From the NCBI GenBank assembly GCA_015680905.1, contig CM027377.1, positions 8,766,501-8,830,500 on the forward strand: a DNA stretch of 64,000 nt, read 5' to 3'. This DNA is from Coptis chinensis. Lineage: Eukaryota; Streptophyta; Magnoliopsida; Ranunculales; Ranunculaceae. Position numbers and translations under genes: made by a program. A model generated the notes under the pieces. The model was not told the origin of the DNA. It worked only from the letters and a program-made list of their open reading frames with translations, and made no database searches. Shown here in pieces: positions 1-64,000 of the stretch (position 1 is its first letter; the number at the start of each line of letters is the position of its first letter).

Positions 1-930
1 TTGAACTAACCTTAAAGAGATATTAAAAGAAAAATCGGAAACTGGATCCAAATGCACTGAACTAATCTCAAAGACTAATTAACGAAACATTGAAAAATGG
101 ATGAAACTGCATTGAACTAACCTAAATGAATAATTAATGGGAAATTATAAATTTGATGTAACTGCATTGAACTAACCTCAAAAAATAATTAACGGAAAAT
201 CGGAAACTTGATGCAAATGCATTGAACTAACCTTAAATAACAATTAACATAAAATCGGAAATTGGATGCAACTGCATTAAACTAACCTCAAATAATAATT
301 AATGGGAAACCAAAAATTGGATGCAACTGCATTAAACTAAAATCAGAGATTAACTAACGGGAAATCAGAAATTGGATGCAAATGCATTGAAATAACATCA
401 AAAAATAGTTAACTGAAAATCGAAAGTCGGATATAACTGCATCGCACTGACCTCAAAGCATAAATGTCCGTTTTTTTAGCTTTCTCATATGAGTAATTAC
501 GAGTAATTAGGAACCCGCCAAAACGAAAGCGAGTATAAAAATAGACTCTTACATGTATGCAAACTATATAGAAATTGTAAACTATCAAACTAACCTAGAA
601 ACACAATTAACAGGAAATCACAAACTGGATGCAGATGTATTGAACTAACCTCAAAGAGTAATTAATGGGAGATAGGAACTTTGATACAAATGCAATGAAC
701 TAATCTCAAATACTAATTAACGAAACATCAAAAACTGGATGCAAATGTACTGAATTAGCCTTAATGAATAACTAACGGGAAATTATAAAGTGGATGTAAT
801 TGCACTGAATTAACCTCAAATAATAATTAACGAAAAATTGAAAACTTGATGCAACTGCATTGAACTAACCTCAAAGAATAATTAATGAGAAATTGGAAAC
901 TAGATGCAACGTACTACATTAAACTAACCT
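1..930. repeat. Diverged ~57-bp tandem repeat array
   Basis: About 14 imperfect copies of a ~57-bp unit lie here. Each reads roughly 'tgcattgaactaacctcaaa', then 'aataattaacgg', then 'aaatcggaaact', then 'ggatgcaa'. Copies run from 1 to ~470 and from ~590 to 930, with ~120 bp of unrelated sequence between. One more unit follows the retroelement at 3000-3064, so the array was once continuous across that insertion. No coding potential is seen. It looks like a local minisatellite; whether it is a satellite family elsewhere cannot be told from this window. Confidence 0.85.
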
Positions 931-932
931 CA

Positions 933-2996
933 AGTTTTGGACAACTCGAGTTTGACCTTGACCTTGCCACCAATACCAATTCGAGTTTGACCGGTACTCT
1001 CCGATGGTCAGTTGTCGTTGACTCCTACCCAAAAACATCATGGAAGATGGAGAGATTGTAGATTCACCTGACTTGCGGGATTCTCCTTTGATTGTAACAG
1101 ATTTACCTTCTCATCATACTGATCAGAGTTTGAGCTCACCAAGCGCTGGAACTCGCTCATGGAGCTCATTATTCTCTTCCAGCAAGAACACGAAACTACA
1201 ACCGAACCTGCATAAGGTATTTTCATCATTCTCAGATGGTATTGCTATTGTTCCACAAGAAATTAGTGATGAAGGAGTTGTTCTTTGGAGTGACTATGTG
1301 GTGGGTTACTTTGTTGGGAAGAGGCTTTCCTACCATTTTGTAAATGAATCTGTTACTAAACAGTGGAAGCTCAAAGGAAGTTTCACTCTTCTCGTTGATA
1401 GGAACTTATTCTACTTCAAGTTTTCCAATGTTGAGGATCGACAAATTGCCATAGAGCATGGTCCCCTCTTTCTTGCCGGCAAGATATTTGTAGTGCGACC
1501 TTGGTCGGAGTTGATTGAAACGCACAAAAACAAGATGAACTCGGTGCCTATTTGGGTTAAAGTTGACTTGCCCAAACAGCTATGGACAAAAAACGGTATC
1601 GACTTTATCTCTAGCATCCTAGGAGAGCCCATTTGTATAGATGAAGCTACTTCAAAGAGAGAGCGATTGAATTATGCATGCATCTGTGTGGTCATTGATT
1701 TGGAGTTCAAATTCCCATCTTTCATCCCGGTTGACATGGGTAAAGAGAACAAAGTGGATATTGGCTTAGAATATGATTGGATTCCTACAAAATGTAGCAT
1801 ATGCAAAACTTTCGGGCACTCGGATGATCGTTGCCAAATGAACAAGGATGCTCAACAACCCAACATACATCGCAACCAGTGAGACCCCAGAGACAGAATA
1901 AGAACAAATTAAACAAAAGCAACATTGGGCTCTTAAGCAAACTCCTCAACAGGGGCAAACCAGTGTTAGCTCTGTTCAACAAGCTGAGAATACTGGTACT
2001 GCTCCTGCAAACCATCCATCAGCTCCCATTAATCGTGAAGAGGTCTCTGTAGAAGCTTCACATGATCAGCAAGCAGGGAATCTTGGTACTGCTCCTACAA
2101 ATCATCCATCAATTTGTACTTAGGAAATTAATCATGGAGATGGTCAGATGGGGATTGTGAGGTGACTCCAATTGTCGTAACAGATAGCCAACAACATGTG
2201 GAGGTACAAGTTGAGCAGCATGAAAATGAGCCACCTTATCAAGAAGTTGCTCTTGTACACATGAATTCTGAAATTTGTAGTGTAGACTTGGATGTTGTGG
2301 TTCAAGTGGATTCTGCTATAGTACAGGTGGATGTTGCTGTAGGTACAAATGATTCCCATAACCTCTTGATTAGTGAGCAGTCTTGTACTCCCATAGAACA
2401 GCAGACGAGATATAAAGCACAACCTATCTCTCAACATGGTACAAGGTCGAGAGTACAGAGGGAAACTCGAGCTGATGAGGAATGGACTACGGCAAAGTCA
2501 AAGAGAACTAGCAAGAAACCCTCTCTTTGTGCGGTAAGGGGGCGCTTAGCTGGTGAAATTAGTCCTACCTTAGCTATGATTAAGCAAGCTTCCAAGGTAA
2601 GATATAAAGGTAAAAACCTTAATGGATATATCAAGAAAATTTCGGATGATACTTTTGGTCTAACATACGCTTGTGGTGAATGTGGGACCTTTTTTTATGA
2701 CTTCGAGCACGCACATAAACACATAAGGAATGATCATCCGGTCTTAAGGGATAAACTTTTGTTTGGCGGCAGACATTAGATGGTAGTATGTTGTTAATTA
2801 AGTTTTTGTGTATGTACCCGAGTGGGTTATTTTCATGAGTTTCTCATGATTGCAAGGCTTCGAGCCTATTATTGTTGTCGTCAGGATTCTCCCTCTAATG
2901 ATCATACTCTTGGGGAGGTATGTAACTCTTTGAAGTTTAATCAACAGGTGGGCCTCAACTCCATAACCATTTCAAAAAAAAAAAAAAAACAAAACT
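933..2996 (+). pseudogene. LINE-type retroelement, ORF1 only (DUF4283 + zinc knuckle), decayed
   Basis: A 280-codon reading frame (1040-1882) carries a DUF4283-like domain at about residues 55-230 and ends in a CCHC zinc knuckle, CSICKTFGHSDDRC. This is the layout of ORF1/gag-like proteins of plant LINEs. The frame then breaks. A glutamine-rich continuation lies in a different frame to about 2120 with internal stops, and holds an internal duplication coding GTAPANHPS and GTAPTNHPS. The original frame resumes at 2162-2779 with a lysine-rich stretch and a C2H2-like motif, CGECGTFFYDFEHAHKH. A poly-A run (2974-2989) ends the element. An 11-bp motif, AACTAACCTCA, lies on both sides (922-932 and 2997-3007). 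This could be a target duplication or simply the register of the surrounding repeat. No reverse transcriptase is present, so this is a non-autonomous or internally deleted copy. Confidence 0.7.
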
Positions 2997-3064
2997 AACT
3001 AACCTCAGAATAATTAATGGAAAATCAGAAATTTGATGCAAATGCATTGAACTAATAACCTTAA

Positions 3065-4160
3065 AACATATATTGTATTATATGTAGGGAGAATAAATGT
3101 CTCGACAAATATAGTTTTACATTTTAAGTAGTATTTATCATAATTCTTTTATTGTGATTGGGAATGCATTGTTATCCAAGTAGCTTCAATATTATCTTTG
3201 CCACATTGGACATTCTTACAAAATTTTAATCAAACTTCTATTGTTAAACCTAACAATAAAAAGAAGTCGATAAGTTTTATCAAGGTTTGACGCTTCCTTT
3301 TTATAAAGAGTGGTGCAAGAAATTTAAATGAGTAATTAATATAATTTTCATATCTCATAGCTATGCATAGTTACTAATATTTTTTAGAATAATTTAATAT
3401 AATGACACCCGTTCGTAGGACACGTTCATGTGATAAATCTTTTCAAGTGGGAGTAGTATATTCTTTGAGGATATGTAAACAATCAATCTGTTTTAGTGAT
3501 TTGTACACATTAGTACGTAAGTTGAGCGGTGATGATTTACCGCTAAATCACGATAAATCTAAGAAAAATAGTATACAAACTAGATCGAGTTTAAGATAAT
3601 TTTATTTGAAAATTACGGATTAATATCTTAAACCACAAAGTGAGGAGGCTATCTCAATTTGATCTCTTAGTTTCCAATTACTTATGCACCATAATCGCTG
3701 CTCATTAATGTATTTCGTTTATTTTCAATAAAAATATATTCTGATTCGAAAATTTGTGTGAGATATTTTGTAAAGCCTTTTCAGCACACAAAATTTTAAT
3801 TTCCTATTTGGGTCCAAAATCTAGTTATTCCCTATTAAAAAAATAGATGAGCTTTTACTACATAATTACAATTACCAATTACAATTAGAATCCAAAAAAA
3901 TCATAATCATGTTAACTATCAAACTCGAGGTTCGGGTTTTAAGACTTTAAAGACTTTAGAAAAAAAAAACCTAATGCTCAGCATGGTTTGCATACTTGTT
4001 GAAACTAGATTTGGGGTTCGGTTTTGGGCAAGACGGACATCCCTAATTTCGGGCAACAAAAATTCCACCGTGCCTCGATATTTTGTTCTGTCACAGACAC
4101 TGAAACGGCGCGAAGCAGATGATAAAATAATTGAGGGACTAAAATACCCTTAGAAAATTA
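3065..4160. other. Intergenic, AT-rich, no gene seen
   Basis: Noncoding sequence with poly-A and poly-T runs. I see no recognisable protein, RNA gene or clear transposon ends. The last ~100 bp is the upstream region of the RIK-like gene. Confidence 0.5.
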
Positions 4161-4166
4161 CACACG

Positions 4167-4174
4167 TATAAAAG
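4167..4174 (+). promoter_or_regulatory. Probable TATA box of the RIK-like gene
   Basis: TATAAAAG lies 54 bp before the chosen start codon at 4228, so the 5' leader would be about 25-30 nt. The placement rests only on motif and spacing. Confidence 0.4.
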
Positions 4175-4227
4175 TTGCTGAAGAAACTTTTCGTAACAGA
4201 ACCCCCGAAAGAAGAAAAAAAAAAACA

Positions 4228-7200
4228 ATGGCAGAAAACAGTCGCCCGAAAGTTTCTGAAGAGTTGACGGCAACAACAACATCTGCAAAACAAAGGTACT
4301 CTTGGATTTAGTTTTTATTTTTTATTTTTATTATACTACTTTAGTAGATCTAGGGTTTGAATTTGATTTCCCTTACACGTCAGCAGAAAAAGAAGAAAGT
4401 GGGACGAGCCTGCCGAATATTTTATATCAGCTGCTCCATTTACTGCAAATATCCCCCAAAAAATAAACCTGGTAATATATTTTTATTTTTTTACTTCAAT
4501 TTTTATGGTTTACTTCAATTTTTACGGTTTGTTGTTGCAGCAGAAAATACAAGATGAGTTAATAGCTCGTGAGATTGTTATAAATGATGCGGAGTCTACA
4601 GTTCGATACAAGCTCACGAAACGCCAAACGCAAGACGAGGTTGTTTTAGTTTTTAATTAGAAAACTAATAGATAGTATTTTATATTGGTCTAATTATTTC
4701 AGAAAATGATTTTGCAGATTCAGAGATGTACTGGTGCTGTTGTTATAACGAGGTGAATAATGTCTTTCTAGATCAGTAGTTTTTAATTGTTTAATATTGT
4801 TCTTGTTCGGTCGTTTAATAATGTGTCGGTTTGGTTGCTTTTGTAGGGGTAAATACCGCCCTCCAAATGTGTTGCCTGATAGTGAGAAGCCACTTTATCT
4901 TCACATTTCTGCTGGGTCGCATGTAAGTCGTGATTTTCAGGGTTTTGAATTAAATGGATTAACTTCACGTTTTGAGGGGTTTTATTAGCTTCTAAGGGTG
5001 ACACTAGAAAGTATGTGAGTTTGAAGCTTGGCATTGTATAAGATTGTTCAGGCAGTCTATTGATGCTATATGACTCAAATCACATATTGTTTTATCACAT
5101 TAGAGCTATGCACTGCACAATGAAGCTCACACCCATCCCTTCCTCTGCATTCAGACTACTTGAGTCTCCCTATATTGTAACTAGCACAAAGCAAGAGAGA
5201 CATTGGCATCCTGTCTGCATTTATATTATGGTTTTGGTTTAGTGTATCTTGAACCATTTGAATTGCTTGTGCAGTTAAAAGAGACAGCAGAACGGATCAT
5301 TGCAGTGGATCATGCAGCGGCTATGGTTGAAGAAATGCTTAAACAAGGCCAGAATTCACATCCCACTTCTATCCCTTTTCATTCTACTACTAACGTTGGA
5401 GGACAGGTATTAGGTTACATATTGCACCAAATTTCACTAACATGTAAAAGAAGGGAATTATTATTGTAAATTGCTTGATGGGTTTATAAGTTTTTGCAGG
5501 TTTCTCATCCATTTAATGCTTGTGTGTTTTTGGGGTTCGATACTGATCCATCATTGAACATTGGCTCTCGCATTCGCGGACCAAATGTGAGATTTTCTAC
5601 TGTTTGTTTTATTTTCTGCTCCTCATTCACTCTTCCAATTATCCCAGTTTTTAAGGAAACTTCTTTTGTTTGTTGGTCCTAGCTATATTAACTTCCAAAT
5701 AACTCTTTGTGTAAGTAATTTCCATTGCATATGCTGAAGATAAGAGATTCTAATGTATTGAAGCTTTCTCTGACATCCCCATACAATTGGGAGAAATTGT
5801 TTTTGTGCTGGTGGTGGTTGGGATTTGTTCATGCAGGACCAGTATATAAATCACATTATGAATGAAACAGGAGCAACTGTCATACTGCGAGGACGTGGTT
5901 CAGGAAATTTAGAAAGTTTAGATTGCGAAGGTGAAATCACTTTTTTGGTCTAGGACTTCTGGAATATAAATTTCGACATTAAATTCCATTTATTAACCGC
6001 ATGACATACTATATACCAACTTTGCAGACTTCCAGCAACCACTGCATTTGTTTTTATCGTGTAATAATCCAAAAAGTGTTGAAGATGCAAAGCTCCTCGC
6101 CGAAAATCTTTTGGATACAATAGCGGCTGAATGTGGTGCTTCCAGGTAACTACATGAAATTCATTGTCAGACCTATGAGTTAATTCTTTATTCTTTTTTT
6201 CTTTTTCCTTAGTATTTATGCAATTATTATTAAGTCCAATTACGTACAGTTGGTTTGTCCCCAATATGGAGTTTTCTGAGCAATATGAATATTAAAGATG
6301 ATTTCTGTGCATACCTTCTCTGTTGTAGGGTATCATCCTCTAAGGTTTACAAAGCTGTTCCGCCCCCACCGCAATTGATGGCTGGGGTTCACAGCTCAGG
6401 AATTGATCAAAGAGTAAGTTCTGTCACGGTTCCTAGTATGGCATCACCAACCATAAGCTCTACATTAGTAACACCAGTTTCATCGGTTGTGCTCCCTGGG
6501 GTCAATGGTACTTTTCCTCAATCGGCAGTTTCACAATCTGGGGGGTTGCTCGGTTATGGACAGCCTCAACCAAACACGGTTAGCTATACCCAGCCTTCCG
6601 TAGGTGGTACAAGCTATAGTGGATATGGTGGGATATATCCCCAAGCTACACCACTACAACAAGTTGCATTTGTTCTGAAACAGTCTTCTCCTCCTGTCAT
6701 GTCTGTCATTCCTCCAGCAACATCAGCAGGAAACACAACAACAAAGTTGAATTCGAGCTCTAGTTTTGGTTCAGAAAAACTGGCTCCTCAAAAGCGGAAG
6801 TTTCAGGAGCTACCCATCGCTTCAAAGATACCCGCAGAACGCCAACAGGTACTGCAAGCATCTTTCATGTTAGTGTGGGGTCATGAGAAGCTAATGGACG
6901 TAATTGTGTGTCATACAAATTATCCTAATGAGAATATGTAATGTGGCAAAATGAAGAGAAAAAATTTCCGAAGATTTTTTGGTGTTACGGTGTTAACTCA
7001 TGCAATGATATTCTGTTTTGGTGGCCTTTGAAAATGAGGGGAAAAAAAATATTAAAATGAGGGAAAAAAAATATATTGATGATAATCAATATGTAGTAGT
7101 TGCAAGAAGATTTCAAAAGATAGAAAGCTGAATTAATTGCTAAAATGATGTAGAAACAAGATGTCTAAAGATAATTCATTTATTTGACTTTTTAATTATT

Positions 7201-8982
7201 TTTATATTGCTAAACTTGTTATATGGAGAAGTGTCACTTTTCGAAACTGAACTATCACAAGTAGTTGGGTTTTTCTTTTTCGTTTTTGTTTTTTTAATAG
7301 TATGAGCAGAAATGTGTGATTCACATTTTATTCATTTGATAATACACAAAAGTTTATTAAAATAAAATAGTAGCTACAAGTGGTGGGGAGAGCATTCTAA
7401 GTGCCAAATGAGAACTTGTGTTCTGAAATTGCACTGACTTGAGTTTGCCAGCACTAGTTGAGGTCTAGCAAGTTTTTTGTCCAAAGTCAACGTGACCATC
7501 TTTTAAAACAACAGCATTAGATTTTTTTTGGCTTTGTACTTCCAATATCCACGGTGTTCTAGTTTGCAAATACACGCTGAAACGGAGATAAAGCTGAACT
7601 CTCTCATGCAGTCACATGTTGATGCATGGGTTTGTGTGGTTACTTCTCTGTCGCTGTCTGTCTCTGTTTCTGTATAGAGATATAGAGATACTATATAAAT
7701 ACATATTTATTTGATTCCAGTATACCTATGATGTATTATGTTGTAGTCATACTGACTATCAGTACTCACTATTCCAGGTATTTTCTCTGACCTTCTCTGA
7801 AGCTGACAGGCATTTAAGGACCTGGATTAGTTTGTATGTTTGACAGGGTTTCTAAATTGGGAGCAATCTGAAGAGAGTATTTACTGCTCGAGAGACCTGT
7901 AAAAGATATATATTTCTCTTATATTAATCTATGGTCATTAGTTGTTGTACCCATTGGTATAGGGGCACATTTTCCATAAACCTGCCATGTCTTTTCAAAT
8001 AAACTTCTGGCCGCTTGGTGCCTTGCTATGGTGATAATCAACCGCACCCCCCCCCCCCACCCAAAAAAAAATGAGAGAGAGAGAGAGAGACTGACTTTGA
8101 GCTGTGAAGAGTTATACCCAATTATCCCCTGACGCTTTGGTTGTATTCCTCAAATGTCCCATCACATTCTGTTAAGCCTCCAGCTGATTGACATCTGGTT
8201 TTCCAAATTGTATTGTTGTTTTCTCCAATTCTCCCACATCCAGATCAATGCACGAGGTGTTGCATTTATAGAGTTAGAATTGCCTCTGGTTCTGTACAGG
8301 GATGTTCTTATGTCATACGGCTCACCCCCTCTAACTGTAACTTATATTATTGTTTTTCAAATATTGGTTTTGTTTTTCAGAACTTACTGCAGAAATCAGA
8401 ATTTGTTAAGCCAGGTCCACCTTTAGAGGATTCCAGCTTCAGAAACATTTCATACATACCGCCTCCAAAGAAATTGGTCCATACATCGTCAACTGTGATG
8501 CCTCCCCCGCCTCCAAGAACTATGCCTCCACCTCCTTCGAGGACAGTGCCTCCACCACCATTAAAGCTAATGTCATCGACTCCATTTTCGGAAGCCGGTC
8601 ACAGTATTTCAAATCCTACCAAATCAACATCAGACCCTGTTCCAGGTGCGTAAAAAAATGATCCTTATTAAGACAATTATTTACTCTCAAAGGATATGGG
8701 TATAATCTTGTATTTTGCTGCCCCTCGTGCGTAAGTGGGGTAAAGTCATCGGCACTATGGGCAAGGATAGTATTTTTACTTCCGTGTGCAATTTGTGAAC
8801 AAAAAATAGCATGTGTTCAAAATACTAGTGGCTTTCTTGTGTTACTCATTACTGTGTTAATTCTTTCAGATACTTTGATCAAACTCATGGAATATGGGGA
8901 TGACGATGAAGACCTTGAAGAAGAATCACAGAAAAGCAATGTTAAGCCAATCTCAGTTCCAAAACCCTTCTGGGCCTTGTGA
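4228..8982 (+). CDS. RIK: Protein RIK-like (KHDC4-type KH-domain RNA-binding protein)
   Basis: Twelve exons give an uninterrupted 564-residue protein: 4228-4295, 4384-4471, 4541-4639, 4718-4752, 4847-4922, 5275-5406, 5500-5586, 5837-5930, 6028-6145, 6329-6848, 8381-8645, 8870-8982. All junctions are GT..AG and in phase. An early basic motif, RKRRKWDEPAE, is typical of RIK and animal KHDC4 (BLOM7). Next comes a first KH-like region (EIVINDAESTVRYKL, then TQDEIQRCTGAVVITRGKY). A second KH region covers about residues 167-265, with SRIRGPNDQYINHI and GATVILRGRGSG. A Ser/Pro/Gln-rich middle, a polyproline stretch (PPPPPRTMPPPP) and an acidic tail ending KPFWAL complete it. Maize RIK was found as a partner of the ROUGH SHEATH2/AS1 complex, and human KHDC4 is a splicing factor. 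A nuclear role in RNA binding or chromatin is therefore inferred. Intron 10 is long (1532 bp) and holds C and GA runs. Confidence 0.93.
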
Positions 8983-9380
8983 ATATCAGTTGTGCTTCAG
9001 TTTTCTGTCGGAGTGCAACTTCTTGTCGCAGTCATTTAGGTGGAGCTAGTGGTAATTGCAGAGCCTCGTCTCATTTGGCCAAGTCAGGTGGTAATTTGTA
9101 TCCTTTGGTTGGTCTGTGTTGCTGGAGATTTTGATATGTGGCTCATCTCTGTTTCTGATAGTCTACTGGAGGAGTGTTGTTTCTTAATTTGAAGGCGAGC
9201 AAATGTATGTACTTGAGCTTTTCTGTTCTTATGGCAGTAGTTGTTCAAAGTTCAGAAAGAAAGAATGTAGTGATCAGAAGGTTCAGAACAGCTATGTACA
9301 TGAAGGTTCACTGAATATCTACATTTTGGCACCTTGGGTACAAAAAAAAATTATAAATTCTGGTCTACTATGTATTAATT
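8983..9380 (+). other. 3' untranslated region of the RIK-like gene
   Basis: T-rich transcribed-looking sequence follows the TGA, with a poly-A-rich patch near 9342-9350. The exact polyadenylation site cannot be fixed from sequence. Confidence 0.4.
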
Positions 9381-10975
9381 TATTAAAGTATTAAACCCAG
9401 TAAGGCAACGCCAAGTCGCCAACTGTGTAAGTTGCGAATCTGCTGGTCACTGGGTCCTGTCCAAGCATACCCAATAACGTTGTTTACAGGCAATACCGTA
9501 CGAATGGATGATGGACGGAATTGGATGGACTAGAAAACCGATATATTGATGGCATTTCTCCGTTTATAATGACAACATAGTTCAGAATCATGTGTACAGG
9601 TTCTCCTGTACTGTGTAGTGTGTACTGTACATATTCTCCTTGAGATTAGTTTCTTGAGTCGGGTCTCAGCCTCTCAGGGCATCTTCTGGGAGTTATTCTA
9701 AATTTGGTTCACGAGTGACCCTTTTGGCCTTGTCTGAAACTTCCCCAGTGGAGTTCCAGTGACAAAAGTTGAATCATGTCTGCAAAGAAGATCTCTACGA
9801 TCTATTTAAAATCATGCTGATATCTTAATGCATATTGACAACAAAAAGGGGATGAACAATACCTACCCCCCACCCTAGGTTTCAAAAAAAAAAAAATCCC
9901 TCCTTTTTAGTACTTACATTCTAAATGATTAACCACATCTCCAGTCACTACTCCTTGTCCAAAACTCCAAATCATTGGTGAGAAGCTGGACTAACCAAGA
10001 AATATTTAGTACTAAAAGCGAATTGGACTTGGGGGTTTAAACTTTAGAATTATAACTAGTATGTTGGCACCACTTTTTTTAGCACACAAAAAGTGAGAAG
10101 TGGAGCCTACCATGTTGACATTTTAGGTCATTTCAAATAGGAGGGGCGTATGAAATTTTTGGTACCCAGAGCTAAAACCGAAAATCCGCACTATAAATCG
10201 GGCCATTCTCTTTATAGAAACTAGCATTTTGCGCACGCTCTATGAGCGTGAAGTTAACCATGAGTTGTTAATACGCACATAAATTATGTGTATACTTATA
10301 CTTTTCTTACCGAACTAATCAAATTTAAAAAGAGGAGAATAATACAATCTAAGCAAAGACAATATATAGTGCGTCCAAAATAAAAATAAAAATAAATTTA
10401 TCTATATAATGGTGGGAAACGATTTTTTATTGTTATTAGGCAAAGCCATTTGTATGACTAGAGATGAAAAAATAGGTGGTGGAAGAGTTTGGAATTGGTA
10501 GTTGGGTTTGTCAATCCAAATTTAAAATTTAATAATGGCAGTTTCCAATTCAATTAGCCAAGCCCATAAACCTCCTAAGCAAAATAAGTCCATAAAGCTT
10601 TCTATAAATTTTAGGCGGATGTAAAATAGAAAAGTAACCGCGCCCTAAACCCGTCAACCAATAAATGAGGTTATGAGATTGATAAATGGTGGTCTGGTGG
10701 AGTTGGTGTATTGAAAGTTTGGAATCCCAATAATAGTGCACGTGTGTCCCTATGAAGTGAAAAAGATAAGGCACATTTGGTAATTATGAATGTGAATTAA
10801 GAGTAGTTTGATAAAGATAAACAGCAATTCTCCAATATGTACAAAAATTGCTATTTGAGTTTTATTTTTTGGGCCCACTACAATAAATAATCATTCACGT
10901 ATTGACTGACACACAATGTCTTTATTAGACATAACAATTTATGTATTATAATTTGTCTTGGTTGATGTAATTAGA
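9381..10975. other. Intergenic, no gene seen
   Basis: AT-rich noncoding DNA without recognised protein similarity, RNA gene or clear transposon ends. Confidence 0.5.
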
Positions 10976-11160
10976 TAAAAGCAACAGGGACAAATTAGAA
11001 AACGAAAAAATCCAGTCGATGGAAATGGAACTGTTATGTGGGGAGTGTTTTTTTATAGGTGAAAAAGGAAAAATAAGAGCAACGGGGACAAATTAGGAAA
11101 CGAAAAAATCCAGTCGATGGAAACGAACTATTACATGGAGAGTTTTCTTTATAGATGAAA
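10976..11160 (+). repeat. Tandem duplication of ~95 bp
   Basis: Two adjacent copies share 'gacaaattagaaaacgaaaa' (first copy) / 'gacaaattaggaaacgaaaa' (second copy), then 'aatccagtcgatggaaa'. The first runs about 10976-11065 and the second 11075-11160. They differ at a few positions only, which points to a fairly recent local duplication. Confidence 0.75.
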
Positions 11161-11230
11161 GATATATATACTATCCTATTTGCACGTGATACTCACGTGT
11201 GAGCTAGCTTATGGGGTATTAGCCGTGTTC

Positions 11231-11700
11231 TAAAAGTCAGTCTAGGCAGTTGCCTAGGCACAAATCGGTTAAAAAAGCAGTCTAGGTGGACTAGGCGGTC
11301 GGTTAGTTAGGCTAGGCGGGCTAATTGGCTCAATTTTTATTTTTTTTTATTTTTGTTCAAAAAATCATTAAATGTCAAAAATAAAAGGGCCATAAAGGCT
11401 TGAGATTTAAATGAGTTTAAAATACTATAGCCCAATGTAAATTATATACCACTAAAAGAAAGAAAACTTGTTTTTGTATGAAATTGCTATTTGGTCTTCC
11501 TATTTAACTCGAGCAGATCACTTGTTATCTTTTTCCCTTTTGTAATAGGTATTTTTGTTTGAGTTTATTTTTTGAATTATAATAAATGCTTATTTTCTTT
11601 ATTTTTTATAGTATGGTGTATGCATAACTAAAAACTAGCGCCTATATGGGCTATGTGCTAACCTACTGTTTGACTACCCCTAGCGTTTTTTTTTTATAAC
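11231..11700. mobile_element. Probable repeat rich in 'ctaggcgg' motifs
   Basis: The segment begins with repeated 'cctaggc', 'ctaggcggtcgg' and 'ctaggcgggc' motifs and ends near 'cctagcg' followed by poly-T. Similar motifs recur at 16853-16900 and 24140-24165. This is consistent with a dispersed noncoding transposon family, but I could not define its ends or a target duplication. Confidence 0.3.
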
Positions 11701-13734
11701 ATTGGGTATTAGTAAGTAGACCTGCTCACATGCTAGTATGCTACTGCACAATTGAAAATTGAAGGCGACCGAAATCCAACACGTATAGAAAAAAAGCTTG
11801 CTACATCCATATACTTTAGAGAACTAGCCACGCAATGTGGTCGGGCCTGCTATTCTTAAACCCATTATGTGTAGGCCTATTAATTTTCAGGCTTTTCATT
11901 TTGGTTGATGTGCTTAAGCCCATTTGTATAATATATATATAGTTCCTAGTGTTAGCTTTTGCCGAAACAGTAACATTATAAAGTTACAAATATAATTAAC
12001 TGAAGATTATAAGTTTGATTCTTTCAAATTAATCCTAAACTTGTTAACATAACAATGGAGAAAAATGAATGTTATTGAAGAACAATTTTAAGAGTAAGAA
12101 AGTTCTCACATGTTATTTAACAATGTTAGCAAATCATTATATTCAAAGTTTCTTAGTGAACGAAAATTACATGAGTTATAACTTTTAAGACGTGGACATC
12201 ACTAAGAACTTAACATGGTCTTATATCGATCAATGATCTTTTATTTTTCTATTATTTATTCATAGCTAGCCAAAGAACCTCACCTAATGATTGTGTGGTG
12301 CAATCCTAGCCATGAAACAAAAGATAAGGTAAGGGCTGTGATGTTTGCAACTTGGTGAAAGAGAAGATATTTGATGTTGAAGAGTAGTTGCAAACTTCTA
12401 ACTTGCCTTGAAAAGAACATAAAGTTAAAAGATGACTAAAAAGCTTGAAGAAGTAAAGAGAAGATGGATCATTGGAAACACAAAAATGAACTGCCATTGC
12501 CATTGAACATATCAGTAGATAAGTTAGATACACAAAAATATCAATAGACACAAAAATACGACAAAATTCCGCACGTTCAACTTTATATTTCTCTTTCACA
12601 TTTCACATAGAAAGCAATACATTTACATAACTAAATGATCTCATTAGTAGTCCTAAAGGCAGGTGCAAATAAATACCTACAATAAGTCATGCTTATAGCT
12701 AATGCTTATTCAGATTAGCTATATCTCTATATAATAGCTAAGCCGATGCCAGATTTTTCACTAATGACAAAATAGTTACTATAGCAACTCCTTTTCTAGA
12801 CACCTTTGCAACAATCTATGGTATGTATCATTGTCTGTTCCGGAAGAGCTTGAGAAGTTAAATCCTAAGAAATTTTGTCATCCACTCTGTTGTCTCCTAT
12901 TCGATCCATCTCTTAATTATAATATTATATTGTTATAAACACCTTAATATGCATATGTTTAGCACTTTGAGAGCACCATTGCTCAGTAGCATTGCCCACT
13001 GAACTTCCACCTCATGTCTTGAATTCCCTCCAATGTCCCAATTTCTCCATCAAAATATAAAAATGACACACAGAACAAACGTTTTTAGAAAAAATATATT
13101 AGAAACAAAAGGAGAATTTAAACATACTTCATCATCAATTTAAAAAACAATTAAATGACAAAAAAAATAGGTCAAGAAGTATGCTCTTTCTAGCCCAAAT
13201 TCAATACATCTCAATAAGTGTTTCTTCAAATAGAAAAATGACACCAAAATAGAGTCAGGTCATTACCAGAAGCAAAACAAAGAAGAACCTCACAATAACA
13301 TGCATGTTTTTGAAATAGATACAAAAAATAAATAACTAAAAATCATAAATAACTAACCAAGAAAAGAGAAAGAAAAACAAAATGAGAACACAATAATTCA
13401 AATAACAAATATTGACCTTGCCTTTTTTCATCACATACCTTAATTCGATTGAGATGTTGAGCCTTTTTTCATCACATACCTTAATTTGATTTAGATCTTG
13501 AGCCTTTTTCCTGCGTTTGGTTGTGTATATGGTCCCCAAGACCCCAATAAATAATTCTCGTTGATCGCGTCTTAGGGATGAGATAGTCACTTATCATTGA
13601 TCGATATAAAAAACGTTGAAGGGGCTTGAAGGATGTATTGAAAAGAAATGATAGAGTTAGATGGAACTTTCAACTTTTTGAGAAGAAGAAGTCTACAATA
13701 ATAACGATGAAGTTGTTTCTTCGAACAATTTTGA
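11701..13734. other. Intergenic, no gene seen
   Basis: AT-rich sequence. A short tandem duplication of ~42 bp (around 13420-13505, repeating 'ccttttttcatcacatacct') is the only visible structure. It may be the 3' flank of the truncated hAT transposase on the minus strand. Confidence 0.45.
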
Positions 13735-14487
13735 TTAAATAAATAACCAATTAAAGCTATAAACAAATGATATCAGTACAAAGGTGCTGAAAAGTGTACC
13801 TACATCCATTGCGTCATATTGTTCTATTTCTTTCATTGAAGCTTGAAGGTCGATTGGCTTTGCATTAGACCGGAGCCAATTTTGCATGCATATGAGGGCT
13901 TCAACCGTGTTAGGCCGCAAGGAACTGTGAAATGGATCAAGTATACGACCTATTGTGCTAAAAGCAGACTCTGATGCAACTGAAGTCACAGGAATGACCA
14001 GTACATCCCACACCAGGAGAGAGAGGAATGGATACTCGGTGGCATTATTCTTCCACCAACCCAAGATTTCAAAAGCTTTATGTCCACTTTCTTCTTCAAG
14101 AGGATATGTCAAATACTTCTCAACCTCTGACACACTCCCCAACCTTTGCTGCTTCTGGATATACCTTCTCCATTCAGTAGCAAAGTCGTTGACCTCATCG
14201 TCCAAGACAATTTCTTCACTCTCATTATGTGATGTCATACTTGGGCTATTCCCAGCATACCACTCATGCAAACGTTGTAATGTAGTATTCACTTTCCTTA
14301 CAATCGAATCGATCTTCGAGGCTTTATATAAATCCATCAAACTAAACCTCACATATTCGAACTTGAACCTAGGATCGAGAACAACCGCAACTAACAATAA
14401 CAACGGGTTGATATTATTTTCGAGGCTCCAATGCATACTGTAATGGATAGGTTGATGTAGAATGAGATTCACAAATAATGTCATCAA
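13735..14487 (-). pseudogene. hAT transposase C-terminal part (RICESLEEPER-like), truncated
   Basis: The 250-codon frame matches the C-terminal third of BED-finger hAT transposases. It contains the AVVLDPRFKFEYV segment, then the acidic spacer, then the hAT dimerisation block with WWKNNATEYPFLSLL, SVASESAFSTIGRIL and ALICMQNWLRS. The N-terminal BED zinc finger and most of the DDE catalytic core are absent; upstream sequence (14490-14700) has no matching frame. A GT donor-like site follows DAMDV near 13802, so the last ~20 codons are probably intron. The remaining domain has no internal stop, which suggests a fairly young truncation. It could also belong to a domesticated RICESLEEPER gene, but no such gene is intact here. 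Confidence 0.8.
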
Positions 14488-15313
14488 TTTATGTGAGAAA
14501 AAAATGCTTTAGTTGAGGACGGTGATGATGAGATGATAACCGTGAATATATTTCTGATATTCGTATCCTTCTTAACAACAAAAAGTAACAATGACCAGTC
14601 AAAGTACTTCTTTCAATTCGCTCTTTGTATAATGTTGGTTCTTCCAAGTAATCCTTAGAAGATAAAAACATCTTAACATCTCATACATTATAATTTCATA
14701 TTAATATATTTATTTATTTTTTTTTATTATTTTTTTTTCTTTTTTTTTGAACCCAAAAAAAAAAGAAAAAAGAAAAAAAAAATATATATATATATATACA
14801 AACATCAGTATTTAGTATTTAATTTTCAAGGTAGAATTATCCCTCTCAATCACTCTTTTCCGGAGGGCTACTATAAGACTTTTTGCTTGGATTACTTGTA
14901 ATCATCATCAATTAGTGAGGATGAAGAGGGAAGATGTACTTTTGCATTCATCGTTTTTATTGTGTTTATTGGGTTTTGTATTTCTAACGGCAAATAGGAA
15001 AATCATGTGTGTGTTTACTTTTTCATTTTAGACACAATTGAAAAGACCAAAAGCTTCTTTTATAAATTACTATACACACCAATAATAAGGTTAATTTGGT
15101 AATCAACCAACTAATTATTTGTTAAGTGAAGACTTTTTTGAAAATTTTGCTGATGTGGCTCACTATGAGCATCCTGGGAGAATGGATATTAATGTAGGTA
15201 GGATAAAATATTTAAAGCTACCATTTTACCCTTGTTCATGTGATATTTAATGATGAGAAAATCTATTTAATGATAGTGTTTTATTGTGACGATGTAATTT
15301 GAAGTAGGGTGGA
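14488..15313. other. Low-complexity intergenic DNA
   Basis: Long A and T runs and a short (AT)n tract (about 14700-14800), then AT-rich noncoding sequence. No gene seen. Confidence 0.5.
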
Positions 15314-15850
15314 ACTTGGGCGGGTTAGGTCGGGTTGAGGCATAACCCGAGTCTAACTCGAGTTTCAAATATTTTAACCCGAGCTCGTGACCAAGTCCTA
15401 GTTGGTTTTTAAATTTTCAACCCAAGTCCTAGCTCGACCAATTCGGGTTGGGTTGGGTTGGGTTATGTCGGATTGGTCAAACGTTTTGGATTTTTTTTTT
15501 TTAATTATGAGATAAAAAACACTAAAATTGAAATCTTCTAATGAAATAAAAAGATTTGATTGTTTGAAAGGAAAACTAACTTTGTTGATTACATTATTTT
15601 CTCTAAAATAGAGACTCTCGACCTTATTTTTTACAAAAATCGAAAGAATGAAATATATTGTACATATTATATGCACACAAGCTCGGGTTTTTCGGTTTTT
15701 TGATATTCTAACCCGAGTCTAATCCAAAACCGAGTCGGGGTTTTGATTTTACAAAACCAAGCTCGGACTATAGATCTAACATATTAGCTCAAGACCAATA
15801 AAAATCGGGTTTTAGTCCATCGGGCTTAGACTAACCCGACCCAAATTTGA
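15314..15850. mobile_element. Possible MITE with GGGTTAG-type inverted ends
   Basis: The left end reads TTGGGCGGGTTAGGTC. The reverse complement of the right end reads TTGGGTCGGGTTAGTC. The interior repeats 'aacccgagt', 'ctcgggtt' and 'gggttgggttgggtt' on both strands. No target duplication could be recognised, so the boundaries are approximate. Confidence 0.4.
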
Positions 15851-15999
15851 GATTCAAAATGTCCCCAGACAAAAATGGAATGTAGGTGGAGCAATTTTTT
15901 TTTTATAGGTGTTAGATTAGATATATAAGGGTTATATATAATATAATATATCTATATAACAAAGAAGGATGGAATGGGTTGACAAATTCCACCTCATAA

Positions 16000-16485
16000 G
16001 AGCATTCCCAATGCAGGTGAAAAAGAGGGGGATGCGAAAATTTTTACCTCTTTTTGGTTCAAAACCAGTGCCCAATGCAGAGGCGAAAAAGATGGTGACT
16101 ATTTTCCCAAGTCATTCCCAGGGTGAAACCTTCAACCAAGATAGTGGCTGACTCGTGAACTTCGGACGGGATATTGGATTCCGTCTCGTGTGTGTGTGTT
16201 TTTTTTTTTAAAAAATGGGTTTTTTTTTCGAACGGAATGTTTCATTCCATCTCGCATGATTTTTCGGTTTTTTTTTAAATTTCAGATGGGATGTTTCATT
16301 CCGTCCGGAGCATTTTTTCGATTTTTACGTCCAGACGGAATCTAACATTATGTATGAGAATTTTTTTCACCTTTGCATTGCGCAACTTCACCTTGCTTTT
16401 CACCAAAATGGTGATAAGAGGGGGGAAAATTGCCTACATGGAGGTGATAAGAGGGGGCAAAAATTGACTTGCATTGGGAATGCTC
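16000..16485. mobile_element. Tourist-type (PIF/Harbinger) MITE
   Basis: Sixteen-base perfect terminal inverted repeats, GAGCATTCCCAATGCA and TGCATTGGGAATGCTC, are flanked by the 3-bp target duplication TAA (15997-15999 and 16486-16488). That combination is diagnostic of PIF/Harbinger MITEs. The 486-bp interior holds 3-4 diverged tandem units with 'ggacgggat', 'gaacggaatgtttcattcc', 'agatgggatgtttcattccg' and 'agacggaat' separated by T-rich spacers. It is noncoding. Confidence 0.9.
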
Positions 16486-16488
16486 TAA

Positions 16489-17626
16489 GGTGATACGTGG
16501 TTGTGTCACCCCCCTAACTATAGTCACTAAAATGTTTTTCAGGGGTGAGTTAACAAATTTTTTTGGAGTGAGTTTAAAAGTTTTTCTCACCTCACCCACC
16601 CCACCCAAAAAAGGCTTGGACTGTTTTTGGGTTGAATTTTTATGGGTTGTTGGGCTCTGGAAACATGAGTATGAGCTAATTTTTAAAAAAAATAGGGGTG
16701 GGAGGGGGGACACGTTAGGGGCGCCGAAGGCGAGCATATCTGTGTTGTACGGTGTGCCGTACGGGGGCAGATGCGCGTGGTGGCGGGCGCCAAGTTTTGT
16801 CTTGATAGATGACATCGCGTCGGGCTGAGGCGAAAGACGCCAAGATATCGTGCCTAGGGCTGGCTCAAGCCAAAATGTGGCCTTAGGCAAGACCTTTATT
16901 TCTTATGCCATCTATAATCACCAAAAAAATTCACTATATATTCACAATTTTATTATAAATTAAGAGCGAAAATCTAATATCATGACTCAAATCAAACGAA
17001 AAAACAACAAGAACGTAACCAAATAAACATCAAAACTATATATAAATAAATAAAATAATAGATTTATATTGAAATAAAAAAAAAAATCACAAAAACTGTG
17101 AGTATTAGATGATGAATTGATGATTAACTGTTTAGAACTCAAAAGTGAAATTGACAAATGGGTAAACTTGAAATTGGTGAAATAGAACAAGTGAGAGAGA
17201 AAGATTTAAATTAGAAGTGTAATGACAAGTTCTTTAATTAAGACAGTTTAATTAAGAGAGAGAAGAAAATATATAGAATGTGGAGATTCTTTTACTAAAC
17301 GTGAGATTTCCCATTTGTTTTTATTCTTCCAATGAAACAATTTGATTAAATGAGCACTCCTACAAAAACTTAAATTACTATGCGCTTGTAGCTATTGGAT
17401 TCATATTAATACATCAAGATGTCATTTGTGCAGTGGACTATTCGATTGTATACACTCCACATTAATTCACTCCGAAATCTAGTGGAGTTGATAGAAAACC
17501 CATTTGTAAACAAATGGACATTGACTATCATATTCTTTTTTGGTGTTTTTTTCTTTATAAAATTAAGTAATAATAAACAAATATGTGGATAAATTAGAAA
17601 ATATGAGGCCTTCTAAATTTGAGGCC
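16489..17626. other. Intergenic repeats, no gene seen
   Basis: GC-richer sequence at 16680-16830, then AT-rich noncoding DNA. Motifs 'cctagggctggctcaagcc' (near 16853) and 'gaggcctt' (17621) resemble one end of an older repeat whose other side, 'aggcggtcgcctaactc', appears at 24142 after the large insertion. Confidence 0.4.
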
Positions 17627-20124
17627 TTAGAGCATCTTTAGCAGTGATATCAACCTAACATCAAAACACCAAACATCAACCTAGCATCAAGAATTTGGTG
17701 TTTTTTCAACTTCAGGAGAACTACATGTTGATGAAAATACCAAAAAAACACCAAACCAAACAGCAAATCTACCAAGATTTGGTTCCAGGTTTGATGTTGT
17801 ATCAAATCACTTACGCGGTTTGAGAAACACCGCGCGGTTTTGGCAAAACGCGTGGCTTGGGCTTGCTGCTAAATGGGCTTCTATGGCGCGGTTTTGGCAA
17901 AACCGCGTGGGCTTGGGCTTCAATGGGTGCGGTTTTGCCAAAACCGCGTGTGTTTTTTCTGAAAATTAGAACTGTGGTGTATAGAACTTGAAAAATTATG
18001 AGTTGTGCATAGAAGTTAAGAAATTAACAATTGTGCAATTGAAGAAATTAAGAATTGTAATTCAAAATCGAAAAAATTAAAGAAATTAAAACCTATGATT
18101 ATGATTATGCAGATCAAAATCTATGATTATGATATAATCATATAATATCCAAAATAATCCAAAACCTATCATATTACATCAAATTTATTTAGCTCTCTTC
18201 TTACTCCCCTTACCACTCGATCCCTCTCCTCTCTATTTGGGCGTTCAACCTCGCTCCTCTAAGTTCCTAATCGAGAATCATGATCTTCTCGTCAAGACGG
18301 AGGTTAACTACTTCACCAAGTTCCTCATATCCCCTCGATGTTGCTGCGTGTACACTTGCATATTCTCATACGCTTTTCCGAAGTCTCACATATACGACAA
18401 TCGAGATTGCCGATATGTCCGAGAATATGCCTCCTCTCTTTCTTGGCTATAATGATACGAGGCAGTCCTCATCCCATCAAACATAAGAACTTGGTTCTCA
18501 TATCTTTCTAGAACCTCAAAGATAAAAATCCAAGAAAATACAAAGCGTGAGTACATATTATATATATAATGAAGAAGATAAATAAAACAATTAAACTCAC
18601 CATGGTATCTTGATCAATATGTGGCTCTAACTTCGAGAAACGAGCATGAGGCACCTCGGAATGGAAATATAAGTAGGCTCCCCATCGTCCACACACGGTA
18701 AACATCCGAGGATTACCGCGCACAACCACGAGCCGGATGATATGCATTCGAGAGATTGTGGGTTGTAAAAAGGTTGTGGCGGATGAGGAATACGTAGCTT
18801 CACGCCTCATCCCTTCCAGCCCACAAACTCGAAGTTCTTCCCCCGACCAACGAGGAGGCAACAACGGACCCACTGGCATTACACGGTTCCACCATCTATA
18901 ATAATCGATCGCCATCGGCTTTCAACAACAAAAAGAAGATGATCCGCCAAGGACCACAACTAGCATGAACTTCATGAATATAATATGAGTTCTACCCCAA
19001 AACTTCGCATCCCACTAACATCCGGCATGGGGCACACATGGAACTCCATAACGCCCAAATCATCCGCCTCCAACATCCGTCGCCACGATCAAACCCGACA
19101 AATACATGTGGCAAAACAACTCGCGGACGTGACAACACACAAGCATGATTGCATAACCGGATCGTCAAAGGTAGTAGACAACCAGAATCTCGTGATTTTT
19201 AAATCACGTATTTTTATTTAATAAATTAATTAAATTATTTATTTTTAAAAATTAAATTAGTTAATTTCGGGATCAAAAAACGGTTTTGGGGGCAATCAAA
19301 GTTTGGACCCAAAGATATAAACACATCAATCTTTATTTCACCGAATTTATGGTTTTCTGTGTATTGATACTGTTCATTATCCGTGGTATTGGAATTCGGG
19401 TCATCTGTTTGATTAAACTTTATTGAATTTCGGATTTGAATTTAACTGTCGAAACTGTGTTAAATTGGGTAAACTGTTAAGCTTTGGAGAGCAAAGCTTC
19501 GAGGAGCGTCAATGGCGGCTCCTCTGTCCGTATGCGTGACTGTTAAACTGTGATGGGGATGGGTTGGTTGAAATCGGTGGTTAGAATGTCAGGATGGATA
19601 TTGGGTGTGGCTGTAAAGCTCGCACTGTTCATCAATGGCGGCGCGAGCTCCGAAATCGTTTTTGTTTCCGAAATCGTTTTTGTTTGTTGTTTGTTTTGAT
19701 GTTGGTTGTTGAGGTTTGTTGGGGGTTGGAGTACGGTGGTTGGGCTGTTGGGAGCCTTGAACAGGCGTCAATGGCGCCGAACGTCCATTACTGTGTTACT
19801 GAAGGATTGATTTTTGTTTTTATTTTTGTGTTGAACTGTTTTGTTGATGGTTGTGTTGATTGTTTTGTTAAAGTGTGAGTGTGGGGATGTATATGGGGCT
19901 GTCGAGTGGAGCTTCAAACAAGCCATTAATGGCGGTCCGAAATTGTAGATCCAGTTGGGGAAAGTGAGTGATGTGAGTAAATCGAGTTTTGGTTTTATGA
20001 GAGTTCTTTGATTTTTCATAAGGAGTCGAACCGACTTGATGGAGAGGTGAGATGGTGGCGGCGCGTGAGCTGCTGGTGGTGGAGCTGCTGGAGGAAGAAG
20101 ATGACACTGTTCATCTTAGTTGGG

Positions 20125-20390
20125 CCTTTTTGTTGGGCCTTTGTTAGTTTAGATTGTTTTGGGCCGGTTTAGATTGTTTTGTTTGGGCCCGGATTCTATT
20201 TTAAGTTGTTGGGTCGAAATGTTTAAGTGTTTGTTTGGGCCAGTTTCTTTTGGTTTTGATTGGGCCGGTTTCATTTTAATTTTGGGCCGAACCCATTGGT
20301 ATTTTTGGATCAGTTTAATTAAGTTTTGTTTGGGCCTTCTCCAATTATGTTTTGGGCCAGTTCAGTATAAGTTTTTGGGCCCGTTTAATA
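20125..20390 (+). repeat. Array of ten TGGGCC motifs
   Basis: Ten TGGGCC hexamers occur in ~265 bp, mostly as 'tttgggccggttt' or 'tttgggccagttt' with T-rich spacers. TGGGCC/T is the plant site II promoter element. Here it lies inside the LTR-like insertion, so this may be an LTR promoter region or merely a repeat. Confidence 0.7.
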
Positions 20391-20559
20391 TTCTTTGGGG
20401 AGGTCAATAGGACTTAAAATAGATCTATATGGGTTCTCCAATGTTTAGACTTTCGGGTTAAGGTTTGGGGGCATGACATGAGCCACGACTGCTTTGACCT
20501 TAGCCCACGAACCAAAACTTACGACCTGGGCCTATCAAACATGGAAACGAATATTTGAA

Positions 20560-20755
20560 ACTTTGACATCCATGACTTGTTGACTTTGATTGTTGACCTT
20601 TGACCGCCGACTGTTGACTTTGACCATGACATGTTGACTTTGACCAGGACAGTTTGACTTTGACCATGACCTGTTGATCTTGATTGTTGACCTTTGACCG
20701 TTGACTGTTGACTTTGACCGTTAACCTTTGACTTTGGAATGTTGACTTTTTCCCG
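20560..20755 (+). repeat. Cluster of ~17 TTGAC (W-box core) motifs
   Basis: About 17 TTGAC cores, nearly all TTGACC or TTGACT, occur in ~195 bp as alternating 'gttgactttgacc' and 'gttgacctttgacc'. WRKY factors bind TTGACC/T. The array arose by slippage of a short unit. Confidence 0.75.
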
Positions 20756-20862
20756 TTTTTCACATATTTAAGAATATGGACAAATATAATAATAAAATAT
20801 TGTCGAACATTATATAACGTTGTTTGTCATTATCTAATTATGATTTGACGTGAAGTAGTGTA

Positions 20863-20865
<3 letters not shown>

Positions 20866-20893
<28 letters not shown>
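20866..20893. repeat. (TA)n microsatellite
   Basis: An uninterrupted TA dinucleotide run of about 14 units inside the LTR-like insertion. Confidence 0.9.
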
Positions 20894-21387
20894 TGAGCTT
20901 TGATTATGGACCGTAGATTTGTTTAATTGTGTTACATTTTATGTTGTAAATTATATGGACAAATCAAATGTTGAAATTGGAAAGTTCGATATAAATTTGG
21001 TTGTCATTATCCCATTAAGATTTGACGTTGATATTGTGATCACGTAATATGTTGGGATATATATATTGAATCTGCAATAGTTTTGGAGACATAGATGTAT
21101 AAAAGCTTTATTATTTTATATGTGAGATGCTAAACAAGGTAAGTATAATATGTGTGGATATTTTCCCACCGGTTTGTGGCAAAAGCAATAATATATTGCG
21201 TGAAAATAATAAAAGTGGTTACGAGATATAATTGAGATATTTCTAAATAGTGTGGCTTAATTGATAAGGTAATTGACCAAGCGTGATATAGTTGAATTAT
21301 TATGAGTCAGATGGATGATGACCTTTGAATAAATTAAGAACTAAAATCCTAAACCCGACTATCATAACTCATGTGATGCATACGTAA

Positions 21388-21735
21388 AGGTATTTAATAT
21401 ATAAGATGTTGATATATAAGATGTTGTATATATATGAGATGTTGATTGACATCGTTGGGCAATCGTTAAATAATAGTGGCTTGATATATAAGATGTTGAT
21501 ATATAAGATGTTGTATATATATGAGATGTTGATTGACCCATCGCGTTGGGCAATCGTAATCGAATAGTGGCTTGATATATAAGATGTTGATATATAAGAT
21601 GTTGTATATATATGAGATGTTGATTGACCCATGTGTTGGCTAATCGTGAAATCAATAGTAGAAATATATAAGATGTTGATATATAAGATGTTGTATATAT
21701 ATGAGATGTTGATTGACCCATGTGTTGGGCAATCG
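21388..21735 (+). repeat. Four-copy tandem repeat, ~90-bp unit
   Basis: Each unit contains 'gatatataagatgttg' twice, then 'tatatatatgagatgttgat', then 'tgacccatgtgttgggcaat', then 'cgtgaataatagtggctt'. Four copies with minor differences run in the same direction. No coding meaning is apparent. Confidence 0.85.
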
Positions 21736-24208
21736 TGAATAATAATTAGGCGATTATTCCGTTCGCAAATATTGGAGCGAGACCCGATATTTTATCAATA
21801 AGGGCATTCTTACTTATATAATGGCTTCCGTGTGAGGATTTACTCCGGTGTAAAATCCCGCCGGGGTGGTGGTTACACAACATTATATAAGGGGAGGCAT
21901 GTAGATGTACATGTTCATGGCGTGGGTTCTATTTCTAGCCAGCAAACTAGGTAAGACATGATCTGACGTGATTTTAGGGACACTCCAAAGAAAGCCCGAA
22001 ATAATATAATTATGGTAATAAGATTGGTTGGTTATTGGTTTAGTTCAAACCTAAAGAAGCCTCGATGGAGGAACTACATGCCTTATTTATGATGCATAGT
22101 TTGTTGTGTGGTTAATAAGTTAAAGGCCCGATTGGAGGAACTACACCGCCTTTGTATTATTGTATTTAAAGATGTTGTATTAGTCGTTGAAAGTTAAAAC
22201 TATAACTCCAGTATGGATGGTGTATATATATGTATATTATATGTTGTATTTTAGGACTACTCAAAGATTGTTTATAATCTTGAATTTGCATGTTTGTTTA
22301 TCCGGTGTGTTCATTCAATGAACATAGTTGATAAGTTTTGACCTGTTGAAGAAGGTTGGGTCACGTTGCATTTTCGATTTGTTTTGTTTTCCCTCGAGGT
22401 GATATAAATTCTCTGCAACAATGTTTTGTATTTTCATTTGTAAATTTTATTAAAGAGTTATTGAAAGGAGAGTTGTAACCTAATCTTATTTGTGAATCTT
22501 TGTCATGAAGAAGACTTTTGTTTAAGTTAAAATTTTTATTGGTTTTTATTATCCGCATATTTAAACTGTTTATGGGTTTTTTGGGAGTTGAGAGTGCGTC
22601 ACACCTCGGAGATCGAAGAGTCAGGGACAAATAATGTTTTTCCTAATTCTATCGAAATTCGGGGTGTGACACAAACGCCAAGGTCTCCACTCAATAGATG
22701 ACAATGATCTAATATCAATCTGAGCACGAGCCATACATATATTATTCCTAATCTGCCCTATGTTACGAGTCAAGTGAGGCCCCGACCAACTAGCAAATCT
22801 AGGGCTTAGTATCGAAGAATCATGTCTATGTTAGGACAAAGACATCGAAAGTACTCATAAAACCAAATCTCTAAAAGTCTCGTGAATCCCGCAATCGAGG
22901 GACTTCTACTTCGAATGTCAAAGAAGCTTTATCTAACGCCGATATCAATGTGGCATATCTTGAGCTACCCAGTCATAATCTCTCATAGTATGCAAATCGA
23001 TACATAAGCATAATATCCCAATCGTCGCAGAGAATGACCATTGGGAAACAAAACATGCCCAATAAAAACATCAAAAAGCCTTAACATACCGATCAACACC
23101 ACCACTTTGCCCTAGAGCGATCAAAGCTAACTTCGTTCGTGTATCAAGATGCAAGAGGGTTCCATATATGTAGTCTTAATATGAGATAGCTTAATCCCGG
23201 AAGAATCATAAAGCATCCGCACCCAAACGAGGAAAACTTCATAAGCATACTATCCATATTCTCATAATTTGTATGAAAATGTATCGGTTGGCCTATACCG
23301 ATACTCGAACCCGAAATCATAATGAAGTCTAGTGGTGTGAACCTTAATTCCGCCGCAAAGGGAAATGAAATGTATGAGTTCTACTCCACCATCTTCTACT
23401 AAAGTTATGACCAGTTTAGGTATACAAAATACTATCTCTAATATGTACAAACTCATTCAAACTCCTAATAACCTTCCACCACTCTCTAACACTAAGTAAA
23501 GCCGATCTAACTTCGGTTTCAATAACATCTTTATATTATAAAAAAAAAAAAATGTGCGTATAAGATAAATAATTAATTGGTCCAACTCAACTAATTAATA
23601 TTCAAAATATTTAATCAAAACTAATTAATTACCTTAGTATTAGTCACTGCGCAAGACACGTGTTTTGGGTCACGTGTAGAAGACACAACTTCCATATCAA
23701 GTGCTTCTCCAGGTGCAAATTGTCAATCAAAGTCGTTCATCTGATACTCTAGTACATAGAGATATCTATCAGTCAGCGCGACATCCTCGGGTTCTTCTCC
23801 CCCACCGTATTGTACTTCCTTGGATTCTTCTCCCTCATCGCTAATGTCATTTGTGTACTGCCAATCATCACCGTTGAAAGGTTCAAAAAGATCCATATAA
23901 AATTTCAAAAGTTTAGGTAGGTTTTTTTTTTTTTTTTTTTAACTAAGGAGAGGGTTTATAATTGAGAAAAGAGTTGAAAGTTATTGAACCGCGCGACTTT
24001 GGTCCTGATTATATAATAGTAGCACGCGGCTTTGAGAACACCGCGCGGTTTTGGCAAAACCGCGTCGTTGCTTGGTGTTTTTTTGATGTTGCTCCTAAAG
24101 TTGCTTGGTGTTTTTTTAGTTGCTCTCCTAAAGATGCTCTTAGGCGGTCGCCTAACTCAACTCTTCCAATGTTTGTGCCTTACTGGCAAATACTAGTATA
24201 TAAAAAAA

Positions 24209-24341
24209 GACTAAATCTATGGTGCGTGAGATGTATGGTGCGCCATTATATCTCAGCTACTCAGACCAAGGGATGCGTGTGTATTTAATGGCAAAGTACT
24301 AATCCAAAGGCCCAATATTATCTGCGCACTGAAAACATGCT
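24209..24341 (+). mobile_element. MITE-like repeat, copy A of a two-copy family
   Basis: The sequence from 'gactaaatctatggtgcg' to 'ctgcgcactgaaaacatgct' matches, in reverse orientation, the better defined copy at 50248-50405. Shared landmarks in order are 'ctaaatctatggtgcg', 'gtatggtg', 'ccaaggg', 'tgcgtgtgtatt', 'agtact', 'atccaaagg' and 'gcgcactgaa'. The flanks are A-rich, so the target duplication is ambiguous. Confidence 0.6.
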
Positions 24342-24557
24342 AAAAAAAAAATAAGACGTTTTTTTTTTTTTTTTTTTTTAAGAGTATTATAACGTTGATT
24401 TTCGTTCTCACGTTAAATTTAGGCTGTGTGGTCACATCGAAAATTTCAGTGGTAGCTATAAAGAGGCTTAAAATCATGTCAGAAACTATAATAAATATTT
24501 GATGCTGCAAATGGCCCATATTCTTTCTTGATGCTGCATTTGACAGGTGACAAGTCA

Positions 24558-24830
24558 AATTTACGAGCATCAGCTGGAGTTATCTTAAAGATGCTGAGGG
24601 AGATACTCTCGCATCCGCCTTCACAAAATTTGAAGTTTGTAATGTTCAGCAAGCAGAGTTTTTAGCTGCAGAGTTGGCCTGCAAACTGATAAATCAACCC
24701 TCACCTGCTGATGCACAGCTGATAGAGATAACAAAATTGCTGTAGAAGCAATTCCAGATGAAGCAGACTCTGCATACTGGAACTACCTACCAATTTTGAG
24801 AAACATTAGGAATTATTTGAACGCATTTTG
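24558..24830 (+). pseudogene. RNase H-like (RVT_3) fragment
   Basis: One frame reads SWSYLKDAEGDTLASAF, then QQAEFLAAELACKL. A frameshift follows, and the next frame gives DNKIAVEAIPDEADSAY and WNYLPILRNIRN. This is the central part of the RNase H domain found at the C-terminus of plant LINE polyproteins and in stand-alone genes. No reverse transcriptase is adjacent. It is a decayed fragment. Confidence 0.55.
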
Positions 24831-24864
24831 TTTGTGTAATTGGATAAATTATAAGTGGAACATC

Positions 24865-25056
24865 TATAGTTTGTGATTCCGAATGAAATTTTAGAATTTT
24901 GCTTGGAATTTTAGTTTTTTGAAAAAATGAAATTTCAAATATAAAATCAAAATATTTGAAATTCTGAAATTATTTAAAATTTCAAATATAATAGGAGTCG
25001 AAATTTAATAAATTTCAAATTTTAGATTTGTCGGAATTTCAAAATTCCGAACTATA
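24865..25056 (+). mobile_element. hAT-like MITE, copy 1 (192 bp)
   Basis: It begins TATAGTTTGTGATTCCGAA and ends TTCCGAACTATA, with an exact 8-bp target duplication, GGAACATC (24857-24864 and 25057-25064). The interior is AT-rich with repeated 'gaaatttcaaat'. It matches the copy at 35127-35328 in reverse orientation along most of its length. An 8-bp duplication is typical of hAT elements. Confidence 0.85.
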
Positions 25057-25154
25057 GGAACATCATAGAGGGGGAGGCTCCTTCTATAATCCAATAGCTC
25101 ATGAAGTATAGTGGTGTAGACTGTAGAGCCTCCACCAACCTTTGTGAATTGTAA

Positions 25155-25273
25155 CCCACTATTGAGAGTTAATATGAAATGAGACGGAATAATCGGGAAC
25201 AAAAATCCAAATATTTAATAAATAGTCAAACCTCAAACCTTTAACTGTTGTTTATAATAGCACACACCATAAT
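25155..25273 (+). repeat. Direct repeat R1 flanking the DUF2921 pseudogene
   Basis: It starts 'cccactattgaga', continues 'ttaatatgaaatgaga', and ends near 'tttataatagca'. A second copy lies at 29032-29165 in the same orientation, 3877 bp away. The copies are diverged with small indels. Confidence 0.7.
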
Positions 25274-26240
25274 ACAAAATATCAGGATATGATAACCACT
25301 GATTTATGGATATGTATCGTAGATATATCCCCCTCTGTATGGATATATTACATTGGGGCATCTGCAAATATCGTAGATATATTAAGATATATCGATAAAT
25401 ATCAACAAATATCGTAAAATATCCCTCAACTGTGTGTGGGTATTGCTAACTGCAAATATCATAGATATATCATGATATATATATCACTAAAATATCAACA
25501 AATATCACTAAAATATCCACAAATTATCTATATTTTTTTTGAATGTGGTCATACTTTTAATATTTTCTTTGTACATATTTAAGATGATTATATGTCGTTA
25601 TAAAGTTATATTCAAAATTTCAAATATTTAAAAAGTCACACAAATTACTACACTCGTTTGTAGGATCTATGAGTTGGGTGACCCGGCTTTTGCTCAAAAC
25701 CCAAAACTACAGTGGTAACTATTCACTCCAAAAAAAAAAAAAAAAAAAAGTGAGAATTAGTGTTAGTAGCCCCCTATTGTTGAATCCTCCGATCCCCGAC
25801 TACTACACTGGTTGTAACAAAAAAGAAATATTACAAGGTGTTAATAGGACTACGTATTACAAATATTTAATCCAAATTATGCTGTAAATACAGGAAATAC
25901 AGAAAATAATAATAAATAAATACATAAATGAAAGAAAAATAAAACATACATCCTTTCGTTGTCACTACACACTTTGGAACAAAGTGGAAAAGCATTCTAG
26001 TAGTGAATTTAAGAAAAGGCAAGAAAGACAACAAAATGTTACGCCCATCAAAGAAAACCTAAGATGCTATCATCAACTAAAATAATTCCAGCAAGTTTGT
26101 GTTTTTGACAAAATCCAATGAAAATCTACGAAAGAATGGTGAAGATTATTGAACTCAGTAGTCATACAACAATTTCATTCTTCTCCAAAGAAGGCCAAAG
26201 AGAAAATATGGTTTATTCAGTAGTCATACATGCAACTTTT
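25274..26240. other. ATATCG-rich repeat and 3' flank, no gene seen
   Basis: 25274-25540 repeats 'aatatcgtagatatat' and 'aaatatcaacaaatatc' motifs on both strands. Similar sequence recurs at 28805-28940 and near 50 kb. The rest is AT-rich flank of the pseudogene downstream. Confidence 0.5.
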
Positions 26241-26333
26241 TGAAGTATACAAAATTATAAATACAAAGCCAATCCATTTTTTTCACACAATGTGAAGTTT
26301 ATTAAACTGTTTCCTTGTGCAATAAGCCAATAA

Positions 26334-28723
26334 CTAACCACTAGCAACTGGTACCTTCTCATAATCTGTGGACTGTTTAAATTTCGACGGAAGAATGCAA
26401 CAACCACTAAACCTCTGCTGCAAATAGATAAGAGTCGCAAACAGCAGACCACCACAGGGGATAATAACATCCCACTCAGTCGAGAAAAAATCCCCACCAT
26501 TAGCATAGATATATGATGCATCAAGATGAGGTGCATATCTGTGAGACCTATAAAGATCGTATGCATGAGGCAACAAGTGGATGAAAGTTATTCCAACATA
26601 GAATGTAGGACGAAGAGCTTTGTATTTTATGTTCAAAAATACATTAAGCAGTATTTGAGGCAGTAGAAAACCGTCGCGAAGCAACCCCGCATATTATCTT
26701 AGATCCACCCAAATTGAATGCCCATGGTAAACAGAAATACTTCCATATTTCCAAGGAGCCTCGTTATGATTGATCCACCAGTGCAACCCCGAAGCTACAA
26801 AAGCACCAATTAGATACAATGGTAGCAAAACAAATAGAGCTTTCTTTTCAGCGAGCAACAAACCCTTTTGGTCTCCATCCCCCAATTTTGAGGACCATGT
26901 CAGCTGAAGAAAACGAAACTGCAACAGAAATGCAACCATTGTGACTACTCTCACCAACACCTCATTCACCTCGAGCCATCCACCACTACCCATCACGATA
27001 TTTTGCCGGTTATGGTTTGTCTTGAACAAGGCCTCAAAGTTCAAAACCAAAGGGATCATCTGCCCTAGAGTAAGAATGGCAAGCATCACAAGAGAAATCG
27101 ATGGAAACAGGATTCTTCTTCACATGAAAGACCTGTAACCCGACAAAGATGCAGATAAGTGTATTAGAGATCAGAACCATACTGATCTCCAGATCCACCC
27201 TCCAGACAGATTCCGCAGCTTGAATTGTGGACAAGGAAACTGCAAACAACTGCAGTTTCTCAAAGTAAAATGGGTCCAACCACCTTCTTGTGCTTTCTAC
27301 AGTTCCCTTGATATACGATGAGCTCTTTGAATTTAACTGCCGGAACTATATGTTGATTTGAATCTCGCAATCCATCGAATGAAGATTTGATGTTTACACA
27401 AGCTTCCAGTTTCAGGATTATAGACGCCTTCTGCAGAAATATCAGTACATGTACTTATCAAGGAGGTTTTTTTTTAGAAAGGTGCACCACCGACATTGTA
27501 ATCAGGTGCCAAGCTTAAGCTATAGCTGAATTCAGAAGGCCCTTCAGGTGTTAGTGAATCACTTGAACAGATGACTCGGGTGTCACTGCATCAAATTCGA
27601 TGATAGGAACACCTTGCTTGTAAAACTGGTCACCCATGGACAGCGGTACTGAATAACCCCAAGACTGTGCACCTTTACTGTTTCTTACTCTCATATCAAA
27701 CTTCATGTCATATGAATACCCAGAAGGGTATATCACTCCCTTTTTTGCTGCTGTCTTCTTTGCACAAGACTTCACTACCCCGCCAGTCTTGGTGTACTCA
27801 TACTTCAGACCTGGAGACAGATAAATTCTATTCACAGGACTCTGGAACACAATTTTATCAAAATAACCTGATTCATTAGAGGTTTTGTTACTCCATATTT
27901 GCTCCACAACACTACTCCTGTTTGTAATAGTCATGATAGCAGGGAACCACACACTCAACCTGATCAAACAATCCCCAACGGAAGCGTTGGCCAAAGAGTC
28001 CCTATAATTTAAGAATCAACAAGCAACAATATGAAGTGGATTATAATCTCCATTCCAACGTCCTTCACCAACTAACATTGCGCTAGGAGCCAAGGCATCC
28101 CTATACACAGCATGGCTAGTGTTGGAAAATCAAATCAACAACCTCAACCTTTGCTCATCGGAACACTAAAGTTCACTAAAAGACATGAATTCAGGTAAAT
28201 CCCCAATGCTACTAGCAACAGGACTACAATTCTTAGTAGCATCACAATTACTTCCATACTCCAATTCAAACACACGAGACCACCAGTACAGTTCCGAACA
28301 TATACTTATCTGAGGTCCCAAACTAAGCATCGAATCTTTCACAACACCACCCCCTCCAGAAAACCCACTCTCACTATCATCCACAACAAGTGGATACTCA
28401 TAATTTCTAGGCGAAAACGTCAACATGGATATCGGTTCAAAATAATTCACACTATCACATACTCTTCCCCATCAATAAAACCTGTTTAAAAAACCAAAAA
28501 AGTACACTAAAACACACAATGCACAATGCAAACAAGTCCAAAATGAGAAAATAAGCAGACCCTTTTTCTTAAAAACGGAAAAGATTGTACCTTGTTCATG
28601 TTTGAATCCAAACTGATGAGTTTGCTGAGAAACTCCATTACAAGAGGTGCAAACAAGTGAAAATATGAGTAGAAGAAGAAGACTTGGAAGTAAGAGAAGA
28701 GATATTGTTTTTGAACATAGCAT
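26334..28723 (-). pseudogene. DUF2921 family membrane protein, disrupted
   Basis: On the minus strand the start at 28723 gives a good signal peptide (MLCSKTISLLLLPSLLLLL..). Then come DUF2921-type segments in order: NYFEPISMLTFSPRNYEYPL and GSNCDATKNCSPVAS (28450-28166); NASVGDCLIRLSVWFPA, SGYFDKIVFQSP and YPSGYSYDMKFDMRV (27994-27551); FEKLQLFAVSLSTIQAAESV (27270-27210); multi-pass membrane segments; and FLLPQILLNVFLNIKYKAL (near 26665) to the C-terminus at 26340. Damage is clear. The luminal region between signal peptide and NYFEPIS is missing. Stops and frame changes occur at 27280-27550. A frameshift follows KKNP near 27100, and an in-frame TAA follows WVDLR at about 26694. Members are large plant membrane proteins of poorly known function. 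Direct repeats flank this copy. Confidence 0.75.
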
Positions 28724-29031
28724 AATTCCTTTCCATTAGAGTTTGTTCGTCGGTTTGTAATAACTCTCCACTTTCTTCCCTCGCCACCAGCACCACCAAT
28801 TAATCCCAATTATATCCGAAAATATCATGATTAAAACAAAAACTTGTTATATCATCGAAATATCGCGATATATTCTCAAATATCGTCGATATTTACACTG
28901 GTATCTATCCTAATTAATATCTCGATATTTATATCACACAAGACTAGGCATTTCGGATTTTTTTTTTCTGTTTTTATTGATTGGGAAACATATTTTAAAT
29001 GAGATTAATGACTCTTTGATGCTGGCCGGAT

Positions 29032-29165
29032 CCCACTATTGAGACTTAATATGAAATGAGATGGAATTATCAGGAACCCAAATGCAAATATTTGTACCTT
29101 TCAATTTAGAAAGTAAATCGTCAAACCTTCAACTGTGTTTATAATAGCATACACAATCACAAAGT
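29032..29165 (+). repeat. Direct repeat R2
   Basis: Second copy of the sequence at 25155-25273, beginning 'cccactattgaga' and ending near 'tttataatagcatacaca'. It contains a short extra piece ('gtacctttcaatttagaaag') absent from R1. It lies about 545 bp upstream of the acyltransferase start. Confidence 0.7.
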
Positions 29166-29567
29166 GTCGGCTGAGCACTGAAGCCCATTCTTTTGGTATC
29201 TTCACCCCAAAAGTTTTTTTACCAAATTTGGTTATTTGGCACCTAGCCCAAAAATTTCTTTTCACACTAGTCTAGTGCACGTGTAAAAACACGTGTTGTG
29301 TTGTGTTGTATTTTCTCAATAGAAAAGGTCTTACAAATTGACCAAAAATATTAATTTAAGAGTGAATTTATCCTTATAGCCATGTTTGTCTAACTTTCCC
29401 CTAACATAATGGCCCACCAGTTTTGAAAATCTGTTTTAAAAACAAATTTTAAAAAATGAAATTACTGTTATACCTTTCTAAAAAACAATTTTTTTTTTTA
29501 AAAGTGAAATTACAATTTTGCCCCTAAAACGTACACCATCACTGTTACTCGACCCCCCACATTTTTC

Positions 29568-29577
29568 TATAAAATAA
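29568..29577 (+). promoter_or_regulatory. Probable TATA box of the BAHD gene
   Basis: TATAAAATAA lies 142 bp before the ATG at 29710. The leader would be about 110 nt. Support is motif and spacing only. Confidence 0.35.
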
Positions 29578-29709
29578 AGATAATTACAGGAACCAATTCA
29601 ATCAGAGGTTTCTGGGAAGTTTCTAGCATAGTACAAGAAGTCGTACAGTGGTATCACTGGTATGTCCACAACTTCACTTTTTTTCTAGGCCTTACAGTCT
29701 CTCTTTCTC

Positions 29710-31074
29710 ATGGCTCCAGTCCACACAGTGAAGGTCCTTGAGCAGTGTAGAGTAGCACCTCCAGCAGGTACAACTACTCAAACCACACTTCCTCTCACAT
29801 TTTTCGATCTACTTTGGATAACTACTCCATCTGTTGAACACCTTTTGTTCTATGACTTCCCACACTCAAAAAACCATTTCACTCGCAATGTGCTTCCCCT
29901 AATGAAACAGTCACTCTCCCTTACTCTTCAACAATTCTACCCTTTAGCTGGGAATCTCATATGGTCACAAGAACCAAACACCAAGCCCACCCTCAGGTAC
30001 ATGGACGGCGACTCGGTATCCTTAGCAGTCATAGAATGCCACGACGATTATGACCATCTAGTCTCAAATCATGCACGAGATGGACATACTTTTCATCCTC
30101 TTGTGCCTCGATTGGGAGCCTCAGATTCAATGACCCAAGTGTTGGCGCTGCAAGTAACACTGTTTCCACACTATGGTCTTTGTATAGGATTTACTGTACA
30201 CCATGGCGTTGCCGATGGAAGCACTGCCTTGCAGTTTATGAGATCTTGGTCTTCACTATGCAAATTCACTGATGAGTCGGAGAAAATCACCGTGTTTGCA
30301 CCATTCTACGATCGATCAGTAATTAAGGACAAGGATGGCCTGGAGAGTATTTACCTGAAAGATTTGAGACACTTCAAATGGCACCTCAAAACTTTCAAGG
30401 CTAGTGAAATTACTACAAATGGAGTTGACATGGTTCGAGTCACATTCATATTGAGTCGAACGCACATCAACAGGCTCAACCAATGGCTCGTACGTCTTGT
30501 ATGCGAGAAAAAAATACCACAGTTTTATTCGTCGACTTATGTGTTAGTATGCGCATACGTAATGGTATGTTTAGTTAAAGCGCGGCGTATTGATGAGAGA
30601 AAAAAGACCATACAAATTGCATTCCCAACAGGATGTAGAACTCGCTTGAACTATCCGATCCCCACGGCATATTTTGGTAATTGCATTGGTATATGTTGTA
30701 CACCAGCATTGAAATGTGACATGATCAAAGGGGAAGATGGATTTTTAGTTGCAGCTGAAGGGATTGGAAAAGCAATTGAGGACTTGGAAACTGGAGTCTT
30801 AAAAGGAGCTGAAAAATGGGTCAAGAATAACTTAATATGTGATATGTCAAATGAACGTGTCATGGTTGCTGGTACACTAAAGCTGAACTTCTATGAAACT
30901 GATTTTGGATGGGGAAGACCTAGAAAGAGTGAAGTGATATCTATGGAGAAAAAGGGTGCATTTTCACTTGGAGAAACTGGGGATGGAGACGGTGTGGAGG
31001 TGGGATTGGCTTTAAACAAGCACGAAATGGAAGCATTTTGTTATTTGTTTGATGCTGGTCTCAAATCTCAGTGA
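29710..31074 (+). CDS. BAHD acyltransferase (phenolic glucoside malonyltransferase-like)
   Basis: A single intact 454-residue exon. The catalytic HXXXD motif is H165-G-V-A-D169 in VHHGVADGS, and the structural DFGWG motif is residues 398-402 in ETDFGWGRP. The motif YFGNC (in TAYFGNCIG) marks the anthocyanin/flavonoid acyltransferase clade, whose members usually move malonyl or hydroxycinnamoyl groups from CoA onto sugar hydroxyls of flavonoid or other phenolic glucosides. The length fits the family (430-470). The N-terminal VKVLEQCRVAPP and LPLTFFDLLW are also typical. The protein should be cytosolic; no signal peptide is seen. Acyl donor and acceptor cannot be read from sequence. No intron is present, as in many members of this clade. 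An RNase H-like retroelement scrap follows the stop by ~200 bp. Confidence 0.95.
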   Translation: MAPVHTVKVLEQCRVAPPAGTTTQTTLPLTFFDLLWITTPSVEHLLFYDFPHSKNHFTRNVLPLMKQSLSLTLQQFYPLAGNLIWSQEPNTKPTLRYMDGDSVSLAVIECHDDYDHLVSNHARDGHTFHPLVPRLGASDSMTQVLALQVTLFPHYGLCIGFTVHHGVADGSTALQFMRSWSSLCKFTDESEKITVFAPFYDRSVIKDKDGLESIYLKDLRHFKWHLKTFKASEITTNGVDMVRVTFILSRTHINRLNQWLVRLVCEKKIPQFYSSTYVLVCAYVMVCLVKARRIDERKKTIQIAFPTGCRTRLNYPIPTAYFGNCIGICCTPALKCDMIKGEDGFLVAAEGIGKAIEDLETGVLKGAEKWVKNNLICDMSNERVMVAGTLKLNFYETDFGWGRPRKSEVISMEKKGAFSLGETGDGDGVEVGLALNKHEMEAFCYLFDAGLKSQ

Positions 31075-31272
31075 ACCACATTAGGTGCTACCCACAAACC
31101 ATTTTACCAATTCGTTGGTGCAGGACACAGTAGACACAACCTCTGATCCAAAAGGGGAAAAGGCACAAGCTATCCGAGGAGGACTAGACCTGGCTCGGGG
31201 TTTGCAGATCCGATATCTCACCATTTTGACGGACTGGAAAATTTTAGTTGAAATTTTGGAATAAGTTTATCT

Positions 31273-31488
31273 TGGAGAGCCACCTCAGTAGCACATGATA
31301 TTTATGTTTGTACTTCATTGTTGGATGAATGTAATTTTCATTTTATTCCTAGAGATTCTAATTTTGTTGTTCGTGCACTAGCTAGTAGGGGTAGGCGAGC
31401 TCCTCTTTTTTTTAGTTTGAACCATGCTACTGCAGGGTCTCTGATTCAGTTATGTGTTGGTGTAAACTCTGTAGGAAGCTCTTCCTAA
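31273..31488 (+). pseudogene. RNase H-like C-terminal fragment
   Basis: A 71-codon open stretch encodes VCTSLLDECNFHFIPRDSNF, then VVRALASRGRRAPLFF, ending SVGSSS and a TAA. The F-P-R-D-x-N-F-V-x-x-A-L pattern is the last helix region of the RVT_3 RNase H domain of plant LINEs. Nothing recognisable lies upstream except the BAHD gene. It is a retroelement 3' relic. Confidence 0.5.
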
Positions 31489-32528
31489 ATTTTTGAAAGT
31501 GTTCACCTTAAAGAGGAAAAAAAAAAAAGTTGGGAATAATGGGAATCCACTACATTGGATAACTAAAATGTGTGATGCTATGGGTGACAATGTGCTGATT
31601 TCGAATTATTTCTTGTTACGAGTGAAGATCTATCAGTATTATTTTCTTTATATATTTTTCTTTCACGGCTTAGGCAATTTTAAAAGGATGCAGCCACACA
31701 ATGACAACATTAAATGACTAAAATGCCTCTATAATAGAGCTACTGAATAACAGAGACTGAAGTGAACTAGAATAAGGGTCTCCGTCGCAGTTCTATTATC
31801 TAACAAAGTGAAATGCTTATTACCACTTGACAACGCAGTATGTACAACTAGCAAGCACCCTTCATACAGCTAACGGCTTCATACTAGCAACTAGCCGTAG
31901 CAATAAGAGTCGCACAGAATTATTTGCTAAAAGAAAATGAATGTCGATCTCATTTTTGTAAATTGTCCAAAAAATTCATACGGCTTTCCCACATTCCCAG
32001 GGGGAGGAAACCTGCAATACAGTGTAACCCACTTGGCAACCGTAAGAGTCTTTCTGAGCCCCTTCCATTAAGGTCTTCAAAGACAACCGAAGAAACGGAC
32101 AAAAAGGACTTGAGAAATCTGAAACTTCCAAGTTACAATTTCCAACCATAACAAACTAACCTGGGGGTTGTGGTATTATTAACTATGAACAGAAATTCGA
32201 ACAATTTACTTCAGACCGAACTTATTTTTACTGAAATTTGATAAATACAGTTCCCGTTAGCAGATCAAGCACATGAACTCCATGCATTGACATCTTCAGA
32301 TATCAAATCTGGCACTAATGACATATCATAACATATGACCAATTAACCAAAACATTCTCATATTAAAACCGACAGAAAGATCAAAACATAATGAGTAACC
32401 ATTAACTAATATCGAAAGGACGACAACCAACTAATATCCTCAACACACTTATGTTCACTCTACTTAGTGCAACATTCAAATCTTATGTGCGTCCGAGTCT
32501 TTTTTTGCACATTATATAAAAAGATTTT
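31489..32528. other. Intergenic and 3' flank of the GR-RBP gene
   Basis: Noncoding DNA. The part nearest 32528 is presumably the 3' untranslated region of the minus-strand RNA-binding protein gene. No other feature is seen. Confidence 0.45.
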
Positions 32529-34416
32529 TCATCCTCTCTTGTCAGCGAAGTCCTCAGGCTCATCATCTAAAGCATCATTCTGACCATAACCTCCAGAGCC
32601 AGTGCTTCCAGCATAGCCACCGCCACTTGCACCGCCAGCAGCAACACCAAACTCTCCACCACTTCCACCATAACCAGAAGCACTGCCACTAGCATAACCA
32701 CCACTGGTAGCACCGCCATCAAAACTGCTTCCACTATTATAGACACCACCTCCACTGGTAGCACCGCCATCAAAACTGCTTCCACTATTATAGCCACCAC
32801 CTCCACCGCTGCCACCATAGCCACCACCTCCACTGCTGCCACCATAGCCACCACCACCTCCACTGCTGCCACCATAGCCACCACCACCATAGTTGCCACC
32901 ACCACCATATCCACCACCACCACCATAGCCACCGCCACCACCATATCCACCATCGCCGCCGCCACTTCGAAATCCTCCTGACCGATCGGTTGCAAAATTT
33001 ACCCTTATCCTTCTGCTATGAAGTTCCTATCAAGATATTAAAAAATTACAATCAGCAATAGTATTCACTGATTTAGAAAGTCATAAACATTTACAATCAG
33101 CAATGGGATTAAGTGAGAAGTTATAAAGTCATAACACTCTTTCCCTGATGGGCTTCGAATCTGTTAAAGTTCTCATCTCAATTTTCTTACCCATCAGTAC
33201 ATACCACACTAATATTATATTAGATATCAGAAATTTATAAATGGTATAAAAAAGTTGATTGATATTTATGTTTAGATGTGTTGAAATTCAGTTGGAGAGG
33301 CAGCAAGAGAAGAAGAAAGGCACGTACAGTGAAGACACTAGAAGGAGAATGTAAATAAAGAGGGAGATTGTAGAGACAAAATACCAGCCAAAGCAGTTCT
33401 ATTACCTACTGCAAAAGAACATAGTTACTACAAGATTGCTACTAAAAGAAATATGCTTTCATTCAAACAGCATAGGCATAAGCTTGCAGAAGTTAACACA
33501 TATACATCTCCTGTATTCAAAAACTGACATCTGCATTTCTTAGGGAAATCTTTCTCGCAAAGGAAGTTTGGTACGGAAAGTATATAAATGTGCGTTCCAT
33601 GCAGCTTAAGGCATACATTGTCCTTTTTAAAAATGTTTTTAGCTCCAACAAATGTAACTGAACTATAAAACTAGCAGTACCTGTTGGTCCATGGCCTGTA
33701 TAGCACTCTGTGCATTCTCCTGAGATGCGAACTCAATGAAACCAAAACCTCTGGACCTGCCAGTCTCACGATCCATAATAATTCTTGCTGCAAGAAATGT
33801 TGAGTTACTTGTACAACTTGCAGTCACATGTTGAAAAATAAGTGAAAGAAAGAGATTTAATAAACAGAGTATGGTTAAAATCAACAGAATTTTTCAGACC
33901 AAAACCACTTCGCCATACTCTTATCTAGGTTAGGCTTGGTATTTTAGGGTAAACAAAATAGCATCAATAAAGCAATCATTGAGATAAGTAGAAAACAATT
34001 CTTTATCAACTAGCACCATTATTTACCCCACACAGCATAAAGTCACCCAATGCCAATGGTTCAAACTTCTGTAATTTTTTTTTAAAAATACAAAGAAAAG
34101 CATGGTGAAGGCACATAAGACTTACAGTCCAATACTTCACCAAAGCTAGAAAATGCTTCTCTCAGACTTTGTTCATCTGTTTGGTATGATAAACCTGTAA
34201 CAATCACGAAACAAATCAGAACAAAATAAGACGCGGTATCAACACATGTATGTCTAAGATCAAGACATAAAACTCACCCCCAATAAATAGTTTGGAAGAC
34301 ATGCATCGAACTGCCTGGAAAATAGATGGGCTTGACACAGAGAGGCCAGAACTGACATTTTTGCTAACACCCACACTCTGTTTAAGTATATTCCCAAGTT
34401 TACTAACAAACGCCAT
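32529..34416 (-). CDS. Glycine-rich RNA-binding protein, mitochondrial type
   Basis: Four exons (34416-34278, 34194-34126, 33787-33681, 33026-32529) give 270 residues in phase. Residues 1-41 are Ser/Val-rich with Lys and Arg and no acidic residue, like a mitochondrial presequence. The RRM covers about residues 42-115, with RNP2 KLFIGGLSY (42-50) and RNP1 RGFGFIEF (82-89), both canonical. The remainder is glycine-rich with GGYGGGG repeats. A directly repeated block, NSGSSFDGGATSGG, occurs twice, and the tail is acidic (DDEPEDFADKRG). Plant mitochondrial GR-RBPs (GRP2/ORRM-type) bind organelle transcripts and act in C-to-U editing, splicing or cold response. That role is inferred by family. An upstream noncoding exon near 34677-34745 with a GT donor suggests a 5' leader intron. 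Confidence 0.93.
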
Positions 34417-34739
34417 AACGGAACCTTCAAACACATCAGCAAACTGATTAATAACATTATCATAACAACATCCCAAAGTCTCAATTTTTTTACTAATAAC
34501 ATGTCATTCCTTATTATATAACTTATAAATTAACCATACAGACAAAAAAATCTAACCTTTTTAATGAAATCATAATATAAACACATGAAATGAAATCACT
34601 AAACACTTATAAACTAGTGCTTACTATAGATCAGAAACTGGAATATAGTAAATGAAAAGTTGGGTTTGAGATTTATACCTTGGTGGAGAAGTTCCTCAGA
34701 ATGAATGAATGTATGGCTACTGCTTTTTCTCTCTCTTAT

Positions 34740-34748
34740 AAACCCTAA
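34740..34748 (+). promoter_or_regulatory. Telo-box near the GR-RBP promoter
   Basis: AAACCCTAA lies directly beside a TTATAAG-like TATA (minus strand reading) about 325 bp before the start codon. Telo-boxes are common at plant genes of translation and RNA processing. The position close to the inferred transcription start fits a promoter role. Confidence 0.4.
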
Positions 34749-34763
34749 GATCAGAGATTAAGT

Positions 34764-35118
34764 GAGGGTTTATGAAGAGATTCACGTGGGGTGGACTTAT
34801 AGAAAATGATTTTTGGGACAATCTGGGCCGTTTATGTTTTGTTTGATAATTATTAGCCGTTGATTACTATTTACTACTAGCCACAATTTTTTTTTTTTTT
34901 TTTTTTTTTTTAAGCTATTTGCTACGTCACGTTGTTATCTATCAAATTTTTTCCTTTTTCTTTTTCGTGTTTTTTTTTTCTAATATCTAGGAGCAATGTC
35001 AATGATGAATAATATTATGGGAAACTTTTCGAGACGTATTACGCGAAATTTCGTATATAGAGTCAATGATCGTGTTGGGAACCCGAATGTTTGAGTGACG
35101 GTAATTGGTGTTTACTGT
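34764..35118. other. Intergenic, no gene seen
   Basis: AT-rich sequence with a long T run (34888-34911). No gene or element could be defined before the MITE at 35127. Confidence 0.4.
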
Positions 35119-35126
35119 CTTCTAAC

Positions 35127-35328
35127 CATAGTTTGGAATTTCGGAATTCTCAAAATTTCGATAAATTTAAAAATCGAAATTTATTAAATTTCAACTCCTA
35201 TTATATTTGGAATTTCAGATGATTTTCGGAATTTTAGATATTTTGACTCTATATTCAGAATTCTAATTTTTTGAAAAATTGAAATTTCAAACAGAATTCC
35301 ACAGTTTCGTTCGGAATCACGAACTATG
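35127..35328 (-). mobile_element. hAT-like MITE, copy 2 (202 bp)
   Basis: It begins CATAGTTTGGAATTTCGG and ends ATCACGAACTATG, with an exact 8-bp target duplication, CTTCTAAC (35119-35126 and 35329-35336). Its reverse complement aligns with the copy at 24865-25056, including 'aaatataataggagt' and 'gaaatttaataaatttc'. Confidence 0.88.
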
Positions 35329-35686
35329 CTTCTAACACTCAAACTATCATCAGCAGTGACTGACTTTCAGGGGTGTCAAATTGTCAATTTTTCAATAATA
35401 AACTTAAACAGGTCCAACAAATATGTAGGTGCAAAAAAAAATAGTTAAGTTTAAGTTTGGAGAGTTGGGGGTAAATAATCAGTAATACTACACCGATCCA
35501 CTTATTTGACCTACTATTTGAACCCATTGATGTGTCAAAAGTTATAATTATTGATTTGCATAGAAATACGTGTCCCGTGTGTATTATAAATTTGTAAAGC
35601 AAACCAACCTCATCCAAATATTGAGTTGGGCAATAGTCGCAAAAGATGAGATAAAAATTCACGTCTGTTGAGCTACCAACAATGCA

Positions 35687-35760
35687 GCTGGAATAGCTCA
35701 GTTGGCTAGAGCGTGTGGCTGTTAACCACAAGGTCGGAGGTTCGACCCCTTCTTCTAGCG
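35687..35760 (+). tRNA. tRNA-Asn (anticodon GUU)
   Basis: A 74-nt cloverleaf. The acceptor stem GCTGGAA pairs with TTCTAGC (one G-U pair), with discriminator G. Box A is TAGCTCAGTTGG. The anticodon arm is GTGGC-TGTTAAC-style with GTT at 35721-35723. The T arm is GGAGG-TTCGACC-CCTTC with one G-U pair. Box B is GGTTCGACCCC. There is no intron and no encoded CCA. A CAA motif just upstream ('accaacaat') matches plant tRNA initiation sites. The short T run of a Pol III terminator lies near 35776. Confidence 0.95.
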
Positions 35761-35920
35761 AAAAAATAATTTATTATTTTACTTTAACATTTTCGTTTGG
35801 CCCTTGCACCCATAATGCATTTTCCTAGCCACTCATTCTCTCTAACATCCAAACAGCCCCTTAAAACTTCCCCTCATAAATCCCACAAAATTCGTCAATC
35901 TCGAAACTTTGAAACACCCA

Positions 35921-37153
35921 ATGTCTCCAAACCCAAAACCCACAAGCATTCTCGACTCAATTGGTGAAGAAATAGTGAGAATCATAACACCAGTTTCAAT
36001 ATGCATGTTTTTAGTAGTACTTCTTGTAACCATTTTAAACACTGACTCATCTTCATCATCAATCACATCAATAGCAACAATAGCATATAATGAAAACACT
36101 TCAGATACATTTTGGGATAAATTAACAGGTGCCCTTTTAAATTCACTAGTGTTTGTGGTTGTTATTACAGTTATAACATTCATACTAGTCTTTTTATTCT
36201 ATATAGGATGTACTAAGTTTCTTAAATATTACATGGGCTTTTCTTCGTTTGTTGTATTGGGTTTTATGGGTGGTGAGATTGCTGTTATTTTGGTTCAAAA
36301 GTTTAGTGTACCTATTGATTGTGTTACATTTTTGGTTTTGTTGTTTAACTTTGCTGTTGTCGGGGTGATGTCCATATTTATGTCGAAAATGGCTATACTG
36401 ATTACACAAAGTTATTTGGTGGTTATTGGGATGTTGGTTGCTTATTGGTTTACGCTTTTACCTGAATGGACTACTTGGGCACTTTTGGTTGCTATGGCAT
36501 TGTATGATCTTGCTGCTGTTTTGTTACCTGGTGGACCTTTGAGGTTATTGGTTGAACTCGCAATATCGAGGGATGAAGAGATACCGGCTTTGGTTTATGA
36601 GGCTCGGCCTATAACAAATAACAATGTAGGTCCAATGCAGCGTGTAGTTGAGAGGAGATCGTGGAAGGGAAGGCGGAGTGCTGATCCTGATACTGCTGAG
36701 AGTTCAAATGCAAGTTCGAGTCTAGGAGTGTTGTTATCTTCTGAGGATCGGCAAAATGAGACAAGGGTTGTTATTGCTCAAGAGAGTCAAGTTTCTGGAG
36801 ATTCTGAGTTGTCTGCGCCTTTGATTCCACAAGAAATGGTTCAGAGTGAAAGTTGGCCAATGGACGGTATTGGATTAGGTTCGTCGGGTGCAATCAAGCT
36901 TGGTTTGGGCGATTTTATCTTCTATAGCGTGTTGGTTGGTAGAGCAGCGATGTACGACTTTATGACTGTTTATGCTTGTTATCTAGCTATTATAGCTGGT
37001 CTTGGCATCACTCTGATGCTTCTTGCATTCTATCAGAAGGCGTTGCCAGCTCTTCCTGTATCTATATTATTAGGGGTGGTGTTCTATTTCTTGACTCGAA
37101 TTTTGTTAGAAATTTTTGTTGTACAATGTTCAGTTAATCTGTTTATGTTCTAA
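35921..37153 (+). CDS. Presenilin-like protein (gamma-secretase catalytic subunit homologue)
   Basis: An intact intronless frame of 410 residues. The ATG at 35921 (MSPNPKPTSILDS) is the first in-frame methionine and fits plant presenilins. Both catalytic aspartates are present: Asp196 in ALYDLAAVLLP (TM6) and Asp331 in the GLGD motif (KLGLGDFIFYS, TM7). The C-terminal PALP motif is at about 376-379. Nine hydrophobic segments can be seen. A long polar, Ser/Glu-rich loop (about residues 220-310) separates TM6 and TM7, as in the family. Presenilins are intramembrane aspartyl proteases of the endomembrane system; plant functions are only partly known. Lack of introns matches plant presenilin genes. 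The gene converges on DCL2, with 411 bp between stop codons. Confidence 0.96.
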   Translation: MSPNPKPTSILDSIGEEIVRIITPVSICMFLVVLLVTILNTDSSSSSITSIATIAYNENTSDTFWDKLTGALLNSLVFVVVITVITFILVFLFYIGCTKFLKYYMGFSSFVVLGFMGGEIAVILVQKFSVPIDCVTFLVLLFNFAVVGVMSIFMSKMAILITQSYLVVIGMLVAYWFTLLPEWTTWALLVAMALYDLAAVLLPGGPLRLLVELAISRDEEIPALVYEARPITNNNVGPMQRVVERRSWKGRRSADPDTAESSNASSSLGVLLSSEDRQNETRVVIAQESQVSGDSELSAPLIPQEMVQSESWPMDGIGLGSSGAIKLGLGDFIFYSVLVGRAAMYDFMTVYACYLAIIAGLGITLMLLAFYQKALPALPVSILLGVVFYFLTRILLEIFVVQCSVNLFMF

Positions 37154-37564
37154 TAATACCTGCAGATTGGTTGTTTGACATGTAACAATTTTCTTTTTGT
37201 TTACTTGAAACAAAATCTTGATCTTGACTTTGCCTGCATACAATCTCAAAGCAATAGATTGCAAGTGATTTCTCCTGTTCTCATATGTTTACGGATAGAT
37301 AGATATGTGACCAATTGTGTGCTTTCTTCTTTGCATTAAAACAACATAAGCATATACTTGTAAAGGCATGGATCATTGAAATGGAATACATCAGATTGGA
37401 AAGCATGTGTTTTGACAACATGGTAAAACACATAACTATACTTGGCCAGACGAAAAGTTGCAAATTAATGTAAATCTAACAGCAAACTAACTCTGTTACT
37501 TAGGGGTGCTGCTCAATTGAACAGCAAGTCCAAACTGCAGAGAATAGTTTGCTACTTGTTACAA

Positions 37565-40500
37565 TTATTTTGTCGTGCTTGCATTCAATTTCTCCAACAC
37601 AGTTTTGGCAGCTAATTTCTTCGCTGTCTTTTTATTCATCCCAGTGCGCGTGTCAGTGTATGAAACACCATTTGCTTCGACTGTTATTGTAATGGAAGCT
37701 TTCCCGTCCACATAAGATACACTCGTTTTATTCTCGTATGAATCCCGCTGGCATAATTCACCAAGCTCCTTTACTGGATGGAGCTTCATAGTATCTAGCG
37801 TAGCCAATGGTTCTAAAATAGGTCTTATGCAGTTCCAAACAGTCTCAATACTATATCCAGAATCAACCAAAATTGCCCCAGCCAAAGATTCAATGATATC
37901 TCCGAGCACCTGTTGAGCCATGAAAAAACTCCAAGTTAATAAAACTCAGAGTTTGCAAGTTATATAAATCAGATAAAAATTTGAAAAAGCATCTGCAAAA
38001 TCTGACAATTTTTATGCAGAATAGAATAACATGCAAGATAGAGCATGTAATATACCAATAGCAGCACTTTACATGGTCAGACGTCCGTTCCATTTTAGTC
38101 AAGTAGATAGATAGCATGTCTTAAATAATATATTAGAAAACACTTTTGCAATGTTAATGAAGAAAGTTCCTAATATATTATCAGGTTCAATGGCAAATTA
38201 TTATTAAGAAAAATAACTGAGTACAGATGGCATACCTTTGGTACAGTAGTCTCAGATTCCCAGCCATTGGTAGACTGCAGTGATAATTTTCCAAAACTCT
38301 CAACGAAATTTTTGATCTGCTCAAGAAGTAAAGGGGATGTATGGAGAATATGTTTGTGCAGCTCTGCCTTGATAGCAGCAAATGCGTAGCAATCATTGTT
38401 TACGGCAGAAGACCTAAGGTCAGTTAATTGTCCAGGCGACATTCCAGGATATAAATTGTACATATAGGAGGTTATAAGAAAATCCAAAACAGAGTCCCCG
38501 AGAAATTCCAAGCGCTGAGCAAAGGAAGAGAACCTTTTCAGATACAAATAAACCTTCAGGCAACCATTGCTATAATTCTATGCATATCCACAGATATAAA
38601 ATCTCTCAATTATTTTTAAGATACGAATTGTAAAGTTAAAAAAAAACATTTAAAGACACATGGGCTTAGGAAGAAGTAGATTTTACATTTTTAAAACGTT
38701 CATGCCAAAAGAATGTAAAGAGCGGGAATAGTAATGGTCAATTACAATAATATAAATATTTTAAATTCATTTTACTGTATTTATTTATCGTCTCTGCCAA
38801 GATCAAACAGGTACATATAACACACTATCTGCAGTTTTATCCAATAGTTCTCACTTCTCAGAGAGTAATCCATATAATTTAGCCATTACATCCCAATCTG
38901 TTTTGTTCAGTCTCACAAAAGTACAAACCCTCAACTCGAACAAGAAAAAGCAATATAAAATTTCCTCAACTCTGTTACAATGATCATCAGAACCAATCAT
39001 TTCCAAGCACTATCCATTAGGAAGGCCTGTCCTGTAGTAGAGATTTAAAGGTTTACCTGCTTCTTTAATAAAATTCTATTCCCAAACTCATGTAACAACG
39101 ATTCTTCTCAACACTATTTGCATATTTCTAAGATAGTAAAGTAGACATGAAAAATACAAACAACATAATCAATCTTAAGCTGGTGACATACTAAGTGAAA
39201 TTGATAAGTTTAGCTGTGACAGACAATTGGGTTCTAACTTGAGTGTATTTTAAAATGAACAAAATAAGAACCTGTTGCAAATAGATTTGACTTGGCTTGG
39301 TTTTCTAAAATTAGTGATAATTCACACTCTTTGAACATGACCAACTATTTTAATTTTTTGTCCAGGCTATAACTTTGGAAACCAAAGGTTTGACAATAAT
39401 CAAAGAGATTTAAGTTTCACGAGGTAACTCAAGCCTCATGCATTGTCTAATGGCGTGAATCAAATAAAATTGAGCAGTACATTTTTCTTAAGAAATAGGT
39501 GATAGCAACCAATGTAATAAGTTCAAACAAAAACAAAACAAAACAAAAAAAAACACCTGATAGCATCTTGAGATCCCTGGGAGTTGGTAGGAACCATGAG
39601 TTAAAGCTTCAAGCAATAGAGATTGGTCACGAAATCTGTAATCCAGCAAGGATTCAAGTTCTACGACATTAATGTGCCTCTCTGGTTGCATTGCGAACTG
39701 CACTCCATTGGAAATCTCTTCGGAAAAATCAACTTTCAAACCAAGCCAGTCTAGAAAATGTAACGCTGCCGGTTCACCTCCTGCGGTGAGATAGGCACCT
39801 ATCAGTCCTTCAACAACATCAGCAATTACTTTAGTCTTCATGTGCCTTGATCCCATGACATAGAGCTGTCCCGAAGTGCTGAATGAAGCTTCAACCAACC
39901 CAGAAAGTCCAAGGTCACCAGGAACAACCCAACACTTCGGATCAAAACACTCATAACGAACAAAACCCTGACATTGACAAATGAGTCACTACGCAGGCAG
40001 TATAATAATCACTATCTCATCGACATACAAGCTACTAATAAAACAATAGACAACTCCATTGGATCTCCTATTCGGTATTATGTAATTATATGTTGCACAG
40101 TACTGGTATAGTTGACGGAGTCGGATTTTGACTCCAGTACAACGTTGCATTTTTCACTAACCCAAAAAGGACAATTATCAACTCGACATTAAGTTCAGAT
40201 TAGATGATATGTAATTCAATTGGAAGCTGGAGCATAGTATAAGATAATAGTGAACGAACAACTGGAAACTAAGAAAATAGATGACTAGATGTGTTGCACA
40301 TGAGTCGTGGACAAGTCTGATACAAACCCTAACAATAAGTTGCATATTACATACAAAATAGATACACTCTACTTTGAAACGTACAGATAAACATTATCTC
40401 TCACAACAGTTACCAAGCAATTTTGTCTTACACAGAACTCTGTAATGGTACAGTCATTTTATCTATCAAGAAAAACAGCAAGAGTAAGATAACAGTGTTG

Positions 40501-43500
40501 AGGAAATGGGGAAACATAGTACCTGTAATTTCCGTTTGCATCCAAGCTTGCAAAGAGCACTGTTAGATACCATTCTTTCTCTGTGACCACTAAGTAGACC
40601 CTCATGATGATTTTTATTCCTTTTGAATAACTGCTGACCAACAGCATACTTTAGGAAAGAGTCTCCAAGTGTCTCTAGTGATTCCAGAGAAAATTCCTCC
40701 TGACATTTCTTTGTTGTAATAGCTTCAAGAATCTATCATCACCATATGAGTGGCATGAACAAAAAGTTAAGTTTTTACTCGTTATAAATGTTTGCCGCAT
40801 TACATTCCACTAACAAGCACTACAGAATATTTCCGAGGAAGGAAAAACATGGGTACCTTCATGGTTGGAATCTGAATATTGCTAACAAGATGACCAGTTT
40901 GTAGTTTTTTCACATGTAGAGCAAGAACTATGGACTCGATACGATGCATGATTGATGGAACCAAAGAGTAAGACTTCAGAGTACCCAGGGAAATGCAAGA
41001 CATAATTATCTTGCAGAGTTCCGGGGGCAATTCTACGTAAGCAGCGGTGGATTCTGCAGAAAGACACTGGATTAGGCAAGGAGTACCGAGTATAATAAGT
41101 GTAAATCTGTAAGAACAGTTGTTTCATGTGTAATATAAGCACAGGAAACCTTAAAAAGGTAGTTGTTTCAGTCTGAATTTTCAATACATTTGTTTAAGCT
41201 TCAACAATTGTTTCAACAATTTGTTTAACTAGCCATCTAATTTCAAGGATTTAATGTAGAAAAACTTAGAACTTATGGTTAATCGAGCTTATCATTTTAT
41301 TACTTGGCATTTCTTCTATCCTAACGACTTCAATTCGCAAAGTGTTGGATCACCATCCATTTTCCTACATGAAATTACGTTTTACCAATCACAATTTAAT
41401 TAAGTCAGTAATGCACAAGATCAGTAGTGATATAACAAACAAAATGATTAATATTACCTTTCTCTTTTGGATTACTCTGCCTCCTAAGACAATTTTGCAC
41501 TGTAAAGACATGCCTCCCTCTAAGCAGAGTTTGACCTTCATGTCGCAGCTTGATACCATGCCTGCCATTCATACTAGAAGTTGGATTTCGTTTTCCTTCT
41601 CTTTTACTTTTAAAATACACAACAAAGAGCAGATTATATATATGATGTTTATAACACAAACAAAGTGACATTAGAAAACAAAGGATAATGATCATTACTA
41701 TGCGACGGACAGATTGCTAACATGGTCTATATGACCATTCATACCCTCTATCATCTTAGTTGTCAACCCACCACGTACAAACAATCATGGCTCTGATTTA
41801 TAATGTGTGTGTGTTCATGGGGCCAGATTAATGTAACACCTTGTAGTGACAACCTTCTTGAGATAAAAGCTTACTGTGTAAGAAGATGACCCACTACCAT
41901 AACGATCATCTCTATGTGGATTACCTGAAGGCATGTGCTAAAGGGGGCACACATGCATAAGTCTTCCAAACATCAGTATCACACAGGTACATATCAAACA
42001 AGTGCAGTACGCATAGAGTGATTACAAACGATTTCCATACACTATTGAGTACTCACTTAGATTGATAATATTCCTTATATCTAAGAGCTTCTCCCTTCGA
42101 CTTCATAACAGAATTTCCATCAAGCCCATCTAAGGATCCACTGATGCAGTAAACGTATCCATTATGAGGTGTGACGACTAATGAGTTCATAAGCATGCCC
42201 CTACAAATCTCCTTATCTTTGGTGTGTACATAATTCAAACAACTCTTTTCAGGGCAATGACTCCTGTGCCAGTTCAATGTAAGTAAAGAACTAATACAAT
42301 CCCAATGTATAGTTGGAGATTTCCCATCTGCATTAGTAGATGGTAGTAGTAAATAGCTGATCCTTGGAACGGTGTCATTTTGCTGGTGCTTGTCCAATGC
42401 ATCAGCAAACCTATTCCATTTCTGGTTAATAAGTAACCTTAAAAGAGCAACCTGGAACTTTGTAGCAACAGAAACCTGGAAGCAAATATGATAATAATAA
42501 CAAAATAATGATCTGAAGTGGTTCATATTGTGATAACCTTAATTCACATCATGCATTGCGTCAAGAGTAGTTTACCCGTTCAGGACTAAGAAGAATGGTA
42601 CCAGCATAAACTACGTTTACCCCTACTGAACCCTTTTTGGCAAATAACTCAAAATCCATATGCGTGAAATCATTTCCCAAATTACTCTTTACAGCAAGTA
42701 TAATATTTTCAAAGGAAACATCATCGTCAAAATTTTGCTGCATTTCGATTGTATAGCAATGGTAGATCTCCTCAATGTGAGATGGCCAGTTGAAAACCAG
42801 TTCTCCTGGATAATAACTTTCTTGTTCCTCATAAGATATATCCCCTGTATGATAAACAAATGAAACGTATAAGTTAAACAGTATAAAATCTGACACTTGC
42901 AACTTTGAAGTATTCTGAATGGAATGAAACCTTTTTCCCCAGATAACTTAATGAAAACATCTAAAGTAAGGAAACACGGAAAAAATCGCAAGCAAGAAAA
43001 TTAGAAAAATAATATTACGTTCAAAAGGATTGATCAAAAAGGTTCACTATTCAATCTTCTCGGTAATTTAGAAAAGTATAATCTGAGGCCACGACATTCT
43101 AAAAATTGGCAAAAATAAATATTTCAACACAGGCAATATGATAGGAGAGTCATCAAGGATTATGTTCCAACTTCTAAGAGATTCAAATTTACTCTAGGAC
43201 ATGTCAGCCCAACGACAACGCACTTTATTTGTCCCACAACAAATATATTCAACTAGATACCATCACAGCACACTAGAATTTCTCTTACCCCTCTACAATG
43301 GATAAGAACCTTTTCGAACAAAAGACATAAATTCAGGAAAAAGCCTTAAACCTTGAGAGTGATAACTAAAATTATAACATGAGAGCCATTAGCAGAAAAT
43401 AATGAAACAGTATAGTTACCTAAATCATTTGCATAAGTATCGTCTTCCACGGACTCTGGTATCAGATTATCATTAAGAGCACCAATTTCATGAAGTTTTT

Positions 43501-46500
43501 TGCATGCCTCAAGGCACACAAGTTTCTTGAGTATGTCTTTTGGTCCTTGCACACAAACAGTCTCTAAAGGGCAGCTTTTTGGAAGATGTAACGTACAAAC
43601 CTTAGACTCCTCATCAAAAATAAACCTTGGTGTAGGATTAAAATACCTATAAACAAGAAGATTCGGCTCAGTAAGCGATGTCAAACAGTTAGAGGAAATA
43701 ACATATTCCTAACAACCAAATAGTAAAGCATGAAGAAGAAGAGTTTGAGAACAAACCCATCAGAAGGAAGTTGTGAACAATAATAGTAAATTGTAGCAAC
43801 ACTAGAACTAAGAGATACTAATGCACCAGTAGTTTCAACAAGATAAAACTCCTCATCATGCATTTCACTTTTACGAGGTGCGCATGGGAAAGAAGAATAG
43901 CGTAAAGATTCCTCCCGCATAATTTCTCCACTGGCAAGATAGCTATTTACCCTTGAGAACTCAGAGGCGTCCCCACTAGAACATGCAAATAACAAGAGAT
44001 GGTTAGAAGAGTGTGAGAGCATAGATTAGTTTCTAGGTTTTAACATATCAATCCATCCATATCTTGTAGTGTTATAGTTTTTATTGGTAAATGTAGAATC
44101 ATTTTGAAATTACTTCAAATTGTCAAAAAACAAACTTCGCACCTTCATTTCTTACCCACACTACACCAAAACAATATTTTAAAAAAAAAACAAATAACTG
44201 CATCTAAAATTTAAAATGGAAAAAGGATTCAGTCAACATATAGTAGGTCTACAGACAGGATATGAAGGTGAGTGAAGGAAACGTCACCTTGGGATAATCA
44301 ATAAATAGTCTGACCCCTCCATTCTAGCTCGGCCCCTTGACTGTATAAAGCTGCAAACTGTTTTTGATGGATCAAATCTAATGACCAAGTTGCAACTCTG
44401 AACATCGAGACCCTCCTCAAGAATCTCTGTTGCGACAATAATGTTCACCTGTATGCGTCCTCCATATGTTATCCAGCTAAAAGTAAAAGTTAACTATAAA
44501 GAAGCAAATAAAAAGGTGACAGTGAAGCTCAAAACAGCAACGTATAATCAAATCATATTTGATTTGATATTGATAATAATCAACCACAACTAATATTGAC
44601 AGCAAAATAACACAATCATCATTAATGCTACAAGCCTACAACTTTTACTATGATAACAAAGTCAGAAAAAAAAAATTAAATACATACAGCACCATTGCGA
44701 AATGCGTCAATTATATTGAACTGCTCGTTTCTTTTTTGAGTATTCAGTCCTGCACGATTTCCCGCCATATAGGTCACAGACCAACCATTTGGTAGCATAA
44801 CTTCACTAAGCAAAGACTGGAGAACTATGGCAGTGATGACCCTTTCCACAAATATAATACATCTCAAATGCTTTGCCTCTCTGTTTACAGCAGATAGATA
44901 AACAAAAAAATTAAACTTAAACATAAAAAACAAAAAGGAAATGTACAGTCTCCAATGCGGTTGTTCATATCGAACAAACGACATGCAGTGAAGTTCTGAT
45001 TTTTAGCAGGGATGATCTTGGCATCACGCAACTATGATGCAAATCATCATACCATAAAGATAATGATTCAAAATTCCTAAAGGTACCCAAATATGACTGA
45101 AGATGTTAATAATTTACACATAATCGACGGCCAAAAGATTCAGAACATTATTACTGGTTACATAATTTTACATTGTTAGAAATTTCTGAACAAACTGATC
45201 GTTTTGAATGATGATCTTTACGATTTCGAGGTCATCCCAACCAAAAATGTCAGCTTAAATGTGTAGCAATCCATCTTGCATACCCGACACATAAACATAA
45301 CAATCCATATTGTTCTTAGATTGCCATTTGTAGCAATCATCACAGTATTAACACAAGCAGAAAATATTTTCCAACCTGTACTCCATAAGAGATTCAATCA
45401 GGCAGTTAACTCTTGAGGTTAGGAGGCCAGCATCCAAATTTGCATTGAGATCATTACCAATGCACCAATTTGAACCTACGTGATGAAAGAATCATGAAAC
45501 AAAACAGATAACAGAAAATAAATTAACAAGCCAAACACCATGCAAATACAGCTTAAAGCTAAACCTTAACTTATATACTTATATATCGAGATTACTGCAA
45601 CAAAACAAAGGACTAGGGGGACACAGGTCAAGGCAAGGATCTAAAGTACCAGATGGTATGTATCCTGATATAACATCAAGAAATGCTTCACTAAAACTTC
45701 TCACGTTCTTCCTACTAGCACCACCATCCTTTGGCCCCCAGAAATATACATCAGTTTCAGTACACGATAACGCCTTAGAAGCCTGTCCAGATTTTTTTTT
45801 TAAAAAAAAAACGGAGGGGGGGACAGCTTTAGACACCTGAGAATATAACTAACGACGAACATCAACAACAAAATATTTATTTGATTAAAACCATTGTTCA
45901 TATACCTGGCAAGCCGACCAAACACCAAGATCCTTCATACAAAACAAAAAAGTTTCACATAATCTTAATATCTTCTTCACTGAAGAATCCTCTGAAGCAT
46001 TTTTTAGCTTTTGAACATACTGAAACAAATTCATCAATAATAAGATTTTTTACACAGAAATATATTAGAAACCATTTCATGGAAATAGGAATCACATTCT
46101 TTTCTTTAGATAACATTGAGAAGAGAAACAAGACTTATGCAGCTTACTCCAGTGATCAATATCTCTGTCACTGTGTACATTATGCAGCACCACATTGATA
46201 ACTAAGAAATTATCCTACAGCAGTATGTATTATAACATAGTATATTTTTGTCCATCACAATGTGGGGTACGGAGATATGAATGGATTCTTAATTGGTTAC
46301 TAAATTTGTCAACAGAACTTTTAAGAGGGAAATATTAAAGCTGTAACAGCGATGACTAGTACGTTAACATGGCAAGCATCTACACGTAGGTGCAAATGTG
46401 GACACTTATGTACCATTAAGTTCACATGTGTTTACAGACATTCAGAATGATGATCTATTGGTTCTGATACATAGCTTTTTCAGAAGGCGAAGTCTGTTCT

Positions 46501-49452
46501 CCAGGCAGGACTTTAAGGTTAAACCTGTCTATTGCACATTTTAAATTGAATGTGATTGTACTTCTCAAAAAGGAAAAAACAATATGCGATTCAATTTACT
46601 TAGGTAAGTTGACTATAAAACACAAACTTAACAATAAATCAAAATTTCCGCATTCAAAATACATATACTACAACGAGAGTTGAAAATCACACTAAATGAT
46701 ATTTCCATAAATTCATATTCATAATGATTTAAAGATGACCAATAGATAAAGTTTCTTATTATTTAAAAAAAACCTATCAACAACTTCACTCAGAAGACAG
46801 TGTATGGTAAACTGAAGCCTTTCCAAAGGCCAAAAAGTAATAAGATAGTGATGGTAAAGATGGATATGAAAATACATGCCTTCTAAGATGGATATGAAAA
46901 TCATTCCAAAAACATATTATAGAAAATGGTCATTCTTTGACCCCACTTCCTAGCACACTGGATGATGCTTAGAACAACAGTGATGCTACAATACCACAAT
47001 TCATCCATTCATGCGAATTATAAAATAGGAGACAGCTAACTGATTCATTATTGGAAGTAACGTTGTAGATAAGTCTAATACCCTCGTTCTCAGTTTCACC
47101 AATTCATTTTCCAGCCTCAGAGCCAAAGCATTTGGTAAATCTATACGTTTGTACAGCTTCAACTTTGGAGTAGAAATTGGTATGAACTCAGCCAACACGG
47201 ATTCATTCACAACTGTGAATACCTTCATACGAGAAATCAAGTCAATGTAGCATTACATATCAAATGCACAAGTGAATGAGCAAAAATGGACATAATATAT
47301 TGATGCACACCAAACTGACAATATATACAAGACAACGACATCTGTGATACGGTTTTTACTAGTATTTAGTGCTCAAGGGATAAATATCCAAGAAGAGGTC
47401 AATACACTCCTCAATGTACAACTGACCTTTGAATTCAATAGATTCTCAAATTCAAGAATCTTTTTTGCATAAGCTTCGGGTGACTTTTCACCTATACCAA
47501 AAGAAAATATCAGTACACATGCTACAAAAGAAATAAAAAAGTATTCTCAAGTCAGAGAGACTGTTGTTTACGAGTAGACTCTACTTCTACCCTGACAAAA
47601 ATAAGTTTCAGGTTATAGAAAATATCTGTAGGAAGGAAAAAATATTAAAAATGAATTACAGCAGTTTTCTATCTATTTATCATTACAACTGTAGTGAAAA
47701 AAAATCAAACCTCTTAGGGTCTACCACTCTGGTACAATGTCAAGTGTCGTGAAGATCAGTGCTCTAAAATCTCAACTTGTAGACAGGAGGAACAACAATG
47801 TATAATAAAGTAGATCATGATTCAAACACACTAACACATCTGACCACACAAACGAGAGTGGGCAACATCCACAAACATATGGCCACAGAATATGGAATTG
47901 CACTGACGATATATAAAAAGTTTACTCAATAATCCTAGGCTGGGATAAAATCATAACATGGCAGCATTTGAAGGAGCAGCATTAGACCATATGACGAGAA
48001 AACTACTAAAAAAATTGATAAAGTACACATAAAACAAGGACTACCTTTAGACTTGATGATGCATGCCGTCATGCCAAATATTCTAGGTAAATGTGTCGGA
48101 GTAGAATACAATTGCGGGTGATAGAACTCCTAATAACACAGAAAATTGCTTTTATAAAATCACTACTTCATATGAATGCACATATAAACGATCTCATGTT
48201 GATGTGGTTCGACACAACTAATGAATTACAGCCACATTATACTCCTGTCAGCTCAGATTGTTCCTTTAGTCAAATGGATGTGAGCAAAATGATGCATGCA
48301 GGACGAGACAATCAAAATTACCCACCTTTAAAATGCAAGCATAATCGCTGTTGCCTTTTGCATTGTGGCATTCATCAAATATTAACAGATTTATGATGTC
48401 TAGCTTGAAAAACCCATGCCTTAAGGCATCAAGCAAAATTCGAGGTGTCATAACCAAAACCTGCAGGGATACAAAACAGAGTTTGAATGTTAAATAAATA
48501 AATAAATAACATGTAAAGTGAAGTGTATCTATAGATTATAGTGCTCAGTATGCATGACAAGGTTGAACAGGAATAAATAATTTTCCTTTTTGTTTCGGTT
48601 CTAAACTAATTCTCACCTCATGACTGTCAATCTCATCTTTCCAAGTGTTGGCATCCCAGAAATCTACTCCCATTTCTCCCCAGTATTTTCCCACTTTCAA
48701 GTCAGTGTGCATGCTCACAACTTCAGCTTGCTAAACAACCAAGTAAATGAGAACATACATACATACTCAGATTGTGATTAAAACAAAAACATGCACTTTA
48801 TGTTTACTTCATATGCTTGGGTTGCCACTTGAGCACTTCTGTAGTTCAGTTAAATGGATGGTGTCATGGTGACAAAGACGAGGAGTGACATGCAATAACA
48901 ATTCAGTTATTTTCAACGAAACATTAACAGTTTTAGAGATTCTAGTCAAGGGCTCAAAGTTTACCCAGAGGTCCAGGCCCAACGTCTGGTGTATTGGGCT
49001 TGGCCTGCAAAACACATAAGCGGCGAGTATAGGAAAAGTTCGAGTGAACTCTAGAGTTAGAGAAAGAGATGTATACTTGTTTGACCAGATGAACAGTAGG
49101 AACCATGAAAACAGCAATAAAAGGAGAAGGCTTTCGAAGTTGATAAGCATAAGCTCGAATCAACATGATCGCAATCAACGTCTTTCCAGAACCTGTTTCC
49201 AAGTAAACGATCGTGTTCCGTTGCATAGCTTTCTCTAAGGCATCTAGTTGATAACTGTTGCACCAAACAAACAAATAAACAACACTTTTTCATCCATTAA
49301 TACAAAGTGAACAAATATATGAAGCAAACCAACCTTCGAGCGAAACTTTGAGGATCGATAATCTCGTTTGGTGACATCAGTTTGTGTGGCTTCTTCCAAG
49401 ACTCTTGGTTGTTGCTGTTGTTGTCAACAACGTTGATGATTCTTTTCTTCAT
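37565..49452 (-). CDS. DCL2: Endoribonuclease Dicer homologue 2 (DCL2)
   Basis: I placed 22 exons on the minus strand (start 49452, stop 37565): 49452-49334, 49254-49077, 48730-48617, 48460-48326, 48129-48045, 47491-47427, 47222-47082, 46019-45906, 45782-45650, 45475-45376, 44880-44688, 44448-44288, 43975-43757, 43646-43420, 42844-42576, 42475-42057, 41561-41458, 41053-40857, 40732-40523, 39967-39557, 38514-38236, 37909-37565. All are GT..AG and in phase, giving 1405 residues (Arabidopsis DCL2 is 1388). In order: helicase with GSGKT (61-65) and DECH (166-169), helicase C with QSRGRARM (495-502), dimerisation domain, PAZ (PHNGYVYC), RNase IIIa (E1011, D1015, D1111, E1114), RNase IIIb (E1201, D1205, D1295, E1298) and a short C-terminal dsRNA-binding-like tail. 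All eight catalytic acids are present. DCL2 makes 22-nt siRNAs in antiviral and transitive silencing. Confidence 0.96.
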
Positions 49453-49558
49453 GACTCAAACAAAGAGAATTTTATCAAGTTTTGGTTTTCGAGGGTGTGA
49501 CTTGGAACGTCTCTTCACTCTGAACTAAAAGTACGTACTCGTTGGAAATAAGCGTCAC

Positions 49559-49570
49559 TTATATATATTT
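49559..49570 (-). promoter_or_regulatory. Probable TATA box of DCL2
   Basis: On the minus strand TATATATAAG lies about 110 bp before the start codon, which would give a leader of about 80 nt. Support is motif and spacing only. Confidence 0.4.
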
Positions 49571-49996
49571 ATGGAAGATTGCGATGTACACTTCCACAAA
49601 AATGCAAAAGCCGCGTCACTTGGAAATGAATATTTGCTTTAAGTGGGCCTCTTCATTTTTAAGAAAAATGAATCTTTATTGAATCGGCTGATTATCCAAC
49701 TCTTTACATTCTTGTGGAAGTATAAAAAAAAGAGTAAAAAAAACGTGTTCTCACATTTATCTTTACAGAATGAAAAGGACGTGAACAGATATAGATATTC
49801 AGTGGGACCTCATATATCTTGGTTACTAATAAGTCATCAACAGAGATTCTTTTCATCATAGAGAAGGCTGTCAAGTGTCAACAAACAATATATACTGTTA
49901 ACGATTTGAGGACACCTGCCAAATATATCACTCAGCCTTCTACCCGAGCGAGTGCATGATGGGCAAGAGCAATCTGAATTTCTGAACAAATGGCCG
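49571..49996. other. DCL2 upstream flank, no gene seen
   Basis: AT-rich noncoding DNA between the DCL2 promoter and the nested MITE cluster. Confidence 0.4.
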
Positions 49997-50041
49997 AAAA
50001 TATCACCGATATATATCGGTTTTTGGATATAGTAGTATACG

Positions 50042-50220
50042 CATAGTTTAAGATTTCAGAATTTTTGGAATTCCGATAAATTCAAAAACTGGAATTCCGG
50101 CTTTTATTCTGCTATATTCCGAATACATTTCAAAATTCATGTTTTTTTTATTCTTAATATAGAATTCCAAATTTATCAAAAACTGAAATATTGGGTGGAA
50201 TTCTAAAATCACAAACTATG
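50042..50220 (+). mobile_element. hAT-like MITE, copy 3 (179 bp), nested
   Basis: It begins CATAGTTTAAGATTTCAG and ends AAAATCACAAACTATG. The flanks AGTATACG (50034-50041) and GGTATACG (50221-50228) match at 7 of 8 positions, as expected of an aged 8-bp target duplication. Its ends and interior ('ggaattccgataaatt', 'gaattccaaatttatc') match the copies at 24865 and 35127. Confidence 0.8.
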
Positions 50221-50247
50221 GGTATACGACATGGACATTTTTTATAT

Positions 50248-50405
50248 GAGCACTTCTTCAGTGCGCGAGATGTATGGTGCGCAGAGGATATAGACCTTTG
50301 GATCAGTACTTCTGCCATACAAATATACAATACACACGCACCCCTTGGTATGAGTGGCCCAGATTTGACAGCACACCATACAACCTGCGCACCATAGATT
50401 TAGCC
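50248..50405 (-). mobile_element. MITE-like repeat, copy B (158 bp), 9-bp target duplication
   Basis: It begins GAGCACTTCTTCAGTGCGCG and ends CACCATAGATTTAGCC, flanked on both sides by TTTTTATAT (50239-50247 and 50406-50414). A 9-bp duplication suggests a Mutator-like origin. Near both ends is an inverted 'atggtgcgcag' motif. The reverse complement matches copy A at 24209-24341. Confidence 0.65.
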
Positions 50406-50579
50406 TTTTTATATATCTTTGCCGAATATAAAAAAAAAAAATCTGTCAAAATATATTGCCATTTTTTAATATAAACGATACATATCCATTGACTTGGTTT
50501 GACTATTTGACAAATTTTTTGACTTTTTTGTCGATACTTCCAATACTTATTGTTATATATCGGTGATATTTTTGAGTCA

Positions 50580-51430
50580 CCAAAAAATTTATATGTCTGA
50601 TATATCAATATATAATAGAATTGACAAGGGGGTTGTTCATAGGTTGTTCCGATTCGGTTCTTATATATCGGTTTCGGATTTGGTTCTTATCGGGTTCGGT
50701 TATTTCGGGTTTTTATTATATATAGAAAACCCGAAACCATATCCAATTAAATCAATCCTATTTCGGTTTCTTCTCAAGTTATACATTATTATTACTAAAA
50801 TTATATTTTTAATTACGTAACCGATAAAAAAAAATTGGTTTTTAGTGCAACAATAACACTTGTAATAGTCCTAAATTCAATAATCTTTGAAAATTTTCTA
50901 AAAACTTTAAATACATCTCGTAAAATTGTATGTGCGTGTGTATTAACTTGCATTTCAAATCGAACATATATATACATTATACTATACGTACATACGTCAG
51001 GTATAAATATTTGTCACCCGCTAAATTTTAACATGTAGAATAAGTACATGTACTACAGTTGTTAACATTGCACGCATTCATTATCATATGTATACATGTA
51101 TACACATGTAATATATCAAGCATATGCACTTATAAATATTATCATGTACGTACAGGTTTATTAGTTAATATATACATTGTATTAATTAATTCATAGTATA
51201 CATACGTGTAGTCGTTGACATTATACTATATTAGAAAAATCTGGGGTTTGATGAACAGAATTTTCCACGTACGTCACAGGGGCAATTTCGTCTTTTCTCT
51301 TTCTATTGTGGGGGGGAGGGGGTATTTTGGCGTTTTTAGTATTATCTCTACATTTTCGAATATTCTTCTCACTGTGTGTAAGTTCTCCTTCTTCGTCTTC
51401 TGCTTTTGCTCTATCTTCAATCTTTAGTAT
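50580..51430. other. Repeat-rich intergenic DNA, no gene seen
   Basis: 50635-50720 holds repeated 'ttcggttctta', 'tcggtttcgg' and 'tcgggttcggtt' motifs like those at 60545-60600. The remainder to ~51200 is TA-rich with no coding signal. Confidence 0.45.
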
Positions 51431-51557
51431 TGTTCACATATAAACCGAAAATCCTAGGGTTTTATTTCCCCGTTCTCAATCTCGGCGAACTACAATCGGT
51501 TGTTATTGTGTTCTCTTCTGATTTTGGTTTTGGTGATAATTTAATAAACAAAAAACA

Positions 51558-51904
51558 ATGATTTATAGGTAAATCTCTCTCTCTCTCTCTAATCTACTTC
51601 TTTAATTTAAAATTCCTAATTTATTTAGATTAGCAAAATTTTAAGCCTTTGACATAGAATTGTGATTGTCTATAATCACTTGGTTTATTTTTTGAATTAA
51701 ATCAATTCCTTAAATATAATCTATATTTTTTCCACTTTGCATTATTTTCTATCTCTTTATTTTAGGAGAAAACACAATATTTATGCTAAGGTTCCTGCTT
51801 ATTTTGATTATTTTCCGCCAAGTAGTGTTAATGTTTATTGTGCAATTTTTATCATTGAAAATAGCCGTCTTCCCTCAGATTCTAGACTCTTTGTTGTTTG
51901 GTGA
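51558..51904 (+). CDS. Unrecognised possible gene start (two small exons)
   Basis: A promoter-like stretch (ATATAAACC near 51438, a telo-box-like 'ctagggtttt', then a C/T-rich leader) precedes an ATG at 51558. An 11-nt exon (51558-51568) ends at a GT donor followed by a CT run. A good acceptor at 51765 continues the frame with RKHNIYAKVPAYFDYFPP and SSVNVYCAIF to a TGA at 51904, 49 residues in all. A GT donor just before the stop (51901) could instead lead to more exons that I could not find. I do not recognise the protein. It may be a truncated gene, a short transcript or chance. Confidence 0.25.
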
Positions 51905-53450
51905 AACTATTCTTGAAAACGGCTTACATATTTATCGACAGATTGTCGTCCTTTTTTTTTGTATTGTGGTCATTTTCTTTGTGCCGGGTAAGTGTGGTCA
52001 TTTGCTTTAATTTGTGCCGGGTAAGTTAATTATATAGAGCATTTGGATATGAAAACAGGTAGATAGCTTTTAAAAATATTTGACAGTTGTTTGATGAACT
52101 ACAATGCTTTGATCCTTGATTGTAGGTGATTGTGAAGCCATTTTTAAAAAAAAAAATATTCATTTTCTAATTTAGTGTGTTTGGGTCTTTTTAACTACAA
52201 AATTATATATTATTCCATGGAGTTTCTTTCAATTTTGTTCTTAGTAATTTGTTGGGGATTGGGACCTTTATAATTTTTATTCAATTGATTTTTAGTAGAA
52301 TGTGTATGGTCTCATGCATATTTAGTTGCCTCAATTTATTGTCACAGTTTTGTTGATGGCCTTCAGTAACGCAGTAAGAGTCTAATGAATCAGTGGAGTT
52401 AATTCATAGAAATTTATTTAACGGTATAACATTGTTGACTGAATTTGGACATAGTTGTTCAATACGTCAGGATGAACAATGGTAAGATTAGCAATTTGAA
52501 TTGCAAACAAAATTAAATATTTCCCAAGTATAAGTCCCAAAAAATTGGGTAGTAGTCGAGTCTTTGTCTATTAGTGTCTCATTTGGTTTTTTACATGGTT
52601 ACCGAGGGGCAAGGGGATATTACGCAAGGGATGACAATAATGGATGTGGGTCTATGAAGGACTGGCATAGCCACGGATCTGGCTAATAATCCTTTTACAC
52701 CCATCTCAACTAGCACATACAAGTACTGGTAATTATAACAACTAACTATTTTCATGACGTTCATGTTGGATTTTTTTTATTTTTTTATTTTTTTAAGAAA
52801 ACACTATTTAGCAATTTTAAGTTGATTTACAACAGTTTGGACTCGAGCTTGAAAGTGAGACTTTTTTTTAAATCAATGTTCCAGCATTGTTCCTCTATTT
52901 ATATTGTATTTATCTTTGATTTAGTTCGTTTCATAGTTATTTATTTACAGTTTATAAAGACGGAAAGAAGAAGAGGAGGATGTAATAAAAGCGATACTAG
53001 ACTGTGAAATCAAAATGAATGTAGCTTTTCTCTTCCATATTTGTGTGTGATTCCTTGCATCTGATTGTCATGTCATTTTATGACATCTAGGGGGGGGGGG
53101 GGAAGGGGGTTCCTCAAAGGACTTCATGAAGAAGTGATATGAGTACGAAATCCCCACTGCTAAGGTAAGGTTGGTAAGGATTCATTTTTCGTAGTACATA
53201 GGTGGTGAAGTGTTAGTTCTTTGGTCCTTCCCAACTACATAAACCTTATCACTGCTTAGGAATAACCCAATACAACTCCCCATCATCACCATATAGAGCT
53301 TATCTCAAATGGTGAGAAGAGCTTTTGTAAACTATTTTTAGTTTTCTCACCTTTCAATGAAATGCCAATGTCTAGCTTAAGTAGTTACGTTTGTATTGAT
53401 GTTTGTGAGTGTGCGTCATTGTCTTTCAATTGTTCTCGATTATTCCTCTC

Positions 53451-53485
<35 letters not shown>

Positions 53486-53645
53486 CAATGATGGGTAACT
53501 CACTATGGATCACAACCCTCTTCTTCTTCTCACCCCTTCAACACATTCCTTCTACCTACCTGGTGTTACGCCTAGAGATTTCCAAAGGGTATATTCTCTT
53601 TTCCCATTTTTATCTTTCAAATGCTTTTATTTACTATCTTAATTA
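51905..53645. other. No recognised gene
   Basis: AT-rich, possibly intronic or 3' sequence of the candidate at 51558. It contains a poly-G run (53091-53102) and a (CT)n microsatellite (about 53452-53482). No protein similarity was recognised. Confidence 0.4.
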
Positions 53646-53650
53646 GTATT

Positions 53651-54010
53651 CACTACTAAAAAAAAGGTTTATAAGCTCAGCTAAAAAGTGAGATGTTAGA
53701 GTTTTTACCTCGGTTTTCTAGGAAAAAACAACCGAGGTAAAATCCACTGAGATAATAGAGTTCTATAAAACCGAGATAATAAGCTACTAAATTATCTCAG
53801 AAGTCTGACATCTTATCTAAATATATTATCTCATTTTTCTAAATGAAACTGATATTATATAGAATAAAATCGAGATGAATTGTTGATTGAAACCAATTAG
53901 TATAGAAGAAAACTAAGATGTTTTTTTTTATTGAAACCGAGATAATATAAAAAAATAACCGTGATAAATTCTTTTGGAAAGGGAGATTGTTGGATAACTT
54001 TTTATCTCAC
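53651..54010 (+). mobile_element. CACTA-type element end, one side only
   Basis: The end reads CACTACTAAAAAAAAGG. It is followed by repeated subterminal motifs on both strands ('accgaggtaaaa', 'acctcggtttt', 'accgagataat', 'tatctcag', eight or more). CACTA termini plus subterminal repeats are the En/Spm signature. I could not find the matching TAGTG end nearby, so the element is truncated or extends further than I could trace. Confidence 0.55.
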
Positions 54011-56345
54011 CCTTTGTCATTTTTTGTTGGTATTGCTTATGACAATTAACCAGCAAATAAAAACCTGTCCCAAACCACCACATTCCCTTTCATATTCATA
54101 AACATCAACACCAATTAACAAAAGCAAACCCAACATAAGTAAATTCTTTGAAGAATCTGAATTCATTAAGATAAGAACTAATAATGTCGAACATGATCTG
54201 AACTTAACTTTCAAAGAGTACTAGTAATCAGTCATTTATAGAAACTCAAATATTGTATCAATTAATCTTCGAACTATAATAAGACATTTTTTTAACCTTT
54301 CTCTATATATTATATATTCAAGAAAGGAGACAGATGGACGAACCAATAACGTCCAATGGGTTTGCAGCTTTGTCCGATGAACTAATCGAGCTCCATTGAG
54401 AGATCAACCTTGGCAACAACAACACATGTTCCCCAAAGTAATATTAGAAGCAACACAGTTGATCTAGCAAGTGCAACCACTCCACTCACTACTTGGGCTT
54501 AATCCGATTTTGTACTTCCTGAAATTCCAGATTCTGATGACCACTAGGGGTGTACACATGACATTCAAAGGTTCATAGCCATAAAGAAACAACTTCCTCT
54601 TCAATTCGTTGCCTTCTCGCCGTGCAAGCATGGTTGGGCCTTGAAATGAGAGAGCAGGAATGGTTCATATCTTTCTTTCGTTCTGCTTTCAATCAATTGA
54701 AGAGTGGAATCTGTAGGAAGAAGCGTAAGAAAAGGGGGTATATCCTTCAGTTAGCTCTACTGTAATGGAGAAAGTTCTGCGAACCATCTCTATCGGTCTT
54801 ATCTGTCTGTGTGAAGGATCTTTTCCTCCTCCTAGTACGGCTCATCCATCTGCGAGAGATTGATTCTTTGATCATCAGCTTCACTCCGTCTTGCTAGGTG
54901 ATGGGGTTAAGAAGAAACTAAGATAGCTAGTTATTGGTCAATTTATTATGGAAATCGACACTGATCAAACTCTAGTAGCCTAGGCCACATTCTGAAGCGA
55001 CAATTTTGTTTGGTCAAATATGTCAAGACTCTAGATTCGAACCTAAACAAAATTTTCAGACCATGTATATAAAGCTAAAAAAAATTTAAAATAAATTTAG
55101 AATGAAAAAAAGAAGAATAAAACATACGTATAAGGACTCATATGCTAAGGAAATTTAATCTTGATACTACTGATCTAAGTTCAACATTATTAATGTCATA
55201 CAGATAAGCTATGCAACTACACGGCGTGATGACAACTTCTCTGTGTTCATTCACTAGTTGAAGTTCTTGTGCCACTTTCTATTTTGAAGTGATTATGCTG
55301 GTAAACAAGTGGAACAGACAAGGTAATTACCTCAGACCTATGGATTACTTGGGGATAAGTATCACTACTCTGCGAACCTGCTGTGAACAGTGCCAGCATA
55401 TCATGCCCCTTGAACCTGAGATATTTCATATATATTCAATATCAACGAACATGTTAAATATACGAGTAAAAGCCTTCGCAGATTAATTACACATTTACAC
55501 ATAACCAGTGAAGCAAGCGACAAAACTCCAATACTGGCACACAACACGAAACACATGCTAGATACAAAAAGATGGAAAGTATATTGAACACTGGTGACTT
55601 AGAGCATACCCTTTCACATCTTTAGATTTAGCTAAAGGTATATCCTCGTCACCTCAGTTGCTTCTGTAGTGTTCCATCAGGCAAACACGGGACTTTGTAT
55701 GATCCTGTGACTATGAGAACCTGATTGCTTCTCAAACATGCGCTAGCATGTATAGAAAATACATAATAATTAATAAGTGGTTAAACAAATGTAAAATTGA
55801 CAGAAAATTGACAGCAACCCTAGCTTGTACATTACATGAACTATAAAATGTCTACATGAGCATGAATAATCTATATATACAATAAGAGCCAGATATACAA
55901 TGAGCATATTTCCTAGCATTTTTCACGTCTTCGTATGTATAATATATCATCAATAGAATATTCACACTGAAATCCTTACAACATTCTATGAACATATAAC
56001 TATATTGTCAAGCAGACAACATTTGGGATTTACTCTGGTTCCATCATCACCTCATAAATACCTATATGTGAAAATTCCAACACCCTCACCCCCCAGTCCC
56101 TGAATAGTGCAAAACATATTCATTAAATGTAGCAACACTTATGAAAAGAAAGAAGTACGCATAGTAGACCAAGCACTTGATCAGAAGCATACGGGAAATG
56201 AAGGCAACACTTGAAGTACTCCTAACCATCAGTGTCCTAAAATGGAACTCAGAGTATTGAAGAAGCTCGTGAACAAAAGGATCCTAATGCAATGTTAAAA
56301 CTGCAAGCATGACGAAAGCTTAGTACATATCTCGAAAATATTACC
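54011..56345. other. No recognised gene
   Basis: AT-rich sequence. 54540-54900 is GC-richer with a few short open stretches but nothing identifiable. I see no transposase domain or RNA gene. Confidence 0.4.
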
Positions 56346-56490
56346 TGAGATGTACTACCCATACTAGAAGACTGTCGCTAAATAGTAGCTACTTCCTCCT
56401 CAAGGCTTTTCCTAGCCCTACACTTTTCATCAAGTCTTTGCTGGATTGTCCCATAGTTTGCATCAGTGCTTTCATGAGCTCTTTCTCTCA
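56346..56490 (-). pseudogene. Coiled-coil exon remnant, possibly from a CACTA protein
   Basis: On the minus strand a stretch encodes AHESTDANYGTIQQRLDEKC, then RARKSLEEEVATI, then an in-frame TAG, then RQSSSMGSTSQ up to a GT donor at 56345. The charged, coiled-coil-like composition recalls the C-terminal part of plant En/Spm TNP proteins, and CACTA-like ends lie nearby (53651, 56872). The assignment is weak; the stop shows it is no longer intact if it was ever coding. Confidence 0.3.
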
Positions 56491-59400
56491 AAACATTAGG
56501 AAAGAAGAAGAGAAAACATTGTTATGAAATGAGAGAAAACCTACAGGTCATATACAAGTCGAAACCTGAAAAAAGTATTAGCAAAATAGCAAAACCTACA
56601 AGTCGTGTCATTACGTAAAGAGGTGTGAGGGTAAACGAGTGTGAGTGTGAGACACAGAGGATACTCATACTTGTGGACTAAATTGTCTTGTGTACTCAGT
56701 TCACATTTTTCATCAAAAACAGTTTTTTGTGCTTTATATTTTGTTGTTGCCAACCCTTATAGGGTGTCTGGAATTGCAAAGCTAGGCCTAGGCATTCCTT
56801 ATACCCAGAAGGCTTGTGCATAACAAGGTTGCAAGTATTTTATTATTCTTTTGGTCCCATATCAAAACTGCACTACTAGATAAGGGGTTTTCCAAGGACA
56901 GAATGAAAACCATTATTGTTGTGAAGGGTTCAATGAATGAGGTAACATAGAAATATTCAAAAGCATATATTAAACACTAAAACCACATATATTCCAACAC
57001 TCTTACCACATTTCCCAATTATTCATAATGATTGATACAAAGACTATATTTCACATTAATTACATTCAAAAGGTAGATATGAAAACAAGTGAAATGGTCA
57101 CAAACATGAGCAATTAATCAAGCACTAGATAAGTCAATCAACAAGGTGAAGCACACAAACTAGAAGAAGCTTAGAATAATCCTAATAAAACTGAAACTAA
57201 GAAGAAGCATATATAAGATCAACTCAAATCTCAAACAACAGAGGAGACCAAGATAAGAAGCATATTATCCCATATTTCATGACTAGCCATTCATATTGGC
57301 AAGGATTTAGGTACTACTAAGGACCATACTTCTCTTTGTTACTTCCCTGCTTCTCCATATAAATAAGGAAATTGAAAAACACCCTCAATTTGTATATCAC
57401 TTATGTATAAAAGGAACATCAACATCAGGATGGGGGGGGGGGGGGGGGAAAAAAAATGGAAAAAGTTGTACACATATGAAAGGCAGTTTTGGAACATAAT
57501 CAAGCAGAAGGAAATATTTGCAACCACGACATATCTTAGAATGACAGCTCTCAACAATGCCGCTATATGCATTTGCTCAATCTGACACCCCTATGACAAA
57601 CACATAAACTTTTTCTTTTTGTGATATAACAATATAATATTTTGATTAATGAATTCAGATAGAATTAACTTTTAATTGAATATTCATCTATAAGTTTTCT
57701 AATTATCATTTTTCACAAATTTGACAAAAGAGAAATATTCAAATGGCGGTTTCACAAACAACATTCAATGCCCACTCTACAACGTTTACATCTACATTGC
57801 AACCAAACTTCAACTAATTACATCAGATAAGGCACAAAATGGAGCTTCTAAAAAACAAACTAATATAAAAAACCAATAAAACCAACACCAAATGAAGCAT
57901 CACGTTTGTCGACTTATATTGTTAAAGTTCAATGGCAGCCAACTAAGTGATGCCTGACCGAATATGCACCGTCGTCCCATTTTTTCAACATTATGTTTTT
58001 GCTGATGTCTGATGCTAGCAATGTTGGGAGGCGTCTTCTATAGGCCTATATCAGCCAATGTAAGAACTTGTTTAAATCCACTTGAGCATCCAGGTCCCGT
58101 ATACATACTTATTTTATCTAATACAAAATCTAATGTCCCTTCCCTATCTCCTTTTAAAATCTTATATTCGTTCTTTTGATCTGCTAGAAAAGATGTTGTA
58201 ATTGCTGTCAACACAATCACATGCGTAAAATATTCTTTGGTGGTGTCAATAAAATTTAATTAATGTTAGCAATTTTGGCGTGTTCACCAACTAGCTCGCC
58301 TAGCTAGATGGCTAGAGCACAACATGGTCAAATAATCATGAAAGAATAAATACAGATGTAAAGAAAGGCAGTCTGACCTCAGCTTTTTTTTTGGTAATTA
58401 GTCTGACCTAAGCTGAAAGGAACATCTTGATCATTTTAAGCTTATTATCTTTCTCTGTTGCTTTTAATTTTCATGCAGATCCTTCTTTTGGTGTGTGCAT
58501 GCACACACTTACAAGCATGAAACATACACAATATAAAACAATTATACGTACTGCAGCCATGGGATAGCTATAGGTACAGAAGAGGGAATGTAAATTAAGC
58601 TTTGAGGATTAATAATTAATAAAAAGTCAGGACATCTTACAACTTAGCTCATCCGATCCTGAAAAGAATTGAATATCCTATTCATTTTAAGCTTTTCAAA
58701 TCTCCGATCCATTCCCTCATACACATCCTCTATTTTGGGCATGTTCTTGCTTGTAAGCATAAACAAATGACCTGCTGGTGTCCTGCATGGAAACTATTTT
58801 TGATGAATAACTTTGTGGATTAAAAGCCACATAGTACATTGTATTCTACTGTCATACATGAATGGAAACCTACAAACTGGAATAATTTAACCATAAGAAT
58901 CAAAGTATAATATTGAAACTTCATTTCAACAAAAAGAAAAATAAAATATTAGTAATCAGTTATTAATTGTTCATTTTGTTTATTGATATATGGTATCATA
59001 TCATTTTGAACTTATTTGTTGGTTGATTTGGAATGTTGGGTATTTGAGTATTGATTCGAATCTAGGGGTTTTCATGATTTTAGATATGGGCATTGATCTA
59101 TTAAAGGTTTTAAGGTTTGTGATTTGATAACTTTCACATTTTGAGGGTTGTGGTATTGATGCTGGGAGTTCCTGTTTTCATAACCAATGCCCATCTTAAT
59201 CCCCGTAAACGCCATGGAGATATTGGAAGTTATGTACATTCGTTATGAGCTCCTGAAGTGCGTTTGCTATCAGTCTATGATAGGAAGCTAAAGAGCTATT
59301 TAAGGGTCAAAGTTGCAAGTTTTAATACGGTTGCAAACTTCTATATAGGTAACCTATGTGTAAACCATGTGTACTTTAGCTGTTAAATCATTGGATCAGA

Positions 59401-59576
59401 GACTGCATATTGTAGTAAGGCTCTCCGCCTTCTGAAAAAAAAATGTGCAAGTTTTTGAAGTTTCTTTATGTTTTTACCTTCGGTTGGTATTAAACCTGGG
59501 GCTTTGTATACTCTTTTTAAGTATAATTCCTGATGTAATAAAAAACTTGGCTTCCCCCATAAACAAGTTTGATTAG

Positions 59577-59577
<1 letters not shown>
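56491..59577. other. No recognised gene
   Basis: AT-rich DNA. A second CACTA-like terminus, CACTACTAGATAAGGGG, begins at 56872. A poly-G run followed by poly-A lies at 57432-57458. Short open stretches, including one near 58038-58220 on the minus strand, gave no recognisable protein. Confidence 0.4.

Positions 59578-59626
<49 letters not shown>
59578..59626. repeat. (TA)24 microsatellite
   Basis: An uninterrupted TA run of 49 bp. It is likely length-variable between individuals. Confidence 0.95.
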
Positions 59627-59629
<3 letters not shown>

Positions 59630-59667
59630 GCTTAAGCTAGGGTTGACAGGGCCCTCACCTGGTTTTA

Positions 59668-60276
59668 TTAAGATAATTTTGTGTACAACCTATTAGCTAC
59701 CTCCTTTTTAACAACGGTATCACTTTCAAGGTCGAGAGGAAGCACAAAATACACAATATTCTCAACCAAGCATCCACCTAAAGAAGCTAGGTGATCAGCT
59801 AGACGATTAGTTTCCCTAAATACATGAATAAAAGAGATGCTCTCAAATTCAATACAAAGCTTTTGGATGTATAGAACCAGATTCAGGCAGTACCAAGGAG
59901 GAGCTGCTATCTTGTTAATACTCCGCACAGCATGCATGGAATCTGATGCCACTACCACCTTCTTGAAGTTGGTCTGTAAACAGCCTTCCAAGCCCTTTTT
60001 GATTGCCATAAGTTCTAATGTAATGATACATTTGGTTGAGCTGCTGCCGTTAAAAGCCAGTAGAACATTGTCCTCATGGTCGCGTATTGCTCCACCTATT
60101 CCAGCTGAAGAGGCAGTCAAGGAACCATCTGTATTCAATTTGACTATATCAGAATCAGGTTTAATCCATGCACAATTAACATCTACCTTGTTGCTAAAAG
60201 AGATGTTCAACCCCAGTCTCTGAGTAAGCAATCGAGTATGATCATAGTCGGCAACTATAGTAAGTTGCGCTTGCAA
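59668..60276 (-). pseudogene. RNase H-like (RVT_3) domain, open but without a start codon
   Basis: About 200 codons are open, without an ATG at the 5' end (an upstream TAA precedes it in frame). The RNase H acidic residues are visible in order: Asp in KLNTDGSL, Glu in ITLELMAIKKGLE, Asp in VVASDSMHAV, and Asp in RLADHLASLG. RVT_3 RNase H domains form the last part of plant LINE polyproteins, and also occur as short host-annotated genes. No reverse transcriptase lies upstream. An undamaged catalytic set in a headless fragment suggests a recent truncated retroelement insertion or a domesticated exon whose start I cannot see. Confidence 0.65.
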
Positions 60277-61385
60277 TATATTTGTTAACTTCTCAATATG
60301 TTTTATTTATGTCTGGTACATGTGCTCTAGCACGTGCATGATGCTAGTTATTAATATTTATAATACATGTGTTCAATGCAATATTACAAAACATGCATTT
60401 AATAACATATATTCACTATTATGCTACCCCTATATATTTAGTAGACTTTTACATCTGAAAAAAAATTATATTATAATATTTGGGTTTGTATTTATTTAGT
60501 GTAATATAAAATATATTAAACTTTGTATATCAAAATCATAATAATCGGTTCCGGTTTCAATTCGGGTACCCACCGGTTTTTTATCGGTTCGGTTCTCAAA
60601 GACTCATTTTTTTAATAAGTCTAACAATCTAGAACCCATAACCGCTATAAACGGTTCCGATTCAAATTCAGTTTCAGGTAATCAGATACTCATGCACACC
60701 CCTCCGGTACACAATATATTAAACTACTTCGATATTTTATGCCTTGCTTTGACTTTTTCAAGTTTGAATCGATCCACCATAAAATATTAAACAAACTTTT
60801 TGCTTCAATTAGCAAAATAGCAGATTAGGCTAGGAAATCGATAATAAAAATAATATTTTAGAAATTACTTTACTATATGGATCTCTTTGAAGTTTAGAAA
60901 AGTAATATTTTTCTTGTGCTTGAAATACAATAGGGCATGTATATGTATATAGAGATTCCAAAATGAGACGTGCAGTGTTTGTAAATAAATAGCCAATAGA
61001 AATGGTTGGTTGCATAGAATTGTATGAGAACTACTTAGCGTTCGTACTCTGAATCTAAATCAGTTTTCTACATGTGCCTTCTTTATGCAAAGAATAAAAT
61101 TTGTCTTTCCACAACATAGTTCAAGCCATCTAGTAGATGTGAGATAATGATCAGATTTGGATTATCATAGACAAAGTAAAAAGACTAGACATCTTCACCG
61201 GTTCCAACTTCCAACTGAAGAAACAGTCGAGATGTTAGACTCATTTATTACTAGTAGTCATCTTGATTAATTAATTACTTTAAAAAATAATTAATATGTA
61301 AGAGATTCATATCAACATCTATCGCATCTCACGACTGACTTACCACCGAGTTTGATCAACGAGAGTATGAAATAATTATAACCCT
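60277..61385. other. Intergenic repeats and copia leader-like sequence, no gene seen
   Basis: 60545-60600 holds 'ggttccggtttc' and 'cggttcggttctc' motifs like those near 50.6 kb. The part next to 61385 follows the copia primer-binding site on the minus strand and may be the start of a second copia internal region, but no gag frame is recognisable. Confidence 0.4.
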
Positions 61386-61396
61386 CTCTGATACCA
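61386..61396 (-). promoter_or_regulatory. Retrotransposon primer-binding site (initiator tRNA-Met type)
   Basis: TGGTATCAGAG on the minus strand is complementary to the 3' end of initiator methionine tRNA, the usual copia primer. It sits directly after the LTR's terminal CA, which is where a 5' LTR, not a 3' LTR, would place it. Confidence 0.8.
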
Positions 61397-61710
61397 TGTA
61401 GAAAGTAATTTATGAAAAAATTAAGTGAATGAGAGATTTGATCATCACTTATTATTAAACGATTCATAAAATGAATAACTCAGTCAATAGAGAAGAAGAA
61501 GAAGAAGTAACAGATCCATTTCTTGTGTCTGCCGACTTACATTCTGTTTTTGTATTGTTTACTTTTATACTTAATTACTAAACCCTACCTCTCTTTCACT
61601 AACTCATCATAGAAGTTTGACATATGTCACTAGCTAGGAATTACCATACAGTACTGGTTAAACACTAATCACTATTACAGATTGATTAAGCACTAATCAT
61701 TACTATTACA
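61397..61710 (-). repeat. Copia long terminal repeat (314 bp)
   Basis: On the minus strand it starts TGTAATAGTAATG and ends TTTCTACA, so it has the expected TG..CA ends. It is bounded by a polypurine tract on one side and a primer-binding site on the other. It contains a TATAAAAG-like box near 61565 on the minus strand. The polyprotein stop codon (TAA at 61706) lies just inside the LTR. Confidence 0.85.
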
Positions 61711-63133
61711 CCCCCTCAAGCTGAGGATGTGAAGCAACCGAAAGCTTGGACTTCAGCAGATTGAATCGACTTGCAGAGAGACCTTTGGTGAAGATGTCTG
61801 AAACCTGATCTTGAGTACATATATATTTTAAATGAAGAGCTCCACTGGTGACTAACTCTCTTGTGTAGTGATAATCAACCTCAATGTGTTTTGTTCTCGC
61901 ATGGAAGACTGGATTGGATGCCAATGCTAAAGCTCCAATATTATCACACCACATAACCGGAGGTTGTGATAAGAAAACATGTAGGTCTTGTAAGAGTTGA
62001 CATAACCAATGAAGTTCAGTACAAGTGTAAGCTAAAGCTCTGTGCTCAGATTCAGTAGATGATCTGGAGACTGTAGACTGTTTCTTTGCACTCCATGAGA
62101 TTGGATTTGATCCAAAGTAGATACAAAAACCATTTGTTGACCTCCTATCAACAGGGCATCTTGCCCAGTCTGCATCACAGAAAGCTGTAATAGAGATAGG
62201 ACTTTTTCTGAAAACAAGACCATGAGAGATTGTGCCTTTTAAGTATCTAATAATTCTCTTGACAGCTACAAAGTGAGTAGTTCTAGGGCAGTGCATGAAT
62301 TGACAGACCTGATTCACAGAGAAAGAAATATCGGGTCGAGTCCAGCAAAGATATTGAAGCGCTCCCACTAATGATCTATACTCGGTGACATTTAGCAGAG
62401 GATCGCCATCAACATTGTTAAGCTTCTGACCTGCAGAAACTGGAGTAGTGCAAGGTTTGGAACCCTCCATATGGGACTTCTTCAATAAATCCAAAATATA
62501 CTTGGACTGAGTCATGTAGATAGCTTGAGGAGTTCTTTTGATTTCCAACCCCAAGAAATAGTGCAATGGACCTAAATTCTTCATACTAAACTTCAAACTA
62601 AGTCGGTGAATCACATGATTAATGAAAGCGATGAGAGTTCCCACCACCAAAATGTCATCAACATAGACTAGAAAGTAAGTGAGAGACTGAGAATCTTTCC
62701 TTGTGAATAGAGAAGTATCTGCTTTAGAGGGAATAAATCCAAGTTGTAACAGTTCAGTGTAAAGGGCTTGATACCAGGCCCGAGGTGCTTGTTTTAGGCC
62801 ATATAGAGATTTTTTGAGTTTACATAGATGAGTGGGCTTGTTAGGATGAGTGAAACCAAGAGGTTGAACCATGTAAATATCTTCTTTGAGATGGCCATGT
62901 TGATAAATGGGCCAATCATGATTAAGAGCAATAGAAATAATGAGTCTGATAGTAGCTGGTTTGGCTACTGGGCTGAAGGTTTCAAGATAGTTGAAGCCAT
63001 ATTCTTGATGATAACCTTTGGCTACAAGGCGTGCTTTAAGTTTGTCAATAGCACCACATGGTTTGTATTTTATTCTGAAAACCCATTTTTGCCAACAGGA
63101 TTGAGGGATGGATGATAAGGAATCAATTCCCAA
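61706..63133 (-). pseudogene. Copia reverse transcriptase and RNase H part of Pol
   Basis: The open frame covers the whole reverse transcriptase (KARLVAKGYHQEYG, FSPVAKPATIR, SLYGLKQAPRAWY, catalytic YVDD in FLVYVDDILVVGT). It also covers RNase H (CDADWARCPVDRRST, SRSSTESEHRAL, CDNIGALALASNP, ARTKHIEVDYH), ending FTKGLSASRFNLL and a TAA in the LTR. Catalytic residues are kept and there is no internal stop. The frame is detached from the upstream integrase by a one-base change near 63090, so as it stands the polyprotein is broken. Copia Pol copies its RNA in cytoplasmic particles before integration in the nucleus. Confidence 0.9.
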
Positions 63134-64000
63134 GTGTTATTTTTCATTAGAGCATCATATTCCTCAGTCATGGCTTTGCGCCAGCCGGGGTCTTTCATGG
63201 CTTGAGTGAAGCAAGTAGGAACTGAAGTGGAACTAGTGGCAGTAAGGATGAGTGGAGAAATTGGATGTTTAGTGGCAGTGAAAATTTTCGGTTTGTGAAT
63301 GCCTTCTTTTGCTCTTGTATGCATGGTATGATCATTATGAGGAATAGTGAAAGGAATGGTAGAAGTTGCAGGAAGAAATTGAGATACAGGTTTAGGAGGT
63401 AAAATGGGATGAGTAATAGAAGGAGAAATAGATTGAGATGAAGGAGGAGAAGTTGGACTGATAGTGGAAGTAGAAGAACCAAATTGTTGTTGTGGGGAAG
63501 CATCAGTTGGTCTAGTAGGTGAACTAGATTGTGGTGAAGGAGGATTAGGAGGGGGAAGAGTGTCGACTAATGGTGGAATGCCATTTTGAGTTGGTGGTGC
63601 ACATTTAGAGAACATGGGAAGAATTGGATTAGTAGAAAAAGAAGAAGAAGAAATAGAGTGATGAAAAACATTAGAGGAATGAAAAGGAAAATCTAATTCA
63701 TGAAAGACAACATGCCTGGAAATGTAAATTTTACCACTGCTTAGTTCTAAGCATCTGTATCCTTTATGATGAGAACTATAGCCAATGAAAACACAGTGAG
63801 CACCTCTAGCTTGCAGTTTATTGGTGTTGTAAGGCTTTATCCAAGGATAACAAGAACAACCATAGGACTTCAGAAAATAATAATCAGGAGGATGATTGAA
63901 CAACATTTCAAATGGTGATTTGTGTGCAAGAACTGGTGTGGGCAGTCTATTAATAAGAAAAACTGAAGTGAGAAAGACAACTACCCAGAATGTATGTGGT
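63070..64000 (-). pseudogene. Copia integrase C-terminal part (runs off the window end)
   Basis: The frame is open from the window edge: FLINRLPTPVLAHKSPFE, then the integrase C-terminal segment LKSYGCSCYPWI, HCVFIGYSSHHKGYRCLE and SRHVVFHELDFPF. A long Ser/Pro/Thr-rich linker follows, then AMTEEYDALMKNNTWELIP, the lead-in to reverse transcriptase. It ends in a stop at 63070 because of a frameshift within a short A run near 63090; the downstream Pol continues in the next frame. The catalytic DDE core lies outside the window. Confidence 0.88.

Follow-up and report, generated by a model that had tools for sequence, protein, structure and literature searches.

Two high-copy hAT-type MITE subfamilies of Coptis chinensis and a coding transposon with corresponding ends

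Three short elements (W1, W2 and W3) in the window, the 64,000-nucleotide stretch of Coptis chinensis DNA analysed here, are very probably hAT MITEs of two subfamilies, A and B, each made up approximately of the left and right ends (about 60-100 bp apiece) of a larger BED-DUF659-Dimer_Tnp_hAT transposon like the element Y described below, and mobilised in trans. Two abundant MITE subfamilies are thereby tied to a source-type transposon of the same genome by end-specific homology, target duplications and protein domains; MITEs are often said, in a passage of PMC3660474, to show very limited similarity to potential autonomous elements.

On re-reading the window, the coordinates of all three elements, their YATAGTT ends and their 8-bp duplications (two exact, one 7/8) agreed with those of an earlier sequence-only reading (Table 1). 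W1 is W2's element turned round. The idea that the three form a single family with a shared interior holds for W1 and W2 alone, both of subfamily A (about 201 bp), to which the A consensus aligns over nearly the full length: 88% identity over 202 bp for W2 and 81% over 187 bp, on the reverse strand, for W1. W3 belongs instead to a related subfamily, B (about 191 bp), whose interior is unlike A's, so that only the first 55 bp of consensus A match W3 (82%) within an E-value cut-off of 0.001 and what W3 and A have in common is mainly the ends. The length modes are 201 bp for A and 191 bp for B, the consensus AT contents 65% and 63%, and both consensus sequences carry CATAG at either end. Both subfamilies display MITE features, being short, AT-rich, present in high copy number and non-coding, the last because a transposase would not fit into about 200 bp. 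As a separate observation, W2 lies within about 1 kb of a presenilin-type coding sequence and W3 within about 1 kb of a Dicer-like one, a proximity that may entail effects on the neighbouring genes.

Table 1. MITEs of the window and their flanking target duplications, in window positions
Feature	Position	Strand	Length	Sequence or ends	Remark
W1 left target duplication	24857..24864	.		GGAACATC	
MITE W1, subfamily A	24865..25056	-	192 bp	TATAGTTTG / CCGAACTATA	
W1 right target duplication	25057..25064	.		GGAACATC	exact
W2 left target duplication	35119..35126	.		CTTCTAAC	
MITE W2, subfamily A	35127..35328	+	202 bp	CATAGTTTG / CACGAACTATG	
W2 right target duplication	35329..35336	.		CTTCTAAC	exact
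W3 left target duplication	50034..50041	.		AGTATACG	
MITE W3, subfamily B	50042..50220	+	179 bp	CATAGTTTAAGATT / AATCACAAACTATG	
W3 right target duplication	50221..50228	.		GGTATACG	7/8 vs AGTATACG

The end pattern has 923 matches (462 + 461) in the 935.6 Mb genome against three (0 + 3) for the reversed control, bearing out the suggestion of a high-copy family. Two queries were used for sampling and the 40 top-scoring copies taken for each, which biases the sample towards query-like, less decayed copies; of the 41 A rows and 40 B rows, 40 and 33 respectively went into the consensus sequences. A first sample comprised 42 copies whose boundaries were placed by the ends alone. Of these, 40 were usable (L032 and L053 failed the end criterion); 23 of the 40 have exact 8-bp duplications, and 30 have duplications with at most one mismatch. 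When flanks of different copies were cross-paired as a control, 0 of 1560 pairs were exact and one had a single mismatch, which excludes a chance origin; with the duplication length set to 7 or 9 bp, none of the 40 copies gave an exact match.

Across 77 distinct sampled sites, 43 duplications are exact and 53 have at most one mismatch (A: 33 of 41, 29 exact; B: 20 of 36, 14 exact). The 41 A rows comprise 41 matches minus C9:82994241, which lies inside L056 and was left out of the duplication counts though its duplication is exact, plus W1. Segmental duplicates among B copies form four pairs, for which rows L043, L052, L090 and L094 were removed; L041 and L055, with only 26 bp of one flank in common, were kept as separate sites. 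Copies without 8-bp duplications, which the sequence-only reading had named as evidence against its proposal, do exist, but as a minority: 24 of 77 sites (8 of 41 A, 16 of 36 B) have none with at most one mismatch. Some of these reflect mis-set ends, since picking ends and duplication together, a biased choice, brings L035, L051 and L055 to 0, 1 and 1 mismatches. Because the duplications are 8 bp long and differ from site to site, the elements are real insertions, as had been proposed.

That they are no transposons at all, but AT-rich hairpin-forming sequence arising by chance or segmental duplication, is scarcely credible. The window elements are indeed AT-rich and fold into hairpins (W2 with z -5.5, equalled by 0 of 200 shuffles; W3 with z -3.6, equalled by 2 of 200), and segmental duplication accounts for the four B pairs. 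Such an origin is refuted by the statistics of the site-specific duplications and is further contradicted by the excess of end matches over the control, the defined ends and the unrelated flanks at the remaining sites.

The duplications also lean towards nTnnnnAn, the target pattern of the Ac/hobo/Hermes group, as a bias and not a rule: at the 53 good sites, T occupies position 2 in 34 (binomial p 3e-6) and A position 7 in 32 (p 4e-5), each against a background of 0.33, and the two coincide in 19. Members of the hAT superfamily have short terminal inverted repeats starting Y-A-N-N-G, and this start is present in both MITE consensus sequences (CATAG) and in Y (CAATG on the left, CATAG on the right). 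The earlier idea that a non-CAGGG start is noteworthy in itself finds no support.

Y is a 5893-bp element (C6:39140476-39146368) flanked on both sides by an exact 8-bp duplication, GTTCTAAT. Its Pfam domains follow in the order zf-BED (PF02892, 2.2e-7), DUF659 (PF04937, 8.3e-34) and Dimer_Tnp_hAT (PF05699, 4.7e-10), with a second DUF659 piece, the domain end, at 1.6e-6, below Pfam's cut-off. A PDB search with one Y transposase exon piece gave no match at E <= 1, and an NCBIfam search with transposase pieces gave none. Over the first 60 bp, the corresponding ends share 45 (A-left/Y-right), 47 (A-right/Y-left), 52 (B-left/Y-right) and 44 (B-right/Y-left) ungapped matches, each alignment score being reached by 0 of 1000 shuffles, against 22-27 matches for the other four pairings. 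Scores of these non-corresponding pairs were reached by 0, 0, 22 and 13 of 1000 shuffles; they stand partly above shuffles because the ends are inverted repeats, and it is therefore how far the two sets of pairings differ that supports end-specificity. The MITEs match Y's ends and not its interior, which argues against their being internal pieces of a longer element. The search for an autonomous hAT with the same termini, proposed earlier, thus yielded an element of autonomous type, but in-frame stops interrupt its otherwise continuous coding stretches, so that this copy may be inactive, and its sequence marks Y as a relative and not as the established parent of the MITEs.

Together, the leaning of the duplications and the hAT domains of an element with corresponding ends uphold the hAT-like assignment. 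The MITEs could in principle belong to another superfamily whose target duplications also measure 8 bp (the P element, Merlin or Novosib type), their hAT likeness being accidental; 8-bp duplications alone are insufficient to define hAT, and P-element and Novosib MITEs appear in a list for plants in PMC7385995. Given the roughly 60 bp of end-specific homology to a zf-BED/DUF659/Dimer_Tnp_hAT element and the nTnnnnAn lean, we consider this very improbable.

A second alternative, unlikely though less so, is that a hAT lineage other than Y's moved the MITEs, Y only keeping old common ends. Y's left end begins CAATGTT, as do the ends of Tag1, against CATAGTT in the MITEs, and a 591-bp element is closer to A (92% over 63 columns) than Y is (84% over 62). 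Furthermore, the search with PF05699 scored 150 of 1546 candidates, of which 30 loci were read. These 30 yielded no MITE end pairs (best end match E 0.024), though most of the 1.5-kb flanks were too short to cover both ends, and CCCTA-type ends were seen at 13 of 21 displayed boundaries; both observations speak against a different source lineage.

The 591-bp element, with a 7/8 duplication, is one of several mid-size elements with MITE ends; others, of 590, 568, 658, 779 and 729 bp, have exact duplications. Two further source candidates were rejected. A hAT fragment in the window (13735-14508, minus strand; PF05699, PF14372) is not enclosed by any pair of MITE-type ends flanked by matching duplications, the one loose candidate around it (11938-17040) showing one mismatch per end and two in an AT-only duplication. 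Two hits on C2, 6.4 kb apart and autonomous-looking, proved to belong to a mid-size element flanked by an exact GGTATAAC duplication and interrupted by an antisense insertion, whose reverse-transcriptase ORFs were judged LINE-like by eye.

Within Y, all four occurrences of the palindrome GGAATTCC lie no more than 120 bp from the ends, and this placement makes it a candidate transposase-binding repeat. Consensus A holds 17 half-sites in 201 bp (shuffle mean 0.4); individual copies carry 2-11 strict motifs in A and 0-9 in B, with none in 5 of 40 B copies.

For the preferred origin, from ends of a Y-like transposon, we propose the following course. Longer elements would have been internally deleted until two dissimilar ends remained, a step supported by the end-specific homology and by the 568-779-bp elements with the same ends. 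Transposase supplied in trans would then bind, via its BED finger, the clustered CGGAATTCCG-type subterminal repeats, as the motif clustering and reports on Hermes, Herves and Tag1 suggest. It would cut at the YATAGTT ends, so that A and B elements presumably moved by staggered 8-bp insertion, leaning towards nTnnnnAn and leaving the duplications and bias observed. Copies would subsequently decay; the changes seen are mostly transitions at C and G, for which cytosine methylation may be the cause. More tentatively, a BED-DUF659 hAT lineage whose ends read CATAGTT/CAATGTT could have been streamlined to near-minimal transposons of about 200 bp, consisting of cleavage ends and an array of palindromic CGGAATTCCG sites, that out-multiplied their source by keeping, and in A enriching, binding sites. 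The CGGAATTCCG-type repeats offer a testable candidate site where a plant transposase of the BED-DUF659 hAT type may bind.

Several known systems are similar. The hATpin elements (Moreno-Vazquez et al. 2005; Menzel et al. 2012) are, by title, plant MITE-like hATs with highly stable secondary structures, and the strong folding of W2 and W3 recalls them at the level of those titles, not of sequences. BniHAT-1 and BniHAT-2 of Brassica nigra are described in a section of PMC7385995 as hAT MITEs that, like A and B, are AT-rich, high in copy number and flanked by 8-bp duplications, with 434 and 331 intact copies; at 673 and 666 bp, they are by that description longer than the roughly 200-bp A and B elements. 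For the Arabidopsis hAT Tag1, a portion of PMC3143072 reports transposase affinities that differ among distinct subterminal motifs, AAACCC and TGACCC as against CGGAATTCCG here. The insect hAT Hermes, in excerpts of published accounts, makes nTnnnnAn 8-bp duplications, the Hermes/hobo target pattern towards which those of A and B lean, and its BED domain binds quasi-palindromic subterminal repeats; the motif CG/AATTCAT, similarly excerpted for the insect hAT Herves, resembles CGGAATTC. Unlike A, B and Y, Hermes and Herves are animal elements, likened here by motif and description. At the level of description at which these nearest systems were compared, A and B would be new families within a known type of element.

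Three short elements in the window (W1-W3) had been proposed in the sequence-only reading as hAT-like MITEs, and their positions, ends and 8-bp target-site duplications were borne out when the window sequence was re-read. W1, which lies in reverse orientation to W2, groups with it in subfamily A, and W3 belongs to subfamily B; W3 aligns with consensus A at E < 0.001 over its first 55 bp only (82%). The consensus sequences, built from sampled copies, measure 201 bp for A (65% AT) and 191 bp for B (63% AT). Genes in the window comprise Dicer-like RNase III and DEAD pieces, a presenilin, a transferase family member (PF02458) and a DUF2921 gene, a set to be expected in a flowering plant, with W3 located ~0.75 kb past the upstream end of the Dicer-like helicase ORF. 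The window also carries a Copia-type reverse transcriptase (RVT_2) and an RVT_3/RNase H-like ORF, as well as ORFs with repeating STSHIYTTSYISTSYI-like peptide units, suggesting a tandem repeat.

Features of the window and of related loci (C-numbers, large contigs of the same genome; L-numbers, fetched loci)
Feature	Location	Strand	Length	Remark
W1	window 24865-25056	-	192 bp	GGAACATC, exact
W2	window 35127-35328	+	202 bp	CTTCTAAC, exact
W3	window 50042-50220	+	179 bp	AGTATACG/GGTATACG, 7/8
tRNA	window 35687-35760	+		directly downstream of W2
Presenilin	within window 35687-37153	+	435 aa	single ORF, directly downstream of W2
Dicer-like gene	window 38170-49289	-		RNase III and DEAD-helicase pieces
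Different hAT fragment	window 13735-14508	-		Dimer_Tnp_hAT, hAT-like RNase-H (PF14372)
Repeating-peptide ORFs	window 21362-21791	-		
RVT_2 and RVT_3/RNase H-like ORFs	window 61706-63136 and 59668-60306	-		
Y, coding hAT element	C6:39140476-39146368	-	5893 bp	
L128			590 bp	exact duplication
L129			568 bp	exact duplication
L135			658 bp	exact duplication
L138			779 bp	exact duplication
L140			729 bp	exact duplication
L056, MITE pair	C9:82994100-82994850			
Split element (L131, L132, L147)	C2:37817905-37824655			GGTATAAC, exact outer duplication

The surrounding genome spans 935.6 Mb in 116 contigs, the large ones (C1-C9) being 85-125 Mb each. Scoring the best 40 of 847 first-look candidates for W2 yielded 41 matches, mostly end to end, and the best 40 of 366 for W3 yielded 40. 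A genome-wide count of the degenerate end pattern CATAGTTYRNRATTYCGR gave 462 forward and 461 reverse matches, which refer to ends rather than copies and from which decayed ends escape; the pattern read backwards, as a control, occurs 0 and 3 times, respectively. At one locus (L056), two A-type MITEs lie in opposed orientation ~85 bp apart, one with the exact duplication CATGTAGC.

Flanks were taken for copies matched by the two queries. In a first sample of 42, including W1-W3, boundaries were set from the ends alone; among the 40 with usable ends, 8-bp duplications were exact in 23 and had at most one mismatch in 30, and exact duplications of 7 or 9 bp were found in 0/40. Flanks cross-paired between copies (n=1560) gave no exact match and one with a single mismatch. 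Across the full set, duplications with at most one mismatch flank 33/41 A and 22/40 B copies; four pairs of B copies are segmental duplicates sharing both flanks, and dropping one row per pair leaves A at 33/41 (29 exact) and B at 20/36 (14 exact). Failures partly reflect mis-set ends, with three loci (L035, L051 and L055) falling to 0, 1 and 1 mismatches under a joint choice of ends and duplication, a procedure that itself favours duplications. Among the 53 good duplications there is a leaning to G-T-T-n-n-A-A-C: 34 carry T at position 2, 32 carry A at position 7 and 19 carry both (T/A background 0.33; binomial p 3e-6 and 4e-5 for T2 and A7). Published work gives nTnnnnAn as the target pattern of Hermes (PMC2803484) and of hobo, where it is taken to indicate the Ac family (PMC8961557).

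Copies diverge from consensus by a mean of 10.5% in A (40 copies) and 14.3% in B (33 copies), with W1 at 19.8% (highest among the A copies used), W2 at 11.9% and W3 at 14.5%. Transitions affect 20-29% of CpG positions, 17-23% of other C/G positions and 3-5% of A/T positions, a pattern that fits cytosine methylation in several contexts. Hairpin folding is stronger than in shuffled sequences (W2 z -5.5, W3 z -3.6).

Larger relatives were also found. One opposed end pair among the end matches listed, all on C1, lies 591 bp apart (L126) and is flanked by the duplication CCTAGAGA/CCTAGATA. Identity is 92% between the left 62 bp of L126 and the A right end, and 84% between its right 55 bp and the A left end. 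Querying with its interior yielded 33 matches spread over 29 candidate places. Among the 20 loci read, five further elements of 568-779 bp combine MITE-type ends with exact 8-bp duplications; at L130 the two ends are present at a spacing of 534 bp, with no duplication within the limit set for the search, and no end pair was found at L133, L134, L136 or L141. A candidate pair on C2 was set aside as a mid-size MITE relative split by an antisense LINE-like insertion.

Five hits (L142-L146) resemble one another over stretches of up to ~1.6 kb upstream of a right end, which reads CATAGTTCACGATTCCGAAA in four, with ORFs in the shared upstream stretch. Extending L144 and L145 gave Y, flanked on both sides by exact GTTCTAAT and ending in CAATGTTCACGATTTCG (left) and CATAGTTCACGATTCCG (right), and X, ~25 kb away in opposite orientation, 96.6% identical over 4405 bp and with no left end seen. 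ORF pieces of Y match, in order, zf-BED (2.2e-7), DUF659 (8.3e-34) and Dimer_Tnp_hAT (4.7e-10), the last part of DUF659 falling in the next ORF piece (1.6e-6, under Pfam's cut-off); in-frame stops separate otherwise continuous coding stretches, and this copy, read unspliced, may be dead or not.

End comparisons used ungapped matches over the first 60 bp and alignment scores against 1000 dinucleotide shuffles. MITE left ends match the Y right end at 45/60 (A) and 52/60 (B), and MITE right ends the Y left end at 47/60 and 44/60, each score being reached by 0/1000 shuffles; therefore, the MITEs have kept the two dissimilar ends correctly placed relative to each other, which is what internal-deletion derivatives should show. 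The four non-corresponding combinations match at 22-27/60; of 1000 shuffles, 22 (A) and 13 (B) attained the left/left scores and none the right/right scores, an outcome to be expected given the inverted repeats. At 30 other hAT loci, no MITE end pair was found and the best E against the consensus was 0.024, a weak control because flanks were only 1.5 kb; 13 of the 21 boundaries displayed there are CCCTA-type. No MITE-type ends were found around the different hAT transposase fragment in the window.

GRAATT/AATTYC half-sites, each palindrome scoring twice, number 17 in consensus A and 11 in consensus B (2000 mononucleotide shuffles for A, mean 0.4, maximum 4; for B, mean 0.4, maximum 5). All four occurrences of GGAATTCC in Y lie no more than 120 bp from its ends; the shorter CGGAATT/AATTCCG is present 8 times at the ends and twice elsewhere, and the loose half-site 8 times at the ends and 12 elsewhere. 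The window holds two GGAATTCC occurrences, both within MITEs, and loose half-sites number 30 in W1-W3 and 117 elsewhere. Strict motifs per copy range from 2-11 in A and 0-9 in B, with none in 5/40 B copies. Published work describes binding of quasi-palindromic subterminal repeats by the Hermes BED domain and a requirement for ~100 bp of each Tag1 end (PMC10368747), together with binding of CG/AATTCAT in Herves and the Tag1 motifs AAACCC/TGACCC (PMC3143072). A 200-bp MITE made of two such ends fits a minimal hAT transposon, and a transposase would bind, cut and move the A and B elements.

hAT MITEs are widespread in plants. Published counts are 3637 hAT MITE copies in carrot, the largest family having 217 (PMC8227079), and, for sugar beet, 28 families with 4562 copies (PMC12804786); Brassica nigra has two families of high copy number (PMC7385995). 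hATpin, judged by title, is likely a close comparison for the A and B MITEs. The finding as a whole is well supported and ordinary in kind.
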